In this document: one piece after another, positions 1 through 64,000 of the stretch
Position numbering within the stretch: position 1 is the stretch's first letter
Layout of the letters: each line of letters starts with the position of its first letter
DNA from: Janthinobacterium agaricidamnosum NBRC 102515 = DSM 9628
GTDB taxonomy: Bacteria > Pseudomonadota > Gammaproteobacteria > Burkholderiales > Burkholderiaceae_D
Length of the DNA stretch: 64,000 bases
Reading direction: 5' to 3'
Assembly (NCBI RefSeq): GCF_000723165.1
Contig: NZ_HG322949.1
Coordinates: forward strand, 1,621,061 to 1,685,060
Translations under genes and position numbers: made by a program
The notes under the pieces: generated by a model
What the model was told of the DNA's origin: nothing
Database searches by the model: none
What the model saw: the letters and a program-made list of their open reading frames with translations, nothing else

Positions 1-49
1 GCGCCAAAGCGATTGCTGCCGGTAAAGCCTTTAATACCTTGTGGTGCAT
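1..49 (-). CDS. N-terminus of an unidentified, probably exported protein (partial)
   Basis: Only the first 16 codons lie in the window. They read MHHKVLKALPAAIALA, a basic start followed by a hydrophobic run, as in a signal peptide. An AGGAG ribosome binding site lies at 54-58, just upstream of the ATG at 49-47. The gene is divergent from the mannitol-type ABC operon and shares its promoter region, so an outer-membrane sugar porin is a reasonable guess, but nothing in the 16 residues proves it. Confidence 0.6.
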   Translation of the reverse strand, partial: MHHKVLKALPAAIALA

Positions 50-334
50 GTGTGTCTCCTGAATATATCGGTATATGCCATGCAATACGGGTGCATGAAG
101 TTGTCAATTTTATCAGTGTTGTCACTATCTTTTCGATACTGATGAGGCAAGTATCAATACTTTCTTGAAAAGTGTTGTATTTGGGATATATCGATACTCT
201 GAAGCGGCAGGATTGTGCAAAAGAGTATCGATTCTAGGTTTTGCAGTATCAGAAAGTATCGAAGTCCGGTGATACATTCTGTCCGTGGCGCGAGTAGCTG
301 GCCGCAACAAACATAAAAAACTGGAGACGACAAT
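50..334. promoter_or_regulatory. Divergent promoter region with repeated AGTATCGA boxes
   Basis: The element AGTATCGA or its complement recurs: TCGATACT at 133-140, AGTATC at 150-155, TCGATACT at 191-198, AGTATCGA at 224-231, AGTATC at 245-250 and AGTATCGA at 255-262. The copies at 190-200 and 222-232 form a perfect 11-bp inverted repeat (ATCGATACTCT/AGAGTATCGAT). This arrangement fits an operator array for a sugar-responsive regulator. The two AraC-type proteins encoded at the end of the operon are the obvious candidates, which is inference. Confidence 0.6.
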
Positions 335-1645
335 ATGAAATTCACCGTAGCTGGCGCATTGAGCGCCGGTATTCTCTGCGTCAGCAATGTGGCGTTCGCG
401 GCCACCGACCTGGTGATCGCCACCGTCAACAACGGTCACATGATCGAGATGCAAAAGCTTAGCAAGTTCTTTGAGCAAGCCAATCCGGATATCAAATTGA
501 AGTGGGTCACGCTGGAAGAGGGTATCTTGCGCCAGCGCATGACCACCGACATCGCCACCAAGGGCGGCCAGTTCGACGTGATGACCATCGGCCTGTATGA
601 AACCCCGATCTGGGGCAAGAAAAACTGGCTGATCCCGGTCAAGCCGGACGCCAAGTACGATATCGACGACTTGCTGCCGTCGATCCGCGAAGGCTTGTCC
701 GGCGACGGCAAGCTGTACGCGTCGCCGTTCTACGGCGAAAGCTCGATGATCATGTACCGCAGCGACCTGCTCAAAAAAGCCGGCATGACCATCGAAGACC
801 GCCCGACCTGGGACCATTTGCGCGACGTCGCGGCAAAAATCCACGATCCGGCCAATGGCGTGTACGGCATTTGCCTGCGCGGCAAACCGGGCTGGGGCGA
901 CAATATGGCGCTGATCACCACCATCGCCAATTCCTACGGCGGCCAGTTGTTCGACATGAAATGGAAACCGCAATTCACCAGCAAGCCGTGGAAAGACGCG
1001 GTCAATATGTATGTCGACCTGATGAAGAAATACGGCCCGCCGGGCGCCGCCGCCAACAGCTTCAATGAAAACCTGGCGCTGTTCAACCAGGGCAAGTGCG
1101 GCATCTGGATCGACGCCACCATCGCCGCGTCCTTCGTCACCGATCCGAAACAAAGCAAAGTGGCCGACAAGGTCGCGTTCGCCCAGTCGCCGGTCGGCAG
1201 CACCGAACGCGGCGCCAACTGGCTGTGGATCTGGTCGCTGGCGATTCCGTCCAGCTCCAAGCATCCGACCGAAGCGCAACGCTTCATCAACTGGGCCACC
1301 TCGCGCGATTACGTGAACCTGGTGGCCAGGGAATCGGGCTGGGCCAACGTGCCGACCGGCACCCGCAAGTCGACCTACGCCAACCCTGAATTCCAGAAAG
1401 TAGCGAAATTCGCCGCCGCCGAAGGCAAGGCGCTGTCGACCACCCGCAACGTGCAAAGCACCTTGCTGCCGTCGCCCTATGTCGGCGTGCAATTCGCATC
1501 GATTCCTGAATTCCAGGTGATCGGCGTGGCGGTCGGCCAGCAAATGGCCGCTACGCTGCTGGGCAAGGTCACGGTCGACCAGGCGCTGGACATTTCCCAG
1601 CAAGCCGCCGAACGTGAAATGCGCAAGGGCGGCTATTACAAGTAA
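335..1645 (+). CDS. mtlE: Polyol (mannitol/sorbitol-type) ABC transporter, periplasmic binding protein
   Basis: This is an extracellular solute-binding protein of 436 residues, the usual size for family 1 sugar-binding proteins. A signal peptide with AFA before the mature ATDLVIATV start is visible at residues 1-22. It should capture a sugar alcohol in the periplasm and deliver it to the two permeases encoded next. GGAGA at 323-327 supports the ATG at 335. The order binding protein, two permeases, ATPase, mannitol dehydrogenase and kinase matches the Pseudomonas mtlEFGKDY operon, so mannitol, sorbitol or arabitol is the likely ligand. The exact substrate cannot be read from sequence. Confidence 0.85.
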   Translation: MKFTVAGALSAGILCVSNVAFAATDLVIATVNNGHMIEMQKLSKFFEQANPDIKLKWVTLEEGILRQRMTTDIATKGGQFDVMTIGLYETPIWGKKNWLIPVKPDAKYDIDDLLPSIREGLSGDGKLYASPFYGESSMIMYRSDLLKKAGMTIEDRPTWDHLRDVAAKIHDPANGVYGICLRGKPGWGDNMALITTIANSYGGQLFDMKWKPQFTSKPWKDAVNMYVDLMKKYGPPGAAANSFNENLALFNQGKCGIWIDATIAASFVTDPKQSKVADKVAFAQSPVGSTERGANWLWIWSLAIPSSSKHPTEAQRFINWATSRDYVNLVARESGWANVPTGTRKSTYANPEFQKVAKFAAAEGKALSTTRNVQSTLLPSPYVGVQFASIPEFQVIGVAVGQQMAATLLGKVTVDQALDISQQAAEREMRKGGYYK

Positions 1646-1801
1646 TTATTCCCAGTAATAAGTAATGCCAGGGCACCGCGGCGCCGGCCATACGGCGGCG
1701 CTGGCGGTTTCCGATTGCAAACCAGGCGCTGCCGTTTTGATACCCAAGCTTGCGCCTCGCAAGGTTGGGGCCGGCACGCCTATCCGCTTCAAGAGAACCC
1801 T
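1646..1801 (+). promoter_or_regulatory. Spacer between binding-protein gene and permease genes, imperfect GC hairpin
   Basis: This 156-bp gap is much longer than the other gaps in the operon. It contains an imperfect GC-rich stem around CGCCG at 1682-1686 and CGGCG at 1693-1697. Such hairpins after binding-protein genes often protect the upstream message and lower expression of the membrane genes. No T-run follows, so a complete terminator is unlikely. Confidence 0.35.
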
Positions 1802-2662
1802 ATGAAACGATTGATACCTCGGACTTTATTGACGCCGGCGGTGCTTGCCGTGTCCGTCATTTCGATAGTCCCGCTGCTGATTACCCTGTATTACTCCTTC
1901 GTGCGCTACAACATGCTGTCGCCGGGAGAGCACGAATTCAACGGCCTGGCCAATTTCCATTTCTTCTTTAGCGACGGCGCCTTCCTGCCGGCGCTGCAAA
2001 ATACGTTCACGCTGATGTTTTCTGTGATGGCGATCACGGTATTGTTCGGCGCCGCGCTGGGCTTGCTGATCAATGAAGCCTTCCCCGGCCGCGCCATCGT
2101 GCGCGTGCTGCTGATTTCGCCCTTCCTGGTGATGCCGGCGGTGAACGCGCTGATGTGGAAGAACATGCTGCTCAATCCGATCTACGGCCTGTTTGCCCAG
2201 ATCAGCATTTTTTTCGGCTTGCCGCCGGTCGACTGGCTGTCGGTCCACCCGCTGGTGTCGATCATCATGATGGTGTCGTGGCAATGGCTGCCGTTCGCCT
2301 GCCTGATCTTCATGACGGCGCTGCAATCGATGGACAAGGAGCAGCTGGAAGCTGCCCGCATGGATGGCGCCAATTATCTGCAGCAATTGCGTTATCTGTA
2401 CATCCCGCACCTGGGCCGCGCGATGTCGGTGGTGCTGATGATCGAAATGATTTTCCTGCTGTCGATCTTTGCCGAGATTTTCACGACCACCGGCGGCGGT
2501 CCGGGTTTCGACACCACCACCATCACCTTCATGATTTACCAGCAAGCCTTGCTGTCCTACGACATCGGTGCGGCCTCGTCCGGCGCCTTGTTCGCGGTGC
2601 TGCTGGCCAATATCGCAGCCTTCTTCCTGATGCGCGTCATCGGCAAGAACCTGTCGAAATAA
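1802..2662 (+). CDS. mtlF: Polyol ABC transporter permease 1 (MalF type)
   Basis: This is a six-span inner-membrane permease of about 286 residues, beginning MKRLIPRTLLTPAV. The cytoplasmic EAA loop that contacts the ATPase is visible as EQLEAARMDGA near residues 180-190. An in-frame start 87 bp upstream exists, but the ATG at 1802 follows an AAGAGAA site and begins directly at the first hydrophobic segment, so it is preferred. It forms the channel together with the next gene product. Its neighbours are the binding protein and the MalG-type permease, only 10 bp downstream. Confidence 0.85.
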   Translation: MKRLIPRTLLTPAVLAVSVISIVPLLITLYYSFVRYNMLSPGEHEFNGLANFHFFFSDGAFLPALQNTFTLMFSVMAITVLFGAALGLLINEAFPGRAIVRVLLISPFLVMPAVNALMWKNMLLNPIYGLFAQISIFFGLPPVDWLSVHPLVSIIMMVSWQWLPFACLIFMTALQSMDKEQLEAARMDGANYLQQLRYLYIPHLGRAMSVVLMIEMIFLLSIFAEIFTTTGGGPGFDTTTITFMIYQQALLSYDIGAASSGALFAVLLANIAAFFLMRVIGKNLSK

Positions 2663-2672
2663 GGAGAACCGG

Positions 2673-3491
2673 ATGAATAATAAATATGTCTTGTACGGAC
2701 GCACCATCGGCGCGTGGTGTTTTGCGCTGCTGCTGTTCTTTCCGATCTTTTGGCTGGGCTTGATGGCCTTCAAGACCGAAGGACAGGCGATCTCGACGCC
2801 GCCGCTGCTGTTCTTCACCCCGACGCTGCACAGCTTCGCCGAGGTGATGGCGCGCGATAACTATTTCGCCTATGCGATGAACTCGCTGATCACCAGCATA
2901 TTGTCGACCGCGCTCGGCCTGGCGATCGCGATTCCGGCCGCGTATTCGATGGCGTTCTTCCCGACCCGCGGCACCATCGGCTTGCTGAAGTTCATGCTCA
3001 GCTCGCGTTACATGCCGGGCGTCGGCGCGCTGATGCCGATTTACATCTGCTACCAGTATTTCGGCCTGCTCGATACCCGCCTCGGCCTGACCATCATGTT
3101 CATGCTGATGAACTTGCCGATCATGATCTGGCTGCTGTACACCAATATGAAGGAATTGCCGCGCGAAATACTCGAAGCGGCGCGGATGGACGGCGCGTCG
3201 GTGATCGATGAATTCCGCCACATCGTATTGCCGTTGTCGGTCGGCGGCATCGCCTCGACCGCGCTGGTGTGCATGGTGTGGTCGTGGAATGAATCGTTCT
3301 GGTCGCTGAACCTGGGCGCGTCCAGCGCCGGCACGCTGGCCTGGCTGATCGCCTCGTATTCCAGCCCGGAAGGCTTGTTCTGGGCCAAGTTGTCGGCGGC
3401 ATCGCTGATGGCGATCGCCCCGATCATGGCGCTGGGCTGGTTTTGCCAAAAGCAGCTCGTGCAGGGCATGACCTTCGGCGCCGTTAAGTAA
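2673..3491 (+). CDS. mtlG: Polyol ABC transporter permease 2 (MalG type)
   Basis: This 272-residue inner-membrane permease is the partner of the preceding permease. Its EAA motif reads ILEAARMDGASVIDEFR at about residues 165-182, and the chain ends with the short basic tail QGMTFGAVK typical of MalG-like subunits. AAGGAGA lies 5-11 bases before the ATG. It sits between the first permease and the ATPase in one transcription unit. Confidence 0.86.
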   Translation: MNNKYVLYGRTIGAWCFALLLFFPIFWLGLMAFKTEGQAISTPPLLFFTPTLHSFAEVMARDNYFAYAMNSLITSILSTALGLAIAIPAAYSMAFFPTRGTIGLLKFMLSSRYMPGVGALMPIYICYQYFGLLDTRLGLTIMFMLMNLPIMIWLLYTNMKELPREILEAARMDGASVIDEFRHIVLPLSVGGIASTALVCMVWSWNESFWSLNLGASSAGTLAWLIASYSSPEGLFWAKLSAASLMAIAPIMALGWFCQKQLVQGMTFGAVK

Positions 3492-3518
3492 CTATTACAA
3501 GATACAGAGAGACACATC

Positions 3519-4565
3519 ATGGCTTACCTTCAATTAAGCAATATCGAGAAATTCTTTGGCGAGCACCGCGCCATCAAGGGCATCGACCTGGACATTCAGC
3601 AGGGTGAATTTGTCGTCTTCGTCGGCCCGTCCGGCTGCGGCAAGTCGACGCTGCTGCGTCTGATCGCCGGCCTGGAGCCGATCGACAACGGCAAGCTGTC
3701 GCTCGACGGCCGCGACATCACCGATTTGCCGTCGTCCAGGCGCGACCTGGCGATGGTGTTCCAGTCCTACGCCTTGTACCCGCACATGACGGTATTCCAG
3801 AACATGTCGTTCGCGCTGAAACTGGCCGGCGTCGATCCGGCCATCATCCGCGAAAAAGTCAACAAGGCCGCCGCCATCCTCGACCTCGGCAAATACCTGG
3901 AACGCACGCCGAAGGAATTGTCGGGCGGCCAGCGCCAGCGGGTGGCGATCGGCCGCGCTATCGTGCGCGACCCGAAAGTGTTCCTGTTCGATGAACCGCT
4001 GTCCAACCTGGACGCCGCGCTGCGGGTGCAAACCCGCATCGAAATCGCCAAGCTGCACCGCGAACTGGGCGCGACCACGATCTACGTGACGCATGACCAG
4101 GTCGAGGCGATGACGCTGGCCGACCGGGTGGTGGTATTGCGCGACGGCCAGATCGAACAGCATGGCTCGCCGTTGGAGTTATATGACCGGCCGGCGAATC
4201 GCTTTGTGGCCCAGTTCATCGGCACGCCGAGCATGAACGTGGTGCCGGCCGATGGCGTGCCGCAATTGCTGGCGCAAGCCGGCAGCGCCGCCCAGGCCGA
4301 CGGTTTTGTCGGCATTCGCCCGGAACATGTGCATCTCGGCGCCGCCCAGCCGGGCAGCGTGCCGGTGACCATCGACCTGGTCGAATCGCTGGGCGTCGAA
4401 ACCCTGATCTATGCGCGCTTGCCGAACAATGTGCAAGTCGTGTCGCGCGGCAGCGAACGCAGCAGTTTGCAGCCGGGCCAAACCACCCATCTGACCTTCG
4501 ACCAAGGTTTTGTCCACCATTTTGACCGCGCCGGGAAAACCTATGCCAGCGCGAAGGGAGTGTAA
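3519..4565 (+). CDS. mtlK: Polyol ABC transporter ATP-binding protein (MalK/UgpC type)
   Basis: This 348-residue ATPase powers polyol import. Walker A is GPSGCGKST near residues 37-45, the Q-loop is in VFQSYALYPHM, the signature is LSGGQRQR, Walker B is VFLFDEPLSNLD, and the switch histidine is in VTHDQVEAM. A C-terminal TOBE-like domain follows from about residue 235 (GIRPEHV). The dehydrogenase gene begins 3 bp after the stop codon, and the GGGAG used by that gene lies in the end of this one, which suggests coupled translation. Confidence 0.9.
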   Translation: MAYLQLSNIEKFFGEHRAIKGIDLDIQQGEFVVFVGPSGCGKSTLLRLIAGLEPIDNGKLSLDGRDITDLPSSRRDLAMVFQSYALYPHMTVFQNMSFALKLAGVDPAIIREKVNKAAAILDLGKYLERTPKELSGGQRQRVAIGRAIVRDPKVFLFDEPLSNLDAALRVQTRIEIAKLHRELGATTIYVTHDQVEAMTLADRVVVLRDGQIEQHGSPLELYDRPANRFVAQFIGTPSMNVVPADGVPQLLAQAGSAAQADGFVGIRPEHVHLGAAQPGSVPVTIDLVESLGVETLIYARLPNNVQVVSRGSERSSLQPGQTTHLTFDQGFVHHFDRAGKTYASAKGV

Positions 4566-4568
4566 GCC

Positions 4569-6053
<1,485 letters not shown>

Positions 6054-6079
6054 ACAGAGCAACGAGAGAGACGCACATC

Positions 6080-7546
6080 ATGTATCTGGGTATCGACCTT
6101 GGCACGTCGGAAGTCAAAGTATTGCTGATCGACAAAGAGCAAAACATCGTCGGCAGCGCCCATGCGCCGCTGACCATCAGCCGCCCGCAAGAGCAATGGT
6201 CGGAGCAGGATCCGGCCAGTTGGTGGCTGGCGACGAAAAACGCGGTGGGCCAGCTGGCAGAGCGGCATCCGGCCGAGCTGGCGCTGCTGCGCGGCATCGG
6301 CTTGTCCGGCCAGATGCATGGTGCGGTGTTGCTCGATGCCGATGGGCAAGTGTTGCGGCCGGCGATTTTATGGAACGATGTGCGTTCCGGCCCCCAATGC
6401 GCCGAGCTGGAACGGCGCGTGCCGGAAGCGCGGGCCATCACCGGCAACCTGATCATGCCGGGTTTTACCGCGCCGAAACTGTTGTGGGTGGCGCAGCACG
6501 AACCCGGGATATTCGCGCGCACGGCCAAGGTCTTGCTGCCGAAGGATTATCTGCGCTACCTGTTGACCGGCGAAACCATTTCCGATATGTCGGATGCGGC
6601 CGGCACCATGTGGCTGGACGTGGCCAGGCGCGACTGGTCGGATACCATGCTGACCGCGTGCGGGCTGGAACGCAGCCACATGCCGCGGCTGGTCGAAGGT
6701 TCGGCGCCGGGCGGCTGGCTGAAACCGGAGTGGCAACGCGCGTGGGGCATCGCTCAGCCGGTGCTGCTGGCCGGCGGCGCCGGCGACAATGCCGCCAGCG
6801 CGATCGGCATGGGTGTCATCCACGAAGGCGAGGGCTTTATTTCGCTCGGCACGTCCGGCGTGTTCTTTGCCGCCAATGCCGCTTACCGGCCGAATCCGCA
6901 ACAGGGCTTGCATACTTTCTGCCACGCGCTGCCGGGCCAATGGCACCAGATGGGCGTAATGCTGTCGGCCGCCAGCTGTTTGCGCTGGGCCGTCGAACTG
7001 ACCCATGCCGGCGCTGAGGCGCAATTGCTGGCGGAAATCGAACAAGCCGGTCGCGCCGCCTGCCTAGTCGCGCCGCTGTTCTTGCCGTATCTGTCGGGCG
7101 AGCGCACGCCGCACAATAACCCGGACGCCAGCGGCGCCTGGTTCGGCTTGCGCCACGACACCAGCCGGGCCTTGCTGGGCTACTCGGTGTTGGAAGGCGT
7201 GGCGTTCGGCTTGCGCGACAGTTACCTGGCCTTGCAGGCGGCCGGCAGCGCCGTGCCGGTGGCGGCGCTGGTCGGCGGCGGCAGCAAGAGCCGGTATTGG
7301 GCCTTATTGCTGGCCAGCGTGCTGAATACGCCGTTGAGCCTGCATAGCAGCGGCAACCTCGGCGCGGCACTGGGCGCGGCGCGCTTGGGCTTGCTGGCGG
7401 TCGATCCGGAGGCCGATGTCGCCGCCGTGTGCGCCGCGCCGCCGGTGCTGGAAATGATCGAACCGCAAGCGGACTGGCATGCGGCGCTATTGCCGCGCTT
7501 CGAGCGTTATCAGGCGCTGTACCGGCAATTAAAACCGTTGTTCTGA
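6080..7546 (+). CDS. xylB: Xylulokinase-type FGGY carbohydrate kinase
   Basis: This 488-residue FGGY-family kinase opens with the phosphate-binding strand YLGIDLGTSEVKVLLID and carries the substrate loop LSGQMHGAVLLD, as in XylB. It probably phosphorylates D-xylulose made from arabitol; in the Pseudomonas operon the corresponding gene is mtlY. No fructokinase (mtlZ counterpart) follows, so fructose formed from mannitol must be phosphorylated by an enzyme encoded elsewhere. It is the last enzyme gene of the operon. Confidence 0.88.
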   Translation: MYLGIDLGTSEVKVLLIDKEQNIVGSAHAPLTISRPQEQWSEQDPASWWLATKNAVGQLAERHPAELALLRGIGLSGQMHGAVLLDADGQVLRPAILWNDVRSGPQCAELERRVPEARAITGNLIMPGFTAPKLLWVAQHEPGIFARTAKVLLPKDYLRYLLTGETISDMSDAAGTMWLDVARRDWSDTMLTACGLERSHMPRLVEGSAPGGWLKPEWQRAWGIAQPVLLAGGAGDNAASAIGMGVIHEGEGFISLGTSGVFFAANAAYRPNPQQGLHTFCHALPGQWHQMGVMLSAASCLRWAVELTHAGAEAQLLAEIEQAGRAACLVAPLFLPYLSGERTPHNNPDASGAWFGLRHDTSRALLGYSVLEGVAFGLRDSYLALQAAGSAVPVAALVGGGSKSRYWALLLASVLNTPLSLHSSGNLGAALGAARLGLLAVDPEADVAAVCAAPPVLEMIEPQADWHAALLPRFERYQALYRQLKPLF

Positions 7547-7548
7547 TT

Positions 7549-7604
7549 GCGCCGCTCAACTAGCGCCGTTCAACCAGCGCTGTTCAACCAGCGCTGTTCA
7601 ACTA
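7549..7604 (+). repeat. Four tandem copies of a 14-bp repeat
   Basis: Four consecutive 14-bp units occupy 7549-7562, 7563-7576, 7577-7590 and 7591-7604, with consensus GCGCYGYTCAACYA. The units differ at only three positions. The array begins right after the kinase stop codon and ends about 30 bp before the first AraC-type regulator. It may be a regulator binding array or a slippage product. Confidence 0.85.
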
Positions 7605-7635
7605 GGTATACTGGCTGGAAGATGGAGACAAAATC

Positions 7636-8553
7636 ATGCCGCGAAAAAGGGAATATCCCACGCTGCAAGTAGAACATGAGCGCCAGCGCGATGCGACGCC
7701 GGGGTTCGAGCCCAAGGGCAGTTACGGATTTATCCGCTACCTGGAGCACGGTTTCCCGAACTCGCTGGTGCGCTGGCATTATCACGACGAATACGAATTG
7801 CACCTGATCCTGGAAACTAGCGGCAAGGTCTTCGTCGGCGATTACATCGGCCAGTTTTCGCCGGGCCACCTGGTCTTGACCGGGCCGCGCGTGCCGCATA
7901 ACTGGGTCTCGATGGATACCCCGGAGCAGGGCGTGCCGCTGCGCGACATGGTGATCCAGTTCGCCCATCCGCCGCTGGAAACGCTGGCGTGTCAAATCCC
8001 CGAAGTGAAGGGGATTTTCCCCTTATTGCAGCGCGCCATGCACGGCATCGAATTTTTCGGCGTCAGCGAGCGCGCCATGCAGCGTTTTACGCGTATCCGC
8101 GACAGCAGCGGCTTGCCGCGCTTTATCGAATTCCTGACTTTGCTGGCTGAACTGGCGCACACCACCGATTATCAATTGCTGTCGACCATACCGATGCAGT
8201 CGAGCGACGACGATATTGCGCTGGCGCGCATCAGTTCCGCGATCAATTTTATCGTGCAAAATTACAGCAGCCAGTTTTCGCTGAAGGAATTGGCGCAGCA
8301 GTTGGAGATGCCGGAACGCACTTTTTCACGCTTTTTCCGCAGCGCTACCGGCAACAGCTTTACCGATTTCGTCAACCGCCTGCGCATCAACCGGGCCTGT
8401 CAATTACTGATGGAAACCGAACGCTACGTGACCAATATCTGCTATGAAGCGGGATTTAACAATGTCGCCAATTTCAACCGGCGTTTTCTGGAATTGAAAG
8501 GGATGACGCCGAAGGAATTCCGTCACCAGGCGTCGGGACGGTTTGGCGGATAG
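7636..8553 (+). CDS. AraC-family transcriptional regulator, MtlR-like, copy 1
   Basis: This 305-residue regulator has an N-terminal cupin-like sensor domain (HYHDEYELHLILETSGKVFVGDYIG near 50-75) and a C-terminal double helix-turn-helix. The second helix-turn-helix reads ICYEAGFNNVANFNRRFLELKGMTPKEFR. By position it should activate the polyol operon in response to the sugar alcohol, as MtlR does in Pseudomonas. A GGAGA site lies before the ATG. A close paralogue follows immediately. Confidence 0.85.
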   Translation: MPRKREYPTLQVEHERQRDATPGFEPKGSYGFIRYLEHGFPNSLVRWHYHDEYELHLILETSGKVFVGDYIGQFSPGHLVLTGPRVPHNWVSMDTPEQGVPLRDMVIQFAHPPLETLACQIPEVKGIFPLLQRAMHGIEFFGVSERAMQRFTRIRDSSGLPRFIEFLTLLAELAHTTDYQLLSTIPMQSSDDDIALARISSAINFIVQNYSSQFSLKELAQQLEMPERTFSRFFRSATGNSFTDFVNRLRINRACQLLMETERYVTNICYEAGFNNVANFNRRFLELKGMTPKEFRHQASGRFGG

Positions 8554-8634
8554 GGCGCATCAGTAAAAGCTGGCTTTTTGGGGTGAACAGGAACACAGTA
8601 GCAGCGCGTCGATATCGGAAGGCAGGATTTGATC

Positions 8635-9594
8635 ATGGAAATGGTTGGCGGATTTAACTACCAGGCACGCATGCGCGAACCGGAGCACAACGCCTTCGGC
8701 AAGCCGCCGGAGCTGGAGCGCGAAAGTTATGACGGCATCATCAATTACCTGGAGCACGGGTATCCCAGCTCGCGGGTGCGCTGGCATTGCCACGACGAAT
8801 ATGAATTGCACCTGATCGTCGCCACCAGCGGCAAGCTGTTTGTCGGCGATTATATCGGCGAATTTTCGCCGGGCCACCTGGTATTGACCGGGCCGCGGCT
8901 GCCGCATAACTGGATTTCCAGCAGCGTGCCCGACGGCGGCGTGCCGCTGCGCGACATGATCGTGCAATTTGCCCACGAACCGTTGGCGCAGGCGGCCAAA
9001 TGCATACCGGAGCTGCGCGAATTACTGCCGCTGCTGGAGCGGTCGACCTATGGCGTGGAATTTTTCGATTGCGGCGCCGAGGCGGAACAGCATTTGCTGC
9101 GCATCCGGGCGATGCACGGCGCCGAGCGGTTCGCCGAATTCGTGCAATTCATGAGCAAGCTGGCGCGTACCGCCAATTACCGTTTATTGTCGAGCGCTAC
9201 CATGCGTTCCTTCGACGACGATGCGACGCTGGCCAAGGTCAATGCGGTCTTGACGTACATTACGGAAAATTATCGGGAACAAATCTCGGCGGAAATGCTG
9301 GCGGAACAACTGGGCATGTCGCTGAGCAAATTCTCGCGCTTCTTCCGCAAAGCCACCGGCAATAGTTTTACCGACTTCGTCAGCCGCCTGCGCATCAACA
9401 AAGCGTGCCAGTTGCTGATGAACACCGACCAATACGTGACCAATGTCTGCTACGACGTCGGCTTCCACAACGTGGCCAACTTCAATCGCCGCTTCCTGCA
9501 AGTAAAAGGCGTGACGCCGAAGGAATTCCGGCGCCAGGCCGACGGCCGTTTTGGCGGGCCGGCCGCCGAGTCGGGGAGTCCATCCGCCGTTTGA
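8635..9594 (+). CDS. AraC-family transcriptional regulator, MtlR-like, copy 2
   Basis: This 319-residue protein is a paralogue of the preceding gene: the sensor segment (HCHDEYELHLIVATSGKLFV) and DNA-binding segment (VCYDVGFHNVANFNRRFLQVKG) align without gaps. GGCAGGA at 8621-8627 supports ATG 8635 over a TTG two codons upstream. The C-terminus has a short extra tail (GPAAESGSPSAV). The tandem arrangement suggests duplication followed by divergence, perhaps for two different polyols. Neighbours are the first copy and a bidirectional terminator. Confidence 0.85.
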   Translation: MEMVGGFNYQARMREPEHNAFGKPPELERESYDGIINYLEHGYPSSRVRWHCHDEYELHLIVATSGKLFVGDYIGEFSPGHLVLTGPRLPHNWISSSVPDGGVPLRDMIVQFAHEPLAQAAKCIPELRELLPLLERSTYGVEFFDCGAEAEQHLLRIRAMHGAERFAEFVQFMSKLARTANYRLLSSATMRSFDDDATLAKVNAVLTYITENYREQISAEMLAEQLGMSLSKFSRFFRKATGNSFTDFVSRLRINKACQLLMNTDQYVTNVCYDVGFHNVANFNRRFLQVKGVTPKEFRRQADGRFGGPAAESGSPSAV

Positions 9595-9626
9595 CCTACT
9601 TCGTTCTGGTCAGCCAGCCATGAAAA

Positions 9627-9659
9627 AAGCCTGCCGCACAGTGTGTGCGGCAGGCTTTC
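9627..9659. terminator. Bidirectional terminator between the polyol operon and the S9 peptidase gene
   Basis: A perfect 15-bp stem lies at 9627-9641 and 9645-9659 with a 3-base loop. It carries A-residues on the left arm and T-residues on the right, so it can act in both directions. The flanking genes are convergent. Confidence 0.9.
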
Positions 9660-9688
9660 CTGTTTTAGCTCAGTTTGCTATTCCAACG

Positions 9689-11773
9689 TTACTTCTTCAA
9701 GTAGGTGTCCAGCCAGTTCAGTACGGTGTGGTGCCACAGTACCGAGTTGGCTGGTTTCAAGACCCAGTGGTTTTCATCCGGGAAGAACATCAGTTTGCTC
9801 GGGATGTTGCGGCGTTGCAGCGCGGTGAAGGTGCCCAGGCCTTGCGCGGTCGGGATGCGGAAATCCAGGTCGCCTTGCACCACCAGCATCGGGGTTTTCC
9901 AGTTCTTGACGAAATTCACCGGATTGAATTTCTCATGGTTTTCCGGCACGTCGTAATAGGCGCCGCCATTTTCCCAGTCGGTGAACCATTGCTCTTCGGT
10001 CGCGTACGCCATGCCGCGGGTGTCGAATACGCCGTCATGGTTGACCAGGCATTTGAAGCCGTCCGACCAGTTGCCGGCGATCCAGTTCATCATGTAGCCG
10101 CCATACGATGCGCCCAGCGCGCAGCTGTTGTCGCGGTCCAGCCACGGGAATTTCGCTGTCGCTGCCGCCAGGCCTTTTTTCAAGTCTTCCAGCGGCTTGC
10201 CGCCCCAGTCGCCGCTGATCGAATCGGTAAAGCCCTGGCCATAGCCGGTCGACCCGTGGAAGTCGATGAACACCGTCGCGTAACCGGCGCCGGCATAGAC
10301 TTGCGGATTCCAGCGGTAGCTCCAGCTATTGCCGAAGCTGCCTTGCGGGCCGCCATGCACCAGGAAGGCGACCGGGTATTTCTCGCCAGCCTTGGCGTTC
10401 CATGGTTTCATGACGTAGCCGTGCACGGTTTCGCCATTGGCGCCAGGGAAGGAGAATTGCTCGTACTCGCCGAAACGCACATCGGCCAGCGCTGCCGCGT
10501 TTTGATTGGTCAGTTGCACCAGCGCTTCGCTGTCCGGCTTGCCGTCCAGTTTGCGCTTGAACAATTGCGCGCCTGACGCCAGATTGGCCTGGGTCAGCAC
10601 CACGGTATTGCCTTGCGCCGTGAAGTCGCCCACCGCGCCTTTGCCGGTCAGCGGCGTGACCTTGCCATTGGCGACATCGATGGAAAATAAACGATGCTGG
10701 CCGACGTCGTCGGCGCTGACCAGCACGGCCTTGCCGTCCGGCTGCCATTCGAGGTCGGCGATCGAGTGGTCCCAATGGTCTGCCACGGTGCGTTTCTTGC
10801 CGCTGGCGACGTCCATCAAGACCAGGTGGAAACGGTCGGCTTCAAAGCCGGGCTTGGTCATCGCGGCGTAGGCCAGCGTGCGGCCATCCGGTGAATAGAC
10901 TGCCTTGGCGTCCCAGGCCGGATTGTCTTCGGTCAGGTTACGCGGCGCGGCGCCGCCGGCGGCCGGCACTTGATAGACATCGAAATTGGTCGACCACGAC
11001 TCAGTGCGGCCAGCCACGCGGGCCGAGAAGACGATGGTTTGGCCATCCGGGCTGAAGTGGTATTCCTTGCCGTCGCCATACGGTTTCGACGGCACGTCGC
11101 CATCCAGCGTACCGCTCAGGCTGACCGGTGCGCCTTGCACGCGGCCGCTGGTATCGATCGGCGCCGAGTACAGCACCGAGCGGCGGCCGTCGGACCAGGT
11201 ATCCCAGTGGCGCACGAACAGGTGATCGTAGATGCGGCCGCTGGATTTGTCCCTGGCGCTGTCGTCCAGGCGTTTTTTGGTGCAGGCCAGGTCGGCGCAA
11301 TCGCGGAACACGGCGACGCTGAACGCCAGGCGGTCGCCTTTGGGCGACAAGCGGAAATTGTCCACGTCCAGCGGCAGGTCGGTGACCTTGGCGGCTTCGC
11401 CGCCGGCCAGCGGCAATTGCCACACTTGCGACGAGCCGGAACGGCCCGACAGGAAGTAAATCGCATCGCCGGATGGCGACCATGCCGGATCGCTGCTGCT
11501 GGCTTCGCCGCGCGTCAACTGGCGCGGCACTGGCTTGGCGGCGCGCAAGTCGATCATCCACAGTTGCGTGTTGCCACGGTTTTTATCCAGGTTGGTGCTG
11601 CGCACGGTGTACACCACGCGGGTGGCGTCCGGCGACAGGACCGGGCTGCCGACCCGTTCCATGTTAACCATGTCTTCAACGGTAAAACCACGCGGCGCGG
11701 CAAACGCGGCCTGGGGCGCCAAGGTGACCAGACCGGCGCTGAGCGCGCCCAAGAGCAGCAGACGTACAGTCAT
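9689..11773 (-). CDS. S9 family peptidase (prolyl oligopeptidase/DPP5-like), exported
   Basis: This 694-residue serine peptidase begins with a signal peptide ending AAFA near residue 26. A TolB/PD40-type beta-propeller follows at about residues 35-400, then an alpha/beta-hydrolase domain. The nucleophile lies in GASYGGYMMNW, the aspartate in VQGDLDFRIP and the histidine in DENHWVLKP. Such enzymes cleave short peptides in the periplasm. GGAGAGAA lies before the ATG. It is a single gene flanked by a terminator and repeat copy A. Confidence 0.88.
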   Translation of the reverse strand: MTVRLLLLGALSAGLVTLAPQAAFAAPRGFTVEDMVNMERVGSPVLSPDATRVVYTVRSTNLDKNRGNTQLWMIDLRAAKPVPRQLTRGEASSSDPAWSPSGDAIYFLSGRSGSSQVWQLPLAGGEAAKVTDLPLDVDNFRLSPKGDRLAFSVAVFRDCADLACTKKRLDDSARDKSSGRIYDHLFVRHWDTWSDGRRSVLYSAPIDTSGRVQGAPVSLSGTLDGDVPSKPYGDGKEYHFSPDGQTIVFSARVAGRTESWSTNFDVYQVPAAGGAAPRNLTEDNPAWDAKAVYSPDGRTLAYAAMTKPGFEADRFHLVLMDVASGKKRTVADHWDHSIADLEWQPDGKAVLVSADDVGQHRLFSIDVANGKVTPLTGKGAVGDFTAQGNTVVLTQANLASGAQLFKRKLDGKPDSEALVQLTNQNAAALADVRFGEYEQFSFPGANGETVHGYVMKPWNAKAGEKYPVAFLVHGGPQGSFGNSWSYRWNPQVYAGAGYATVFIDFHGSTGYGQGFTDSISGDWGGKPLEDLKKGLAAATAKFPWLDRDNSCALGASYGGYMMNWIAGNWSDGFKCLVNHDGVFDTRGMAYATEEQWFTDWENGGAYYDVPENHEKFNPVNFVKNWKTPMLVVQGDLDFRIPTAQGLGTFTALQRRNIPSKLMFFPDENHWVLKPANSVLWHHTVLNWLDTYLKK

Positions 11774-11872
11774 TCGATTCTCTCCAATGTTGTCTATTAT
11801 TTATAAGAAATGCCGGCTGTGGCGCCGGCAAACGTTCATCATACCAAGGATGGCTGGCCTGCGAGACTTTAA

Positions 11873-12030
11873 GAGCCTATCCCAGTAGTGAGCGTCTTGT
11901 TCTGGCCGCGCATCAGGAGCGCGGACCAGGCGTGAGGAGGACGCGTGGCGGGCCACGCGACGACGATCAACGCAGTCCCCGTTCCTGAGGAGCGCCAGAA
12001 CAGGGCGTATTCATCTACTGGGATAGGCTC
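11873..12030 (-). mobile_element. 158-bp MITE-like repeat, copy A (inverted)
   Basis: The ends are GAGCCTATCCCAGTAG and its exact complement. The interior includes a GCGTGGC/GCCACGC hairpin. The copy is in the opposite orientation to copies B and C and differs from them at scattered positions. Flanking triplets are TAA on the left and TTA on the right, both of TNA type though not identical. It has no coding capacity. Confidence 0.85.
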
Positions 12031-12125
12031 TTAGTGCGACTTACGCAAGAAAGTTGTCTAAAGATGCATGGTGCGGGCTGGAGTGAGGTGCCGCGCAAAG
12101 AGGGGGAGGGAGGGGCGGGCAGCAA

Positions 12126-12162
12126 GGTGACGGGAGACGGCCGCAAGCCAGTTCCCGTCACC
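12126..12162 (-). terminator. Hairpin downstream of the chemoreceptor gene
   Basis: A 10-bp stem, GGTGACGGGA at 12126-12135 with TCCCGTCACC at 12153-12162, lies 9 bp beyond the chemoreceptor stop codon. The T-run after it is weak. The remaining sequence back to copy A is G-rich with no feature recognised. Confidence 0.55.
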
Positions 12163-12170
12163 GTTTAAGA

Positions 12171-13874
12171 TTAAAACACTTCCCATTCGCTTTCATTGAC
12201 CTTGGCCGCTTTCGGCGCGGCCTTGGGCGCGGCGATGCTGGCCCGTGGCGCTGGTTTGGCCATGGTCCTGGCAGCCTTGGCCGCCGGCTGGCTTGCGACA
12301 CGCGGCTGCTGCAAGCCGCGCAGCGCGGTATCGTCGAGCTTGAAGACGCTGACCAGTTCGGCCAGGCGGTTCGCCTGCTCTTGCAGCGAACCGGCCGCCG
12401 CCGCCGCTTCCTCGACCAGCGCCGCATTTTGCTGGGTCACCTGGTCCATTTGCGTGATCGCGTGATTCACTTCGCCGATGCCGGTGCTTTGCTCCTGCGT
12501 CGCGGAGCTGATTTCAGTGACGATATCGGTCACGCGCTGCACGCTGGCGACCACTTGCTGCATGGTCTTGCCGGCTTGTTCCACCAGGCGGGTGCCGGAA
12601 TTGACTTTCTCGACCGAATCGCCGATCAGCGTCTTGATTTCCTTGGCCGCCGCGGCGCTGCGTTGCGCCAGGCTGCGCACTTCGGTGGCCACCACCGCGA
12701 AGCCGCGGCCCTGTTCGCCGGCGCGCGCCGCTTCCACCGCCGCATTCAGCGCCAGGATATTGGTCTGGAAGGCGATGCCGTCGATCACGCTGATGATGTC
12801 GACGATGCGGTCCGACGACTGGTGGATCGCGCCCATGGTGTCGATCACTTGCCGCACCACCGCGCCGCCGTCGGCCGCCACGCTCGACGCCGAGCTGGCC
12901 AGCTGGCTGGCCTGGCGCGCATTGTCGGCGGTCTGGTGCACGGTGGATGCCAGTTGTTCGACGGCGGAGGCGGTTTCTTCCAGCGAGCCGGCTTGTTCTT
13001 CGGTGCGCGACGACAAGTCCAGGTTGCCGGCCGCAATTTCCGACGACGCCGTGGCGATCAGGTCGGCGCCGTTGCGCACTTCGCGCACGGTGTTCAGCAA
13101 GCTCTGGTTCATTTCTTTCAGCGCATGTTGCAATTCGCCGATTTCATCCTTGCTGCCGACCTGGATCGACTGGCTCAGGTCGCCGGCCGCGACCGCCTTG
13201 GCGTTGCCGACCGCATCATGCAGCGGACGGGTGATGCTGCGCGCGATCAGCCACGCGGCGGCGATGCCGAACAGGATCGCCGCCAGTCCCAGGCCCAGCA
13301 GCAGCGTGCGGCCGGTGCGGAAATTATTGTCGATGGCGCCGGAGCCCCGATTGATCACGTCTTGCTCGTATTTGACCAGCGCCCGCACTTTTTCGGCGTA
13401 GGCCGCCATCGCCGGCGCCATCTTCGCGTTGTACAGTTCGCTCGCCGCGGCTTCGTCGCCGTCTTCCTTCAATTTGAACACGTCGCTGCGCACCGCGTTG
13501 TAGATCTTGCGCTGGGCCAGCATCGCGTCCAGCACCTTGCGGTCGTCATCGTCGACGGCGCTGTCTTCGAGTTGCTTCTGGATGTCGCTGGCGCGTTTGG
13601 AAAACGACGTGATCTGCTGCTTGAAATACGCTTGCGCCGCCGGTTCGCCGCTCTTGACGATGGCGTCGGCGCGCACGCCGCTGTTTTCAATGATGCCGAT
13701 CCATTCGGTGGCCAGGCGTTCGCGCACCAGGTCGCGGTTGACCATGATGCGGGTGGAACTGCCGATGTCTTGCAGGCGCACGGTGCCGACCACGATCATC
13801 AGCGCCATCAGCGCCAGCACCAGGCCAAATCCCATGCTGAGCCGGGTTCCTATTCGAATGTTTCGCAGATTCAT
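12171..13874 (-). CDS. Methyl-accepting chemotaxis protein
   Basis: This 567-residue chemoreceptor has a first membrane segment at about residues 10-30, a four-helix-bundle type periplasmic sensor, a second membrane segment near 190-210 ([20 protein letters not shown]), a HAMP domain, and a signalling domain with the invariant hairpin [22 protein letters not shown]. The C-terminus ends ESEWEVF after an Ala/Lys/Pro-rich linker, resembling the CheR/CheB-tethering pentapeptide NWETF. It lies far from the che cluster and is a single gene. The ligand is unknown. Confidence 0.92.
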
Positions 13875-14122
13875 TTTTTACTCGTCAGATATCAATGTGG
13901 GAAAAGGAATGCGCGTTGGACCTGCCGCGCAATTTGGCAATATTGTATATCAATGTTTCCACGTGGAAAAATTACCATAAAGTATATTGCTTATGGGAAA
14001 TGATTTAGTTACGATAAAAAGACACGGCGCCCGGCATCGGCGGGCCGTACAGTTCTGCCTGTCCCCAGGGGCCGTACACGCGGCCCCGCCGGCATCCCAC
14101 GCCACCATCCCAGGAGAGTTTC
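13875..14122. promoter_or_regulatory. Divergent intergenic region, chemoreceptor / dehydrogenase operon
   Basis: This AT-rich stretch separates the chemoreceptor from the small dehydrogenase subunit. It contains the palindrome TTTCCACGTGGAAA near 13957-13970. No sigma-28 match was found for the chemoreceptor. AGGAGAG just before 14123 is the ribosome binding site of the dehydrogenase operon. Confidence 0.5.
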
Positions 14123-14845
14123 ATGTCCGAAGATCAGCAATCCCCGTCCCGCCGCAATCTGCTGAAAAGTCTTGTCTTCATCCCGATCGGCGTGGCCGGC
14201 GCCACTGGCGCGGTCAGGAGCCTGCAAGCGTCGAACGGCGCGGTGCAGCCGGAAGGCAAGCCGAATCCGTACACGCCGGCATTTTTTACTGGCGCCGAAT
14301 GGCGCTTCATCCACGCCGCGTGCGACCGCTTGATACCGCACGACGAACACGGCCCCGGCGCGCTGGAACTGGGCGTGCCGGAGTTTCTCGACCGTCACAT
14401 GCAAACCCCGTACGCCAGCGGCGACATCTGGTATATGCAAGGCCCGTACCTGGAGGCGGCGCCGGAATTCGGCTACCAGGGCCGCTTGCCGCTACGCGAT
14501 ATCTTGCGTGTTGGTATCAAGGTCTTCGACCAGCATTGCGCCGCGCAATTCGGCGGCAAGGTGTTTGCCGACTTGAGCAGCGGCCAGCAAGACGGCCTGT
14601 TGAAAGCGGCCGAAGGCGGCAAGCTGAAACTGGAACACCTGTCGGAGAAACTGTTCTTCAGCAATTTGCTGGCCGAAGTACGCAACGGCTATTTCGCCGA
14701 TCCCAAGCACGGCGGCAACAAGGACATGGGTTCCTGGAAAATGATCGGCTACCCCGGCATGCGCGCCGACTACATCGACTGGGTCGGCGTGCGCGATCAG
14801 CCGTACCCGATCGGCCCGGTCGACTTGGCAGGAAAGCGAGGATAA
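14123..14845 (+). CDS. Gluconate 2-dehydrogenase-type small (gamma) subunit, Tat-exported
   Basis: This 240-residue subunit begins with a twin-arginine signal (SRRNLLKSLVFIPIGVAG, residues 9-26). Family members of the subunit 3 type escort and stabilise the flavoprotein subunit, which lacks its own signal. The stretch ACDRLIPHDEHGPGALELGVPEF is typical of the family. The next gene starts 3 bp after the stop codon. Related complexes oxidise gluconate, 2-ketogluconate, sorbitol or fructose in the periplasm. Confidence 0.85.
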   Translation: MSEDQQSPSRRNLLKSLVFIPIGVAGATGAVRSLQASNGAVQPEGKPNPYTPAFFTGAEWRFIHAACDRLIPHDEHGPGALELGVPEFLDRHMQTPYASGDIWYMQGPYLEAAPEFGYQGRLPLRDILRVGIKVFDQHCAAQFGGKVFADLSSGQQDGLLKAAEGGKLKLEHLSEKLFFSNLLAEVRNGYFADPKHGGNKDMGSWKMIGYPGMRADYIDWVGVRDQPYPIGPVDLAGKRG

Positions 14846-14848
14846 GCG

Positions 14849-16624
14849 ATGGCAATCGTGAAGAATAAAGTCGACGCGGTGATCGTCGGCATGGGCTGGA
14901 CCGGGGCCATCATGGCCAAGGAATTGACGGACGCCGGTTTGCAGGTGGTGGTGCTGGAGCGGGGACCGGACCGCGATACCCAGCCGGATTTTTCGTATCC
15001 GCGCGTGGTCGACGAGCTGGAAGGCTCGATCCACCGCAAATACCTGCAAAGCCTGTTGAAGGAAACCGTGACCGTGCGCCACAGCCTCAGCGGCACGGCG
15101 GTGCCGTATCGGCAGATGGGGTCGTTCAAGCCGGGCACCGGCGTCGGCGGCGCCGGCAGCCACTGGTCCGGTTGCCACTTCCGCGCCTTGCCGGAAGATT
15201 TACGCTTGCGCAGCAATACCGAACAGCGCTACGGCAAGAAATTCATTCCGGCTGGCATGACCATCCAGGATTTTCCAGTCAGCTATGAAGAGCTGGAACC
15301 GCATTTCGACCATTTCGAATACGTCTGCGGCACGTCCGGCAAGGCCGGCGTCATCGATGGCAAGGTGGTCGACGGCGGCAACCCGTTCGAAGGTTCGCGC
15401 TCGCGCGAGTTCGCCTTGCCGCCGAACCCGAACTACCTCGGCGCGGAATTGTTTTACAAGGCGGCCCGCGAAAAAGGCTATCACCCATATCCGATCCCGG
15501 CGTCGAACGCGTCGCGGCCATACACCAACCCGTATGGCTGCCAGATGGGGCCGTGCAACTTTTGCGGATTTTGCAGCGATTACGGTTGCCTGAATTACTC
15601 GAAGGCGAGCCCGAATGCCTGCATCTTGCCAGTCTTGCGTCAACGCAAGGCGTTTGAATTGCGCACGCTGGCCCAGGTCTTGAAAGTCAATTTGACTGGC
15701 GACAAGAAAAAAGCCACCGGCGTGACTTACCTCGACGCCCAGGGCCGCGAAACCGAACAGCCGGCCGACCTGGTGCTGCTGTGCGCGTTCTCGCTGTTCA
15801 ATGTGCATTTGATGCTGCTGTCCGGCATCGGCGTACCGTACGATCCGGTCAGCAATACCGGCACCATCGGCCGCAATTATTCGTACCAGAACTTGAACCG
15901 CGTCTCGATGTTCTTCGACGACAGCGTGCAAGCGAACGGTTTCATCGGCATCGGCGGCGGCGGCACCGTGATGGACGATTTGAACGGCAACCAGCTCGAC
16001 AATGCCAAGGCCGGCTTCGTCGGCGGCGGCGTGATCTGGGCCCGCCAGCCGGGCGCCGGACCGGTGCGCGGCATCGCCACCGCGCCGGGCGTGCCGAACT
16101 GGGGCAGCGCGTGGAAGAAAGGCATCAAGGAATCGTTCCGCCATTCCTTCTATTATGAAGTGCAGGGTTCCTGCATGGCGTACCAGGACGCCTGCCTGAG
16201 CCTGGACCCGACCTACCGCGACGCGTTCGGCCGGCCGTTGCTGCGCATGACCTTCGACTGGCACGACAATGAAATCAAGGCTTCCCAATTCCTGGTCGAA
16301 AAAGCCAGCGACATGTGCAAGGTGCTGGGGCCGAAAGCGATGAAGGGCGACGCCAAGAAAGACGGCGAGCATTACAACGTGACGCAATACCAGAGTACCC
16401 ACACTTGCGGCGGCGCCATCATGGGCAGCGACCCGAAAACCTCGGCGCTGAACCGCTACCTGCAATCGTGGGACGTGTCGAACGTGTTTGCGCCGGGCGC
16501 CAACGCCTTTCCGCAAAACAATGGCTACAATCCGACCGGCATGGTCGGCGCGCTGACCTACTGGACCGCCAAGGCCATCCGCGAGAGGTACTTGAAAAAT
16601 CCCGGCCCGCTGGTCCACGCTTGA
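14849..16624 (+). CDS. GMC-family membrane dehydrogenase, FAD-containing large subunit
   Basis: This is a 591-residue GMC oxidoreductase. The FAD-binding glycines are in VIVGMGWTGAIMAKELTDAG at about residues 11-30. A cysteine cluster (CQMGPCNFCGFCSDYGC, about 230-247) is characteristic of gluconate/polyol dehydrogenase large subunits and may hold an iron-sulfur centre. The C-terminal FAPGANAFPQNNGYNPTG carries the substrate-side residues. Electrons should pass to the cytochrome c encoded next. The substrate is not decided by sequence; gluconate or a polyol fits. Confidence 0.88.
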   Translation: MAIVKNKVDAVIVGMGWTGAIMAKELTDAGLQVVVLERGPDRDTQPDFSYPRVVDELEGSIHRKYLQSLLKETVTVRHSLSGTAVPYRQMGSFKPGTGVGGAGSHWSGCHFRALPEDLRLRSNTEQRYGKKFIPAGMTIQDFPVSYEELEPHFDHFEYVCGTSGKAGVIDGKVVDGGNPFEGSRSREFALPPNPNYLGAELFYKAAREKGYHPYPIPASNASRPYTNPYGCQMGPCNFCGFCSDYGCLNYSKASPNACILPVLRQRKAFELRTLAQVLKVNLTGDKKKATGVTYLDAQGRETEQPADLVLLCAFSLFNVHLMLLSGIGVPYDPVSNTGTIGRNYSYQNLNRVSMFFDDSVQANGFIGIGGGGTVMDDLNGNQLDNAKAGFVGGGVIWARQPGAGPVRGIATAPGVPNWGSAWKKGIKESFRHSFYYEVQGSCMAYQDACLSLDPTYRDAFGRPLLRMTFDWHDNEIKASQFLVEKASDMCKVLGPKAMKGDAKKDGEHYNVTQYQSTHTCGGAIMGSDPKTSALNRYLQSWDVSNVFAPGANAFPQNNGYNPTGMVGALTYWTAKAIRERYLKNPGPLVHA

Positions 16625-16634
16625 GGAGACGGGC

Positions 16635-18008
16635 ATGACACGACGTTTTTATAAAACAGGCTTGCTCGTCTGCGCCGGCGCGATCGCACTGGCGTTCGCC
16701 GGTGCGCTGACGTATGCCTTGATCCCGACCGATACGCCGGACATCGGCCCCGGCCAGTTTGCCGGCCTGGGCGACCGCCGCGCACTGATCGACAGCGGAC
16801 GCTACATCGCCACCGCCGCCGATTGCATCGCCTGCCACAGCGCGCCTGGCGGCAAGCCGTTCGCCGGCGGCCTGGCGCTGGCCTCGCCGATCGGCACGAT
16901 CTACAGCTCGAATATCACGCCCGACAAGCGCAGCGGCATTGGCAACTACAGCCAGAGCGATTTCGACCGCGCTGTGCGCCACGGCATCACGCCGGCCGGC
17001 GGTACGCTGTACCCGGCGATGCCGTATCCGTCGTACGCGAAAATGAGCGACCAGGACTTGCGCGCGCTGTATCTCTACTTCATGGAAGGCGTTGAGTCGG
17101 TGCAGTCGGTCAATCGCGCCAACGACATCCGCTGGCCCTTGGCTATCCGCTGGCCGCTGGCGATCTGGCGCAAGACCTTTGCGCCGAGCAGCGCGGTGCA
17201 GCCACTCAATTTGTCGAAATACCAGAGCGAGGCCATCGCCCGCGGCGCCTACCTGGTGCAAAGCCTGGGCCATTGCGGCAGTTGCCACACGCCGCGCGCC
17301 GGCACCTTGCAAGAGCTGGCGCTGGACGACTCCGACCCGCGCTACCTGTCCGGCGGAGCGCTGATCGACGGCTGGCTCGCGGTCAACCTGCGCGGCGACG
17401 ACGCGGCCGGACTGGGGCGCTGGTCGGCCGGCGACATCGCCGACACGCTGCGCGGCGCGCGCAACGCCAAATACGCGGTGCTCGGCAGCCCGATGGCCGA
17501 CGTGGTGCTGCACAGCACGCAACAGCTGGACCAGGCGGACTTGCAGGCGATGGCGGCCTACCTGAAAACCCTGCCGGCCGGCAAAACGAGCGCGTCCAGC
17601 TTCGCCGCCAGCGACGCCACCGCGATCGCGCTCAAGGCCGGTCGCGAAGATGGCCGCGGCGCGCAACTCTACCTCGACAATTGCGCGGCCTGCCACCGCA
17701 GCGACGGCAAGTCCAACGCTGCGATCTTCCCGGCGCTGGCCGGCAATCCGTCGGTACTGGCCGGCAACCCGGCATCGCTGATCCGGGTGGTGCTGCAAGG
17801 CTCCAGCTTGCCATCGACGGCCAGCAAACCGTCGAACCTCGGCATGCCGGGCTTCGCCTGGCGCCTGTCGGATGACGAAGCGGCGCAACTGGTAACGTTT
17901 GTGCGGCAAAGCTGGGGCAACCAGGCGCCGGCGGCGTCCGCCGGGGAGGTGGCGAGTGTCAGAAAAACCTTGAAGGTGCGGCAGGTGGACAAGCGCGACG
18001 TAGATTGA
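16635..18008 (+). CDS. Triheme cytochrome c subunit of the membrane dehydrogenase
   Basis: This 457-residue cytochrome has three CXXCH heme sites: CIACH near residue 65, CGSCH near 215 and CAACH near 350. An N-terminal signal/anchor helix (LLVCAGAIALAFAGALTYAL) is present. In this enzyme class it anchors the complex to the membrane and passes electrons to ubiquinone. GAGGAGAC precedes the ATG. It completes a three-gene operon with the two preceding genes. A small in-frame duplication, RWPLAIRWPLAIW, occurs near residue 170. Confidence 0.88.
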   Translation: MTRRFYKTGLLVCAGAIALAFAGALTYALIPTDTPDIGPGQFAGLGDRRALIDSGRYIATAADCIACHSAPGGKPFAGGLALASPIGTIYSSNITPDKRSGIGNYSQSDFDRAVRHGITPAGGTLYPAMPYPSYAKMSDQDLRALYLYFMEGVESVQSVNRANDIRWPLAIRWPLAIWRKTFAPSSAVQPLNLSKYQSEAIARGAYLVQSLGHCGSCHTPRAGTLQELALDDSDPRYLSGGALIDGWLAVNLRGDDAAGLGRWSAGDIADTLRGARNAKYAVLGSPMADVVLHSTQQLDQADLQAMAAYLKTLPAGKTSASSFAASDATAIALKAGREDGRGAQLYLDNCAACHRSDGKSNAAIFPALAGNPSVLAGNPASLIRVVLQGSSLPSTASKPSNLGMPGFAWRLSDDEAAQLVTFVRQSWGNQAPAASAGEVASVRKTLKVRQVDKRDVD

Positions 18009-18027
18009 GTGCGTATTGAAAACGGAG

Positions 18028-18089
18028 ACCGGGGACAGACCACGATTATGCGGCAATAAATTGCCTCGTAATCGTGGTCTGCCCCCGGT
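18028..18089. terminator. Bidirectional terminator, long stem
   Basis: A 21-bp stem with one mismatch (18028-18048 with 18069-18089) encloses a 20-base loop and ends in a T-run at 18088-18094. It separates the convergent cytochrome and 3-hydroxybutyrate dehydrogenase genes. Confidence 0.85.
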
Positions 18090-18103
18090 TTTTTAACGCG
18101 GAG

Positions 18104-18886
18104 TTACTGCATGAACCACCCGTGACTCACCACGATCGATTGTCCGCTCAGCGCCTTCGACGGGAACGCCGCCAGGAAGATCGCGGTTTGCGCGACGTCC
18201 TGGGTGGTGGTGAATTCGCCGTCGATGGTGTCTTTCAGCATCACTTTCTTGATCACGTCTTCTTCGCTGATCTTCAGTTGCGCGGCCTGCTCAGGGATCT
18301 GTTTGTCGACCAGCGGCGTGCGCACGAAGCCCGGGCAAATCACGTTGGCGCGGATGTTGTCCTTGGCGCCTTCCTTGGCCACCACTTTGGCCAGGCCCAG
18401 CAAGCCGTGTTTCGCGGCGACATAAGCGCTCTTGAATGGCGAACCTTCGTGCGAGTGCACCGAACCCATGTAGATGATGGCGCCGCCTTTGCCGCCCTTG
18501 ATCATTGCGCGCATGCAGGCGCGGGTGGTCAGGAAGGCGCCGTCGAGGTGGATCGCCAGCATTTTTTTCCACTGGTCGAATGCATAGTCGACCACCGGAC
18601 TGATGATCTGGATGCCGGCGTTGCTGATCAATACGTCGATGCCGCCGAATTCGGCCACTGCATCGGCCACGCCCTTGTCGACCTGTTCTTCGCTGGTCAC
18701 GTCCATCGCCACCGCGAACGCCTGGCCGCCGGCCGCCTTGATTTCATTGGCGGTTTTGGTGGCCGCGTCCAGCGCCAGGTCGGCGATGACGACTTTGGCG
18801 CCTTGCTTGGCGTATTCCAGCGCGATTTCCTTGCCGATGCCGCTGGCCGAACCGGTGATGAGGGCGACTTTGTCCTTGAGTTGCAT
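18104..18886 (-). CDS. bdhA: 3-hydroxybutyrate dehydrogenase
   Basis: This 260-residue short-chain dehydrogenase has the cofactor motif [12 protein letters not shown] near residue 11-22, the NAG motif in [10 protein letters not shown], and the catalytic Tyr/Lys in [11 protein letters not shown]. Length and ending match D-3-hydroxybutyrate dehydrogenases, which interconvert 3-hydroxybutyrate and acetoacetate. The ATG at 18886 lies 1 bp after the stop codon of the acetoacetate decarboxylase gene. Its AAGGAAA site is formed by the last codons of that gene, so translation is probably coupled. An in-frame upstream start was rejected. Confidence 0.9.
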
Positions 18887-18887
18887 A

Positions 18888-19643
18888 TTATTTCCTTGAG
18901 TTTGACGGGTTGAGATAATCATACGCGACAGTTCCGAGCGGCAAAGTTAAATCTGCCAGGATATGCGTCGCCGAGATAATTTCCAGCACCGGCAACGCCG
19001 CCACCGGCGCCAGTGCGTGCGGATTCAGGTCGAGCGCGCCGGGTCCGGTCCACGCGCCCTTGACGGTGATATCGGTCAGGCTATATTGCACCAGTTCGCA
19101 GATGCGCGGGGTGCCATCCACATGGGGGATGATCTTGAGTAAAAAAGCCGGCGTTTCCAGCGCTTTCCTGGCGGCCGCCAGATCCATGGCGCGGTGTTTG
19201 TAGCCCATGGTGCCGGTGGCGACGCGGAAGTCGCTGTAATCGAGCGTGCCGCTCAGCGTGTCCTTGTGGATGCGCAATTCCGGGTCGCCCAGTTTTTTCG
19301 GGAAACCCCATAATTCGCGTCCGCCGGCGATCGGCGGATGGTCGTTCAGATACATGCCGAGCACGTAGCCGCCCGCCACGCCGTTGAGCGTGACCGGGAT
19401 CACCTGGCCGGATTCGCAATAGTGGCCGAAGCCGGTCGAATCGGGCATGTTGATGAACTCGAAGCGCACCACCGGTTCGACGAATTCCAGCGGCGCCGGG
19501 ATCAGCGCGCGCAAGGCGTCCGGATCGGTGCGGTAGCTGATGATCAGGTATTCGCGGTCGACGAAGCGGTAGGGGCCGGGCGGAAAAGCGGGACTGTTGA
19601 TGGGCATGGCAAAAGCATTGCGGAGGACGTCGTCTTCGGTCAT
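18888..19643 (-). CDS. adc: Acetoacetate decarboxylase
   Basis: This 251-residue enzyme decarboxylates acetoacetate to acetone and CO2. The Schiff-base lysine region is visible as [16 protein letters not shown], and the conserved start [15 protein letters not shown] is present. It is the first gene of a two-gene unit with 3-hydroxybutyrate dehydrogenase, which supplies its substrate from polyhydroxybutyrate breakdown. GGGAG lies upstream of the ATG. Confidence 0.9.
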
Positions 19644-20118
19644 AGCGTAAAAGCTCCCGGTTAGCGATTCAGTGATGCCGCGATGAAGAGCGTGCTGACG
19701 CTTCGCCGCGTACCGGGGCAGTATAGCTAGAAATCGGTCCCGGCATCCGTCCTGCTGAGCTTTTGCTGCAATGCAAGGCGACGCCAGGCATCCACATGCC
19801 GGGCAAGGCCGGGCTTAATGTTAACTATGGTTACCCATGGCGCTTGCAATGTGGTGATTGAAATTTTATTGCGAATAATTCTCATTCAATATATGATGTC
19901 ATTCGTTCCACAGAGCAACAACGTGGATGCGGCAGCACTATAAATCAGCAGCCCGGCGCATGCGTGCGCGGGCAGGCAGGCACCCTCCTTCCGACACCAG
20001 CATGGTATCCCCAGCCGTTGAGGGAGGTGCATGGAACCCACTTCCCCGACGAAGCGGCTCCGGTGGCGGAATGTCCGTTGCAGGGCGCGCTTCCGACTCT
20101 TGTTTGGTAAGGACTGAA
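19644..20118. promoter_or_regulatory. Intergenic region with a Fur-box-like site and structured leader before the TonB receptor
   Basis: GCGAATAATTCTCATTCAA at 19871-19889 matches 11 of 19 positions of the Fur consensus, suggesting iron repression of the downstream receptor. A roughly 190-base leader follows. It can pair GCACCCTCC near 19980-19988 with GGGAGGTGC at 20022-20030, placing the ribosome binding site of a short leader ORF in a stem. The part nearest adc (19644-19850) shows nothing recognised. Confidence 0.55.
20031..20117 (+). CDS. Possible 28-residue leader peptide upstream of the TonB receptor
   Basis: ATG at 20031 follows TGAGGGAGG and opens a 28-codon frame, MEPTSPTKRLRWRNVRCRAR..., rich in arginine. 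Its TGA at 20115-20117 lies one base before the receptor ATG. The spacing suggests translational coupling, as known for short ORFs ahead of some iron genes. There is no independent proof that it is translated. Confidence 0.4.
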   Translation: MEPTSPTKRLRWRNVRCRARFRLLFGKD

Positions 20119-22380
20119 ATGAAGATGAAGCAGCGCGGCGCCTGTGTGGTGCGGCCGATGGTGTTGGCGTTGGCGATGGCTTTTTGCGGCCATGCGGTGG
20201 CGGCCGATGAAGAAACAACACCGGAAGTGGTGTTGCCGGCCATCAGCGTGTTCGGCGATACCATCAGCGCCGCCAATGTCGGCCGCTCCTACCTGAAAAG
20301 CGAAGACGTCGAGCGCCAGCAAGCGAATAACGTCGCGGCCTTGCTCGACAACTTGCCCGGAGTCGACCTGGCCGGCACGTCGCGGCCGAGCGGCCAGACT
20401 TTGAATATCTGGGGTTTTAATAAGGTGCAGGACGTCAAGGTGATTCTCGACGGCGTGCCGAAGGGGTTTGAAAAATACCGCCAGGGATCGATTTTTGTCG
20501 AGCCGGAATTGATCAAGCAGATCGAGGTCAACAAGGGGCCGCACACTTCGCTGTACGGCAATGGCGGCTTCGGCGGCGTGGTGACGATCGACACCAAGGA
20601 CGCCAGGGACATGCTGAAGGGCGAGGCCAACGTTGGCGCCTTCGTCAAATATGCGCACCAAAGCAATAACGCCGAAAACGATGCGACGGTCGCCGTGTAT
20701 GGCCGCACCGAAGACGGCCGCTACGACGCGATGGCCTATGTCACGCAGCGCAAGTCGGGCGACCTGGAAAAGCCGGACGGCAAGCCGTTCCGCTTTTCGG
20801 CGGTCGATACGCCATCGAGCCTGATCAAGCTGAATGTCCGGCTGACCGATGAACAATTGCTGACGCTGTCGGCGATGCGCGGCCGCAGCACCGGCTGGGG
20901 ACCGTTCGCGGCGCTGGGCGAAGACGTGCCGGTGCCGACCGACGCCGAAATCAAGAAATACGGCTGGGATGAGGCGTGGCAACGCAAGGCGGTGTACCGC
21001 GACCAGCAAGACGATACCTATGCCGTCAAATGGCATTACGCGCCGCGCGACAATCCGCTGGTCAACCTGACCGCCACCTATGGCCGCTCCTATACCGAGC
21101 AGCACGACAAGCGCCCGGACAGCGCGTCGCAAGCGTCGTTCCTCGGTTCGCTGGGCAATGAAAGCTGGGCCTCGTACAACGACCAGCTGGCCGAAGTGCG
21201 CAATGAAAGCCTGTTTTCGACCGGTGCGCTGGCGCATGTGCTCAGCATCGGCGCGCAATGGCACAAGAACGTGCGCGATACGCTGATGTATTATCCGTCG
21301 CCGTCGGCCTTGAAAGATCCGACTTATAACTTCGGTTATTTCCAGCCGTATTACATGCCGGCCGGCCAGCAAAAGACCGAGGGCCTGTATCTGCAGGATG
21401 CGATGACCTACGGTTCCGTGACGATGACGGCGGCGCTGCGCTACGACCGCGTGACGACGCAAGGCGTACCGAACGTCGCGTCGCGCTACAACAGCCCGCT
21501 GCCGGCCGCCGGCCACGATTTCCGCGCGGTCACGCACAGCGACTGGTCGCCGCGGGTCGGCCTGTTCTGGAAAGCCACCAGCAGCCTGGCGCTGTTCGCC
21601 GATGCGAGCCGCACCTGGCGCGCGCCGACCATCGATGAAATGTTTTCCAATGAATTTTACGTGACGCCGGCGCTCAGTTCGTCGACCCCGGGCACCAGCC
21701 GCGACTTGAAAGTCGAGCGCATCACGGCCGTGCGGCTCGGTGCGATGGCCAGCCGCAAGGGCTTGTTCAGCGAGCGCGACGACGCGCAAGTGCGGCTGAC
21801 CTTTTACCAGAACCGCGACAGCGACAATATCGGCCCGCGCCTGGGCGTGCTGGTGTACGGCTACGTGCCGGGCAGCGGCATGAAGCTGCCGCCGGGCTTG
21901 TCGGACTACCGCAACCTGAGCGGTTTCCGCACCGCCGGCATGGAGCTGGAATCGTTTTATAACACGCCGGATATGTACGCCAGCGCATCGCTGTCGATGC
22001 AGACCGGCCGCCGCAACGGCACCCAGCGCGATCCATGGGGCGACGACGAACCGGTGGCGACGATAGCGCCGAACAAGCTGATCACCAGCCTGGGCTGGAA
22101 GTTGCCGGTGCCGGGAACGACGCTTGGATGGCAGGGCAAATTCGTCTCCAAACAAGACAAGCTGTTACCGTTGGGCAGTTTCTACCGCTTGCCGCCGTCG
22201 CAGGGTTATGGCTTGCACACGCTGTTTGCTTCCTGGCATGGCAGCCAGGGCGTCTGGCGCGATACCGATCTGCGGCTGACGGTCGACAACATCTTCAACC
22301 GCGACTACAAGCCGTATCTGAGCGAAGGCGTGACGGGCGTGGGGCGCAACTACAAGCTGAGCTTGTCGCGTTCGTTTTAA
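20119..22380 (+). CDS. TonB-dependent outer-membrane receptor, hemoglobin/heme-type
   Basis: This is a TonB-dependent receptor of about 753 residues. After a signal peptide ending AVAA, a TonB-box-like ISVFGD is seen, then the plug domain (LLDNLPGVDLAGTSRPSG, VDKGPHTSLYGNGGFGGVV-type region) and a 22-strand barrel ending in the terminal phenylalanine (YKLSLSRSF). The plug resembles the hemoglobin/transferrin/lactoferrin receptor family, and the FRAP-like motif reads WRAPTIDEMFSNEF, so heme is a plausible ligand. TAAGGA supports ATG 20119; the frame remains open farther upstream, but without a good site. A Fur-like box is upstream. Confidence 0.82.
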   Translation: MKMKQRGACVVRPMVLALAMAFCGHAVAADEETTPEVVLPAISVFGDTISAANVGRSYLKSEDVERQQANNVAALLDNLPGVDLAGTSRPSGQTLNIWGFNKVQDVKVILDGVPKGFEKYRQGSIFVEPELIKQIEVNKGPHTSLYGNGGFGGVVTIDTKDARDMLKGEANVGAFVKYAHQSNNAENDATVAVYGRTEDGRYDAMAYVTQRKSGDLEKPDGKPFRFSAVDTPSSLIKLNVRLTDEQLLTLSAMRGRSTGWGPFAALGEDVPVPTDAEIKKYGWDEAWQRKAVYRDQQDDTYAVKWHYAPRDNPLVNLTATYGRSYTEQHDKRPDSASQASFLGSLGNESWASYNDQLAEVRNESLFSTGALAHVLSIGAQWHKNVRDTLMYYPSPSALKDPTYNFGYFQPYYMPAGQQKTEGLYLQDAMTYGSVTMTAALRYDRVTTQGVPNVASRYNSPLPAAGHDFRAVTHSDWSPRVGLFWKATSSLALFADASRTWRAPTIDEMFSNEFYVTPALSSSTPGTSRDLKVERITAVRLGAMASRKGLFSERDDAQVRLTFYQNRDSDNIGPRLGVLVYGYVPGSGMKLPPGLSDYRNLSGFRTAGMELESFYNTPDMYASASLSMQTGRRNGTQRDPWGDDEPVATIAPNKLITSLGWKLPVPGTTLGWQGKFVSKQDKLLPLGSFYRLPPSQGYGLHTLFASWHGSQGVWRDTDLRLTVDNIFNRDYKPYLSEGVTGVGRNYKLSLSRSF

Positions 22381-22385
22381 ATTTT

Positions 22386-23744
22386 TCAACGCATCACAAT
22401 CGCCTTGACGGTTTCCCACGCGGCGCTGCCCGAGTGGGTCGCGCGCACCTGGTTGCGGCCGCCTTCCTTGGCGGCGTACATGGCGCGGTCGGCGGCGACG
22501 AACAGGGCTTCCTTGTCATCGAGCTGGTGCGGCTGGATGGTGGCCACGCCGATGCTGACGGTGATCCAGCCGGACGTCGCCGAGCGCGGATGCGGCAATT
22601 GCAGCGCTTCGATATCGACCCGTATCGCTTCGGCCAGGCTCAAGGCCACCGTGGCGTCGGTATCGGCGAACAGCAACACAAATTCCTCGCCGCCATAGCG
22701 CGCCGCCAAGTCGCCCGGGCGGCTGGCGTGCGACGCGATGGTTTGCGCCACTTGCTGCAAACACAGGTCGCCGGCCGGATGGCCCAGCGTGTCGTTGTAG
22801 AGCTTGAAATGATCGACGTCGAGCACCACCAGCGACAGCGGCGCGCCGCTGCGCACCGAACGCTGCCACTCGCTGTCGAGGAAGCTGTCGAAATGGCGCC
22901 GGTTGGCGATCTTGGTCAGCGGGTCGAGGTAGGCGGCGCGCTGCAACGCGTCTTCCGACTGCTTGTGATGGGTGATATCGTGCAGCAAGCCGATGTACAG
23001 CGGCTCGCGCAAATACATCGGCGTCAGCGTCAGGTCCATGCTCAGCGTGGCGCCGTTCTGGTGGCGGATCGCCACTTCGCGGGTGCCGTGGTTGTGCGCG
23101 GTTTCCGGATTGGCCGCATACATCGCGAAATAATCCAGATATTCCTGCGTCACCAGCGGGCTCAGCAAATCGCCGATGGAACGGCCGGCCAATTCGTTTT
23201 CGCGGTAGCCCAGGTAGTGGTCGCAAGCCGGATTGGTGAACTGGATGCGGCCGTCGGCCTCGATGATCAGCAAGCCTTCGGCCATGTTGTTGACGATGGT
23301 GCGCAGGCGCTCGGCCTGCTCTTGCTGGGTTTCGCTGTTGCTGCGGATTTGCAGCTGGCTGCGCACGCGCGCGCAGACCTCGGCCAAACGCAGCGGCTTG
23401 CTGATGTAATCGACGGCGCCGATATCGAAACCGGCCACCACGTCGTCGGTATCGGTCTTGGCGCTCATGAACATCACCGGAATGCGCTGCGTCAGCGGAT
23501 TTTGCTTGAGGCGGCGGCACGTTTCAAAACCATCGACGCCGGGCATCATCACATCGAGCAAGATCAGGTCCGGGTGCGCGCGCGCGGCAATTTCCAGCGC
23601 GCGCTCGCCGCAGGTGGCGACAAAGGTCTGGTAACCCTGTGCACTCATCATTTCACGCAGCAGCGCCAGGTTGGCCGGCGCGTCATCGACAATCAAGATC
23701 GCGGCCTTGCGCCGCTGTGACAACTCCACACTGCTTGAACTCAT
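22386..23744 (-). CDS. Response regulator with PAS and GGDEF domains (diguanylate cyclase)
   Basis: This protein has about 452 residues from the ATG at 23744, preceded by the purine-rich GGAAAAGGCAAGG. A receiver domain comes first (ILIVDDAPANLALL, phosphoacceptor in LILLDVMMPGVDG), then a PAS domain (NNMAEGLLIIEADGRIQFTNPACDHYLG), then a GGDEF domain with the intact active site RYGGEEF. The inhibitory site RPGD lies five residues before GGEEF, so product inhibition by c-di-GMP is expected. No partner kinase lies nearby. A longer in-frame start at 23840 is possible. Confidence 0.88.
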   Translation of the reverse strand: MSSSSVELSQRRKAAILIVDDAPANLALLREMMSAQGYQTFVATCGERALEIAARAHPDLILLDVMMPGVDGFETCRRLKQNPLTQRIPVMFMSAKTDTDDVVAGFDIGAVDYISKPLRLAEVCARVRSQLQIRSNSETQQEQAERLRTIVNNMAEGLLIIEADGRIQFTNPACDHYLGYRENELAGRSIGDLLSPLVTQEYLDYFAMYAANPETAHNHGTREVAIRHQNGATLSMDLTLTPMYLREPLYIGLLHDITHHKQSEDALQRAAYLDPLTKIANRRHFDSFLDSEWQRSVRSGAPLSLVVLDVDHFKLYNDTLGHPAGDLCLQQVAQTIASHASRPGDLAARYGGEEFVLLFADTDATVALSLAEAIRVDIEALQLPHPRSATSGWITVSIGVATIQPHQLDDKEALFVAADRAMYAAKEGGRNQVRATHSGSAAWETVKAIVMR

Positions 23745-24416
23745 TGCCTTGCCTTTTCCGATGTGCTGCACAGGCCCGCGTTTGCTACCGCTGCTGCCAA
23801 TTGATGCGGCCTGGCAGGTGGTATTAATGCGTGTTGGCAAATGCTGGCCTGATCAAAAGTGACTCTTCGTCCAAATCATACCGCTTTGTTAATTTTATTT
23901 GTTAAAAATCCTACGTGACTTTTTTTGAAATAGGCAGATGATGTAGAGTTTTTAGCAACAAATATCCCAAACTGACGGGCTGTACATCACTGTTGGTTAA
24001 TTTTCATGGCTGCGATGTGGTCGTCATCACGCGCTTGCCTGCTAAGAGCCTATCCCAGTAGATGAATACGCCCTCTTCTGGCGCCCCTCAGTAGCGGGGA
24101 CTGCGTTGCTCGTCGTCGCGTGGCTCGCCACGCTTGCTCCTCACGCCTGGTCCGCGCTGCTGATGCGCTGCCAGCAGAAGACGCTCACTACTGGGATAGG
24201 CTCTAAGGCCATGCTGTTTTTACAGCCTGGGATCGCAAATTGGCACGGCCTGCTCCCGGATTGGCCCGAAACGAGGCCGATACGACCTTTTTATTTTGCC
24301 GCTCTCTGGCAACATCACCGGTTGCGCTTGCATGCATGGCCGCGCCGGGTTGCGCCTGGGTTCAGGCGGACGGCATGCGGCTGCATGCTACGAGAATGAC
24401 CACGAGGAGAAAAAGT
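23745..24416. other. Intergenic region, AT-rich stretch plus repeat copy B
   Basis: Between the diguanylate cyclase and the oxidoreductase operon there is an AT-rich stretch (about 23875-23990) without a recognised gene or RNA, then repeat copy B, then about 200 bp of leader. The open frame running in from 24240 upstream of the GTG at 24417 has no good ribosome binding site and is not taken as coding. Confidence 0.5.
24046..24203 (+). mobile_element. 158-bp MITE-like repeat, copy B
   Basis: This full-length copy has 16-bp perfect terminal inverted repeats (GAGCCTATCCCAGTAG). It is flanked by TAA at 24043-24045 and TAA at 24204-24206, a 3-bp target duplication of TNA type. It reads identical to copy C over its length. 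Confidence 0.9.
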
Positions 24417-24896
24417 GTGAAGATCAATGGAGAAATAAAGACGCTTGACGTCGATGGCGACACGCCGGTGTTATGGGCGATACGCGACGTGCTCGGCATG
24501 ACCGGCACTAAATTTGGTTGCGGCAAGGGGTTGTGCGGCGCGTGCACCGTGCATATCGACGGCGTCGCCACCCGCTCGTGCATCACCAGCGTGGAATCGG
24601 TGGCCAGGTCCGAAGTCCGCACCATCGAATCGCTGGCCGATACGCGGATCGGCCGGGCCTTGCAGGCGGCCTGGCTGGAACTCGACGTGGTGCAATGCGG
24701 TTATTGCCAGTCGGGCCAGTTGATGTCGGCTGCCGCCTTGCTGGCGAAAAACAAGGCCCCCAGCGACGCCGATATCGACGATGCGATGAGCGGCAACATT
24801 TGCCGCTGCGGCACCTATGTGCGCATCCGCGCCGGCATCAAGACCGCGGCCCGGATGCTGTCCACCGGAAAACTGGAGGTGGGCCATGCTGTTTGA
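24417..24896 (+). CDS. (2Fe-2S) subunit of a molybdenum oxidoreductase (isoquinoline 1-oxidoreductase alpha type)
   Basis: This is a 159-residue xanthine-oxidase-family iron-sulfur protein. The plant-type cluster cysteines are in [12 protein letters not shown], and the second cluster is in QCGYCQSGQ and GNICRCGTY. The GTG at 24417 has GAGGAGA six bases before it and starts directly at KINGEIKTLDVDG, matching the family; upstream ATGs would add an atypical extension. It passes electrons from the molybdenum site of the next gene product. The two genes overlap by 11 bp. Confidence 0.85.
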   Translation: MKINGEIKTLDVDGDTPVLWAIRDVLGMTGTKFGCGKGLCGACTVHIDGVATRSCITSVESVARSEVRTIESLADTRIGRALQAAWLELDVVQCGYCQSGQLMSAAALLAKNKAPSDADIDDAMSGNICRCGTYVRIRAGIKTAARMLSTGKLEVGHAV

Positions 24897-27090
24897 CCGC
24901 CTGAACATGCATCAGCAGGATGATGCAGTTCCCAATGTTTCGCGCCGTAATTTCCTGGGCGCCAGCCTGGCCGCCGGCGGCGGTTTGCTGATCAGCGTGG
25001 GGCTGGGTGCCGTGCCCGGGGCGGTATTCGGGGCTGGCAAGGCCGATGGCGCAGCGGCATTCGAGCCGAACGCCTTCGTGCACATCGGCACCGACGGCAA
25101 GGTCACGCTGACCATGCCGTACATCGAAATGGGGCAGGGTACCTACACGGCGATTCCGATGCTCATTTCCGAAGAGCTGGAAATCGGCTTGCAGCATGTA
25201 CGCCTGGAACATGCGCCGCCCAACGACAAGCTGTACGCCAACGGCATCCTCGGCTTCCAGGTGACCGGCGGTTCGACCACCATCCGCGGCGCGTTCGGAC
25301 CGATGCGCCGCGCCGGCGCGGTCGCGCGCCTGATGCTGGTCGCGGCCGCCGCGCGACGCTGGCAGGTCGACGCATCGTCTTGCCGCGCCGAACGCGGCGA
25401 AGTGATCCACCAGGCCAGCGGACGCCGCCTGGCCTATGGCGCGCTGGCGACCGACGCGGCGGGTCTGGCCATGCCGCAGGCCGACCAGGTCGCGCTGAAA
25501 CCCGGCGCCGACTTCAAGCTGATCGGCACGCCGGCAAAACGGCTCGATTCGCCGGCCAAGGTCAATGGCACGGCCTTGTACGGCATCGACGCCAGGGTGG
25601 CCGGCATGAAAATCGCCACGCTGGCCCAGTCGCCGGTGTTCGGCGGCAAGCTGCGCAGCGTCGACGACAGCAAGGCCAGGGCGGTGCGCGGCGTGCGCCA
25701 GATCGTCAAGCTCGATGATTGCGTGGCGGTGGTCGCCGACCACATGGGCGCCGCCAAGAAGGGCCTGGAGGCATTGCTCATCGAATGGGACGATGGCCCG
25801 AACGGCAAACTGAACACCGCCGATATCGTGGCCGACATGCGGCGCGCTTCGGCGCAGCCGGGCGCGGTGGTGCGCAGCGAAGGCGACAATGCCAAGGCGA
25901 TGCAGCAAGCGGCAACACGTCTGGACGCGGTGTACGAATTGCCGTTCCTGATCCACGGCGCGATGGAGCCGCTGAACTGTACCGTGCACGTGCGCAAGGA
26001 TCGTTGCGAAGTGTGGGTAGGCACCCAGGTGATCACCCGCGCGCAGGCCGCCGCGGCGGCCGTGACCGGCTTGCCGGTCGAAAAAGTGACGGTGCATAAC
26101 CATTACCTTGGCGGCGGTTTCGGACGCCGGCTGGAAGTCGACAGCATCACCCGCGCGGTGCAAATCGCGCAGCACGTCGATAGCCCGGTCAAGATCGTCT
26201 GGAGCCGCGAAGAAGACATCCAGCACGATATGTACCGGCCGTATTTCTATGACCGGGTCAGCGCCGGACTCGATGAGCAAGGCTTGCCGGTCGCGTGGTC
26301 GCATCGCCTGACCGGTTCGTCGATCCTGAAGCGCTGGTATCCGCCGCTGTACAACAAGGGTTTTGATCCGGAAACCATCGATGGCGCCGCGCATCCGCCG
26401 TATGCCTTGCCGAATATCCTGGTTGATTACGTCAACCACGAACCGGCAGTGCCGACCGCGTTCTGGCGCGGCGTCGGGCCGGCGCACAACGTGTTTGTGG
26501 TTGAAAGTTTTATCGACGAACTGGCCGCCGCCGCCGGGCAGGATCCGGTGGCTTACCGCAGCGCTTTGCTGAAAGAAAACCCGCGCGCGCTGGCGGTGCT
26601 GCAACTGGCGGCCGGCAAGGCTGGCTGGGGCAAGCCGATGCCCAAGGGAGCAGGGCGCGGCGTGTCGCTGCAATTCGCGTTTGGCACTTATCTGGCGCTG
26701 GTGGCCGAGGTGGCGGTCGCACCGGACGGCACGGTCAGCGTCAAGCGGGTGGTGGCGGCGGTCGATGCCGGCGTGATCGTCAATCCGGACACGGTGCAGG
26801 CGCAAATGCACAGTGCGATCATCTTCGGCATCTCGGCTGCGCTGTATGGCCAGGCGACGCTCAAGGATGGCCGCATCGAGCAATCGAACTTCCATGACAT
26901 GCGGGTGGTGCGCATGTCGGAAACGCCGCTGCTGGAGATCCATATCGTGTCCAGCAAGGAAGCGCCGGGCGGCATGGGCGAACCGGGCACGGCAGCTTTG
27001 CCGCCGGCGCTGGCCAATGCAATTTTTGCGGCGACCGGCAAGCGCTTGAGGAAGTTGCCGATCGATGCGGACTTGCTGAAGTCCGCTTGA
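24886..27090 (+). CDS. Molybdopterin-binding subunit of an isoquinoline 1-oxidoreductase-type enzyme, Tat-exported
   Basis: This subunit of about 734 residues starts at ATG 24886, preceded by GGAGGTGGG, inside the end of the iron-sulfur gene. A twin-arginine signal (SRRNFLGASLAAGGG) lies near residues 19-33. The molybdopterin-binding motifs GGGFGRRLEVDSI and GGMGEPGTAALPPALANAIFAATG are present. Such periplasmic enzymes hydroxylate N-heterocycles or oxidise aldehydes. No cytochrome gene follows, unlike the paralogous operon near 58.6-61.8 kb. A strong hairpin downstream ends the operon. Confidence 0.87.
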   Translation: MLFDRLNMHQQDDAVPNVSRRNFLGASLAAGGGLLISVGLGAVPGAVFGAGKADGAAAFEPNAFVHIGTDGKVTLTMPYIEMGQGTYTAIPMLISEELEIGLQHVRLEHAPPNDKLYANGILGFQVTGGSTTIRGAFGPMRRAGAVARLMLVAAAARRWQVDASSCRAERGEVIHQASGRRLAYGALATDAAGLAMPQADQVALKPGADFKLIGTPAKRLDSPAKVNGTALYGIDARVAGMKIATLAQSPVFGGKLRSVDDSKARAVRGVRQIVKLDDCVAVVADHMGAAKKGLEALLIEWDDGPNGKLNTADIVADMRRASAQPGAVVRSEGDNAKAMQQAATRLDAVYELPFLIHGAMEPLNCTVHVRKDRCEVWVGTQVITRAQAAAAAVTGLPVEKVTVHNHYLGGGFGRRLEVDSITRAVQIAQHVDSPVKIVWSREEDIQHDMYRPYFYDRVSAGLDEQGLPVAWSHRLTGSSILKRWYPPLYNKGFDPETIDGAAHPPYALPNILVDYVNHEPAVPTAFWRGVGPAHNVFVVESFIDELAAAAGQDPVAYRSALLKENPRALAVLQLAAGKAGWGKPMPKGAGRGVSLQFAFGTYLALVAEVAVAPDGTVSVKRVVAAVDAGVIVNPDTVQAQMHSAIIFGISAALYGQATLKDGRIEQSNFHDMRVVRMSETPLLEIHIVSSKEAPGGMGEPGTAALPPALANAIFAATGKRLRKLPIDADLLKSA

Positions 27091-27128
27091 GTGAAGTGAA
27101 TAGATCAGCTGGATAGATCAGCTGAATA

Positions 27129-27190
27129 AGCCAGGCTGGCGGCGCAGCACCACCAAGCTTCAGGGTGGTGTCGCCGCCAGCCGGCTGGCT
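27129..27190. terminator. Bidirectional terminator between the oxidoreductase and SMR exporter genes
   Basis: Arms at 27129-27154 and 27164-27190 pair over about 24 bp with few mismatches around a loop of 9 bases. The flanking genes are convergent. Just upstream is a short direct repeat, ATAGATCAGCTG, near 27100-27124. Confidence 0.8.
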
Positions 27191-27510
27191 CAGTTTCCCG
27201 AGACCAGTTTGAGTCCGGTCACGCCGGCCAGTATCAGCACGATGCAGAAGATCCGCAGCGGCGCGGCGGAGTCGCCCAGCAGTACGATGCCGATGATCGC
27301 CGTGCCGGCCGCGCCGATGCCGGTCCAGACCGCGTAGCCGGTTCCGACTGGCAATGTGCGCAGCGAGAATGACAGCAGAATCACACTCGACAGGCCGGTG
27401 GCGACCGTCAGCAGCGACGGTAGCAGGCGCGTAAAACCTTCGGACGACTTCATGCCGAAGGCAAAGGCAATTTCAAGAATGCCGGCGATACCAAGCAGCA
27501 GCCAAGCCAT
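27190..27510 (-). CDS. sugE: SMR-family small exporter, SugE/Gdx-like
   Basis: This 106-residue protein has four membrane segments. The membrane-embedded glutamate is in GILEIAFAFGMK at residue 13, and the signature LPVGTGYAVWTGIGAAGTAI matches the SugE/Gdx group. That group exports guanidinium and some quaternary ammonium compounds as a dual-topology dimer. It lies 13 bp downstream of the AhpD-like gene, so the two are probably cotranscribed. No guanidine riboswitch was recognised upstream. Confidence 0.88.
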   Translation of the reverse strand: MAWLLLGIAGILEIAFAFGMKSSEGFTRLLPSLLTVATGLSSVILLSFSLRTLPVGTGYAVWTGIGAAGTAIIGIVLLGDSAAPLRIFCIVLILAGVTGLKLVSGN

Positions 27511-27523
27511 GGCGGCAGCGTGT

Positions 27524-27985
27524 TTACGCGTGGGCCGCGGCAGCGGCGGCAGGCGGGACGCGGAACGATACGCCCAGGCGGTTAAACGCGTTCATCAAGC
27601 CGATTGCATAGGTCAGGTCGGCAACTTCCTTGTCGCTGAATTCGGTAGCCACGGCGTCATAGGCGGTATCGGGCACGCCGGTGTCGGCGACGCGCGTGAC
27701 CACTTCGGCCCAGGCCAGCGCGCTGCGTTCACGGGCGCTGAAGACGGCGCCGGCGTCGTGCCACACTGGCACCAGCACCAGCTTGTCGACCGCCAGCCCG
27801 TTATTGAGCAGGTCGCGGGAATGCATGTCGATGCAAAAGGCGCAGCCATTGATTTGCGACACCCGCAGATACACCAGGTCGACCAGTTGTTTTGGCAGGC
27901 CGCTCTTATGGATGCTGGCATGCACCGCGCCGAACGCCTTGTAGATGTCCGGAGAAACCTTGGTGTAGTCGATACGATTGCTCAT
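27524..27985 (-). CDS. Carboxymuconolactone decarboxylase-family (AhpD-like) protein
   Basis: This 153-residue protein carries the redox motif CAFCIDMHSRDL near residue 52, with Cys-x-x-Cys and the nearby histidine typical of AhpD-like alkylhydroperoxidases. AAGGAAC before ATG 27985 supports this start over an in-frame one upstream. The protein probably detoxifies peroxides in the cytoplasm. It sits between a MocR-type regulator and the SMR exporter on the same strand. The substrate is not known. Confidence 0.85.
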   Translation of the reverse strand: MSNRIDYTKVSPDIYKAFGAVHASIHKSGLPKQLVDLVYLRVSQINGCAFCIDMHSRDLLNNGLAVDKLVLVPVWHDAGAVFSARERSALAWAEVVTRVADTGVPDTAYDAVATEFSDKEVADLTYAIGLMNAFNRLGVSFRVPPAAAAAAHA

Positions 27986-28111
27986 GATAAGTTCCTTGTT
28001 GATGTGTTGTTGAAGGACTCCATGGTGCTGCATCTTGGCCTATTCGAGAAGAGCCATAATATGAGTTGTGGACTAGGGCATGATGGTCTTGACGGCGGCC
28101 GCCGCCCCATC

Positions 28112-29530
28112 TTACATCAGCGTCAGTATTCGTCGTCCCAGGGTTTCTGCGGTGTGGCGCGAGTCGATATTGGTAAAGTTGAGCAGCAGCGCGGACGCCT
28201 CGTCGTTCTTCCTGGACCAATCCGTCAGCGCCTCGCCGGCCAAACCCTGCTGGCGCATCCGCGTGACCAGTTGACGATCCGGTTGCCGGTCTTGCAAACG
28301 CAGGATCAGGTGCATGCCGCCAACTTGTCCATCGATGCGCACATGCTTGCCCAGCACGCTTTCCAGGCCCGCCGTCGCCGCATCGCGCCGCTCGGCATAC
28401 AGCCTGCGCATGCGCTGGATATGGCGCGCGAAGTGGCCTTCCGTGATGAACGCCGTCACGATCGCTTGCGTCAACTGCGGACTGCCTCCGGCAAAGGCTT
28501 GATTGATTTGCTCAAAGCGCTCGACCTGGGATGCCGGCACCAGCAGGTAAGCCAGCCGGATGCCGGGAAACAGCACCTTGCTGAACGTGCCGGCATACAG
28601 CACGCGGCCATCGCGGTCCAGGCTCTTTAATGCGGGCAGCGGCCGGCTGACATAGCGGTACTCGCCGTCGTAGTCGTCCTCGATCACCCAGGCGTCGTTG
28701 CGCGCCGCCCAATCCAGCAGCTCCAGCCGGCGCGGCAGCGACAAGGTCACGCACAGCGGACTCTGGTGGGCCGGCGTGACCACCGCCGCGCGCGCCCGTG
28801 GCGCCGCCCTGATGCCGTCTGCCACGCACAAACCGTCGCCATCGACCGGCACCGGGACGGTGCCGATCTGCAGGCGTTCCAGCAAATCCCGGGTCGGCGG
28901 ATAGCCCGGGTCTTCGGTCCACACGCGATCGCCAGCTTTCAGTAATGCATGCGCGATCAGCTCCATGCTATGGCGGTAGCCGGACGTGACGAAGATCTGC
29001 GAGGCCGAGCAATGAATCCCGCGCGACATGTGCAGATAGGCGGCGATCGCGGTCCGCAGTTCCGGCAAGCCGGAGACCGGCGGGTGGGCCATGTCCGCCG
29101 GCTGCGTTGCGCGCACGCAGCGCGCTCCGAGGCGCGCCCATATCTTGCGCGGAAACTCATCCAGCGCGGGCAAGCCCATCTGGAATGGCAGCACCGAATC
29201 CGGGCGAAAATTGTTGCCCGTGTCGCCATGCGGACGCGGCAAGGCGCTGGCGAGCGGCCCTCGCGGCTTCAGCCCCGGTGTCACGATGGTGCCGGCCTGG
29301 CCCCGCGCCAGGAGATAGCCCTCGGCGCCGAGCAGCGCATAGGCGGCTTCGATGGTGCCCCGGGCCAAGCCCAACTCCTTGGTCAGCGCCCGCGCCGACG
29401 GTATCCGGTCGCCCGGCTTTAATACCCCGCTGGCAATCGCGGCCCGGAACCGGTCGTAGATCTGGCGGTAAAAAGGTTCGGCCGCGGCTGGATCCAACGG
29501 CGAAATAGGGTTGCTCCGCGCCTTGTTCAT
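28112..29530 (-). CDS. MocR-type regulator (GntR helix-turn-helix fused to aminotransferase domain)
   Basis: This 472-residue fusion has a GntR winged helix at residues 20-90 (GDRIPSARALTKELGLARGTIEAAYALL) and a fold-type I aminotransferase domain. The PLP lysine lies in YAGTFSKVLFPGIRLAYL. MocR proteins sense PLP or amino-acid-like effectors and bind direct repeats. It is divergent from the azoreductase gene and upstream of the AhpD-like/SMR pair, so it may regulate either. The ATG lacks a strong ribosome binding site. Confidence 0.87.
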   Translation of the reverse strand: MNKARSNPISPLDPAAAEPFYRQIYDRFRAAIASGVLKPGDRIPSARALTKELGLARGTIEAAYALLGAEGYLLARGQAGTIVTPGLKPRGPLASALPRPHGDTGNNFRPDSVLPFQMGLPALDEFPRKIWARLGARCVRATQPADMAHPPVSGLPELRTAIAAYLHMSRGIHCSASQIFVTSGYRHSMELIAHALLKAGDRVWTEDPGYPPTRDLLERLQIGTVPVPVDGDGLCVADGIRAAPRARAAVVTPAHQSPLCVTLSLPRRLELLDWAARNDAWVIEDDYDGEYRYVSRPLPALKSLDRDGRVLYAGTFSKVLFPGIRLAYLLVPASQVERFEQINQAFAGGSPQLTQAIVTAFITEGHFARHIQRMRRLYAERRDAATAGLESVLGKHVRIDGQVGGMHLILRLQDRQPDRQLVTRMRQQGLAGEALTDWSRKNDEASALLLNFTNIDSRHTAETLGRRILTLM

Positions 29531-29745
29531 GGCATAGTCAATTTTGTGGTTGATCGATCAATCGATTGTACCATTCGGCTACCTGCCGGATGCTGGTCCG
29601 ATGATGCGCATGGATCAGTTCTAATGCTAATTCATGGATCATTTGAATAGTCCATCTGGTTTGTAGAATGACGGCTGTCTTGCGCTCAATGCCTGAGCTG
29701 GGCGTCAATCGCCTACACTACAATCACACCTGGAATGGATCAAGC
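29531..29745. promoter_or_regulatory. Divergent control region, MocR regulator / azoreductase
   Basis: Two overlapping palindromes lie at 29550-29561 (TTGATCGATCAA) and 29559-29568 (CAATCGATTG), close to the regulator start. Direct repeats of ATGGATCA occur at 29610-29617 and 29634-29641, 24 bp apart. Direct repeats of this kind are usual for MocR operators; assignment to this regulator is inference. Confidence 0.5.
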
Positions 29746-30366
29746 ATGAACATCCTGCATATCAGTTGCAGCCCTCGCGGGCAAGCCGCCGAGAGTTACC
29801 GGCTCTCGCAAAAAATCATCGGTTTTCTGCTGCAAAAGCAGCCATCGGCGACCGTCGTCAACCGGATGCTGGGCGAGGACGGCATCGCCCATGTCGACGC
29901 CAATTACGCGCTGGTCCAGCAATCGGCCGGCGCCGATATCGCGCCGGATGGCGCCATCGCCCGCTCCGAAGAGTTGATCCAGGAGCTGGAAAGCGCGGAT
30001 GTGGTGGTGATCGGCACGCCGATGCACAACCTGTCGGTGCCGTCGGCGCTGAAGGCATGGATCGACCATGTGGTGCGGGCGCGCCGGACCTTCCACCTGA
30101 CGCCGCAAGGAAAAGCGGGCGCGCTGCGCGACCGGCCGGTGCTGGTCGGCGTGTCATCGGGTGGCATCTATTCCGGCGAGCGCGCGCGCCAGCCGGATTT
30201 CCTGACGCCGTACCTGAAAATCGTGCTGGCCACCATCGGCCTGCATGACCTGACCTTCTTTTCGGTGCAGGGAACCGGTTTCGGGCCGGATGCGGTGGCC
30301 GAGGCCAGGAGCAGGACGGAGCAGGCATTGCAAGACTACTTTGCGGCGTTTTATATTCCTGCTTAG
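29746..30366 (+). CDS. azoR: FMN-dependent NADH-azoreductase
   Basis: This 206-residue flavodoxin-fold quinone/azo reductase has FMN phosphate binding in SCSPRGQAAESYRLS near residue 8 and the loop GTPMHNLSVPSALKAWIDHVVRARRTF near 90-116. Starting at ATG 29746 gives the standard AzoR length and N-terminus (MNILHISCSPRG). The site before it is weak, so a longer form is possible. It reduces quinones and azo compounds with NADH in the cytoplasm. It is divergent from a MocR regulator and followed by repeat copy C. Confidence 0.87.
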   Translation: MNILHISCSPRGQAAESYRLSQKIIGFLLQKQPSATVVNRMLGEDGIAHVDANYALVQQSAGADIAPDGAIARSEELIQELESADVVVIGTPMHNLSVPSALKAWIDHVVRARRTFHLTPQGKAGALRDRPVLVGVSSGGIYSGERARQPDFLTPYLKIVLATIGLHDLTFFSVQGTGFGPDAVAEARSRTEQALQDYFAAFYIPA

Positions 30367-30387
30367 TTTGAGTCGCCGCCGTGCTTA

Positions 30388-30545
30388 GAGCCTATCCCAG
30401 TAGATGAATACGCCCTCTTCTGGCGCCCCTCAGTAGCGGGGACTGCGTTGCTCGTCGTCGCGTGGCTCGCCACGCTTGCTCCTCACGCCTGGTCCGCGCT
30501 GCTGATGCGCTGCCAGCAGAAGACGCTCACTACTGGGATAGGCTC
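30388..30545 (+). mobile_element. 158-bp MITE-like repeat, copy C
   Basis: This full copy reads identical to copy B and is flanked by TTA at 30385-30387 and TTA at 30546-30548 (TNA-type duplication). Its outer end plus flank, GGCTCTTA (30541-30548), is mirrored by TAAGAGCC at 30560-30567, inside the last codons of the next gene. Confidence 0.9.
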
Positions 30546-30556
30546 TTATTACTTTG

Positions 30557-30958
30557 CTATAAGAGCCATGTCGTATTAGGACGAGTTCCGGCCACGCCAA
30601 CCAAGCCCATGTGCGCTAACAATGGCAATAAATAATTGATGATCATGATATTGCTACCGTTGGCATGTCGTGTGCTAACACACAAGGCACTGGCTGCATT
30701 GATATCCTTGTTCGAGCCAATTTCACATGGGCGGATAGCGGTATGTAAATTTTGCGCTAAATAAAAGAATGCCTCGGCGAAGGCGGCTCGATTGATGCGA
30801 ATTAAGGATCCACCTTGTGTGGTGATTGAAACGGCATCATTTTCGACCGATGTAATATTGAAGGAAGATCCTTTGGCATCATCGGGCGTGCTTAACGTGA
30901 TACCGGCTTGTAAACTACCCCAGTGCTGCGCTAAAGTCGTATGGATTAATTGTTGCAA
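30557..30958 (-). CDS. Uncharacterised 133-residue protein, AT-rich gene between two repeat copies
   Basis: The family is not recognised. The frame starts with TTG at 30958, preceded at a good distance by AGGAGAT (30962-30968). The protein is soluble for most of its length, with a hydrophobic C-terminal stretch, IMIINYLLPLLAHMGLVGVAG, that could be a helix of a winged domain or a membrane-associated helix. Base composition is clearly lower in GC than the neighbours. The 3' end lies 11 bp from repeat copy C, and truncated copy D lies upstream, which suggests acquired DNA. Confidence 0.55.
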   Translation of the reverse strand: MQQLIHTTLAQHWGSLQAGITLSTPDDAKGSSFNITSVENDAVSITTQGGSLIRINRAAFAEAFFYLAQNLHTAIRPCEIGSNKDINAASALCVSTRHANGSNIMIINYLLPLLAHMGLVGVAGTRPNTTWLL

Positions 30959-31279
30959 GTAAATCTCCTGATGTCACTGAACGTTTCAACGGCGCTAAGT
31001 AGGCTAAGTAGGTCGTGGAAAATGATTGTGAAGTTATGAAGAACAGAAGCGGATGCGCCGCAAGGCGCCCGTTGCGACGCAGTGCGAGCACTGCTGGCAG
31101 CGGGGACTGCGTTGATCGTCGTCGCGTGGCCCGCCACGCTTGCTCCTCACGCCTGGTCCGCGCTGCTGATGCGCTGCCAGCAGACGACGCTCACTACTGG
31201 GATAGGCTCTTAGCCTTTCGGCACGCGCCTGTCTTATTATGCACGTTATCGCGCACGTTATCCGTAACCTGCCCAACCA
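30959..31279. other. Intergenic region with truncated repeat copy D
   Basis: This region contains the 5' end signals of the AT-rich gene, a GC-rich stretch at 31046-31094, repeat copy D, and about 70 bp before the aminotransferase stop codon. No further gene was recognised. Confidence 0.5.
31095..31209 (+). mobile_element. 158-bp MITE-like repeat, copy D (left end missing)
   Basis: From the central CGGGGACTGCGTTG onward the sequence matches copies B and C with three substitutions, and the right end CTACTGGGATAGGCTC is intact. The left terminal repeat is replaced by unrelated GC-rich sequence. That sequence nevertheless supplies CTGCTGGCAGCG at 31091-31102, exactly complementary to CGCTGCCAGCAG at 31172-31183. 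Confidence 0.8.
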
Positions 31280-32473
31280 TCAAATCTGCGCCGCAATCAG
31301 CCGGCCCAGGATCGCGATTCCCTGGCGTATCCGTTCCGGCGGCACTGTCACGAACGACAAACGCAGCGTATTGCTTTCCGGCGCGTTCGCATAAAACGGC
31401 GCGCCCGGCACGAACGCGACTTTGTTGACGATCGCTTGGTCCAGCAATTTCATTGCGTCGATATGTTTCGGCAGCGTTACCCAGATGAACATGCCGCCTT
31501 CGGGCCTGGTCCAGGTGACGCCTGGCGGAAAGTGTTCGGACAGCGCCGCCAGCATGGTCTGGCACTGCTCGCCGTACAGGGTGCGGATGTTCGGGATGTG
31601 GCGGTCGAGGAAGCCATCCTTGATGACTTCATGCACCACCATTTGCGTCAGTTGCGAGGTGTGCAGGTCGGCCGCCTGTTTCGCCAGTTCTAGGCGGCGC
31701 GCCAGCGGCGGCGGGGCCACCACGTAACCGAGGCGGATGCCTGGCGTCAGTACTTTGGAGAACGACCCCATGTAGATCACGCCGTCCGGATTCATGGTCA
31801 GCATTTTCGGCGACGGTTCGCCTTTGTAGTTGAGCGCGCCGTACGGGTCGTCTTCGATCAGCGGTAAACCGTGGCGGGCGCAGGTTTCCACCAGTTCCAC
31901 GCGGCGCTCGACCGACAGGCTGCGGCCGGTCGGGTTCTGGAAATTCGGCAGCGCATACAGCAGGCGCGCGCCGTCGGCCACCTTCGTTACCGAACCTGGC
32001 AGCAGGCCCTGCTCGTCGGTTTCGACCGAGACGAATTGCGGACGGTACACCGAAAACGCTTGCAGCGCGCCGAGGTAGCTTGGGGTTTCGACCAGCACCC
32101 GGCTGCCTTCGTCGATCAGCACCTTGCCCAGCAAGTCGAGCGCCTGCTGCGAACCGGACGTCATCAAGACTTGCTGCGGCACGATGCTGGCGCCGTTGAC
32201 GGACAGTGCATCGGCGATCCACTGGCGCAGCGGCAAATAACCGTCGGTCGGGCCGTATTGCAGTGCGGTCTTGCCGGTGGTGCTTAATACCTGGTCGAAT
32301 GCCGCTTTCATCGCGTCGACCGGGAAGGTGGCTGGCGATGGCAAGCCGCCGGCGAAGGAAATGATTTCTGGCTGTTGGGTAATCTTCAGGATTTCACGGA
32401 TGAAAGAGCTTTTCAACTGCTCGGCACGTTCGGAAAAATGCCACTGTATCGGATTTGGATTGTCAATTTTCAT
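31280..32473 (-). CDS. PLP-dependent aminotransferase (2-aminoadipate/aromatic type, LysN-like)
   Basis: This 397-residue fold-type I aminotransferase lacks a DNA-binding domain. It opens with the family start PIQWHFSERAEQLKSS, continues FAGGLPSPATFP, and has the PLP lysine in YMGSFSKVLTPGIRLGYV. The C-terminal arginine that binds the carboxylate is in NTLRLSFV. Relatives act on 2-aminoadipate, branched or aromatic amino acids. RidA is encoded upstream on the same strand and could remove its enamine/imine by-products. Confidence 0.85.
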   Translation of the reverse strand: MKIDNPNPIQWHFSERAEQLKSSFIREILKITQQPEIISFAGGLPSPATFPVDAMKAAFDQVLSTTGKTALQYGPTDGYLPLRQWIADALSVNGASIVPQQVLMTSGSQQALDLLGKVLIDEGSRVLVETPSYLGALQAFSVYRPQFVSVETDEQGLLPGSVTKVADGARLLYALPNFQNPTGRSLSVERRVELVETCARHGLPLIEDDPYGALNYKGEPSPKMLTMNPDGVIYMGSFSKVLTPGIRLGYVVAPPPLARRLELAKQAADLHTSQLTQMVVHEVIKDGFLDRHIPNIRTLYGEQCQTMLAALSEHFPPGVTWTRPEGGMFIWVTLPKHIDAMKLLDQAIVNKVAFVPGAPFYANAPESNTLRLSFVTVPPERIRQGIAILGRLIAAQI

Positions 32474-32595
32474 ACGAGTCTCGCTAAAGAAAGTGCCGTG
32501 CGGAGCCCGGCCAGGTCATCAGCACGCTTGTGGCGGCTATTTACAATAGAACGGCGCCGGATAAGCGCCGTCCGTCGCTACGTTTGATCTGCTTG

Positions 32596-33057
32596 TTACG
32601 CCAGTTCGGCGATCAATTCAATTTCCACGCAGGCGCCCAGTGGGATTTGCGCCACGCCGAAAGCCGAACGGGCATGTTTGCCGGTCTCGCCGAACACCTG
32701 GCCCAGCAATTCCGACGCGCCGTTGGTGACCAGGTGCTGTTCGGTGAAGTCGGGTGTCGAATTGACCAGGCTCATCACTTTGACGATGCGTTTGACTTTG
32801 TTCAAGTCGCCGCCGCACGCTTCTTGCAGCGTGCCCATCAAGTCGATGGCGATGGCGCGCGCGGCGGCCTTGCCTTCTTCGGTGGAAATATTCTTGCCCA
32901 ATTGGCCGGCCCACACGGCGCCGTCGGCTTTTTTCGCGAGATGGCCGGAAAGAAATACCAGATTACCGGTTTGCACGTACATGACGTAGGCGGCCGCCGG
33001 TTTGGCGGGCGCGGCCAGGGTGATGCCGAGGGTGTTCAGTTGTTCGTAAAATGACAT
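32596..33057 (-). CDS. RidA family protein (YjgF/enamine deaminase)
   Basis: This 153-residue protein belongs to the longer YjgH/RidA-like branch. Conserved segments are GNLVFLSGHLA near residue 32, KVKRIVKVMSLVNSTPDF, and RSAFGVAQIPLGACVEIELIAEL at the end. The arginine needed for imine hydrolysis is in that last segment. It probably hydrolyses reactive enamines from PLP enzymes. It lies upstream of the aminotransferase on the same strand, with a 122-bp gap. Confidence 0.88.
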   Translation of the reverse strand: MSFYEQLNTLGITLAAPAKPAAAYVMYVQTGNLVFLSGHLAKKADGAVWAGQLGKNISTEEGKAAARAIAIDLMGTLQEACGGDLNKVKRIVKVMSLVNSTPDFTEQHLVTNGASELLGQVFGETGKHARSAFGVAQIPLGACVEIELIAELA

Positions 33058-33160
33058 GGCTGTTCCAATCTATTGTGTATTAATAATGTAATGTTACCAA
33101 TGCTGCCAATGACATTGTACGACTTGCCAACAGTCATGCCCACTGATGTATTGAAATCGC

Positions 33161-34081
33161 TCAGCGTCGTATGCGCATCGTGCGTCCGATTGCCACCACC
33201 ACGATCACCGCCAGCGCAAACAGCATGTTCTCCGATTCCAGCGCTTCACCGAGCAATACGGCGGCGCCGATCAGCGACAGGAAGGGCTGCACCAGCTGCA
33301 CCTGGCCGACCCGGGCCACGCCGCCCAGCGCCATGCCGCGGTACCAGAAAAAGAAGCCGATGAACATCGAAAACACCGAAAGGTAGGCAAACCCCAGCCA
33401 GGATGCGGGGCCGGCGGCGGCGAACATCGCGCCCAGCGGCCAGCAATGCCAGATCATGTACGGCAGCAGGAACGGCGCCGACAGCACCAGCGCCCAGCTG
33501 ATCACTTGCTGGCCGCCCATGCTTTGCGACAGCCGGCCGCCTTCGGCATAACCGATACCGGCCAGTATCACGGCGGCGAACATGGCCAGGTCGGCCAGGT
33601 GGAAGCTGCCGCCGCTCTGGCGCAGCGCAAAGGCGACCACCAGCGCCGAACCCAGCAGCGCCATGATCCAAAAGCCGATCGACGGTTTTTCATTGCCGCG
33701 CAACGCCGAAAACAGCGCGGTCGCCAGCGGCAGGATGCCGGTCAGCACCGCGCCGTGCGATGCGGGCAGGCTGCGCATGGCGATCGACGTCAGCCACGGA
33801 AAGCCGATCACGCAGCCGCCCGCGACCAGGGCCAGCGGCAACAGCGCCGATCTGGGCGGCAGCGGCGTGCGCTTCCACAGCAGCCAGAGGCCCGCCAGCG
33901 CCGCTCCCATCAGCGCCCGGCCCAGGGCGACGAAGGTCGGGTCGAGGTCGCGCACCGCGACGCGCGTAAAGGGCAGTGTCAGGCTGAAGATGGCCACGGC
34001 GATCAAGCCCAGCAGCATGCCGGCGGTTTCGTCGGACCAGCGCGAGGTGGATAGGGGCGGCGAAGGGAGGATGGTGCTCAT
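33161..34081 (-). CDS. EamA/DMT-family transporter (RhaT-like)
   Basis: This 306-residue inner-membrane protein has ten predicted membrane segments built from two EamA repeats (LGLIAVAIFSLTLPFTRVAV and later SWLGFAYLSVFSMFIGFFFWYRG). Such transporters export amino acids or metabolites. It is divergent from a MocR-type regulator with a 103-bp shared promoter, a common pairing in which the regulator controls the exporter. GGAGC lies before the ATG. Confidence 0.85.
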   Translation of the reverse strand: MSTILPSPPLSTSRWSDETAGMLLGLIAVAIFSLTLPFTRVAVRDLDPTFVALGRALMGAALAGLWLLWKRTPLPPRSALLPLALVAGGCVIGFPWLTSIAMRSLPASHGAVLTGILPLATALFSALRGNEKPSIGFWIMALLGSALVVAFALRQSGGSFHLADLAMFAAVILAGIGYAEGGRLSQSMGGQQVISWALVLSAPFLLPYMIWHCWPLGAMFAAAGPASWLGFAYLSVFSMFIGFFFWYRGMALGGVARVGQVQLVQPFLSLIGAAVLLGEALESENMLFALAVIVVVAIGRTMRIRR

Positions 34082-34184
34082 TGATGCTCCATGGTGTTTG
34101 CAAATGTCATGGATCTATCCTAGACTATAAAACCAGTACAGTAACAATACACTTTTTCATATAATTTCGCACTGTGATGGTGAT
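34082..34184. promoter_or_regulatory. Divergent promoter, EamA transporter / MocR regulator
   Basis: The region is AT-rich, with CAGTACAGTA near 34135-34144 and a TATAAT-like element near 34160-34166 directed toward the regulator. The repeated AGTA/ACAATAC pattern may be the regulator's operator, which is inference. Confidence 0.45.
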
Positions 34185-35591
34185 ATGACCGATACATTGA
34201 CCCTGTTGTCGCGCGATTCCGGCGAAACCTTGATCGAGCAAATCACCCGCTCGCTGATCGCCCGCATCGATGACAAGCTGCTGCGCGGAGGCACGCGGAT
34301 GCCGTCGATCCGCCAATTCGCGGCGCAGCACCGGGTATCCTGCTTCACGGTAGTGGCCAGCTACGATAAATTGGTGGCGCGCGGTTACCTGGAATCGCGG
34401 CGCGGCGCCGGCTTCTTTGTGCGCGAGCGTTCGTCGCTGAATCCGCCGCCGTCCGGCGTGCATGCGGCCGGGCAGCCGGCGCTGGATGTGGTGTGGCTGG
34501 TGCGTAATATGTTCCGCCAGACGCCGTCCGACAATATGCCCGGCAACGGCATGCTGCCGCCTGAATTTCTCGATGGCGGACTGGTGGCCAATGCGTTGCG
34601 CGACGTCAGCCGCCACAATCCGGCGCTATTGCTCAATTACGGTGCGCCGCAGGGTTTCTTGCCGCTGCGCCAGCAATTGCAATTGAAACTGGCCGAGCTG
34701 GAAATCGCCGCCGCGCCCGAACAATTCGTCACCACCGTCGGCGTGACGCAGGCGCTGGACCTGGTGGCGCGCGAATTCACCCAGCCGGGCGACACGATTT
34801 TTGTTGATGATCCGGCCTGGTTTCTGATGTTCGGCTCGTTCGCCGCGCTGGGCCTGACGGTGATCGGCATTCCGCGCCTGGCCGACGGCCCGGACATCGC
34901 GCTGCTGGCGCAGATGGCGGCGCTGCACCGGCCCAAGCTGTTCGTCATCAATTCGGTGGTGCATAATCCGACCTCGACGTCGGTGTCGGCGGCCAAGGCG
35001 TTCCAGGTGCTGCGCCTGTCCGAGCAATATGGTTTCATCATCGTCGAAGACGATATCTATTGCGACCTGCACCCGGACAATGCGCGGCTGGCCGCGCTGG
35101 ACCAGTTGCAGCGGGTGATTTACCTGGGCGGCTTTTCGAAGACGCTGTCGGCCAATCTGCGGGTCGGCTTCATTGCCAGCTCGCCCGAGCGGGCCCAGCG
35201 CCTGACCGACCGCAAGGTGCTGGCCACGCTGGCCAGCAGCGATATCGGCGAGCGGGTGGCGTATAAAGTATTGTCCGAAGGCCAGTTCCGCAAGCATGTC
35301 GAGCGGGTTCGCGGCCGGCTCGACAAAGTCCGCGAGCCGACTGTGCGGCAGATCGAACAAGCCGGCCTGAAGTTGCTGGGCGCGGCGCCGCAAGCGGGCA
35401 TGTTCGTCTGGGTCGATACCGGTCGCGACACCAATGTGCTGACGGAAAAGGCGTTGGCCCGGGGCCTGCTGCTGGCGCCGGGCAGCCTGTTTTCGCCGCG
35501 CCAGTTGCCGTCGACGTGTATGCGGATTAATATCGCGACCGTGCAGGACGGGGCATTGTGGCGATTTTTGCAAGACGAATTGGAGCAGTAG
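34185..35591 (+). CDS. MocR-type PLP-dependent regulator/aminotransferase
   Basis: This 468-residue fusion has a GntR winged helix at residues 15-85 (RMPSIRQFAAQHRVSCFTVVASYDKLVARGYLESRRGAGFFV) and an aminotransferase domain with the PLP lysine in YLGGFSKTLSANLRVGFI. It is the second MocR-type protein in the window. Its likely target is the divergent EamA transporter. The ribosome binding site is weak (GGTGAT). Confidence 0.87.
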   Translation: MTDTLTLLSRDSGETLIEQITRSLIARIDDKLLRGGTRMPSIRQFAAQHRVSCFTVVASYDKLVARGYLESRRGAGFFVRERSSLNPPPSGVHAAGQPALDVVWLVRNMFRQTPSDNMPGNGMLPPEFLDGGLVANALRDVSRHNPALLLNYGAPQGFLPLRQQLQLKLAELEIAAAPEQFVTTVGVTQALDLVAREFTQPGDTIFVDDPAWFLMFGSFAALGLTVIGIPRLADGPDIALLAQMAALHRPKLFVINSVVHNPTSTSVSAAKAFQVLRLSEQYGFIIVEDDIYCDLHPDNARLAALDQLQRVIYLGGFSKTLSANLRVGFIASSPERAQRLTDRKVLATLASSDIGERVAYKVLSEGQFRKHVERVRGRLDKVREPTVRQIEQAGLKLLGAAPQAGMFVWVDTGRDTNVLTEKALARGLLLAPGSLFSPRQLPSTCMRINIATVQDGALWRFLQDELEQ

Positions 35592-35612
35592 CGTGAAATC
35601 TTGCCAAGATGC

Positions 35613-35640
35613 CTTGAAATTGCCGCGGCCACCCCCAACT
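35613..35640 (+). promoter_or_regulatory. Sigma-32-like heat-shock promoter of htpG
   Basis: CTTGAAA at 35613-35619, a 13-bp spacer and CCCCAACT at 35633-35640 match the sigma-32 consensus (CTTGAAA, 13-15 bp, CCCCATNT). The htpG start codon lies 70 bp downstream. The intervening leader has several GATTCA repeats. Confidence 0.7.
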
Positions 35641-35709
35641 CCCTGACATCCGTTCAATTCAGTACGATTCAGGACGATTCATTCAATTCATAAGACTATA
35701 GAGGTAAAA

Positions 35710-37626
35710 ATGGCTGTCTCCGAAAAGCAAACCCTGGGTTTTCAAGCCGAAGTAAAGCAATTGCTGCAACTGATGATACATTCCTTGTACTCCAACAAGG
35801 AAATTTTCTTGCGCGAATTGATTTCGAACGCTTCCGATGCGTCCGACAAGCTGCGCTTTGAAGCGATCAATAACGATGCGCTGTACGGCAACGATCATGA
35901 ATTGAAAATCAAGGTCAGCTTCGACAAGGAAGCGCGCACCATCACGATTTCGGATAACGGCATCGGCATGAGCCGCGACGAGGCGATTTCGCACCTCGGC
36001 ACCATCGCCAAATCGGGCACCAAGGAATTCTTCGGCAAATTGTCCGGCGACCAGCAGCAGGACGCGGCCCTGATCGGCCAGTTCGGCGTCGGCTTTTACT
36101 CCGGTTTCATCGTGGCCGACAAGATCACCGTCGAAACCCGCCGCGCCGGCTTGCAGGCGTCGGACGCGGTGCGCTGGGAATCGGGCGGCGAAGGCGATTA
36201 CAGCATCGAAGCGATCGATAAAGTATCGCGCGGCACCGACATCATCCTGCACCTGCGCGAAGGCGAGGACGAGTTGCTGTCGAGCTGGAAGATCAAGTCG
36301 ATCATCCGCAAATATTCGGACCATATCTCGCTGCCGATCGTGATGCAGAAAGAAGAGTGGGACGAAGAGAAAAAAGAAACCATCGTCAAGGACGAGTTCG
36401 AAACGATCAACCAGGCCAGCGCCTTGTGGGCCCGCAGCAAGTCCGACATCACGCCGGAACAGTATGAAGAATTCTACAAGCACGTATCGCACGACTTCCA
36501 GGCGCCGCTGACCCACACCCATAACCGCGTCGAAGGCCGCAGCGAGTACACCCAATTGCTGTACATCCCGGCCAAGGCGCCGTTCGACATGTGGGACCGC
36601 AACAAGCGCGGCGGCATCAAGCTGTACGTCAAGCGCGTGTTCATCATGGACGACGCCGAGCAATTGCTGCCGGCTTACCTGCGTTTCGTCAAAGGCGTCA
36701 TCGATTCGAGCGACTTGCCGCTGAACGTATCGCGTGAAATCCTGCAAGAGTCGCGCGACGTCAAGGTGATCCGCGAAGGGTCGACCAAGCGCGTGCTGGG
36801 CATGCTGGAAGAATTGGCGAATGCCGACGAGCAAGAGAAAAAAGACAAATACGCGACCTTCTGGACCGAATTCGGCCAGGTGCTGAAAGAAGGCATCGGC
36901 GAAGACACGGCGAACAAGGAACGTCTGTCCAAGCTGCTGCGTTTTGCGTCGACCCACGGCGACAGCGATGCCCAAACCACCTCGTTCGCCGATTATGTGG
37001 CGCGCATGAAAGAAGGCCAGGACAAGATTTATTATGTCACCGCCGACAATTACCGCGCCGCCAAGAACAGCCCGCACCTGGAAATCTTCAGCAAGAAAGG
37101 CGTGGAAGTGCTGTTGCTGACCGACCGCGTCGATGAATGGATGCTGTCGTTTATTCAGGACTTCGACGGCAAGGAACTGGTATCGGTGGCCAAGGGCGGC
37201 CTGGACCTGGGCAAGCTGGAAGACGAAGCCGAGAAAAAAGAGCACGAGGAAACCGAAACCTTGTACGCCGAGCTGGTCGGCAAGATGAAGACCGCGCTGG
37301 CCGACAAGGCCAAGGACGTGCGCGTGACGTTCCGCCTGACCGATTCGCCAGCCTGCCTGGTGGCCGATGAAAATGAATTGTCGGGCAACTTGCTGCGCAT
37401 GTTGAAGGCGGCCGGTCAAAGCGCGCCTGAATCGAAGCCGATTCTGGAAATTAACCCGAACCACCCGCTGGTGACGCGCCTGAAATACGAAGACGCGGAA
37501 AACGGTTCCAAGTTTGCCGATTGGTCGCACATCCTGTTCGACCAGGCCTTGCTGGCCGAAGGCGGTGCGCTGACCGATCCGGCGACGTTCGTCAAACGCT
37601 TGAACGAATTGCTGCTGTCCAAGTAA
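35710..37626 (+). CDS. htpG: Molecular chaperone HtpG (Hsp90)
   Basis: This 638-residue Hsp90 is slightly longer than the E. coli protein. The N-terminal ATP-binding domain shows [28 protein letters not shown] and the lid [11 protein letters not shown]. The middle domain carries the catalytic-arginine region [22 protein letters not shown], and a C-terminal dimerisation domain follows. It is a cytoplasmic ATP-dependent chaperone. AGAGGTAA precedes the ATG. A sigma-32-like promoter upstream and a hairpin terminator downstream make it a single-gene unit. Confidence 0.96.
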
Positions 37627-37641
37627 GCGATTGCCGATGTT

Positions 37642-37682
37642 AAACCGGCGCTTTCCCGTAATGTGGGAAGCGCCGGTTTTTT
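37642..37682 (+). terminator. Terminator of htpG
   Basis: AAACCGGCGCTTTCCC at 37642-37657 pairs with GGGAAGCGCCGGTTT at 37664-37678 (one bulged T), followed by a T-run. Confidence 0.92.
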
Positions 37683-37881
37683 TATGGGCGCGCAAAAAAA
37701 TGGGGTTGAATTTCAGGCAAAGTTGATAGGGAAACTATAGTTAGACTGACATCGCTTCAATACAAGCAAGGGCTTGCGCGCTGTAGCCGGATCGCGTGAT
37801 AAAATCGCACGCCATCAAGGGATGAACGCCGGATTTACGCTTCTGGTTTTAAGGAAGATAACTGGTTATAGAGGAATAGTA

Positions 37882-38901
37882 ATGAATTCAGCAGTCAAAT
37901 CCTGCATTGTCGCGCTGGCCTTGCTCATGCCCATGTCGGCCATGGCGCTGGTGCAGGAGAATGATGAGGCGGCCGCTGCGTCGGGCGAGCTCCTGCGGCG
38001 CCCACAGCCGGCGCGCTTGAGCGACGACGTGAAATTGCGCAGCGCGCTGGCCGGCTTTCTCGGTTATGGCCGCGGCAGTTATACCGAGGACGACGGTTTG
38101 CTGTTGGCCCAGGTGCTGGAAGCGCTGCGCTCGCGGCGCGACGTGACCCGCACCACCTTGCCGGACGGGCGCATGCTGCTGGCCTCGACCAACGAGCGCG
38201 CCCACGGCCGCGAACGGGCCGCCTTGCTGTTTGATAAAACCGGCATGCTGGCGGCGGTCGGGCTGGTGAATGGCCATTGCCACAACGATAAAAATGCTGC
38301 GCTGGTATGCAATAGCGATCCCAAGTCGGTGCTGACGATTTTCCATGAGGCGGGCGCCAGGACGGAAGAGACCGAACCGCTGGTCAGCTGGAGCCGCCAG
38401 TTGCCGCCGATGCTGGCGCTGATCGCCCGCGATCCGGAAACCAGCGCCGACGGCCAGCAAATCGCCGCCGTCGAATACGTGCAGACCCATCCGAATTTGC
38501 CGGGCTGGAGCAAGGAGCAATTGCCGCCGGCGTTCCCGTCGATCATGCTGCCGTTGCTGCTGGAACGGTCGGCGCTGGAATTGTCGGCTGGCGGCGGCAA
38601 GTATGTGTATCCGCGCATGTTCGCCGGCAAGCCGCAATTGAATGACCGCGACCGCGCCGAAGGCCGGCCGCCGCGCGACATCGAAGTAACGCTGCGCAGC
38701 TATGCCGCATTCCAGTCCGTGGTCGATACCTATCGCCAGCGGGTCAAGGGCGAAAAAGTGCAAATGCAGGGCAAGGACACCTTGCTGACCGGCGATGCCG
38801 GCAAGTGCAGCTACCGCATCCGCATCAAGGATGCCGGCGATGACGGCGTGGTCATCATCGTTGCCGGCTGGCACCGTAAATTACGCAGCCGGGTCTCCTG
38901 A
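37882..38901 (+). CDS. Uncharacterised exported protein
   Basis: This protein of about 339 residues starts at ATG 37882 behind GAGGAA. A signal peptide (SCIVALALLMPMSAMA) is cut after about residue 22. No known family was recognised. It has segments typical of compact periplasmic domains (LLFDKTGMLAAVGLVNGHC, two cysteines near 130-145, VVIIVAGWHRKL at the end). It stands alone between htpG and the divergent MgtC-like gene. The codon use is like that of its neighbours. Confidence 0.7.
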   Translation: MNSAVKSCIVALALLMPMSAMALVQENDEAAAASGELLRRPQPARLSDDVKLRSALAGFLGYGRGSYTEDDGLLLAQVLEALRSRRDVTRTTLPDGRMLLASTNERAHGRERAALLFDKTGMLAAVGLVNGHCHNDKNAALVCNSDPKSVLTIFHEAGARTEETEPLVSWSRQLPPMLALIARDPETSADGQQIAAVEYVQTHPNLPGWSKEQLPPAFPSIMLPLLLERSALELSAGGGKYVYPRMFAGKPQLNDRDRAEGRPPRDIEVTLRSYAAFQSVVDTYRQRVKGEKVQMQGKDTLLTGDAGKCSYRIRIKDAGDDGVVIIVAGWHRKLRSRVS

Positions 38902-38920
38902 TCTCCTGATCTCCTGATCG
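38895..38920 (+). repeat. Three tandem 8-bp repeats at the gene end
   Basis: The unit TCTCCTGA is repeated three times, and the first copy contains the stop codon of the preceding gene. Slippage here would not change the protein. Confidence 0.7.
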
Positions 38921-38947
38921 CTTGTTTGCCGGCCGCGGCCGGGCCGC

Positions 38948-39631
38948 TCATGGTCCGGCCGGATCGGTATCCTTGACTTCCACCACGCCGGGAATCGCTT
39001 CGAGGCGTTTGCAGATCGCCGTGAACTGCACCGGCGACACGCGCGACAGCGCCACCGTCACTTCATCCATCTCCGATCCGGCTTTTTGCTGCAGGATGAA
39101 ACGCGTCACGCGGGTCGAGCCGGCGCCCAGCGCTTCATGCAATACCGACAGCGGCAAGCTGTCGCGCGCGGCGCGGATGGTCAGTTCATGGCGCTGGCGG
39201 TTGCCGATGAAGCGCTTTTCAAGCGGCTTGATGCCGGCCAGGATGATCAGGATGATGATGGTCGCCGCCACCGCCGGGGTGTACAGGCCGCCGCCGACCG
39301 CCAGGCCGATGCCGGCCACCGACCAGACGCTGGCCGCGGTGGTCAGGCCGCGCACGATTTCGCCGCGCGCCATGATCGCGCCGGCGCCGAGGAAGCCGAC
39401 CCCGGACACCACCTGCGCCGCCATGCGCGACGGATCGAGCGTCACGTTGGCCGCCAGCACATCCTTGAAACCATAGGCCGACACGATCATGATCAGCGTC
39501 GAGCCGACGCATACCAGCATGTGGGTGCGCAAGCCGGCGGCCCACGACAGGCGCTCGCGCTCATAACCGATCAGGCTGCCGAGCAAGGCGGAAAATGCCA
39601 GCCGTCCCACCAGTTCCCATTGTGTTTCCAT
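38948..39631 (-). CDS. MgtC/SapB family protein
   Basis: This 227-residue inner-membrane protein has an N-terminal MgtC domain with four to five helices (LLGSLIGYERERLSWAAGLRTHMLVCVGSTLIMIVS, then GVGFLGAGAIM). A soluble ACT-like C-terminal domain follows. The GLRTH and GFLGAG motifs are diagnostic. Its role is in magnesium/phosphate homeostasis or membrane ATPase control. AAGGACA precedes the ATG. It is convergent with the exported protein gene. Confidence 0.88.
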   Translation of the reverse strand: METQWELVGRLAFSALLGSLIGYERERLSWAAGLRTHMLVCVGSTLIMIVSAYGFKDVLAANVTLDPSRMAAQVVSGVGFLGAGAIMARGEIVRGLTTAASVWSVAGIGLAVGGGLYTPAVAATIIILIILAGIKPLEKRFIGNRQRHELTIRAARDSLPLSVLHEALGAGSTRVTRFILQQKAGSEMDEVTVALSRVSPVQFTAICKRLEAIPGVVEVKDTDPAGP

Positions 39632-39702
39632 CGGCTGTCCTTTGTCTATTCATTGATGGGAAAGAATATTACAGCAATGGAGAGAATGGCGGCGGCAGGT
39701 GT

Positions 39703-40542
39703 TTACAGGGCGGTGCGCAGCGAAAACAGTTCCGGGAACAGCACCACGTCGAGCATCTTGCGCAAATAGCTGACGCCGGCCGTGCCGCCGGTGCCGGTCT
39801 TGAAGCCGATGATGCGCTCCACCGTCGTCACATGGCGGAAGCGCCAGAAGCGGAATGCGGTTTCCAGGTCGACCAGTTTTTCCGCCAGTTCATACAAGGC
39901 CCAGTAGCGGCCCGGATCCTTATACACTTCCAGCCAGGCCGCCTTGACCGATTCATCGGCCGTGGTGGGCAAGGTCCAGTCGGGGTTCAGGCGCTGCGGC
40001 GCGATCGCCAGGCCGTTGCGGGCCAGCAGCCTGATCGATTCGTCGTACACCGATGGCGCGCGCAGCGCCGCATCCAGCTTGGCGTACGGCTCCGGCGCGG
40101 TGCTGTGGACGTTCAGCAGCGCCGCATTCTTGTTGCCGAGGATGAATTCGATTTCGCGGTACTGGTAAGACTGGAAACCGGACGACGCGCCCAGGTAAGG
40201 GCGGATCGCGGTGTATTCCGGCGGCGTCATGGTGGCCAGCACGTCCCAGGCGTGCACCAGCTGGTCCATGATGCGCGCCACCCGGGCCAGCATCTTGAAC
40301 GCTGGCGGCAAGTCGCCGCTTTGCAGGTGGCTGCGCACGCCGTGCATTTCATGCAGCATCAGCTTCATCCACAATTCGCTGGTCTGGTGCTGCACGATGA
40401 ACAGCATTTCATTGTGGTTCGGCGACAGCGGGTGCTGCGCGGTCAGGATTTTATCCAGCGCCAGATAGTCGCCGTAACTCATCGACTTGCTGAAATCCAT
40501 CTGCGCGCCATGCCACTCGGCGCCTTCTTTTTTGTCGGTCAT
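39703..40542 (-). CDS. kynA: Tryptophan 2,3-dioxygenase
   Basis: This 279-residue heme dioxygenase opens the indole ring of L-tryptophan to N-formylkynurenine. Conserved blocks are [33 protein letters not shown] (distal histidine) and [17 protein letters not shown] with the proximal heme histidine, followed by [14 protein letters not shown] 40542 is preferred to the upstream in-frame TTG. It lies 52 bp downstream of kynureninase in the same operon. Confidence 0.95.
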
Positions 40543-40594
40543 ATTGGTTCTTTTAATGGGATGCAATGTGCGGGATGATGTGGTTGGCCAGGGC

Positions 40595-41845
40595 TCAGGT
40601 CACCGCGTCGCGCCTGGCGTCGATGTCGTAGGCTTGCTGGTCGAGGATCTGTTTCAGGATATCGACCGCGTCCCACACGTCGGCAAAGCTGGTGTACAGC
40701 GGCGTGAAGCCGAAGCGCATGATGGCCGGTTCGCGGTAATCGCCGATGACGCCGCGCGCGATCAGCGCCTGCATCACCGCATAGCCGTGCGGATGGGTAA
40801 AGCTGACATGGCTGCCGCGCCGCGCATGCGGACGCGGCGTCACCAGCGCCAGCGGATGGCCGGCGCAGCGGCTTTCGACCAGCTCGATGAACAGGTCGGT
40901 CAATACCAGCGACTTGGCGCGGATCGCCTGCATGCTGGTCTGCTCGAAAATCTCCAGCCCCGATTCGACCAGCGCCAATGACACGATGGGCTGGGTGCCG
41001 CACAGCGCGCGGGCGATGCCGTCGGCCGGCGCAAAGTCGGGTTGCATCGCAAACGGCGCGGCATGGCCCCACCAGCCGGACAAGGGCTGGCGGAATGCGC
41101 CCTGGTGGCGCTGCGGCACCCAGATGAAGGCGGGCGCGCCGGGGCCGCCGTTCAAGTATTTATAGGTGCAGCCGACGGCCAGGTCGGCGCCGTCGCGGTG
41201 CAGGTCGAGCGGCACGGCGCCGGCCGAATGCGCCAAATCCCAGACGATCAGCGCGCCCTGGTCGTGCGCATGCCGGCTCAGCGCCGCCATGTCGTGCTGG
41301 TGGCCGGTGCGGTAATTGACGTGGGTCAGCAAGGCGACGGCGGTGTGCCCGTCGATCGCGCCGGCCAATTCGTCGACCGTGTCGACCAGCCTGACCTGAT
41401 AGCCGCGCGCCAGCCAGCTGCTCAAGCCTTGCGCCATGTAGATATCGGTCGGAAAGTTGCTGCGTTCGGTGACGATCACGCGCCGCTCGTGGCGGGCCGG
41501 GTCTTGCGCCTGCATCCGCAGCGCGGCGGCCAGCGCCTTGAACAGGTTGACCGAGGTGGTGTCGGTGACCACGACTTCCTCTGCATGCGCGCCGAGCAGC
41601 GGCGCCAGCCGGTTGCCCAGCCGTTTCGGCAGGTCGAACCAGCCGGCGCTATTCCAGCTGCGTATCAAATCCTTGCCCCATTCGTGGGCGATGACGGCCT
41701 GGGCGCGGGCCAGCGCGGTTTTCGGCCGTGCGCCCAGCGAGTTGCCGTCGAGGTAAATCACGCCTTGCGGCAAGTCGAACAAGTCGCGCAGCGGCGCCAG
41801 CGGGTCTAGTGTGTCGCGCTTCAAACAATCGTTACGGCTGATCAT
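40595..41845 (-). CDS. kynU: Kynureninase
   Basis: This 416-residue PLP enzyme cleaves kynurenine to anthranilate and alanine. The PLP lysine lies in [19 protein letters not shown], and the N-terminal [11 protein letters not shown] is conserved. ATG 41845 gives the standard kynureninase length and begins [11 protein letters not shown]. There is no clear ribosome binding site. A six-codon frame (MKVFPP) ends in a TGA that overlaps this ATG, so reinitiation is possible. Kynurenine formamidase is not adjacent. Confidence 0.93.
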
Positions 41846-42061
41846 GGCGGGAAAACTTTCATCAAGGAGTCGGTCTTGTCTGGATGGCATGGAAATACTT
41901 GAAGCTTCATCTAATGCTGTCCGGAACAGAAGTGTAGCAATATTCAGTGCTGGAGTAGCATCTAAATGATGTTTATTTGACATTCAAGACGATTCCAAAC
42001 CGGCCTGTTCCCGGGCTGGAGCGATTTTTTCATCTTTTTTTAAAATATTTTCAAAAACCCC

Positions 42062-42088
42062 TAAAGTTCTGTTCAAGGCCGCCGTTAA
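42062..42088 (+). promoter_or_regulatory. Sigma-28 (FliA)-like promoter 1 upstream of flhD
   Basis: TAAAGTTC at 42062-42069, an 11-bp spacer and GCCGTTAA at 42081-42088 match the FliA consensus (TAAAGTTT, N11, GCCGATAA) with one mismatch in each half. Confidence 0.75.
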
Positions 42089-42139
42089 TGACTACAAGAA
42101 AGCCGTTTAAAGAAATTTAAATATTTTTCGAAAAAACCC

Positions 42140-42166
42140 TAAAGTTCTCCAAAGCGCTGCCGTTAC
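42140..42166 (+). promoter_or_regulatory. Sigma-28 (FliA)-like promoter 2 upstream of flhD
   Basis: TAAAGTTC at 42140-42147, an 11-bp spacer and GCCGTTAC at 42159-42166. The surrounding 78 bp resemble the first promoter module, including an AT-rich lead and CCCTAAAG, so the pair probably arose by tandem duplication. Confidence 0.7.
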
Positions 42167-42301
42167 CGGTAGTAGAAGAGAACTTGAGGTAGCTCAAAGT
42201 TGCAGGAAAACATCGTTTTTCACTTCGGGCAGGACTTTATTTGTTAAGACTTTTAGTCAATTCATGCCGCGCGACACAGCGCGCGCTCCTATGACCGGGT
42301 A

Positions 42302-42320
42302 GTGTTTGTCAGACAAACAC
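42302..42320. promoter_or_regulatory. Perfect 19-bp palindrome in the flhDC leader
   Basis: GTGTTTGTC at 42302-42310, one central A, GACAAACAC at 42312-42320. GTAG on the left and CTAC on the right extend it with a one-base bulge. It could be a dimeric regulator site or an RNA hairpin. Confidence 0.6.
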
Positions 42321-42456
42321 CTACGGTCCGCTTTCCTATTCCCCGACAAAAAATACAGTGGCTGGCCTCTACTGTTAAAACTGTTGCTCGTTCAGAATGT
42401 ATCTCACTGGCAATACACAAAACGCCAGCTGATTTCAACGGATTGAGGAGATGGAA

Positions 42457-42774
42457 ATGACTGCTAACGACATGATGGCTGAAATTCGCGACGCCAACCT
42501 GAGCTACCTGATGCTGGCCCAGCAAATGATCCGTGCCGACAAGGTGACCGCAATCTTCCGTCTGGGCATTGCCGCAGAAATCGCCGAATTGATCGAAGGG
42601 ATGAGCAACGCTCAAATCCTGAAACTGGCAGGCGGCAACATGATGCTGGCCCGCTTCCGCTTCGACGACAGCGCCATCCTGTCGATGCTGACCAACTATA
42701 ATAAAGACCGTTCGTTGGCCCAATCGCACGCTGCCATCCTGATGGCCGGCCAAGGTGTAGAAGAGATTGCTTAA
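42457..42774 (+). CDS. flhD: Flagellar master regulator subunit FlhD
   Basis: This 105-residue protein is the typical FlhD length. The conserved core LMLAQQMIRADKVTAIFRLGI and the helix-turn-helix side (LAGGNMMLARFRFDD) are present. GAGGAG at 42445-42450 abuts the first ATG (42451) but lies six bases before the ATG at 42457, so the latter is chosen. With FlhC it forms the D4C2 activator of class II flagellar genes. The next gene is flhC, 46 bp downstream. Confidence 0.93.
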   Translation: MTANDMMAEIRDANLSYLMLAQQMIRADKVTAIFRLGIAAEIAELIEGMSNAQILKLAGGNMMLARFRFDDSAILSMLTNYNKDRSLAQSHAAILMAGQGVEEIA

Positions 42775-42820
42775 TTATCAGTCTTGTTGTGTGGTTTGAT
42801 CATCGTCAGGAGCAGCAAAA

Positions 42821-43381
42821 ATGGCCAAGAAAAGTGTGGTGTCCGAAGCGCAGGAAATCCAGCTGGCGATCGAATTGATACAATTGGGCGCCCGCCTGCA
42901 ATTGCTGGAAACCGAAGTGTCGCTGTCGCGCGAACGCCTGCTGAACTTGTACAAGGAGTTGAAGGGGGTATCGCCGCCGAAAGGCATGCTGCCTTTTTCG
43001 ACCGACTGGTTCATCACCTGGCAACCGAATATCCATTCCTCGCTGTTTATTAATATCCACCGTTTCCTGGTTGAGCATGCTGGCGCCAGCGGGATCGAAG
43101 CCGTCATGAAAGCCTACAAGCTGTACCTGGAACAAATGCCGCCGGAACCGGGCGAAGAGCCGCTGCTGTCGCTGACCCGCGCCTGGACGCTGGTGCGCTT
43201 TTTCAGCAGCAAGATGCTGGCCATGGCGCCATGCAATAAATGCGGCGGCAAATTTGTCGTCAACAGTTTTGACCTGACCGCCGATTATGTCTGCGGCCTG
43301 TGCCACATGCCTTCGCGTGCCGGCAAGACCAAGAAAGCCAAGGAAGAGGCCGCATCCGGCCCGCTGACGCTGGCCGCGTGA
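42821..43381 (+). CDS. flhC: Flagellar master regulator subunit FlhC
   Basis: This 186-residue DNA-binding subunit carries the four zinc-binding cysteines (CNKCGG and CGLCH near residues 137-168) and the conserved RLQLLETEVSLSRERLLNLYKELKG segment, written here only as landmarks of the family. It acts with FlhD to recruit RNA polymerase to flagellar promoters. A short AT-rich gap separates it from flhD, and the methyltransferase gene follows at 34 bp. Confidence 0.94.
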   Translation: MAKKSVVSEAQEIQLAIELIQLGARLQLLETEVSLSRERLLNLYKELKGVSPPKGMLPFSTDWFITWQPNIHSSLFINIHRFLVEHAGASGIEAVMKAYKLYLEQMPPEPGEEPLLSLTRAWTLVRFFSSKMLAMAPCNKCGGKFVVNSFDLTADYVCGLCHMPSRAGKTKKAKEEAASGPLTLAA

Positions 43382-43404
43382 TCCCGATGTCCCTCTTGTT
43401 GCAG

Positions 43405-43430
43405 CGGGGCCGCGCGTGAGTGCGGCCCCG
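43405..43430 (+). promoter_or_regulatory. GC hairpin enclosing the methyltransferase start codon
   Basis: CGGGGCCGC at 43405-43413 and GCGGCCCCG at 43422-43430 form a perfect 9-bp stem with an 8-base loop that contains the GTG start (43416-43418). No T-run follows, so control of translation initiation is more likely than termination. Confidence 0.6.
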
Positions 43431-44210
43431 TTGTCGCGTCTGCGCCCGCTGTTGCGCCAGCTTGTGCGCGCGCCGGCCTTGCGCGCCGTGCTGTTGCAGG
43501 CGCTGGCATTTCCGCTGACCTTGCTGATAGTCTACTTGCTGGCGCGTTCCGCTATGCCGCTGGTGCTGGCCGCCGTCGCCTTGTTGCATGGCGTGATTGC
43601 CGCGGCGCTGAGCCGGCTGGCCCGGCTGGCGCCGTGGTGGCTGCTGATCCAGCTGCTGTTTCCGCTGGCGCTACTGAGCGCTCACTCCCTCAACCTGCCG
43701 CCGCTGCTGTTCTTGCTGGCTTTTTTACTGTTGCTGGGATGGTATTGGTCGACCTTCCGCACCCAGGTGCCGTTTTATCCGTCCGGTCGAGCAGTGTGGG
43801 ACGCCGTGCTGGGCTTGTTACCCGAACAACCGCCGGTGCGCCTGATCGATATCGGCAGCGGCCTCGGCGGCCTGGTGCTGCATTTGGCGCGGCGCCGTCC
43901 GGATGGCGATTTTATCGGCATCGAGCTGGCCCCGTTACCTTGGCTGCTGAGCCGGCTGCGCGCCGTGTTTTCGGGAAGTCGCGCCCATTTTGTGCGCGGA
44001 GATTACGATTCTCTTGATTTTTCTCAATACGATATTGTGTTTGCTTACCTGTCGCCAGCCGCGATGCTGGCGCTTTGGTTGAAGGCGCGCAGCGAGATGC
44101 GTCCGGGCGCCATGTTGATCAGTTATGAATTTATCATCCCCGGGCACAGCCCCGACCGTATCCTGCCTGAAATAGCGGGCGGTCGCTCCTTATATGTATG
44201 GTTCTTTTGA
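43416..44210 (+). CDS. Membrane-anchored class I SAM-dependent methyltransferase
   Basis: This 264-residue protein has three to four N-terminal membrane segments (about residues 20-110, e.g. LLQALAFPLTLLIVYLLA and LLFLLAFLLLLGWYW). A soluble Rossmann methyltransferase domain follows, with motif I LIDIGSGLGGLVLHLARR near 145 and an acidic residue in IGIELAPL. The substrate is unknown. It lies between flhC and motA on the same strand, so a role in flagellar or envelope function is suggested by context only. The start is GTG inside a hairpin. Confidence 0.75.
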   Translation: MSAAPLSRLRPLLRQLVRAPALRAVLLQALAFPLTLLIVYLLARSAMPLVLAAVALLHGVIAAALSRLARLAPWWLLIQLLFPLALLSAHSLNLPPLLFLLAFLLLLGWYWSTFRTQVPFYPSGRAVWDAVLGLLPEQPPVRLIDIGSGLGGLVLHLARRRPDGDFIGIELAPLPWLLSRLRAVFSGSRAHFVRGDYDSLDFSQYDIVFAYLSPAAMLALWLKARSEMRPGAMLISYEFIIPGHSPDRILPEIAGGRSLYVWFF

Positions 44211-44394
44211 GCATTTGTTGCGTTATTTACTTGCTCAGGGGCCATTCTCACGTTATTGTAGTTCCACACGGTATTTATTGAAACATATGTTGTTTCAGTA
44301 TACATTCTGCCCCTTTGTGCTTGCAGCGCCTGAGCATGGATATATCGAGAATCCCGGGCCATGATGCCCGGCCTTATTTTGGGAGGCAGTGCTC
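44211..44394 (+). promoter_or_regulatory. Promoter/leader region of motA
   Basis: TGAAAC/GTTTCA arms at 44279-44284 and 44292-44297 flank an ATATGTT spacer just before a TATACAT element (44299-44305). A 6-bp hairpin CCGGGC/GCCCGG at 44354-44359 and 44366-44371 is followed by CTTATTTT and could be a weak terminator or leader structure. No clear sigma-28 site was found. Confidence 0.45.
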
Positions 44395-45255
44395 TTGTTA
44401 GTCATCATTGGATACATTGTCGTCTGCGCCTCCGTATTCGGCGGCTTTGCGCTGGCCGGAGGTCATCTGGCCGCGCTGTTCCAGCCGCTGGAATTGCTGA
44501 TGATCGGCGGCGCCGGCCTCGGCGCTTTCCTGGTCGGCAATAACTCCAAGGCAATCAAGGCCACCCTGAAAGCGATCCCGACGCTGTTCAAGGGTTCGCG
44601 TTATACCAAAGATTTGTACATGGAATTGATGGCCTTGCTGTTCGACGTGCTCAGCAAGGTGCGCAAGGAAGGTTTGATGTCGATCGAAAGCGATATCGAC
44701 AGCCCGTCCGAAAGTCCGCTGTTCAGCAAGTATCCGGCGGTGCTGGAAGACCATCACATCGTCGAATTCATGACCGATTACTTGCGCCTGATGGTATCTG
44801 GCAACATGGATGCGTTCCAGATCGAAAACCTGATGGACAATGAAATCGAAACCCATCATCACGAAGGCGCCGTGCCCGGCCATTGCATCGCCAAGATCGG
44901 CGACGGCTTGCCGGCTTTCGGTATCGTGGCGGCGGTGATGGGGGTGGTGCACACCATGGAATCGGTCGGCATTCCGCCGTCCGAGCTGGGCATGCTGATC
45001 GCCCACGCGCTGGTCGGCACCTTCCTCGGTATCTTGCTGGCGTATGGTTTTGTCGGTCCGCTGGCCAGCTTGCTGGAACAGAAACTGGAAGAATCGACCA
45101 AGATGTTCCAGTGCGTCAAGGTCACCTTGCTGGCCAGCCTGAATGGCTATGCGCCGGCGCTGGCGGTCGAATTCGGCCGCAAAGTGTTGTATTCGACCGA
45201 GCGCCCGACCTTCAATGAGCTGGAAGACCATATCAAGAAATCTAAAACGAAATAA
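44395..45255 (+). CDS. motA: Flagellar stator protein MotA
   Basis: This 286-residue stator subunit has four membrane segments. The proton-path segments are AALFQPLELLMIGGAGLGAFLVG and GIVAAVMGVVHTMESVG, the latter with the conserved proline downstream (GIPPSELG). TTG 44395 lies 8 bases after GGGAGG and gives the canonical start MLVIIGYIVV. The GTG at 44389 is too close to the site. With MotB it forms the proton channel that drives rotation. motB follows. Confidence 0.93.
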   Translation: MLVIIGYIVVCASVFGGFALAGGHLAALFQPLELLMIGGAGLGAFLVGNNSKAIKATLKAIPTLFKGSRYTKDLYMELMALLFDVLSKVRKEGLMSIESDIDSPSESPLFSKYPAVLEDHHIVEFMTDYLRLMVSGNMDAFQIENLMDNEIETHHHEGAVPGHCIAKIGDGLPAFGIVAAVMGVVHTMESVGIPPSELGMLIAHALVGTFLGILLAYGFVGPLASLLEQKLEESTKMFQCVKVTLLASLNGYAPALAVEFGRKVLYSTERPTFNELEDHIKKSKTK

Positions 45256-45317
45256 GCAACAGTAGAAAAGCGCTGGCGGAATCATGAGTACATTGCAGCA
45301 CCAGGAAGGGGGATGGT

Positions 45318-46277
45318 ATGGCCGATGACGGCATGCGCCCGATTATCGTCAAGCGCATCAAGAAAGTCTCGGGCGGCCATCACGGCGGCGCGTGGAAGAT
45401 CGCCTATGCCGACTTCGTGACGGCGATGATGGCGTTCTTCTTGCTGATGTGGCTGCTTGGTTCGACCACCAAGGGCGACTTGAACGGCATTTCCGAATTC
45501 TTCAAGACGCCGCTGAAAGTGGCGATGTCCGGCGGTTCCGGCAGCGGCGACAGTTCGTCGGTGATCCAGGGCGGCGGCGGCGACTTGACGCGCAAGGATG
45601 GCCAGGTGCGCAAGGGCGACGAAACCATGCAGAAGCAAAACTTCGACTTGAAGTCGGCCAAGGCCGCCCTCGAACGCGAAGAAGGCTTGCGCCTGCAGGC
45701 GCTGAAATCGAAGATCGAAGCGACCATCGAAGCCAATCCGGCCTTGCGCAAGTATAAGAACCAGCTCTTGCTCGATATCACCAGCGAAGGCTTGCGGATC
45801 CAGATCGTCGATGAGCAAAACCGGCCGATGTTTGCCCTGGCCAAGGCTGAATTGCAGCCGTACACCAAGGAAATCCTGCACGCCATCGGTTATGTATTGA
45901 ATGAAGTGCCGAACCGTATCGGCCTGTCCGGCCATACCGATTCGACGCCGTACATGAGCGACGCCGGCTACAGCAACTGGGAATTGTCGGCCGACCGGGC
46001 CAACGCGTCGCGCCGCGAACTGATTATCGGCGGCATGGAAGAAGGCAAGATTTTGCGCGTGGTCGGCCTGGCGTCGGCGGCGCACCTGGACCGGGCCGAT
46101 CCGTTCAACCCGATCAACCGCCGCATCAGCATCATCGTCATGAACAAGCGCACCGAAGAAAACGTGCTGCGCGATGGCGCCTCGCTCGATGTGCCAGGCA
46201 ATGACGCGGCCGCGGCCGCTGCCGTGGCCGGCGCCGCCGCCGCTCCCGCCGCCGCGGCGCCAGCGGCGAAGAAATAA
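45318..46277 (+). CDS. motB: Flagellar stator protein MotB
   Basis: This 319-residue protein has a single N-terminal membrane segment with the proton-binding Asp32 in KIAYADFVTAMMAFFLLMWLL. A plug/linker follows, then an OmpA-like peptidoglycan-binding domain (LSGHTDSTPY, ANASRRELI). The C-terminal tail is unusually alanine-rich (AAAAAVAGAAAAPAAAAPAA). It anchors the stator to the cell wall. GAAGGGGG precedes the ATG. Confidence 0.94.
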   Translation: MADDGMRPIIVKRIKKVSGGHHGGAWKIAYADFVTAMMAFFLLMWLLGSTTKGDLNGISEFFKTPLKVAMSGGSGSGDSSSVIQGGGGDLTRKDGQVRKGDETMQKQNFDLKSAKAALEREEGLRLQALKSKIEATIEANPALRKYKNQLLLDITSEGLRIQIVDEQNRPMFALAKAELQPYTKEILHAIGYVLNEVPNRIGLSGHTDSTPYMSDAGYSNWELSADRANASRRELIIGGMEEGKILRVVGLASAAHLDRADPFNPINRRISIIVMNKRTEENVLRDGASLDVPGNDAAAAAAVAGAAAAPAAAAPAAKK

Positions 46278-46322
46278 GCGCGTATGGTCAGCCGCGCGTA
46301 GTGATTTAACAATGAGACCTTT

Positions 46323-46871
46323 ATGACGAGAAAAAAAATACTTGGCTCACATGTGAAGCGCTTGTTGTCCGGCGTGTCCGACCACGGCCGCAAACATTTG
46401 ACGGAAGTGGAAACCGACCTGGTGCAAACCGGCATCCTGCTGGAAGAGGCGATCGAAAAGCTGTCCTTCAACTTCATGGCGATCCACGCCGCCGTCAGCG
46501 CGCAGCAGGAAACCATCCAGCTGTTGCTGGAAGGCGGTAAACCGGCGCCGGAAGAGCGCGAAAAACTGCTGGCGATGCAGGGCGAAGTGGGCAGTTACGT
46601 GAATGCCGCGATCACCAGCATGCAATTCCAGGACATGACCAGCCAGTTGATCGACCGCACCCTGAAACGGGTCACCGGCTTGCGCGAATTCCTCGGCACG
46701 CTGGGCGCGCACGGCGCGGAAATGCAAGCGGAAAGCAATAACGAGGAAATTGTCGCCTTGCTGGGCAGGGTCAGCATGGCGCTGGCGATACAAAGCCTGG
46801 AATTGCGCAGCGTGCTGCGCAAGGCCGTCAGCCAGCAGCATCTGGAAAGCGGCGACATCGAGCTGTTCTAG
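46323..46871 (+). CDS. CheZ-like chemotaxis protein (short form)
   Basis: This 182-residue, helix-rich protein has the motif MQFQDMTSQLIDRTLKRV near residue 100. The Asp104/Gln108 pair in QDMTSQ is spaced like the catalytic Asp and Gln in QDLTGQ of CheZ. The usual CheZ C-terminal CheY-binding peptide is absent; it ends SGDIELF instead. It lies between motB and cheY1, 70 bp before the latter, so dephosphorylation of CheY1 is plausible. The phosphatase assignment is inference from motif and context. Confidence 0.65.
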   Translation: MTRKKILGSHVKRLLSGVSDHGRKHLTEVETDLVQTGILLEEAIEKLSFNFMAIHAAVSAQQETIQLLLEGGKPAPEEREKLLAMQGEVGSYVNAAITSMQFQDMTSQLIDRTLKRVTGLREFLGTLGAHGAEMQAESNNEEIVALLGRVSMALAIQSLELRSVLRKAVSQQHLESGDIELF

Positions 46872-46941
46872 CGCGGTGCCGCAGACGAATATCAATCAGA
46901 CAAATGGGCAGCGTGCCCGGATTTACATAGTGGGAGCAAAG

Positions 46942-47307
46942 ATGGCCAAAACGATACTTGCAGTGGATGATTCAAGCTCATTGCGCCAGATGGTGGCGTT
47001 CAGCCTGAAAGCCGCCGGTTATCTGGTGGTGGAAGCGGTCGACGGACACGATGGGCTGGAAAAGGCGAAACTGCAAACCGTGGACCTGGTATTGACCGAC
47101 CAAAACATGCCGCGCATGGATGGCCTGGAATTGATCAAATCGCTGCGCGAATTGCCGACGTACCAAAAAGTGCCGATCCTGATGCTGACCACCGAATCGT
47201 CCGACGAAATGAAGGCCAAGGGCCGCGCGGCCGGCGCCAACGGCTGGCTGGTCAAACCGTTCGACCCGCAGCGCCTGATCGAGGTGGTCAAAAAGGTGAT
47301 CGGCTGA
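46942..47307 (+). CDS. cheY: CheY-like response regulator (CheY1)
   Basis: This 121-residue single receiver domain has the acidic pair DD at residues 9-10, phosphoacceptor Asp53 in LVLTDQNMPRMDG, Thr in LMLTTESS and Lys in WLVKPFDP. The residue after the phosphoacceptor is Gln, unlike the Trp in CheY2. It precedes cheA, an arrangement seen in other betaproteobacterial che operons. It may serve as phosphate sink or as a second output regulator. Confidence 0.88.
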   Translation: MAKTILAVDDSSSLRQMVAFSLKAAGYLVVEAVDGHDGLEKAKLQTVDLVLTDQNMPRMDGLELIKSLRELPTYQKVPILMLTTESSDEMKAKGRAAGANGWLVKPFDPQRLIEVVKKVIG

Positions 47308-47360
47308 TGATGCCTGCGCCGGAGTGCAACGATGCAATCTGAATTTGACGGAGTCACTAC

Positions 47361-49532
47361 ATGACCATCGATATAAGCCAGTTTTTCCAGGTCTTTTTCG
47401 ATGAGGCCGAAGAACTGCTGGCTGAAAAAGAACGGCTGCTGCTGGCCGTCGACATCGCGGCGCCCGACGCCGAAGACTTGAATGCGATTTTCCGTACCGC
47501 CCATTCGATCAAGGGCGGTGCGTCGACGTTCGGCCTGTCCGACATGAGTGAAGTGACGCATATCCTGGAGTCGCTGCTGGACCGCATCCGCCAGGGCCAG
47601 ATGGCCCTGACGGCGGAGCACGTCGACGCCTTTTTGGCAGCCAAGGATATCCTCAAGATGCAACTGGACGGCCACCGCCTCGGCAGCCCGGTTGACCAGG
47701 ACGCGGTGGCGAACGTGCGCATGATGCTGCAATCGCTGTCGCAGGATTTGCCGGTGGCCGCGCTGACGCCGGTCGCGCCGTCGTTCCACAAGGCCGAGGA
47801 AACCACCGTCAGCCATGAGGGCGGCCGGCGCTACCGCCTGGAATTGCCCGCCATGGAGCAGCGCGAAGTGACGGCGCTGGCGGCCGAAATCGGCTTGCTG
47901 GGCAAGGTCGACCTGGCGCCGTTGCCGGGCGGACGCAGCGCGCTGCTGGTGACCACCCATGAAAGCCTGGACGATATCATCGCCATTTGCTCGTTCGTGC
48001 TGAACCCGGACGACATGCTGGTCACGCAGGAAGCCGCGCAGGCGCTGACGCCGGAACAAGCCAGGACTGCGCGGGAAAACGCCCAGGGTTACGGTTTTTT
48101 CGAACCGCTGCAAGACGCCGATGCGCAGTGCGGTTATGGATTTTTCCAGCCGCTGGAAGAGATCCGCGCGGCGGCCTCGGCTGCGTCCGATCCGGGTTAC
48201 GGCTTTTTTCAGCCGCTGGAAGAGATCCGGGCGGCCGCCGCCAGCGCCGCGCCGCCAGTGACGGCCGTGGCGCAGGCAGCGCCAGGCCCGCTCGACCACG
48301 AGCACGACAAAAAGCCGGAAAAGAAGGGCGACAAGGCGGGCGCCGAATCGTCGTCGATCCGCGTATCGATCGAAAAAGTCGACCAGCTGATCAACCTGAT
48401 CGGCGAACTGGTGATTACCCAGGCGATGATCGAGCAGCGCGCCGACTCGCTCGATCCGATGCTGCATGAACGCCTGCTCAACAGCGTCAGCCAGCTGACC
48501 CGCAACACCCGCGATTTGCAGGAAGCGGTGATGTCGATCCGCATGATGCCGATGGACTTTGTGTTTTCGCGCTTCCCGCGCATGGTGCGCGACCTGGCCA
48601 CCAAGCTGGGCAAGAAGATCGATTTCATCACCAACGGCGCGGCCACCGAACTGGACAAGGGCTTGATCGAACGCATCGTCGATCCGCTGACGCATTTGGT
48701 GCGCAACAGTATCGACCACGGCATCGAAATGCCGGCCGCGCGGGTCGCCGCCGGCAAGAGCGAGTCGGGCCGCCTGTTTTTATCGGCCAGCCACCAGGGC
48801 GGCAATATCATCATCGAAGTATCGGATGACGGCGGCGGCTTGAACCGCGAACGCATCCTGGCCAAGGCGCAGCAGCAAGGCATGGCGGTGTCCGACACGA
48901 TGAGCGACGCCGAAGTCTGGCAATTGATTTTCGCGCCGGGCTTTTCGACCGCCGAAGCGGTCACCGACGTGTCCGGCCGCGGCGTCGGCATGGATGTCGT
49001 CAAGCGCAATATCGGCGCCATGGGCGGCGTGGTCGAGATCCGTTCGGCCAAGGGCTTCGGCACCACCATTTCGATTTCGCTGCCGCTGACGCTGGCGATC
49101 CTGGACGGCATGTCGATCCGGGTCGGCGACGAAGTGTATATATTACCGCTCGGCTTCGTCATCGAATCGCTGCAGCCGGCGCCGCAAGACATCAAGGAAA
49201 TTAGCGGCAAGGGCCTGGTGGTCAAGGTGCGCGGCGAATACCTGCCGCTGATCCCGCTGTACCAGATGTTCGAGATCACCCCGCGTTTCACCAATCCGTC
49301 CGAGGGCATTTGCGTGATCCTCGAAACGGAAGGCCGCAAGGCCGCGCTGTTCGTCGACGACCTGGTCGGCCAGCAGCAGGTGGTGGTCAAGAATCTCGAA
49401 TCGAATTACCGCAAGGTGGTCGGCATTTCCGGCGCCACCATACTCGGCGATGGCGGCGTGTCGCTGATACTCGACGTCGCCGCGCTGATCCGTTCTTCCC
49501 GTCAGCTGGCTGACGAATCCATTTTCTCGTAA
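47361..49532 (+). CDS. cheA: Chemotaxis histidine kinase CheA
   Basis: This 723-residue kinase has the P1 phosphotransfer domain with His48 in FRTAHSIKGGASTFGL, a P2-like region at about 155-225, P3 dimerisation from about 330, and the P4 ATPase (HLVRNSIDHGIE, DDGGGLNRE, GRGVGMDVV). The CheW-like P5 domain closes the chain. The linker at residues 243-290 holds three repeats of GYGFF(E/Q)PL, two of them extended to EEIRAAA. It phosphorylates CheY and CheB in response to receptors. cheW follows 17 bp downstream. Confidence 0.96.
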   Translation: MTIDISQFFQVFFDEAEELLAEKERLLLAVDIAAPDAEDLNAIFRTAHSIKGGASTFGLSDMSEVTHILESLLDRIRQGQMALTAEHVDAFLAAKDILKMQLDGHRLGSPVDQDAVANVRMMLQSLSQDLPVAALTPVAPSFHKAEETTVSHEGGRRYRLELPAMEQREVTALAAEIGLLGKVDLAPLPGGRSALLVTTHESLDDIIAICSFVLNPDDMLVTQEAAQALTPEQARTARENAQGYGFFEPLQDADAQCGYGFFQPLEEIRAAASAASDPGYGFFQPLEEIRAAAASAAPPVTAVAQAAPGPLDHEHDKKPEKKGDKAGAESSSIRVSIEKVDQLINLIGELVITQAMIEQRADSLDPMLHERLLNSVSQLTRNTRDLQEAVMSIRMMPMDFVFSRFPRMVRDLATKLGKKIDFITNGAATELDKGLIERIVDPLTHLVRNSIDHGIEMPAARVAAGKSESGRLFLSASHQGGNIIIEVSDDGGGLNRERILAKAQQQGMAVSDTMSDAEVWQLIFAPGFSTAEAVTDVSGRGVGMDVVKRNIGAMGGVVEIRSAKGFGTTISISLPLTLAILDGMSIRVGDEVYILPLGFVIESLQPAPQDIKEISGKGLVVKVRGEYLPLIPLYQMFEITPRFTNPSEGICVILETEGRKAALFVDDLVGQQQVVVKNLESNYRKVVGISGATILGDGGVSLILDVAALIRSSRQLADESIFS

Positions 49533-49549
49533 TCAGATAGGAACCTATC

Positions 49550-50053
49550 ATGTCAGATCAACAAACCTCCGGCCAAAAACTGAGCGATGGCAAAGACATC
49601 GCCGGCCATGAATTCCTGGCTTTCACCCTCGGCTCCGAAGAGTACGGCATCGACATCCTGAAGGTGCAGGAAATCCGCGGCTACGAAGCGGTGACCCGCA
49701 TCGCCAATGCGCCTGAATTCATCAAGGGCGTGATCAACCTGCGCGGCATCATCATCCCGGTGGTCGACATGCGCATCAAGTTCAAGCTCGGCACGCCGGT
49801 CTACGACCAGTTCACCGTGGTGATCATCCTGAACATCGGCGGACGCATCGTCGGCATGGTGGTCGACAGCGTGTCCGACGTGACCACGCTGACGCCGGAC
49901 CAGGTCAAGCCGGCGCCGGAAATGGGCACCGCGTTCTCGACCGACTACATGATCGGCCTGGGCACCATCGATGAACGCATGCTGATCCTGGTCGATATCG
50001 ACAAGCTGATGTCGAGCAGCGAAATGGGCTTGATCGACAAGCTGGCCGCGTAA
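49550..50053 (+). CDS. cheW: Chemotaxis coupling protein CheW
   Basis: This 167-residue CheW adaptor links receptors to CheA. Conserved blocks are [45 protein letters not shown] (as landmarks: [20 protein letters not shown]) and VVDSVSDV near residue 105. It sits between cheA and the clustered chemoreceptor. TAGGAACC precedes the ATG. Confidence 0.95.
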
Positions 50054-50171
50054 GCGCCATTACCGTACAGCGCCGAAGGCCCGTCAGAGGCCAGGCCGGC
50101 ACGCAGTTTTCGGCGCTCGCCCGCCCGCGGGCGGGCGCCGGGACGATGAATGCAATATCCATGGAGATGTT
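50054..50171 (+). promoter_or_regulatory. Structured spacer between cheW and the MCP gene
   Basis: This spacer holds GCGCCGAA near 50080 complementary to TTTCGGCGC near 50108-50116, and the perfect palindrome GCCCGCCCGCGGGCGGGC near 50120-50137. It may attenuate transcription or protect message ends within the che operon. Confidence 0.45.
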
Positions 50172-51920
50172 ATGAATTTGCGCGACTTTAAGATAGGTAC
50201 CCGTCTGGGCATCGGTTTTGGCATCATCTTGACGATTTTGGTCGCCATGGTGTTGTCCGCTAATTTTTTGAATCACAGTAACAAGGCAAGACTGTTGACC
50301 GGCATCGAGCTGGCCAACGCCAAGAATTTGCAGGCATGGAACATGAAAAGCGCGATGCTGGAAACCGGCATCGCGATGCGTAATATCGGCTTGCAAGCCG
50401 ATGTCAGCCTGATGCAGGACGAAGAGAAAAAGGTCCAGCAGCAGCGCAAGCTGTATGACGCCGCGCGCGACAAGCTGCAAGGCCTGGGGCTCGACGACAA
50501 CGAGAAAGAAGCGCTGGCCGAGATCGCGGCGATCGATGCCGAAGTCGACAGTGCCTTCAAGGAGGCGATCGGCCAGGTACTGGCTTTCAATAGCGAAGGC
50601 GCGGCCAAGATCATCGCGGCGCGGATCGACCCGCTGAACCAGAAGACCTTGAGCGCACTGAATAAATTGCTGGACTTGCAAAAGGTTGCGGCGCAAAGTT
50701 TCATGGATGGCTCGGTGACGGCCGATACGCGTTTGATGCTGATCCTGTTCGTGCTGGGCGGCGTGGCGGTGGCGATCGGCGTGGTGTGCGCGCTGGTGAC
50801 CACGCGCAGCATCACGGTGCCGCTGTCCGGCGCGCTGGAAGTGGCGCAGAAAGTGGCGGCCGGCGAATTGACGTCGCGCGTGGCGGTGGTCGGCAAGGAT
50901 GAAACCAGCGCCTTGCTGCAAGCGCTGAAAGAGATGAACGAGAGCCTGGTGAAAACCGTCAGCGACGTGCGCAGCGGCACCGAGACGATCACCGTGGCGT
51001 CGCGCGAAATCGCCAGCGGCAATGCCGACCTGTCGTCGCGCACCGAGACGCAAGCCAGTTCGCTGGAAGAAACCGCCAGCTCGATGGAAGAGTTGACGTC
51101 GACGGTGAAACAGAATGCCGACAATGCGCGCCAGGCCAATCAGTTGGCGGTGTCGGCGTCGTCGGTGGCGGAAAAAGGCGGCAGCGTGGTGGCGCAAGTG
51201 GTCGATACGATGGGGTCGATCAAGGAAAGTTCACGCAAGATCGTCGATATTATCGGTGTGATTGACGGCATCGCTTTCCAGACCAATATCCTGGCGCTGA
51301 ATGCGGCGGTGGAGGCGGCCCGGGCCGGCGAGCAGGGCCGCGGGTTTGCGGTGGTGGCGGCCGAAGTGCGCAACCTGGCGCAGCGCTCGGCCGGCGCGGC
51401 CAAGGAAATCAAGGGCTTGATCGGCGATTCGGTCGACAAGGTCGACGCCGGCAGCCGGCTGGTCGACGAGGCGGGCCAGACCATGGGTTTGATCGTGACG
51501 TCGATCCGCCAGGTGGCCGACATCATGGGCGAGATTACCGCCGCCACACAGGAACAGAGCAACGGCATCGAGGAAGTCAACCAGGCCATCACGCAGATGG
51601 ATGAAATGACGCAGCAAAACGCGGCATTGGTGGAACAGGCCGCCGCCGCGGCGGAAAGCATGCAGCAGCAGTCGCAAAAACTGGCCGAGGCGGTCAGTAT
51701 CTTCAAGCTCGACGGCGATAGCGCCGCCGGCTACGGCCAGGCCCAGGCGCGTATCGACGCGCAAGCGCTTGCGCCTCAGCCGGCGCAGGTTGCGGTGGCG
51801 CGGGCCGGCAAGCCGCGCGCCGCGCTGGCCAGGCCGGCGGTCCCGGTGGCCGCCGCCGTACATACGCCGGCATCGAAAAAACCGGTGCCCAGCGGCGCCG
51901 ACGAGTGGGAAGAGTTTTAA
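50172..51920 (+). CDS. Methyl-accepting chemotaxis protein of the che cluster
   Basis: This 582-residue receptor has a first membrane segment near residues 12-32, a four-helix-bundle periplasmic domain, a second membrane segment near 190-212 ([20 protein letters not shown]), HAMP, and the signalling hairpin [22 protein letters not shown]. The last residues ADEWEEF resemble the CheR/CheB docking pentapeptide, like the distant receptor that ends ESEWEVF. GGAGATG precedes the ATG. The ligand is unknown. Confidence 0.94.
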
Positions 51921-51990
51921 GCGGCGTTGGCCGATTGCGGCGGGCGCGGCGCGACAGAGATTATTGTGGTAGTCAGATAAGAGGTTAAGA

Positions 51991-52872
51991 ATGTCGCAAA
52001 ATAAAACGGATACCGTTAAAGAGTTTGATTTCACGAGCAAGGATTTCGAACGGGTCCGCGCCATGATTTACAAGCGCGCCGGGATCGCGCTGGCCGACAG
52101 CAAACATGAAATGGTGTACAGCCGGCTGGCGCGGCGCCTGCGCGCGACCGGGATTGCTTCGTTCGTCAATTACCTGGACGGCCTGGAAGCGGGCCGCCTG
52201 GGGGAAGAATGGGAAGCGTTCACCAATGCGCTGACCACCAACCTGACCTCGTTTTTCCGCGAGGCGCATCATTTTCCGCTGCTGGCCGAGCATGTCAAGA
52301 AACTGAGCGGCCCGATCACCATCTGGTGCTCGGCCAGTTCGACCGGCGAAGAACCGTATTCGATCGCCATGACGGTGTGCGAGGCGTTCAATACGCTGAC
52401 GCCGCCGGTGACCATCATCGCCACCGACATCGACACCAACGTGCTGGCCACCGCCGCCAATGGCGTCTACGCGCTGGACCGGCTCGACAAGATGCCGGCC
52501 GACCGCGTGCGGCGCTTTTTCCTGCGCGGCAGGGGCGAGCGCGAAGGCATGGTGCGGGTGCGCCCGGAACTGCGTCAGATGATCACCTTCAAGCCGCTCA
52601 ATCTGCTGGCCGACAGTTGGCCGGTATCGGGCCAGTTCGACGTGATTTTCTGTCGCAACGTGATGATTTATTTCGATAAGGCAACACAGCGTAAAATACT
52701 GGCCCGCTTTGTGCCGCTGATGAAGCCGGATGCGCTGCTGTTTGCCGGCCATTCGGAAAACTTTCTCTATGTATCGGAATCATTGAAGTTGCGCGGCAAG
52801 ACGGTGTACGAGCTGGATCAGCAGCGCGGCGCCGCTCACAAGGCACCGTTACAGCGAGGTGAGAATAGATGA
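51991..52872 (+). CDS. cheR: Chemotaxis protein methyltransferase CheR
   Basis: This 293-residue SAM-dependent enzyme methylates receptor glutamates. An N-terminal helical domain is followed by the SAM site [14 protein letters not shown] near residue 115 and [14 protein letters not shown] near 215. The gene ends in ATGA, overlapping cheD by 4 bp. Confidence 0.95.
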
Positions 52873-53480
52873 TGAGCCTGGAACCCAAAGAGCAGTTCGC
52901 CACCAACGTTTATTACGACCGCACATTCAACTGCGATGCGGCCAAGATCTTGCCCGGTGAATATTACTTCACCAACAAGGACATGCTGATCGTCACCGTG
53001 CTCGGCTCGTGCGTGTCGGCCTGCATCCGCGACAAGGTCAGCGGCCTGGGCGGCATGAACCATTTCATGCTGCCCGATGGCGCCAGCGACAGCAACAGCC
53101 CGGTGTCGGCGTCGATGCGCTACGGCACCTACGCGATGGAAGTGCTGATCAACGATCTGTTGAAGGCCGGCGCGCGCCGCGAAAACCTGGAAGCGAAGGT
53201 GTTCGGCGGCGGCGCGGTGCTGCGCGGCTTTACCGCGATCAACGTCGGTGAACGCAACGCGGCCTTCGTCATCAATTACCTGAAGGCGGAAAAGATGCGG
53301 GTGGTGGCGGAAGACTTGAACGATATCCACCCGCGCAAGGTCTATTTCTTTCCGCGCAGCGGCAAGGTGCTGGTCAAGAAATTGATGCAAACCCATAACG
53401 ACACGCTGGTAAAACGCGAGCTCGACTACGCCAGCCGACTCAAGGTGCAACCGGTCGGCGGCGAGATCGAACTGTTTTGA
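52869..53480 (+). CDS. cheD: Chemoreceptor glutamine deamidase CheD
   Basis: This 203-residue protein has the catalytic cysteine in [13 protein letters not shown] near residue 41 and the histidine in GGMNHFMLP near residue 60, with FGGGAVL downstream. It deamidates receptor glutamines so that CheR can methylate them. It starts within the end of cheR, indicating translational coupling. The C-terminus reads GGEIELF, close to the end of the CheZ-like protein (SGDIELF). Confidence 0.93.
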
Positions 53481-53535
53481 CCGCACCTCGCAAAACCGTC
53501 GCGAGCTGCCATTAACGAACTGAAAGTGGAAGAGC

Positions 53536-54612
53536 ATGAAGATCAAGGTACTGATCGTGGATGATTCGGCGCTGATCCGCAGCGTCATGAGCGAGATCGT
53601 CAACAGCCAGCCGGACATGGAAGTGGTGGCCACCGCGCCGGACCCGCTGGTGGCGCGCGAATTGATCAAGCAGCATAACCCGGACGTGCTGACGCTGGAC
53701 GTCGAGATGCCGAAGATGGACGGCCTCGACTTCCTCGAAAAGCTGATGCGCTTGCGGCCGATGCCGGTATTGATGGTGTCGTCGCTGACCGAGCGCGGTT
53801 CCGAAATCACCATGCGCGCGCTGGAACTGGGCGCGGTCGACTTCGTCACCAAGCCGAAGATTTCGATCCAGAGCGGCATGCGCGAATACACCGACATGAT
53901 CGCCGAGAAAATCCGCGCCGCGTCGAAGGCGCGCATCCGCGCGCGCAGCCTGCCGGCCGCCGGCGCCGGCGGCGACCATGCCGCGCCGTTGCCGGCGCTG
54001 CGCAATCCGCTGACGTCGAGCGAAAAGCTGATCATCGTCGGCGCGTCGACCGGCGGCACCGAGGCGATCCGCGAATTCCTGATGCAGATGCCGTCCGATT
54101 GTCCGGGCATCCTGATCACCCAGCACATGCCGGAAGGTTTTACGCGCTCGTTCGCGCGCCGTCTCGATTCGCTGTGCAAGATTTCGGTGCAGGAAGCGGC
54201 CGGCGGCGAACGGGTGTTGCCGGGCCACGCCTATATCGCGCCCGGCCACTCGCACCTGACGCTGACGCGCAGCGGCGCCAACTACATGACCAGGATCGAC
54301 CAGGGCGAACCGGTCAACCGGCACCGGCCGTCGGTCGACGTGCTGTTCCGTTCGGCCGCCCAGTACGCTGGCAAGAATGCGGTCGGCGTGATCCTGACCG
54401 GCATGGGCAAGGACGGCGCGGCCGGCATGCTGGAGATGAAGAACGCGGGGGCGTATAATTTTGCCCAGGACGAAGCCAGTTGCGTGGTGTTTGGCATGCC
54501 GCGCGAAGCGATCGCCGTCGGCGCCACGCATGAGGTCGGCGCACTGACCGCGCTGCCCGGCATGGTGCTGGGCTACCTCGCGGCGCACGGGATGCGCGCT
54601 TTGCGCGTCTAA
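53536..54612 (+). CDS. cheB: Chemotaxis methylesterase/deamidase CheB
   Basis: This 358-residue protein has an N-terminal receiver domain with phosphoacceptor Asp55 ([15 protein letters not shown]) and a C-terminal methylesterase. The esterase nucleophile is in [10 protein letters not shown], the histidine in TQHMPEGFT, and the aspartate in [12 protein letters not shown]. It removes methyl groups from receptors when phosphorylated by CheA. It completes the cheR-cheD-cheB adaptation set. Confidence 0.96.
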
Positions 54613-54780
54613 GGGCGTCTCCAGGCGCCATTAACCACGTTTAACGTTACTTTTGGGCGACTTTGTTCGCCTAAAAGCAACTAAAATGCTATCCTACAAC
54701 TTGCTGCCGTCGTGTCGCCTGAATCGGCGCATGCGTGTCGACATTATTAATAAACCGCTAGAGAAACAACGGAGTAATTC
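54613..54780 (+). promoter_or_regulatory. Intergenic region before cheY2
   Basis: This 168-bp gap breaks the otherwise tight operon. It contains CTAAAAGCAACTAAAATGC near 54670-54689 but no sigma-28 match with correct spacing. A separate promoter for cheY2-cheZ is likely from the size of the gap alone. Confidence 0.4.
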
Positions 54781-55179
54781 ATGGCTGATCCAAAGATGAA
54801 ATTTTTAGTCGTTGACGATTTTTCGACGATGCGCCGCATCGTCCGGAACTTGTTAAAAGAACTGGGTTACGCCAACGTGGACGAGGCGGAAGACGGCGTC
54901 ATGGGCTTGGCGAAATTGCGCGCCGAATCCTTCGACTTCGTGGTGTCGGACTGGAACATGCCGAATATGGATGGCCTGACCATGCTGCAGCACATCCGCG
55001 CCGACCCGGCGCTGGCCAAGTTGCCGGTGCTGATGGTGACTGCTGAAGCGAAGAAGGAAAACATCATCGCCGCGGCCCAGGCCGGCGCCAGCGGTTATGT
55101 GGTGAAACCGTTCACCGCCGCCACGCTGGATGAAAAGCTCAACAAGATTTTCGAAAAACTCGAAAAAGCCGGAGCGTAA
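54781..55179 (+). CDS. cheY: Chemotaxis response regulator CheY (CheY2)
   Basis: This 132-residue receiver is very close to enterobacterial CheY: DD at 12-13, phosphoacceptor Asp57 followed by Trp ([12 protein letters not shown]), Thr in LMVTAEAK and Lys in [10 protein letters not shown]. It should bind FliM and switch rotation. It starts 168 bp after cheB behind GGAG and is followed after 2 bp by cheZ. Confidence 0.95.
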
Positions 55180-55181
55180 GG

Positions 55182-55838
55182 ATGAGCGAGATTGAGACTG
55201 GCCGGGCGGTGATGGTCGACGGCGCGGACGCCGGCACGAACGAAGAGTTCTTGCGCCGCATCGGCCAGATGACGCGCGCGCTGCACGACAGCCTGCGCGG
55301 CCTCGGTCTCGACAAGCTGATCGAAAAAGCCGCGTCCGAGATTCCCGACGTGCGCGACCGCCTCGATTACGTGGCGCGCATGAGCGAACAGGCCGCGCAG
55401 AAAGTGCTCAACGCTACCGATGCGGCCGGTCCGATGCAGGATACCATCAACGCCAACGCCAAAGAGTTGTCGGCCTCGTGGCAAGGCTTGATCGATGGCG
55501 GCGCCAGCGAACAGCAATGGCGGACACTGGCGGCGCACACCGTGGCCACGCTGGCGGACACCAGCGTCAACACCAGCGCCACGAAGGCCCATTTGATGGA
55601 AATCATGATGGCCCAGGACTTCCAGGACTTGACGGGGCAGGTGATCAAGAAAGTCACGTCGATCGCGCAAAACCTGGAACAGCAGCTGGTGCAAATGCTG
55701 GTCGATTTTGCGCCTGCCGAAATGCGCCGCGAGCTCGACAACGGCTTGCTGAACGGCCCGCAAATCAATCCGACCGCGCCCGACGTGGTGTCGGACCAGG
55801 GCCAGGTCGACGATTTGCTCGACAGCCTAGGATTTTAA
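55182..55838 (+). CDS. cheZ: CheY phosphatase CheZ
   Basis: This 218-residue phosphatase has the active-site helix MMAQDFQDLTGQVIKKV with Asp149 and Gln153, and the C-terminal CheY-binding peptide QVDDLLDSLGF, both as in E. coli CheZ. It dephosphorylates CheY-P. It is separated from cheY2 by 2 bp, so the two are coexpressed. Confidence 0.95.
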   Translation: MSEIETGRAVMVDGADAGTNEEFLRRIGQMTRALHDSLRGLGLDKLIEKAASEIPDVRDRLDYVARMSEQAAQKVLNATDAAGPMQDTINANAKELSASWQGLIDGGASEQQWRTLAAHTVATLADTSVNTSATKAHLMEIMMAQDFQDLTGQVIKKVTSIAQNLEQQLVQMLVDFAPAEMRRELDNGLLNGPQINPTAPDVVSDQGQVDDLLDSLGF

Positions 55839-55888
55839 GCCGGACGCGATTCCGCCCGCCGGCCACGCCGGCGCTTCACACCGCCACC

Positions 55889-57097
55889 ATGCACCATACC
55901 AACTTCATCGTTCGTGAACCGCTGCTCGATCCCGGACAGCGGGTGCTGGGCTACGAACTGTCGTGGCAGCATCACGACCAGCGTGCGCTCACCGACGACG
56001 ACCTGGAAGCGCTGATCGGCTTTGTCGCCGAACAATTCAATAACGACGATGGCGACTGGCTGTTGCGCGACAAGCTGCTGTTCCTCGACGCGGTGCCGGC
56101 CATGCTGTCGACCGACGCGCTGTTCGCGATGCCGCCGCACTACACCGTGCTGACCATCCGCGGCAAGGATTTGCATCATCCCGATACGCTGGCCGCGGTG
56201 CAGGGCTTGCGCGCCGGCGGCGTCGGCATTGCGCTGCGCGACGCCGAACCGGCCTGGCTGAACAAGAACTTGCCGGCCATCGCCTCGTGGGTCGAAGTGC
56301 GCTTTTCCGGCGAGGACGTGGCCGCGCAGGCGCGCATGTATGCGGCGCTGAAGCAATCGGCGGTGCGCATGGTCGGCCGCCCGCTGTCGACCTGGGCCGA
56401 TTTCGACGCCTGCGCCGCGCTGGGCCTGGATGCGTTTGTCGGCAAGCTGCACCTGACCCCGCGTCCCGGCGAACCGGTGACCGGCATGAACCCGGCCCAG
56501 ACCGTGATCTTGCAACTGATGCAGCTGGTGCGCCAGAACGCCGACGTCAAGCTGCTGGAAGATGTGTTGAAGCGCGATGCCGCGCTATCGTATAAATTAC
56601 TGCGCTTCATCAATTCGGCCGCCTTCGGCATGGGCCGCGAAGTGCAATCGTTGCGCCAGGCGCTGACCCTGCTCGGTTACGCGCCGCTGTACCGCTGGCT
56701 GACCTTGCTGCTGGCGACCGCCAGCAGCAGCGGTTATTCGCCGGTGCTGCTGGAAACGGCGGTGGTGCGCGGCCGCCTGGCGGAATTGCTGGGGCTGGCC
56801 GCGCTGGGCAAGGGCGCCGCTGAAAACCTGTTCGTGGCCGGCATGTTTTCATTGCTGGACCGCTTGCTCGGCATGTCCATGCAACAAGTGCTCGATACCG
56901 TGCAATTGCCGGAAGACGTGGTGCAAGCGCTGCTGACCCGTGACGGCCTGTACGGCCCCTACCTGGCGCTGGCCGAAGCGTGTGAACTCAATTCCACGCT
57001 GGTATCGTCGCTGGCCGCATCGCTGGGACTGAGTCCGCTGCAAGTGAACCAGGCCCATCTGTCCGCGCTGGCGTGGGCGCAGGATGTGGCGGCCTGA
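55889..57097 (+). CDS. HDOD domain protein with degenerate EAL domain
   Basis: This 402-residue protein starts at ATG 55889 (MHHTNFIVREPLLD). The N-terminal half resembles an EAL domain, but the EAL motif reads YELSW and the metal-binding residues are not evident, so c-di-GMP hydrolysis is unlikely. The C-terminal HDOD domain begins near residue 210 (LLEDVLKRDAALSYKLLRFINSAAFG). Such proteins are signalling scaffolds in motility control. It is the last gene of the chemotaxis block. Its upstream ribosome binding site is weak. Confidence 0.82.
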   Translation: MHHTNFIVREPLLDPGQRVLGYELSWQHHDQRALTDDDLEALIGFVAEQFNNDDGDWLLRDKLLFLDAVPAMLSTDALFAMPPHYTVLTIRGKDLHHPDTLAAVQGLRAGGVGIALRDAEPAWLNKNLPAIASWVEVRFSGEDVAAQARMYAALKQSAVRMVGRPLSTWADFDACAALGLDAFVGKLHLTPRPGEPVTGMNPAQTVILQLMQLVRQNADVKLLEDVLKRDAALSYKLLRFINSAAFGMGREVQSLRQALTLLGYAPLYRWLTLLLATASSSGYSPVLLETAVVRGRLAELLGLAALGKGAAENLFVAGMFSLLDRLLGMSMQQVLDTVQLPEDVVQALLTRDGLYGPYLALAEACELNSTLVSSLAASLGLSPLQVNQAHLSALAWAQDVAA

Positions 57098-57679
57098 TTA
57101 TTGGCTGAGTGAGTCCGGTTGCCGATGATCTTCGTTTTTTTGCGGGGCTGTCGGCTGCGCTGTATTGACCTGTGATTTTTTCTCTACCCAGGAGGTGATG
57201 GTTGCGGAATTTTTATATCCGATTGCAATCAGGCCAATGAACACAATCACCAGAACATTGACCAGGAAGGATGCGCCAGCGTCTGCCAACCAACCGAGAA
57301 CGCCGCGTTTTGCTTCAATTTGTTGGCGCAGAGATTTAAGTTCGGTGGCCACTCCCTGATGCGTCAAATCGAACTTGGTTGATAGAGTGGATTGAGAAAT
57401 GTCCAGTGCCAGCTCATTAATTTTTGCGCGTATGGCGGTCTCAAGAAAAGACGCCGCCAGCATTTCTGCGCGATCCCGATACCCTTGCAGCGCAACCGGC
57501 AGTACATTTTGCGCATAAAAAATCTTTTCTTGTTCGGGGCTGGGGTCGGCCCCTGAGTGATGGGCTTTATGCGCGGTCAACCAGTCGACTTTGGTCTGCT
57601 TGTACAGCGAATAAGCCAAAGCCCCAACAACATCGTCGGGGCCTCTGACCAGCTCCGTATAAACGTGCTGAGCGGGCAT
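57098..57679 (-). CDS. Uncharacterised membrane protein, two-gene unit
   Basis: This 193-residue protein is not recognised. The N-terminal 130 residues are soluble and helical (VGALAYSLYKQTKVDWL..., then a coiled-coil-like ATELKSLRQQIEAKRG). One clear membrane segment follows (ASFLVNVLVIVFIGLIAIGY, about residues 136-156), then a polar tail. The start codon directly follows the stop codon of the upstream 68-residue gene. GC content is lower than in neighbouring genes. It is convergent with the HDOD gene, with the two stop codons adjoining. Confidence 0.65.
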   Translation of the reverse strand: MPAQHVYTELVRGPDDVVGALAYSLYKQTKVDWLTAHKAHHSGADPSPEQEKIFYAQNVLPVALQGYRDRAEMLAASFLETAIRAKINELALDISQSTLSTKFDLTHQGVATELKSLRQQIEAKRGVLGWLADAGASFLVNVLVIVFIGLIAIGYKNSATITSWVEKKSQVNTAQPTAPQKNEDHRQPDSLSQ

Positions 57680-57886
57680 TTACTCACCATCGATCATTTT
57701 TTTGCGTGCGGTGGCGAATGCCATTTGAATATCTTTTGCCGTAAACTTTGGCGGTGTAATATCGACCCAAACTTTAGGTTTGCCTGGAGGTGCTGCGGCG
57801 TCAATTTTCTTCGAGTTTTCGGCGATCAAGGTATTGTTGATGCGCTTGACATCATCAGCACTGAAATTATAAGAAAAAGAAGCCAT
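57680..57886 (-). CDS. Small uncharacterised protein upstream of the membrane protein
   Basis: This 68-residue protein (MASFSYNFSADDVKRIN at the start) is hydrophilic, with no membrane segment or known motif. AGAGGTAA precedes the ATG at 57886. Its TAA abuts the ATG of the next gene with no gap, so the two are surely translated together. A small soluble partner plus a membrane protein could be an immunity, toxin-antitoxin or adaptor pair, but nothing seen decides this. Confidence 0.6.
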   Translation of the reverse strand: MASFSYNFSADDVKRINNTLIAENSKKIDAAAPPGKPKVWVDITPPKFTAKDIQMAFATARKKMIDGE

Positions 57887-57929
57887 ATTTACCTCTGCTA
57901 AGTCACGCCCAATATAAGCAGCATAGCAT

Positions 57930-57951
57930 ACGGATAGCAAACGGATAGCAA
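57930..57951. repeat. Tandem 11-bp repeat
   Basis: ACGGATAGCAA occurs twice in direct succession between the divergent small gene and the lipoprotein gene. It could be a regulator site. Confidence 0.6.
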
Positions 57952-58024
57952 GATCGGCAAAAGCGTGGCACTTTGCAGCAAGCTGCCTGTATCATGCCGG
58001 ACTCTTATTTTCCCGAAAGTCGTT

Positions 58025-58564
58025 ATGCCGTACTCTTTTTTCGCCCGCGCGCTGTCGATGGTCGCGTGCGCCTGTGCCTTGTCCGCTTGCGGCGTGTTTG
58101 TCGAGCAGGGCGCCGGTCCGAAGATGGCGATTCCCGCGTCGTTTACCGGTTTGTGGCGCTTGCAGGCGCAGGGCGTGGAAGACAAGCTGATCAATGTGAA
58201 GGCGGCCGGCGACAGCATGACCTTGTCGTGGCAGGAAGGCACCCACAAGAGCACCCGGGCCACGCTGCATCATTACGGCGACAGCGATTATGTGGTGATT
58301 GAAAACAGCAAGAATCCGCCCAGCTCGGTCGCGGTGAAAGTTGCCGCCGCCAGCGCAACGGAAATCACCTTGCAAGTATTCGACAAGGACCGCGTCGCGG
58401 TGCTGCTGGACAAGATGAAGATCCAGCCGAAATACAAGCTCAGCACCTGGAATAGCGATATCGTGCTTGATGTCGATACCTTCAAGAAATTGCTGGACTT
58501 GCATGACGACACGCTGTTCTTCACGCAAGCCGAGATTGCCATCACCCTCAGCAAGATCAAATAA
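58025..58564 (+). CDS. Uncharacterised lipoprotein
   Basis: This 179-residue protein starts MPYSFFARALSMVACACALSAC, with a lipobox LSAC and the lipidated cysteine at residue 22. The mature part looks like a small beta-rich domain (FTGLWRLQAQ, MTLSWQEG, YVVIENS, VAVLLDKMKI). No family was recognised. It is a single gene. An in-frame start 60 bp upstream is less likely because the lipoprotein signal begins at 58025. Confidence 0.72.
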   Translation: MPYSFFARALSMVACACALSACGVFVEQGAGPKMAIPASFTGLWRLQAQGVEDKLINVKAAGDSMTLSWQEGTHKSTRATLHHYGDSDYVVIENSKNPPSSVAVKVAAASATEITLQVFDKDRVAVLLDKMKIQPKYKLSTWNSDIVLDVDTFKKLLDLHDDTLFFTQAEIAITLSKIK

Positions 58565-58590
58565 ATACCGGGGATACGCTCCGGTCCGAT

Positions 58591-59196
58591 TTACTGCGCC
58601 TTGGCGGTTGCCGGTATTGCTGCCGGTAGCGGATCGCCGGGACATGGCCCGCCTGCCGCCGCCCACGCTTGCAGTTTTTGCACGAATGCATCGTGCGGCA
58701 ATACCGGCGTGCTGCGGCCGGCGCCCGGATTCCAGGCCCACAAGACCAGCGGATCGGTTTTCATGTGCTCGATCACTTCATCCATGGTTTTGCGGCCGCC
58801 GTTCTTGCCCGGATCCTTGATGGACTGGCACAGCTTGGCCTTGGTCAAGCCTTCCCACGCCATGCTGATCGGCGCCAGATGCCAGTTCGGCGCACCCGGC
58901 ACCTTGCCGTCGGCCGTATTGCGCACTTGATGGCAGGCCGCGCATTGCAGCGTGGCCGCGCCATGGCCATCCTTGCCGCGCACCACTTGCTGGGCGTGCG
59001 TGATCATGATGTCTTTCTGGTGCGGCGCCTGCACCATGTGGCAATTGATGCAGCGCGGTCCTTGCAGCACGCTGGCGATCGGTTCGAACAGTTGCTGGCC
59101 GGTCGGGGCCGGGGCTGGCTGCTGCTGCGCCAGCGCCGGCCAGCCCAGCGCAAGCAGCAGGACGCACAGAGCGTGGCGGAGGGTGTGATGGTTCAT
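58591..59196 (-). CDS. Diheme cytochrome c of the second molybdenum oxidoreductase
   Basis: This cytochrome of about 201 residues has a signal peptide ending ALAQQQ and two heme sites, CINCH near residue 52 and CAACH near 90. ATG 59196, with GAGGGGAAG upstream, is 10 bp after the stop codon of the molybdopterin subunit, so the genes form an operon. It should accept electrons from the periplasmic oxidoreductase and pass them to the respiratory chain. Confidence 0.85.
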   Translation of the reverse strand: MNHHTLRHALCVLLLALGWPALAQQQPAPAPTGQQLFEPIASVLQGPRCINCHMVQAPHQKDIMITHAQQVVRGKDGHGAATLQCAACHQVRNTADGKVPGAPNWHLAPISMAWEGLTKAKLCQSIKDPGKNGGRKTMDEVIEHMKTDPLVLWAWNPGAGRSTPVLPHDAFVQKLQAWAAAGGPCPGDPLPAAIPATAKAQ

Positions 59197-59206
59197 ATGC
59201 TTCCCC

Positions 59207-61372
59207 TCAGGCGATTTGCCACGCATGGTTTTTCAACGGCAGCGAACGCACCCGTTCGCCGGTCGCGGCAAAGATCGCGTTGGCCAGCGCCGGTGCGATG
59301 CATGGCACGATCGGCTCGCCGACGCCGCCCGGATGTTCGGCGCTTGGCACCAGCACCGTTTCGATGCGCGGCGTCTGGTACATGCGCAGCAGCGGATAAT
59401 CGTCGAAATTGTTTTGCTGGACCACGCCCTTGTTCAGCGTGATTTCGCCGAACAGCGCCGACGTCAGGCCGAATACCACGCTCGATTCGACTTGCGCCGT
59501 GACCAGGTCGGCATTGATGGCGACGCCGCAATCGACCGCGCACACCACCCGGTGTATCGTCAATTCCTTGTTTTTTGCTATGCTCGCTTCCAGCACCAGC
59601 GCGACATACGTGCCGTAGGAATCGTGCACCACGATGCCGCGCTGCAGACCCGGCGCCGGTTTTGCGGACCAGTTGGCGGCCTTGGCCACCGCGTCCAGCA
59701 CGCCGAGATGGCGCGGCTTGTCCTTCAGCAGCGCGCGGCGGAACTGGTACGGGTCCTGGCCGGCGGCCGTCGCCAGTTCATCGATGAAGGTTTCCACCGC
59801 AAAGGCGTTGAAGGAATGGCCGACCGAACGCATCCACAGCACCGGCACCTGGTAATGGGTGGTGTGCAGGTCGACCAGCACGTTCGGTATCGCGTACGGC
59901 ATGTCGGCCGCGCCTTCGACCGACAGCGAATCGATGCCGTCCTTGACGATGAATTTTTCCATCACCGTATTGCCGGCGATCGATTGCACCGCGATCCGGT
60001 TCGACCACGACGTGACATTGCCGGCCGCGTCCAGCGTGGCCGAGATGCGGCTGTGCGCGGCGGGACGATAATATCCGCCCTTGATATCCTGGTCGCGGGT
60101 CCAGATCACCTTGACTGGCTTACGCACGGCCTTGGCGACATGCGCCGCATCGCTGACGATATCGAAACCCAGCGTCGACCGGCGGCCGAAACCGCCGCCG
60201 GTCAGCATGCTGTTCAGCTTGACCTGTTCCGGCTTCAAGCCGAGGATGGCGGCCGCCGCCTGCTGGTCGCCGGCCGGCCATTGCGTGCCGAGCCAGACTT
60301 CGGCGCTGTCGCCGCGGAAGTCGATCACCGCATGCAGCGGTTCCATCGTCGCGTGGGTCAGGTAAGGGAAGGCGTAATCGGCGCTGATGCTGCGCTGCGC
60401 GGTTTTTTGCGCCGCCGCCACGTCGCCGTCGCTGCGCGCCACCAGGCCCGGCTGCGTCATCAATTGCTGATATACGATCTGCTGGTCGCCCGACGTCAGG
60501 CGTTCGCCGGCCACCGGGTCCCAGTCCAGCACCAGCGCGTCGCGGCCCAGCTTGGCGGACCAGAAGTCTTTCGCCACCACTGCCACGCCGGCCGGCACCT
60601 GATACACGCCGACCACCCCCGCGACGGCCCTGGCCTTGCTGTCGTCATAGCTGCGCAGCTTGCCGGCGAACACCGGCGAGCGGGCGATCAGCGCCGTCAG
60701 CATGCCGGGGAGGTACACGTCCATGCCGAACCTGGCGCTGCCGTTGGTCTTGCCGGCATTGTCCAGCCGTCGCAGTCCCTTGCCGATGATCTTGAAATCC
60801 TTCGGGTCTTTTAGTGTCACTTGTTGCGGCGCGGCGATGCCGGCCGCCTCGCCGGCCAATTCGCCATAGCTGGCGCTGCGGCCGCTGGCCTGGTGGATCA
60901 CCTTGCCGGTGTCGGTGCGCAGGCTTGCCGGATCGACCGCCCAGCGTTTGGCGGCCGCGGCCAGCAACACCGCGCGCACCGCCGCGCCGGCCTTGCGCTG
61001 CGGTTCATACTGCGCCATGGTAGTGAGGCTGCCGCCGGTCAGCTGGGTGTGCAGGATCGGATGGGCATAGGCGGGCGCGGTCGGCGCCTGTTCCCAGCGC
61101 ACCCGGCGCCAGTCGGCGTCCAGTTCTTCGGCCACCAGCATCGGCAGCACGGTCGATACGCCCTGACCCATTTCAGTATGGCCGACGATGACGGTGATCC
61201 AGTTGTCGGGCGTGATGCGCACAAACGCATTCGGCTGCATCGCCGCGTCCGCCTGGGCCGCCTGCGCGCCGCGCATGATGCCCGGCATATACCAGCCGGC
61301 CAGCAAGCCGCCGCCCAGCGCGGCCGTAATGTTGAGGAAGCCGCGGCGTTTCAAATCGATGGTGGTGCTCAT
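59207..61372 (-). CDS. Molybdopterin-binding subunit of a second isoquinoline 1-oxidoreductase-type enzyme
   Basis: This 721-residue protein has a Tat-like start (LKRRGFLNITAALGGGLLAGWYMPG) and the molybdopterin motifs LTGGGFGRRSTLGFDIV and GGVGEPIVPCIAPALANAIFAATG. It aligns throughout with the protein at 24886-27090, so the two are paralogues. The operon order is iron-sulfur subunit, this subunit, cytochrome c. The substrate is unknown; N-heterocycles or aldehydes are typical. Confidence 0.87.
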   Translation of the reverse strand: MSTTIDLKRRGFLNITAALGGGLLAGWYMPGIMRGAQAAQADAAMQPNAFVRITPDNWITVIVGHTEMGQGVSTVLPMLVAEELDADWRRVRWEQAPTAPAYAHPILHTQLTGGSLTTMAQYEPQRKAGAAVRAVLLAAAAKRWAVDPASLRTDTGKVIHQASGRSASYGELAGEAAGIAAPQQVTLKDPKDFKIIGKGLRRLDNAGKTNGSARFGMDVYLPGMLTALIARSPVFAGKLRSYDDSKARAVAGVVGVYQVPAGVAVVAKDFWSAKLGRDALVLDWDPVAGERLTSGDQQIVYQQLMTQPGLVARSDGDVAAAQKTAQRSISADYAFPYLTHATMEPLHAVIDFRGDSAEVWLGTQWPAGDQQAAAAILGLKPEQVKLNSMLTGGGFGRRSTLGFDIVSDAAHVAKAVRKPVKVIWTRDQDIKGGYYRPAAHSRISATLDAAGNVTSWSNRIAVQSIAGNTVMEKFIVKDGIDSLSVEGAADMPYAIPNVLVDLHTTHYQVPVLWMRSVGHSFNAFAVETFIDELATAAGQDPYQFRRALLKDKPRHLGVLDAVAKAANWSAKPAPGLQRGIVVHDSYGTYVALVLEASIAKNKELTIHRVVCAVDCGVAINADLVTAQVESSVVFGLTSALFGEITLNKGVVQQNNFDDYPLLRMYQTPRIETVLVPSAEHPGGVGEPIVPCIAPALANAIFAATGERVRSLPLKNHAWQIA

Positions 61373-61394
61373 GGTGTGCTCGCTTTCTCTGCGC

Positions 61395-61844
61395 TCAGGC
61401 GCTCAGTTTGCGGATTGCCGCCTTGATGCGCGGGTACATGCCACAGCGGCAGATATTGCCGGACATGGCGTCGTCGATATCCTTGTCGCTCGGCCTGGGA
61501 TTGCTGGCCAGCAGGGCGACGGCGGCCATCACCTGGCCCGACTGGCAATAACCGCATTGCGGCACGTTCAGCTCGACCCACATTTGCTGGACTTTTTTGC
61601 CGAGCGGCGTGTCGCCGATGGCTTCGATGGTGGTGATGCGGCTGTCTTTCAGCGCGCTGGCCGGCGTCACGCAGGCGCGTGTCGGGTTGCCGTCGACATG
61701 CACGGTGCAGGCGCCGCACAGCGCCGCGCCGCAGCTGTATTTGGTGCCGGTCAGGTGCAAATCGTCGCGCAAGACCCACAATAAGGGCTTGTCGCCGGTG
61801 GCCTCGACGGTTTCAGTCTTGCCGTTGATGGTGAGCGTGATCAT
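61395..61844 (-). CDS. (2Fe-2S) subunit of the second molybdenum oxidoreductase
   Basis: This 149-residue iron-sulfur subunit has the first cluster in [12 protein letters not shown] and the second in QCGYCQSGQ and [12 protein letters not shown] 61844 follows AGAGGCGAA and begins [17 protein letters not shown], the usual family start; an upstream in-frame start is rejected. The molybdopterin subunit gene starts 22 bp downstream. Confidence 0.88.
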
Positions 61845-61965
61845 GGTTCGCCTCTGCTGATGATGTAATCGTCGCCAGTATAGGGGAATGATGATGTTTA
61901 ATTGATCATGTTTTTTGGCTTGACTATTCAATCAACGACAACAATCGTTGAAAATTATTCGCTGA

Positions 61966-62006
61966 AAACAAAACGGCGCGCCGGGTCAGGGCGCGCCGTT
62001 TTGTTT
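61966..62006. terminator. Terminator downstream of panC
   Basis: A 17-bp perfect stem (61966-61982 with 61990-62006) with a 7-base loop and A/T-rich outer arms can act on the minus strand after panC, whose stop codon is at 62024. Confidence 0.9.
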
Positions 62007-62023
62007 GAATCGATGCTGTTACA

Positions 62024-62875
<852 letters not shown>

Positions 62876-62940
62876 CTAGAACCCGATGAAGGGCCGATGG
62901 ACCTATGGACCGTTAGTGAGTCGAATGGTAGACAGGGGCA

Positions 62941-63870
62941 TCAGGCCGGCGAATACGCCAGCCTGACATAAATGGGCGCGAACGGTTCGGCCTGGGTGAT
63001 TTCGATCAGCGTTTCCTTGGCCAATTCCAGCAGCGCGACAAAGTTGACCACCACGATGGGCACGCCGCCGCCGATGTCGAACAAGTCGCCGAATTCGACG
63101 AAGCGCGCCGATTGCAACTGGCGCAGGATGCTCGACATATGCTCGCGCACCGACAGTTCCTGGCGGCTGATCTTGTGGTGCTGGGTCAGTTTGGCGCGTT
63201 TCAGCACATCCAGCCACGCTTGCTGCAAATCGCTGGGGTCGACGTCGGGCCAGCTTTGCACCAGGCTTTGCTCGATGAAGATTTGGGGCCGCACGAAATC
63301 GCGCTCGAGTTGCGGGATCGCATTCAAGTCGTAGGCGGCCAGCTTGATTTGTTCGTATTCGAGCAGGCGCCGCACCAGTTCGGCGCGCGGGTCGCCGGCT
63401 TCTTCCTCGGCATCGCTCTTGCGCGACGGCAGCAGCATGCGCGACTTGATCTCGATCAGCATCGCCGCCATCAGCAGGTATTCGGCCGCCAGTTCCAGGT
63501 TGCGCACGCGGATCTGGTCGACGTATTTCAGATATTGCAGGGTCACCTGCGCCATCGGAATATCGAGGATATTGAAATTTTGCTTGCGGATCAGGTAGAG
63601 CAGCAAGTCGAGCGGGCCTTCGAACGCTTCGAGGAAGATTTCCAGCGCATCCGGCGGAATATACAAATCCGTCGGCATGCGCATCAGCGGCTCGCCGTAC
63701 AGGCGCGCAATGCCGAGCGGATCGGCCGCGGCGGCTGCGTCGGCGCCAGCCGCATCGGCAGCCGGGGCGGTAGCCGGGGCGGTAGCCGATGCGGCGGCTG
63801 TGTCGATGACGGCTGCCGTGTCGCCGGCCTGGTCGGCTGGCGGCGCGGTTGCCGGATCTACAGGCAACAT
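62941..63870 (-). CDS. scpA: Segregation and condensation protein A
   Basis: This 309-residue kleisin subunit of the SMC-ScpAB complex has the N-terminal FEGPLDLLLYLIRKQNFNILDIPMAQVT-type segment (here near residues 88-115) and a C-terminal winged helix (YVRLAYSPA end). The first 50 residues are an alanine/proline-rich, low-complexity extension with imperfect ATAPATAP repeats not found in short homologues. It acts in chromosome segregation. panC lies downstream. Confidence 0.92.
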   Translation of the reverse strand: MLPVDPATAPPADQAGDTAAVIDTAAASATAPATAPAADAAGADAAAAADPLGIARLYGEPLMRMPTDLYIPPDALEIFLEAFEGPLDLLLYLIRKQNFNILDIPMAQVTLQYLKYVDQIRVRNLELAAEYLLMAAMLIEIKSRMLLPSRKSDAEEEAGDPRAELVRRLLEYEQIKLAAYDLNAIPQLERDFVRPQIFIEQSLVQSWPDVDPSDLQQAWLDVLKRAKLTQHHKISRQELSVREHMSSILRQLQSARFVEFGDLFDIGGGVPIVVVNFVALLELAKETLIEITQAEPFAPIYVRLAYSPA

Positions 63871-63888
63871 AGGATGGAAAACGATCGC

Positions 63889-64000
63889 TTAGATCTTGGT
63901 CTGGTACACGTAGGCTTGCTGCTTGATAGCCGATGCCATCTGGCGCTCCTGCTCGCTCAGGCTGACTGGCGGCTTGTCCCACAGCAAGGCGCGGCCTTCG
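63889..64000 (-). CDS. DUF3460 family protein, C-terminal part
   Basis: The last 36 codons read through EGRALLWDKPPVSLSEQERQ and end KQQAYVYQTKI before TAA at 63891-63889. The WDK and YVYQ elements match the small DUF3460 proteins usually found upstream of scpA in Burkholderiales. Function is unknown. The start lies outside the window. Confidence 0.8.
   Translation of the reverse strand, partial: EGRALLWDKPPVSLSEQERQMASAIKQQAYVYQTKI

Follow-up and report, generated by a model that had tools for sequence, protein, structure and literature searches.

A family of 158-bp MITEs in Janthinobacterium agaricidamnosum, very probably of IS5-family origin

Results

Copies in the window

The stretch of DNA analyzed here (the window) is 64 kb long and belongs to the 5.95-Mb single-contig genome of Janthinobacterium agaricidamnosum. 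It contains three full copies (A, B and C) of a 158-bp MITE and one truncated copy (D), which are listed in Table 1. Copies A, B and C have 16-bp perfect inverted ends with the sequence GAGCCTATCCCAGTAG. Copies B and C do not differ from each other, and the same sequence occurs once more elsewhere in the genome; the presence of three identical copies suggests fairly recent movement. An earlier sequence-only reading of this DNA had reported the coordinates of all four copies, the perfect terminal repeats, the identity of B and C, and the duplications TAA/TAA at B and TTA/TTA at C. All of these were correct on re-inspection; the flanks of copy A differ from each other.

Table 1. Copies of the MITE in the window and their flanking sequences.
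Feature	Position	Strand	Remarks
MITE copy A, 158 bp	11873..12030	-	reversed relative to copies B and C
Copy A flanks	TAA 11870-11872, TTA 12031-12033		non-matching, without matched duplication
MITE copy B, 158 bp, full	24046..24203	+	16-bp ends 24046-24061 and 24188-24203
Copy B left target duplication TAA	24043..24045		
Copy B right target duplication TAA	24204..24206		
Copy B inner hairpin GCGTGGC/GCCACGC	24118..24133	+	columns 73-88
MITE copy C, 158 bp	30388..30545	+	sequence identical to copy B
Copy C left target duplication TTA	30385..30387		
Copy C right target duplication TTA	30546..30548		
MITE copy D, right 115 bp only	31095..31209	+	right end intact, followed by TTA

Size and spread of the family

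A search of the chromosome with the 16-bp end gave 106 forward and 109 reverse matches (≤2 mismatches), while the reversed pattern, used as a control, gave 1 forward and 0 reverse matches. With 215 matches against 1, a chance origin of the repeat is excluded. The matches define a 158-base non-coding element at roughly a hundred chromosomal places. At least 82 distinct elements with two ends were recognized, and about 100 places are represented among the matches listed. Exactly 158 bp is the length of 67 of the 82 elements (the others measure 44-239 bp), and the two 16-bp ends are exactly complementary in 63 of them. Another 13 ends are unpaired; these include two ends of IS relics and truncated or older copies. 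The MITE has a base composition of 64% GC and no transposase gene. Five of the six frames contain stops in at least 66 of the 67 copies, while in 63 of the 67 the sixth frame lacks a stop over about 52 codons.

The sequence-only reading had proposed a search for the terminal repeat in the host and its relatives, and this showed that the repeat is abundant in the host and also occurs in congeners. In a survey of 61 genomes, in which at most 13 candidates per genome were scored, the MITE was matched (E 0.001) in the own genome and in 26 of 36 congeners, some of these matches being weak or partial; there was no match at this threshold in the 24 genomes of other genera. Half of the 36 congeners (18) contain the exact 16-bp end, against none of the 24 other genomes. 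A paired element occurred at 66 of the 67 loci examined in relatives, and 51 of these elements are 158 bp long. Neither the search of plasmids nor that of viral contigs with an exact 24-mer produced a match.

Target duplications

A matching TAA or TTA duplication borders 67 of the 82 own elements, a set that differs from the 67 elements of 158 bp. Of these duplications, 34 are TAA/TAA and 33 TTA/TTA; the flanks of the remaining 15 elements do not match. The elements of relatives have TAA/TAA in 25 and TTA/TTA in 19 cases, so that 44 of 66 are matched. The target duplication had been described as TNA; the length of 3 bp is confirmed, but the variable base is really W, since the middle position of the 67 matched own duplications is A in 34 and T in 33. 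Among these 67 cases TWA is preceded by C in 53 and by T in 13 and is followed by G in 39; the exact motif CTWAG is present in 30.

Folding and paired changes

Copies A and B fold from end to end as RNA, with energies of -89 to -105 kcal/mol on either strand. The fold of copy A served as the reference for counting base pairs because the RNAalifold consensus on the gapped set was poor and the ungapped runs had no controls; this choice favors the structure with respect to the percentage of paired positions and less so with respect to double changes. In these ungapped runs RNAalifold gave 33 pairs for 99 copies and 48 for the 56 own copies; 8 and 1 of them, respectively, had a second Watson-Crick pair. 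The alignment left out copies that are not 158 bp long and one copy with 74% identity.

Among 99 unique 158-bp copies, 12 of the 62 pairs have a second Watson-Crick pair that is changed on both sides (62 cells). Shuffled controls average 5.9 pairs (22.7 cells), with none of 300 reaching the observed 12, and sliding the structure along the alignment as a control leaves 6-8 such pairs (7-19 cells). Another count, made on 32 of the 118 copies with a length of 158 bp, found 10 such pairs versus 5.4 in shuffled data; 1 of 500 shuffles reached this number and slid structures gave 1-5. Further pair types were not in excess in this second count (18 versus 18.1 after shuffling). The covariation check that had been suggested for the copies thus finds more paired changes than either type of control. 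Relatedness among copies inflates counts of double changes.

The folding energy is also preserved. There are 15 substitutions between the own consensus and that of the relatives, yet the latter folds at -86.0 kcal/mol; when the same 15 substitutions are placed randomly the mean is -63.8 (sd 5.7), and none of 200 placements is as stable. Within the own genome, moving the substitutions of a copy to random places weakens the fold in 50 of 56 copies (54 when the reverse strand is used), although these copies share variants and are not independent.

The inner hairpin is kept, as had been claimed, and relatives change both sides of it at columns 75/86, where 43 unique copies have G-C in 35 and A-T in 8 cases. 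The example of a compensatory change offered by the sequence-only reading holds in part. Copies B and C indeed have C-G and copy A has G-C at columns 30/132; however, the hexamers quoted for it, AGAAGA in B and C and AGAACA in A, are offset by 3 columns in the alignment. Moreover, the pair is broken in 27 of the 67 full copies, which have C-G (29), C-C (22), G-C (11), G-G (2), A-C (2) or G-A (1). The broader claim of selection for a folded form fares similarly: the family-wide excess of paired changes and the preserved folding energy speak for it, but few pairs vary within the genome. In the own genome alone a second Watson-Crick state occurs at only 3 of the 62 pairs, and each of these is frequently found unpaired. 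Single-copy variants fall in the 124 stem columns 26 times and in the 34 loop columns 10 times (Fisher p 0.36). Taken over the family, the fold is conserved, and it is probably kept mainly through the transposing lineage.

Paired changes could also arise by copying from one arm to the other (template switching in the hairpin), in which case selection is not needed. The double changes have no consistent bias to wobble intermediates, as such copying would allow, and ends that are non-consensus yet exactly complementary do exist (1 of 82 own elements, 2 of 66 in relatives). On the other hand, changes in a single arm stay uncorrected: 25 of the 26 pair states that occur in a single own copy are not Watson-Crick. 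In addition, variants of the left and right arms are reassorted among copies, a pattern better accounted for by recombination between copies than by correction inside a single one. We therefore regard arm-to-arm copying as a rather doubtful source of the paired changes.

A still less likely idea is that hairpin DNA is needed for spreading, so that only copies with paired arms would be good substrates and selection on folding would act in the lineage that transposes but not on resident copies. A cruciform or a single strand that brings the two ends together would be an example of such a substrate. If this were true, such a dependence on folded DNA would be an unusual trait in an IS5-family DDE transposase. 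The contrast between a fold that is kept across lineages and stem mutations that are tolerated in resident copies makes the purpose of a MITE hairpin testable.

Position relative to genes

Gene positions were taken from a simple, crude gene caller based on codon usage. A predicted gene continues on both sides of the element in none of the 82 cases. Six elements have no gene on one side, and the remaining 76 were classified. At 23 of them the stop codon of a gene ends within 1 bp of the element. Another 24 are intergenic and nearer to a 3' end (15 of these between convergent genes), and 14 are intergenic and nearer to a 5' end. At the other 15 an ORF runs into the element, and the end of the gene may be altered there.

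As a null set for target sites we used 267 kb, comprising the window and its flanks. Of the 25 classified sites with the strict motif CTWAG, 7 fall within stop codons and 5 within coding sequence; 25 more were unclassifiable. The looser motif [CT]TWA[AG] gave 246 classified sites, with stop codons accounting for 31 and coding sequence for 121, and 148 unclassifiable ones. The absence of elements from coding sequence exceeds the expectation from both motifs (binomial p 6e-8 for the strict and 5e-23 for the looser one), and this scarcity suggests that harmful insertions have been lost. By these counts, much of the location can be put down to target choice if the strict motif applies, and less if the looser one does. 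A CTWAG-like target is often a stop codon in this GC-rich genome, which may allow about 100 copies to be carried with little damage to genes.

The many copies at gene 3' ends and between convergent genes, together with a hairpin that spans the whole element, raise the question of whether the element serves the host as an RNA structure at 3' ends, for example as a stabilizer of mRNA, a processing site or a terminator, and is kept for that purpose. The placement at stop codons, 23 of 76, is indeed above the 31 of 246 predicted by the looser motif. However, under the strict motif target choice can cover much of the location, and single-copy variants hit the stem nearly as often as the loop. There is also no preference for G.U pairs: rare G.T combinations number 21 versus 32 for A.C, and the two have no consistent direction between own copies (12 versus 7) and relatives (9 versus 25). 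No terminator- or promoter-like site was found around copy B (23950-24350), and no Rfam family reached the gathering score over the window. The earlier suggestion of selection as RNA is not borne out by these data, and we consider an RNA role for the host very unlikely. In 55 of the 56 unique own copies the more stable fold is that of the reverse strand, an asymmetry that did not amount to evidence for a transcript.

Empty and filled sites

Orthologous sites in related genomes were compared for one element (L258). Among the places listed, this site is filled in four genomes (G024, G004, G018 and G023). Of 20 other genomes, 19 have an empty site with a single 3-bp target (TTA in 11, TCA in 8); the exception (L323 in G032) holds about 153 bp of other sequence. 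This comparison of empty and filled alleles, which had been recommended, yields clean empty alleles and shows insertion. At the sites of copies A and B in the window, no such end (≤4 mismatches) was found in 22 loci of relatives; the flanks have diverged between species, and for this reason no empty junction is readable there. The idea that the repeats were passed down as duplications at fixed places, and did not insert, deserves practically no credence: some sites are common to several species (L258, L259 and L265), but the target duplications in own and relatives' elements and the lack of such ends at the A and B loci speak against it, and the clean empty site refutes it.

Insertion sequences with the same ends

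The own genome has 9 matches to transposases of the PF01609 family, and the end of the MITE (≤4 mismatches) occurs only at two of these loci, L044 and L046. The former was rejected as the parental IS; it is a full copy of the MITE beside another transposase gene. The latter is a relic of an IS5-family transposase gene that terminates in the exact 16-bp end and lies outside the window. Its first ORF carries PF13340 (DUF4096) and scores 103.4 with the NCBIfam IS5 model, just under the cut-off of 110. The relic aligns to approximately nucleotides 66-670 of related ISs, and a separate place in the genome (L220) holds the last 200 nucleotides with the other end of the IS. Two overlapping ORFs are present in the relic and in three relatives that were translated. 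The sequence-only reading was right that the mobilizing transposase is not in the window, as the IS relics lie elsewhere in the genome.

A full-length copy of the IS was not found in the own genome, which contains broken pieces only. A close IS was likewise not found in 39 congeners, where the match that ranks next by score has 39% identity. The search gave 25 matches with a single good one among them, the own relic; the others were discarded. One congener (G061) has a 35-residue stretch with 65% identity to the relic transposase. No pair of MITE-type ends 0.6-2.5 kb apart occurs at loci L047-L071.

From other bacteria we collected 80 relatives of the IS and tested 55 for the ends. The protein closest to the first ORF of the relic, among the candidates scored, is 93% identical. 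Both ends are present in 47 of the 55, with lengths of 874-1067 bp, mostly near 905-930 bp. An identical 3-bp duplication flanks 32 of these 47 (TTA in 21, TAA in 11); the other 15 lack one, in some cases from a missing or unreadable flank. The suggested search for a full IS with the same ends led to two-ended relatives in other bacteria; in the own genome it gave relics only. In one relative (L097) both ends are identical to the 16 bp of the MITE, and in another (L080) the left end matches the left end of the MITE exactly over 21 bp. When the MITE was compared with three ISs, the longest similarity lay at one end of L080, where it covers 21 bp exactly or 34 bp with 85% identity; no internal similarity appeared at E 1e-3.

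Discussion

The element has the features of a prokaryotic MITE: it is shorter than 500 bp, has terminal inverted repeats and target duplications, and is polymorphic for insertion. It shares its ends and its duplication with an IS of the IS5 family. Similarity to the three ISs compared is confined to the ends, and elements of this kind are called type II in the available part of PMC10969869. We conclude that the family very probably consists of type II MITEs of IS5-family origin, presumably moved in trans by the DUF4096 transposase of an IS with the same ends. An IS5-like origin had been proposed before; shared ends, the duplication and the DUF4096 relic agree with it, with TNA replaced by TWA.

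According to this scheme, an IS with the same GAGCCTATCCCAGTAG ends would supply an IS5-family (DUF4096) transposase in trans. The transposase would bind both ends of the MITE, and the 158-bp DNA would be inserted into (C/T)TWA(G/A)-like targets with duplication of the 3-bp TWA. Such targets are enriched at stop codons and between genes in this GC-rich genome. This enrichment, combined with the loss of harmful insertions, would leave the majority of copies directly at gene 3' ends or close to them; no copy was seen with a gene that continues on both sides. Because the own genome and the 39 congeners yielded no full and no close copy of the IS, respectively, we infer movement by this transposase from the shared ends only. 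Since the parental IS has been found only in the form of truncated relics, the family is probably immobile in this genome now, unless another transposase recognizes the ends. The absence of a matching duplication in 15 of the 82 own elements and 15 of the 47 IS relatives counts against the scheme, as do the NCBIfam score slightly under the cut-off and the lack of alignment between the MITE and the three ISs beyond at most 34 bp at one end.

The IS427 group is marked by two overlapping ORFs and a duplication of 2-4 bp around TA; set against these traits, the relic and three relatives have two ORFs, and the duplication is a 3-bp TWA. In ISfinder, the IS1031 group is characterized by a 3-bp TNA duplication; this group presumably fits the duplication of the parent IS as well. 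Members of both the IS427 group and the IS described here are small and have two overlapping ORFs, with 832-865 bp versus mostly 886-959 bp. Entries of the IS427 group in the available part of PMC3281130 mostly have a 2-bp duplication, and one has 4 bp, in contrast to the 3 bp found here.

No report on this MITE family was found among the papers listed, and the papers containing GAGCCTATCCCA have titles on human, mouse or flavivirus topics, as far as the listing tells. The family is new, while the kind of element is already known. For this one genus it provides a large family of MITEs with clear boundaries, for which a likely parent IS, an empty site and a target motif are available.

Judged from the accessible portion of PMC6382973, MITEAba12 of Acinetobacter with its parent ISAba12 is the closest published case, with the same architecture and logic. 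MITEAba12 is likewise short, has 16-bp ends that match an IS with similarity at the ends only, and occurs in several copies per genome with duplications of the parental length. It differs in being 113 bp long with 9-bp duplications, compared with 158 bp, a 3-bp TWA duplication, 64% GC and other ends here. Correia and other short palindromic MITEs, as the available parts of PMC10969869 and PMC2229807 describe them, are also about 100-200 bp long, form a stem-loop and are mostly intergenic, and Correia elements exceed 120 copies. Unlike the GC-rich family described here, which has an IS5-type parent and a TWA target, such elements are, in the same parts of these sources, mostly A+T-rich and often have TA termini.

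Variant, tandem and minimal elements

The positions of the MITE-related elements and of two ORFs in the window are listed in the table. The tandem pair at locus L189 is the product of one MITE inserting into the target duplication of another copy. The diverged variants have a central core similar to that of the MITE and reside together with it in the same genomes. The minimal elements, which occur in two species and have at least two distinct internal junctions, are flanked by matching TWA duplications, either TAA or TTA. In genome G032 (L323) about 153 bp of non-MITE sequence occupies the L258 site, which is filled by the MITE in four other genomes.

Features and their positions
Feature	Position	Remarks
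MITE pair in tandem	L189:1001-1158 and 1162-1319	spacer is one 3-bp target common to both
Diverged MITE variants, 159-173 bp	L004:220-378, L014:1325-1497, L282	ends such as GAACCTATCCCAGTAG
Minimal elements, 45 bp	L165:1001-1045, L187:1001-1045, L283	MITE ends plus 13 bp
Two neighbouring ORFs	window 7636-8553 and 8629-9594	similar to each other by eye; AraC-type regulator-like

Relics of the probable parental IS and neighbouring ORFs

The two relics of the parental IS, L046 and L220, are both truncated and lie far apart in the genome; they represent its 5' and 3' parts, respectively, and perhaps derive from a single element that was broken apart by rearrangement.

A predicted ORF enters the MITE at 15 of the 76 classified elements of J. 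agaricidamnosum (8 of these at a 3' end), and one MITE reading frame is open throughout in 63 of 67 full-length copies. Hence it is possible that the MITE encodes protein tails fused to neighbouring ORFs. Judged by eye, the two AraC-type regulator-like ORFs apparently arose by tandem duplication.
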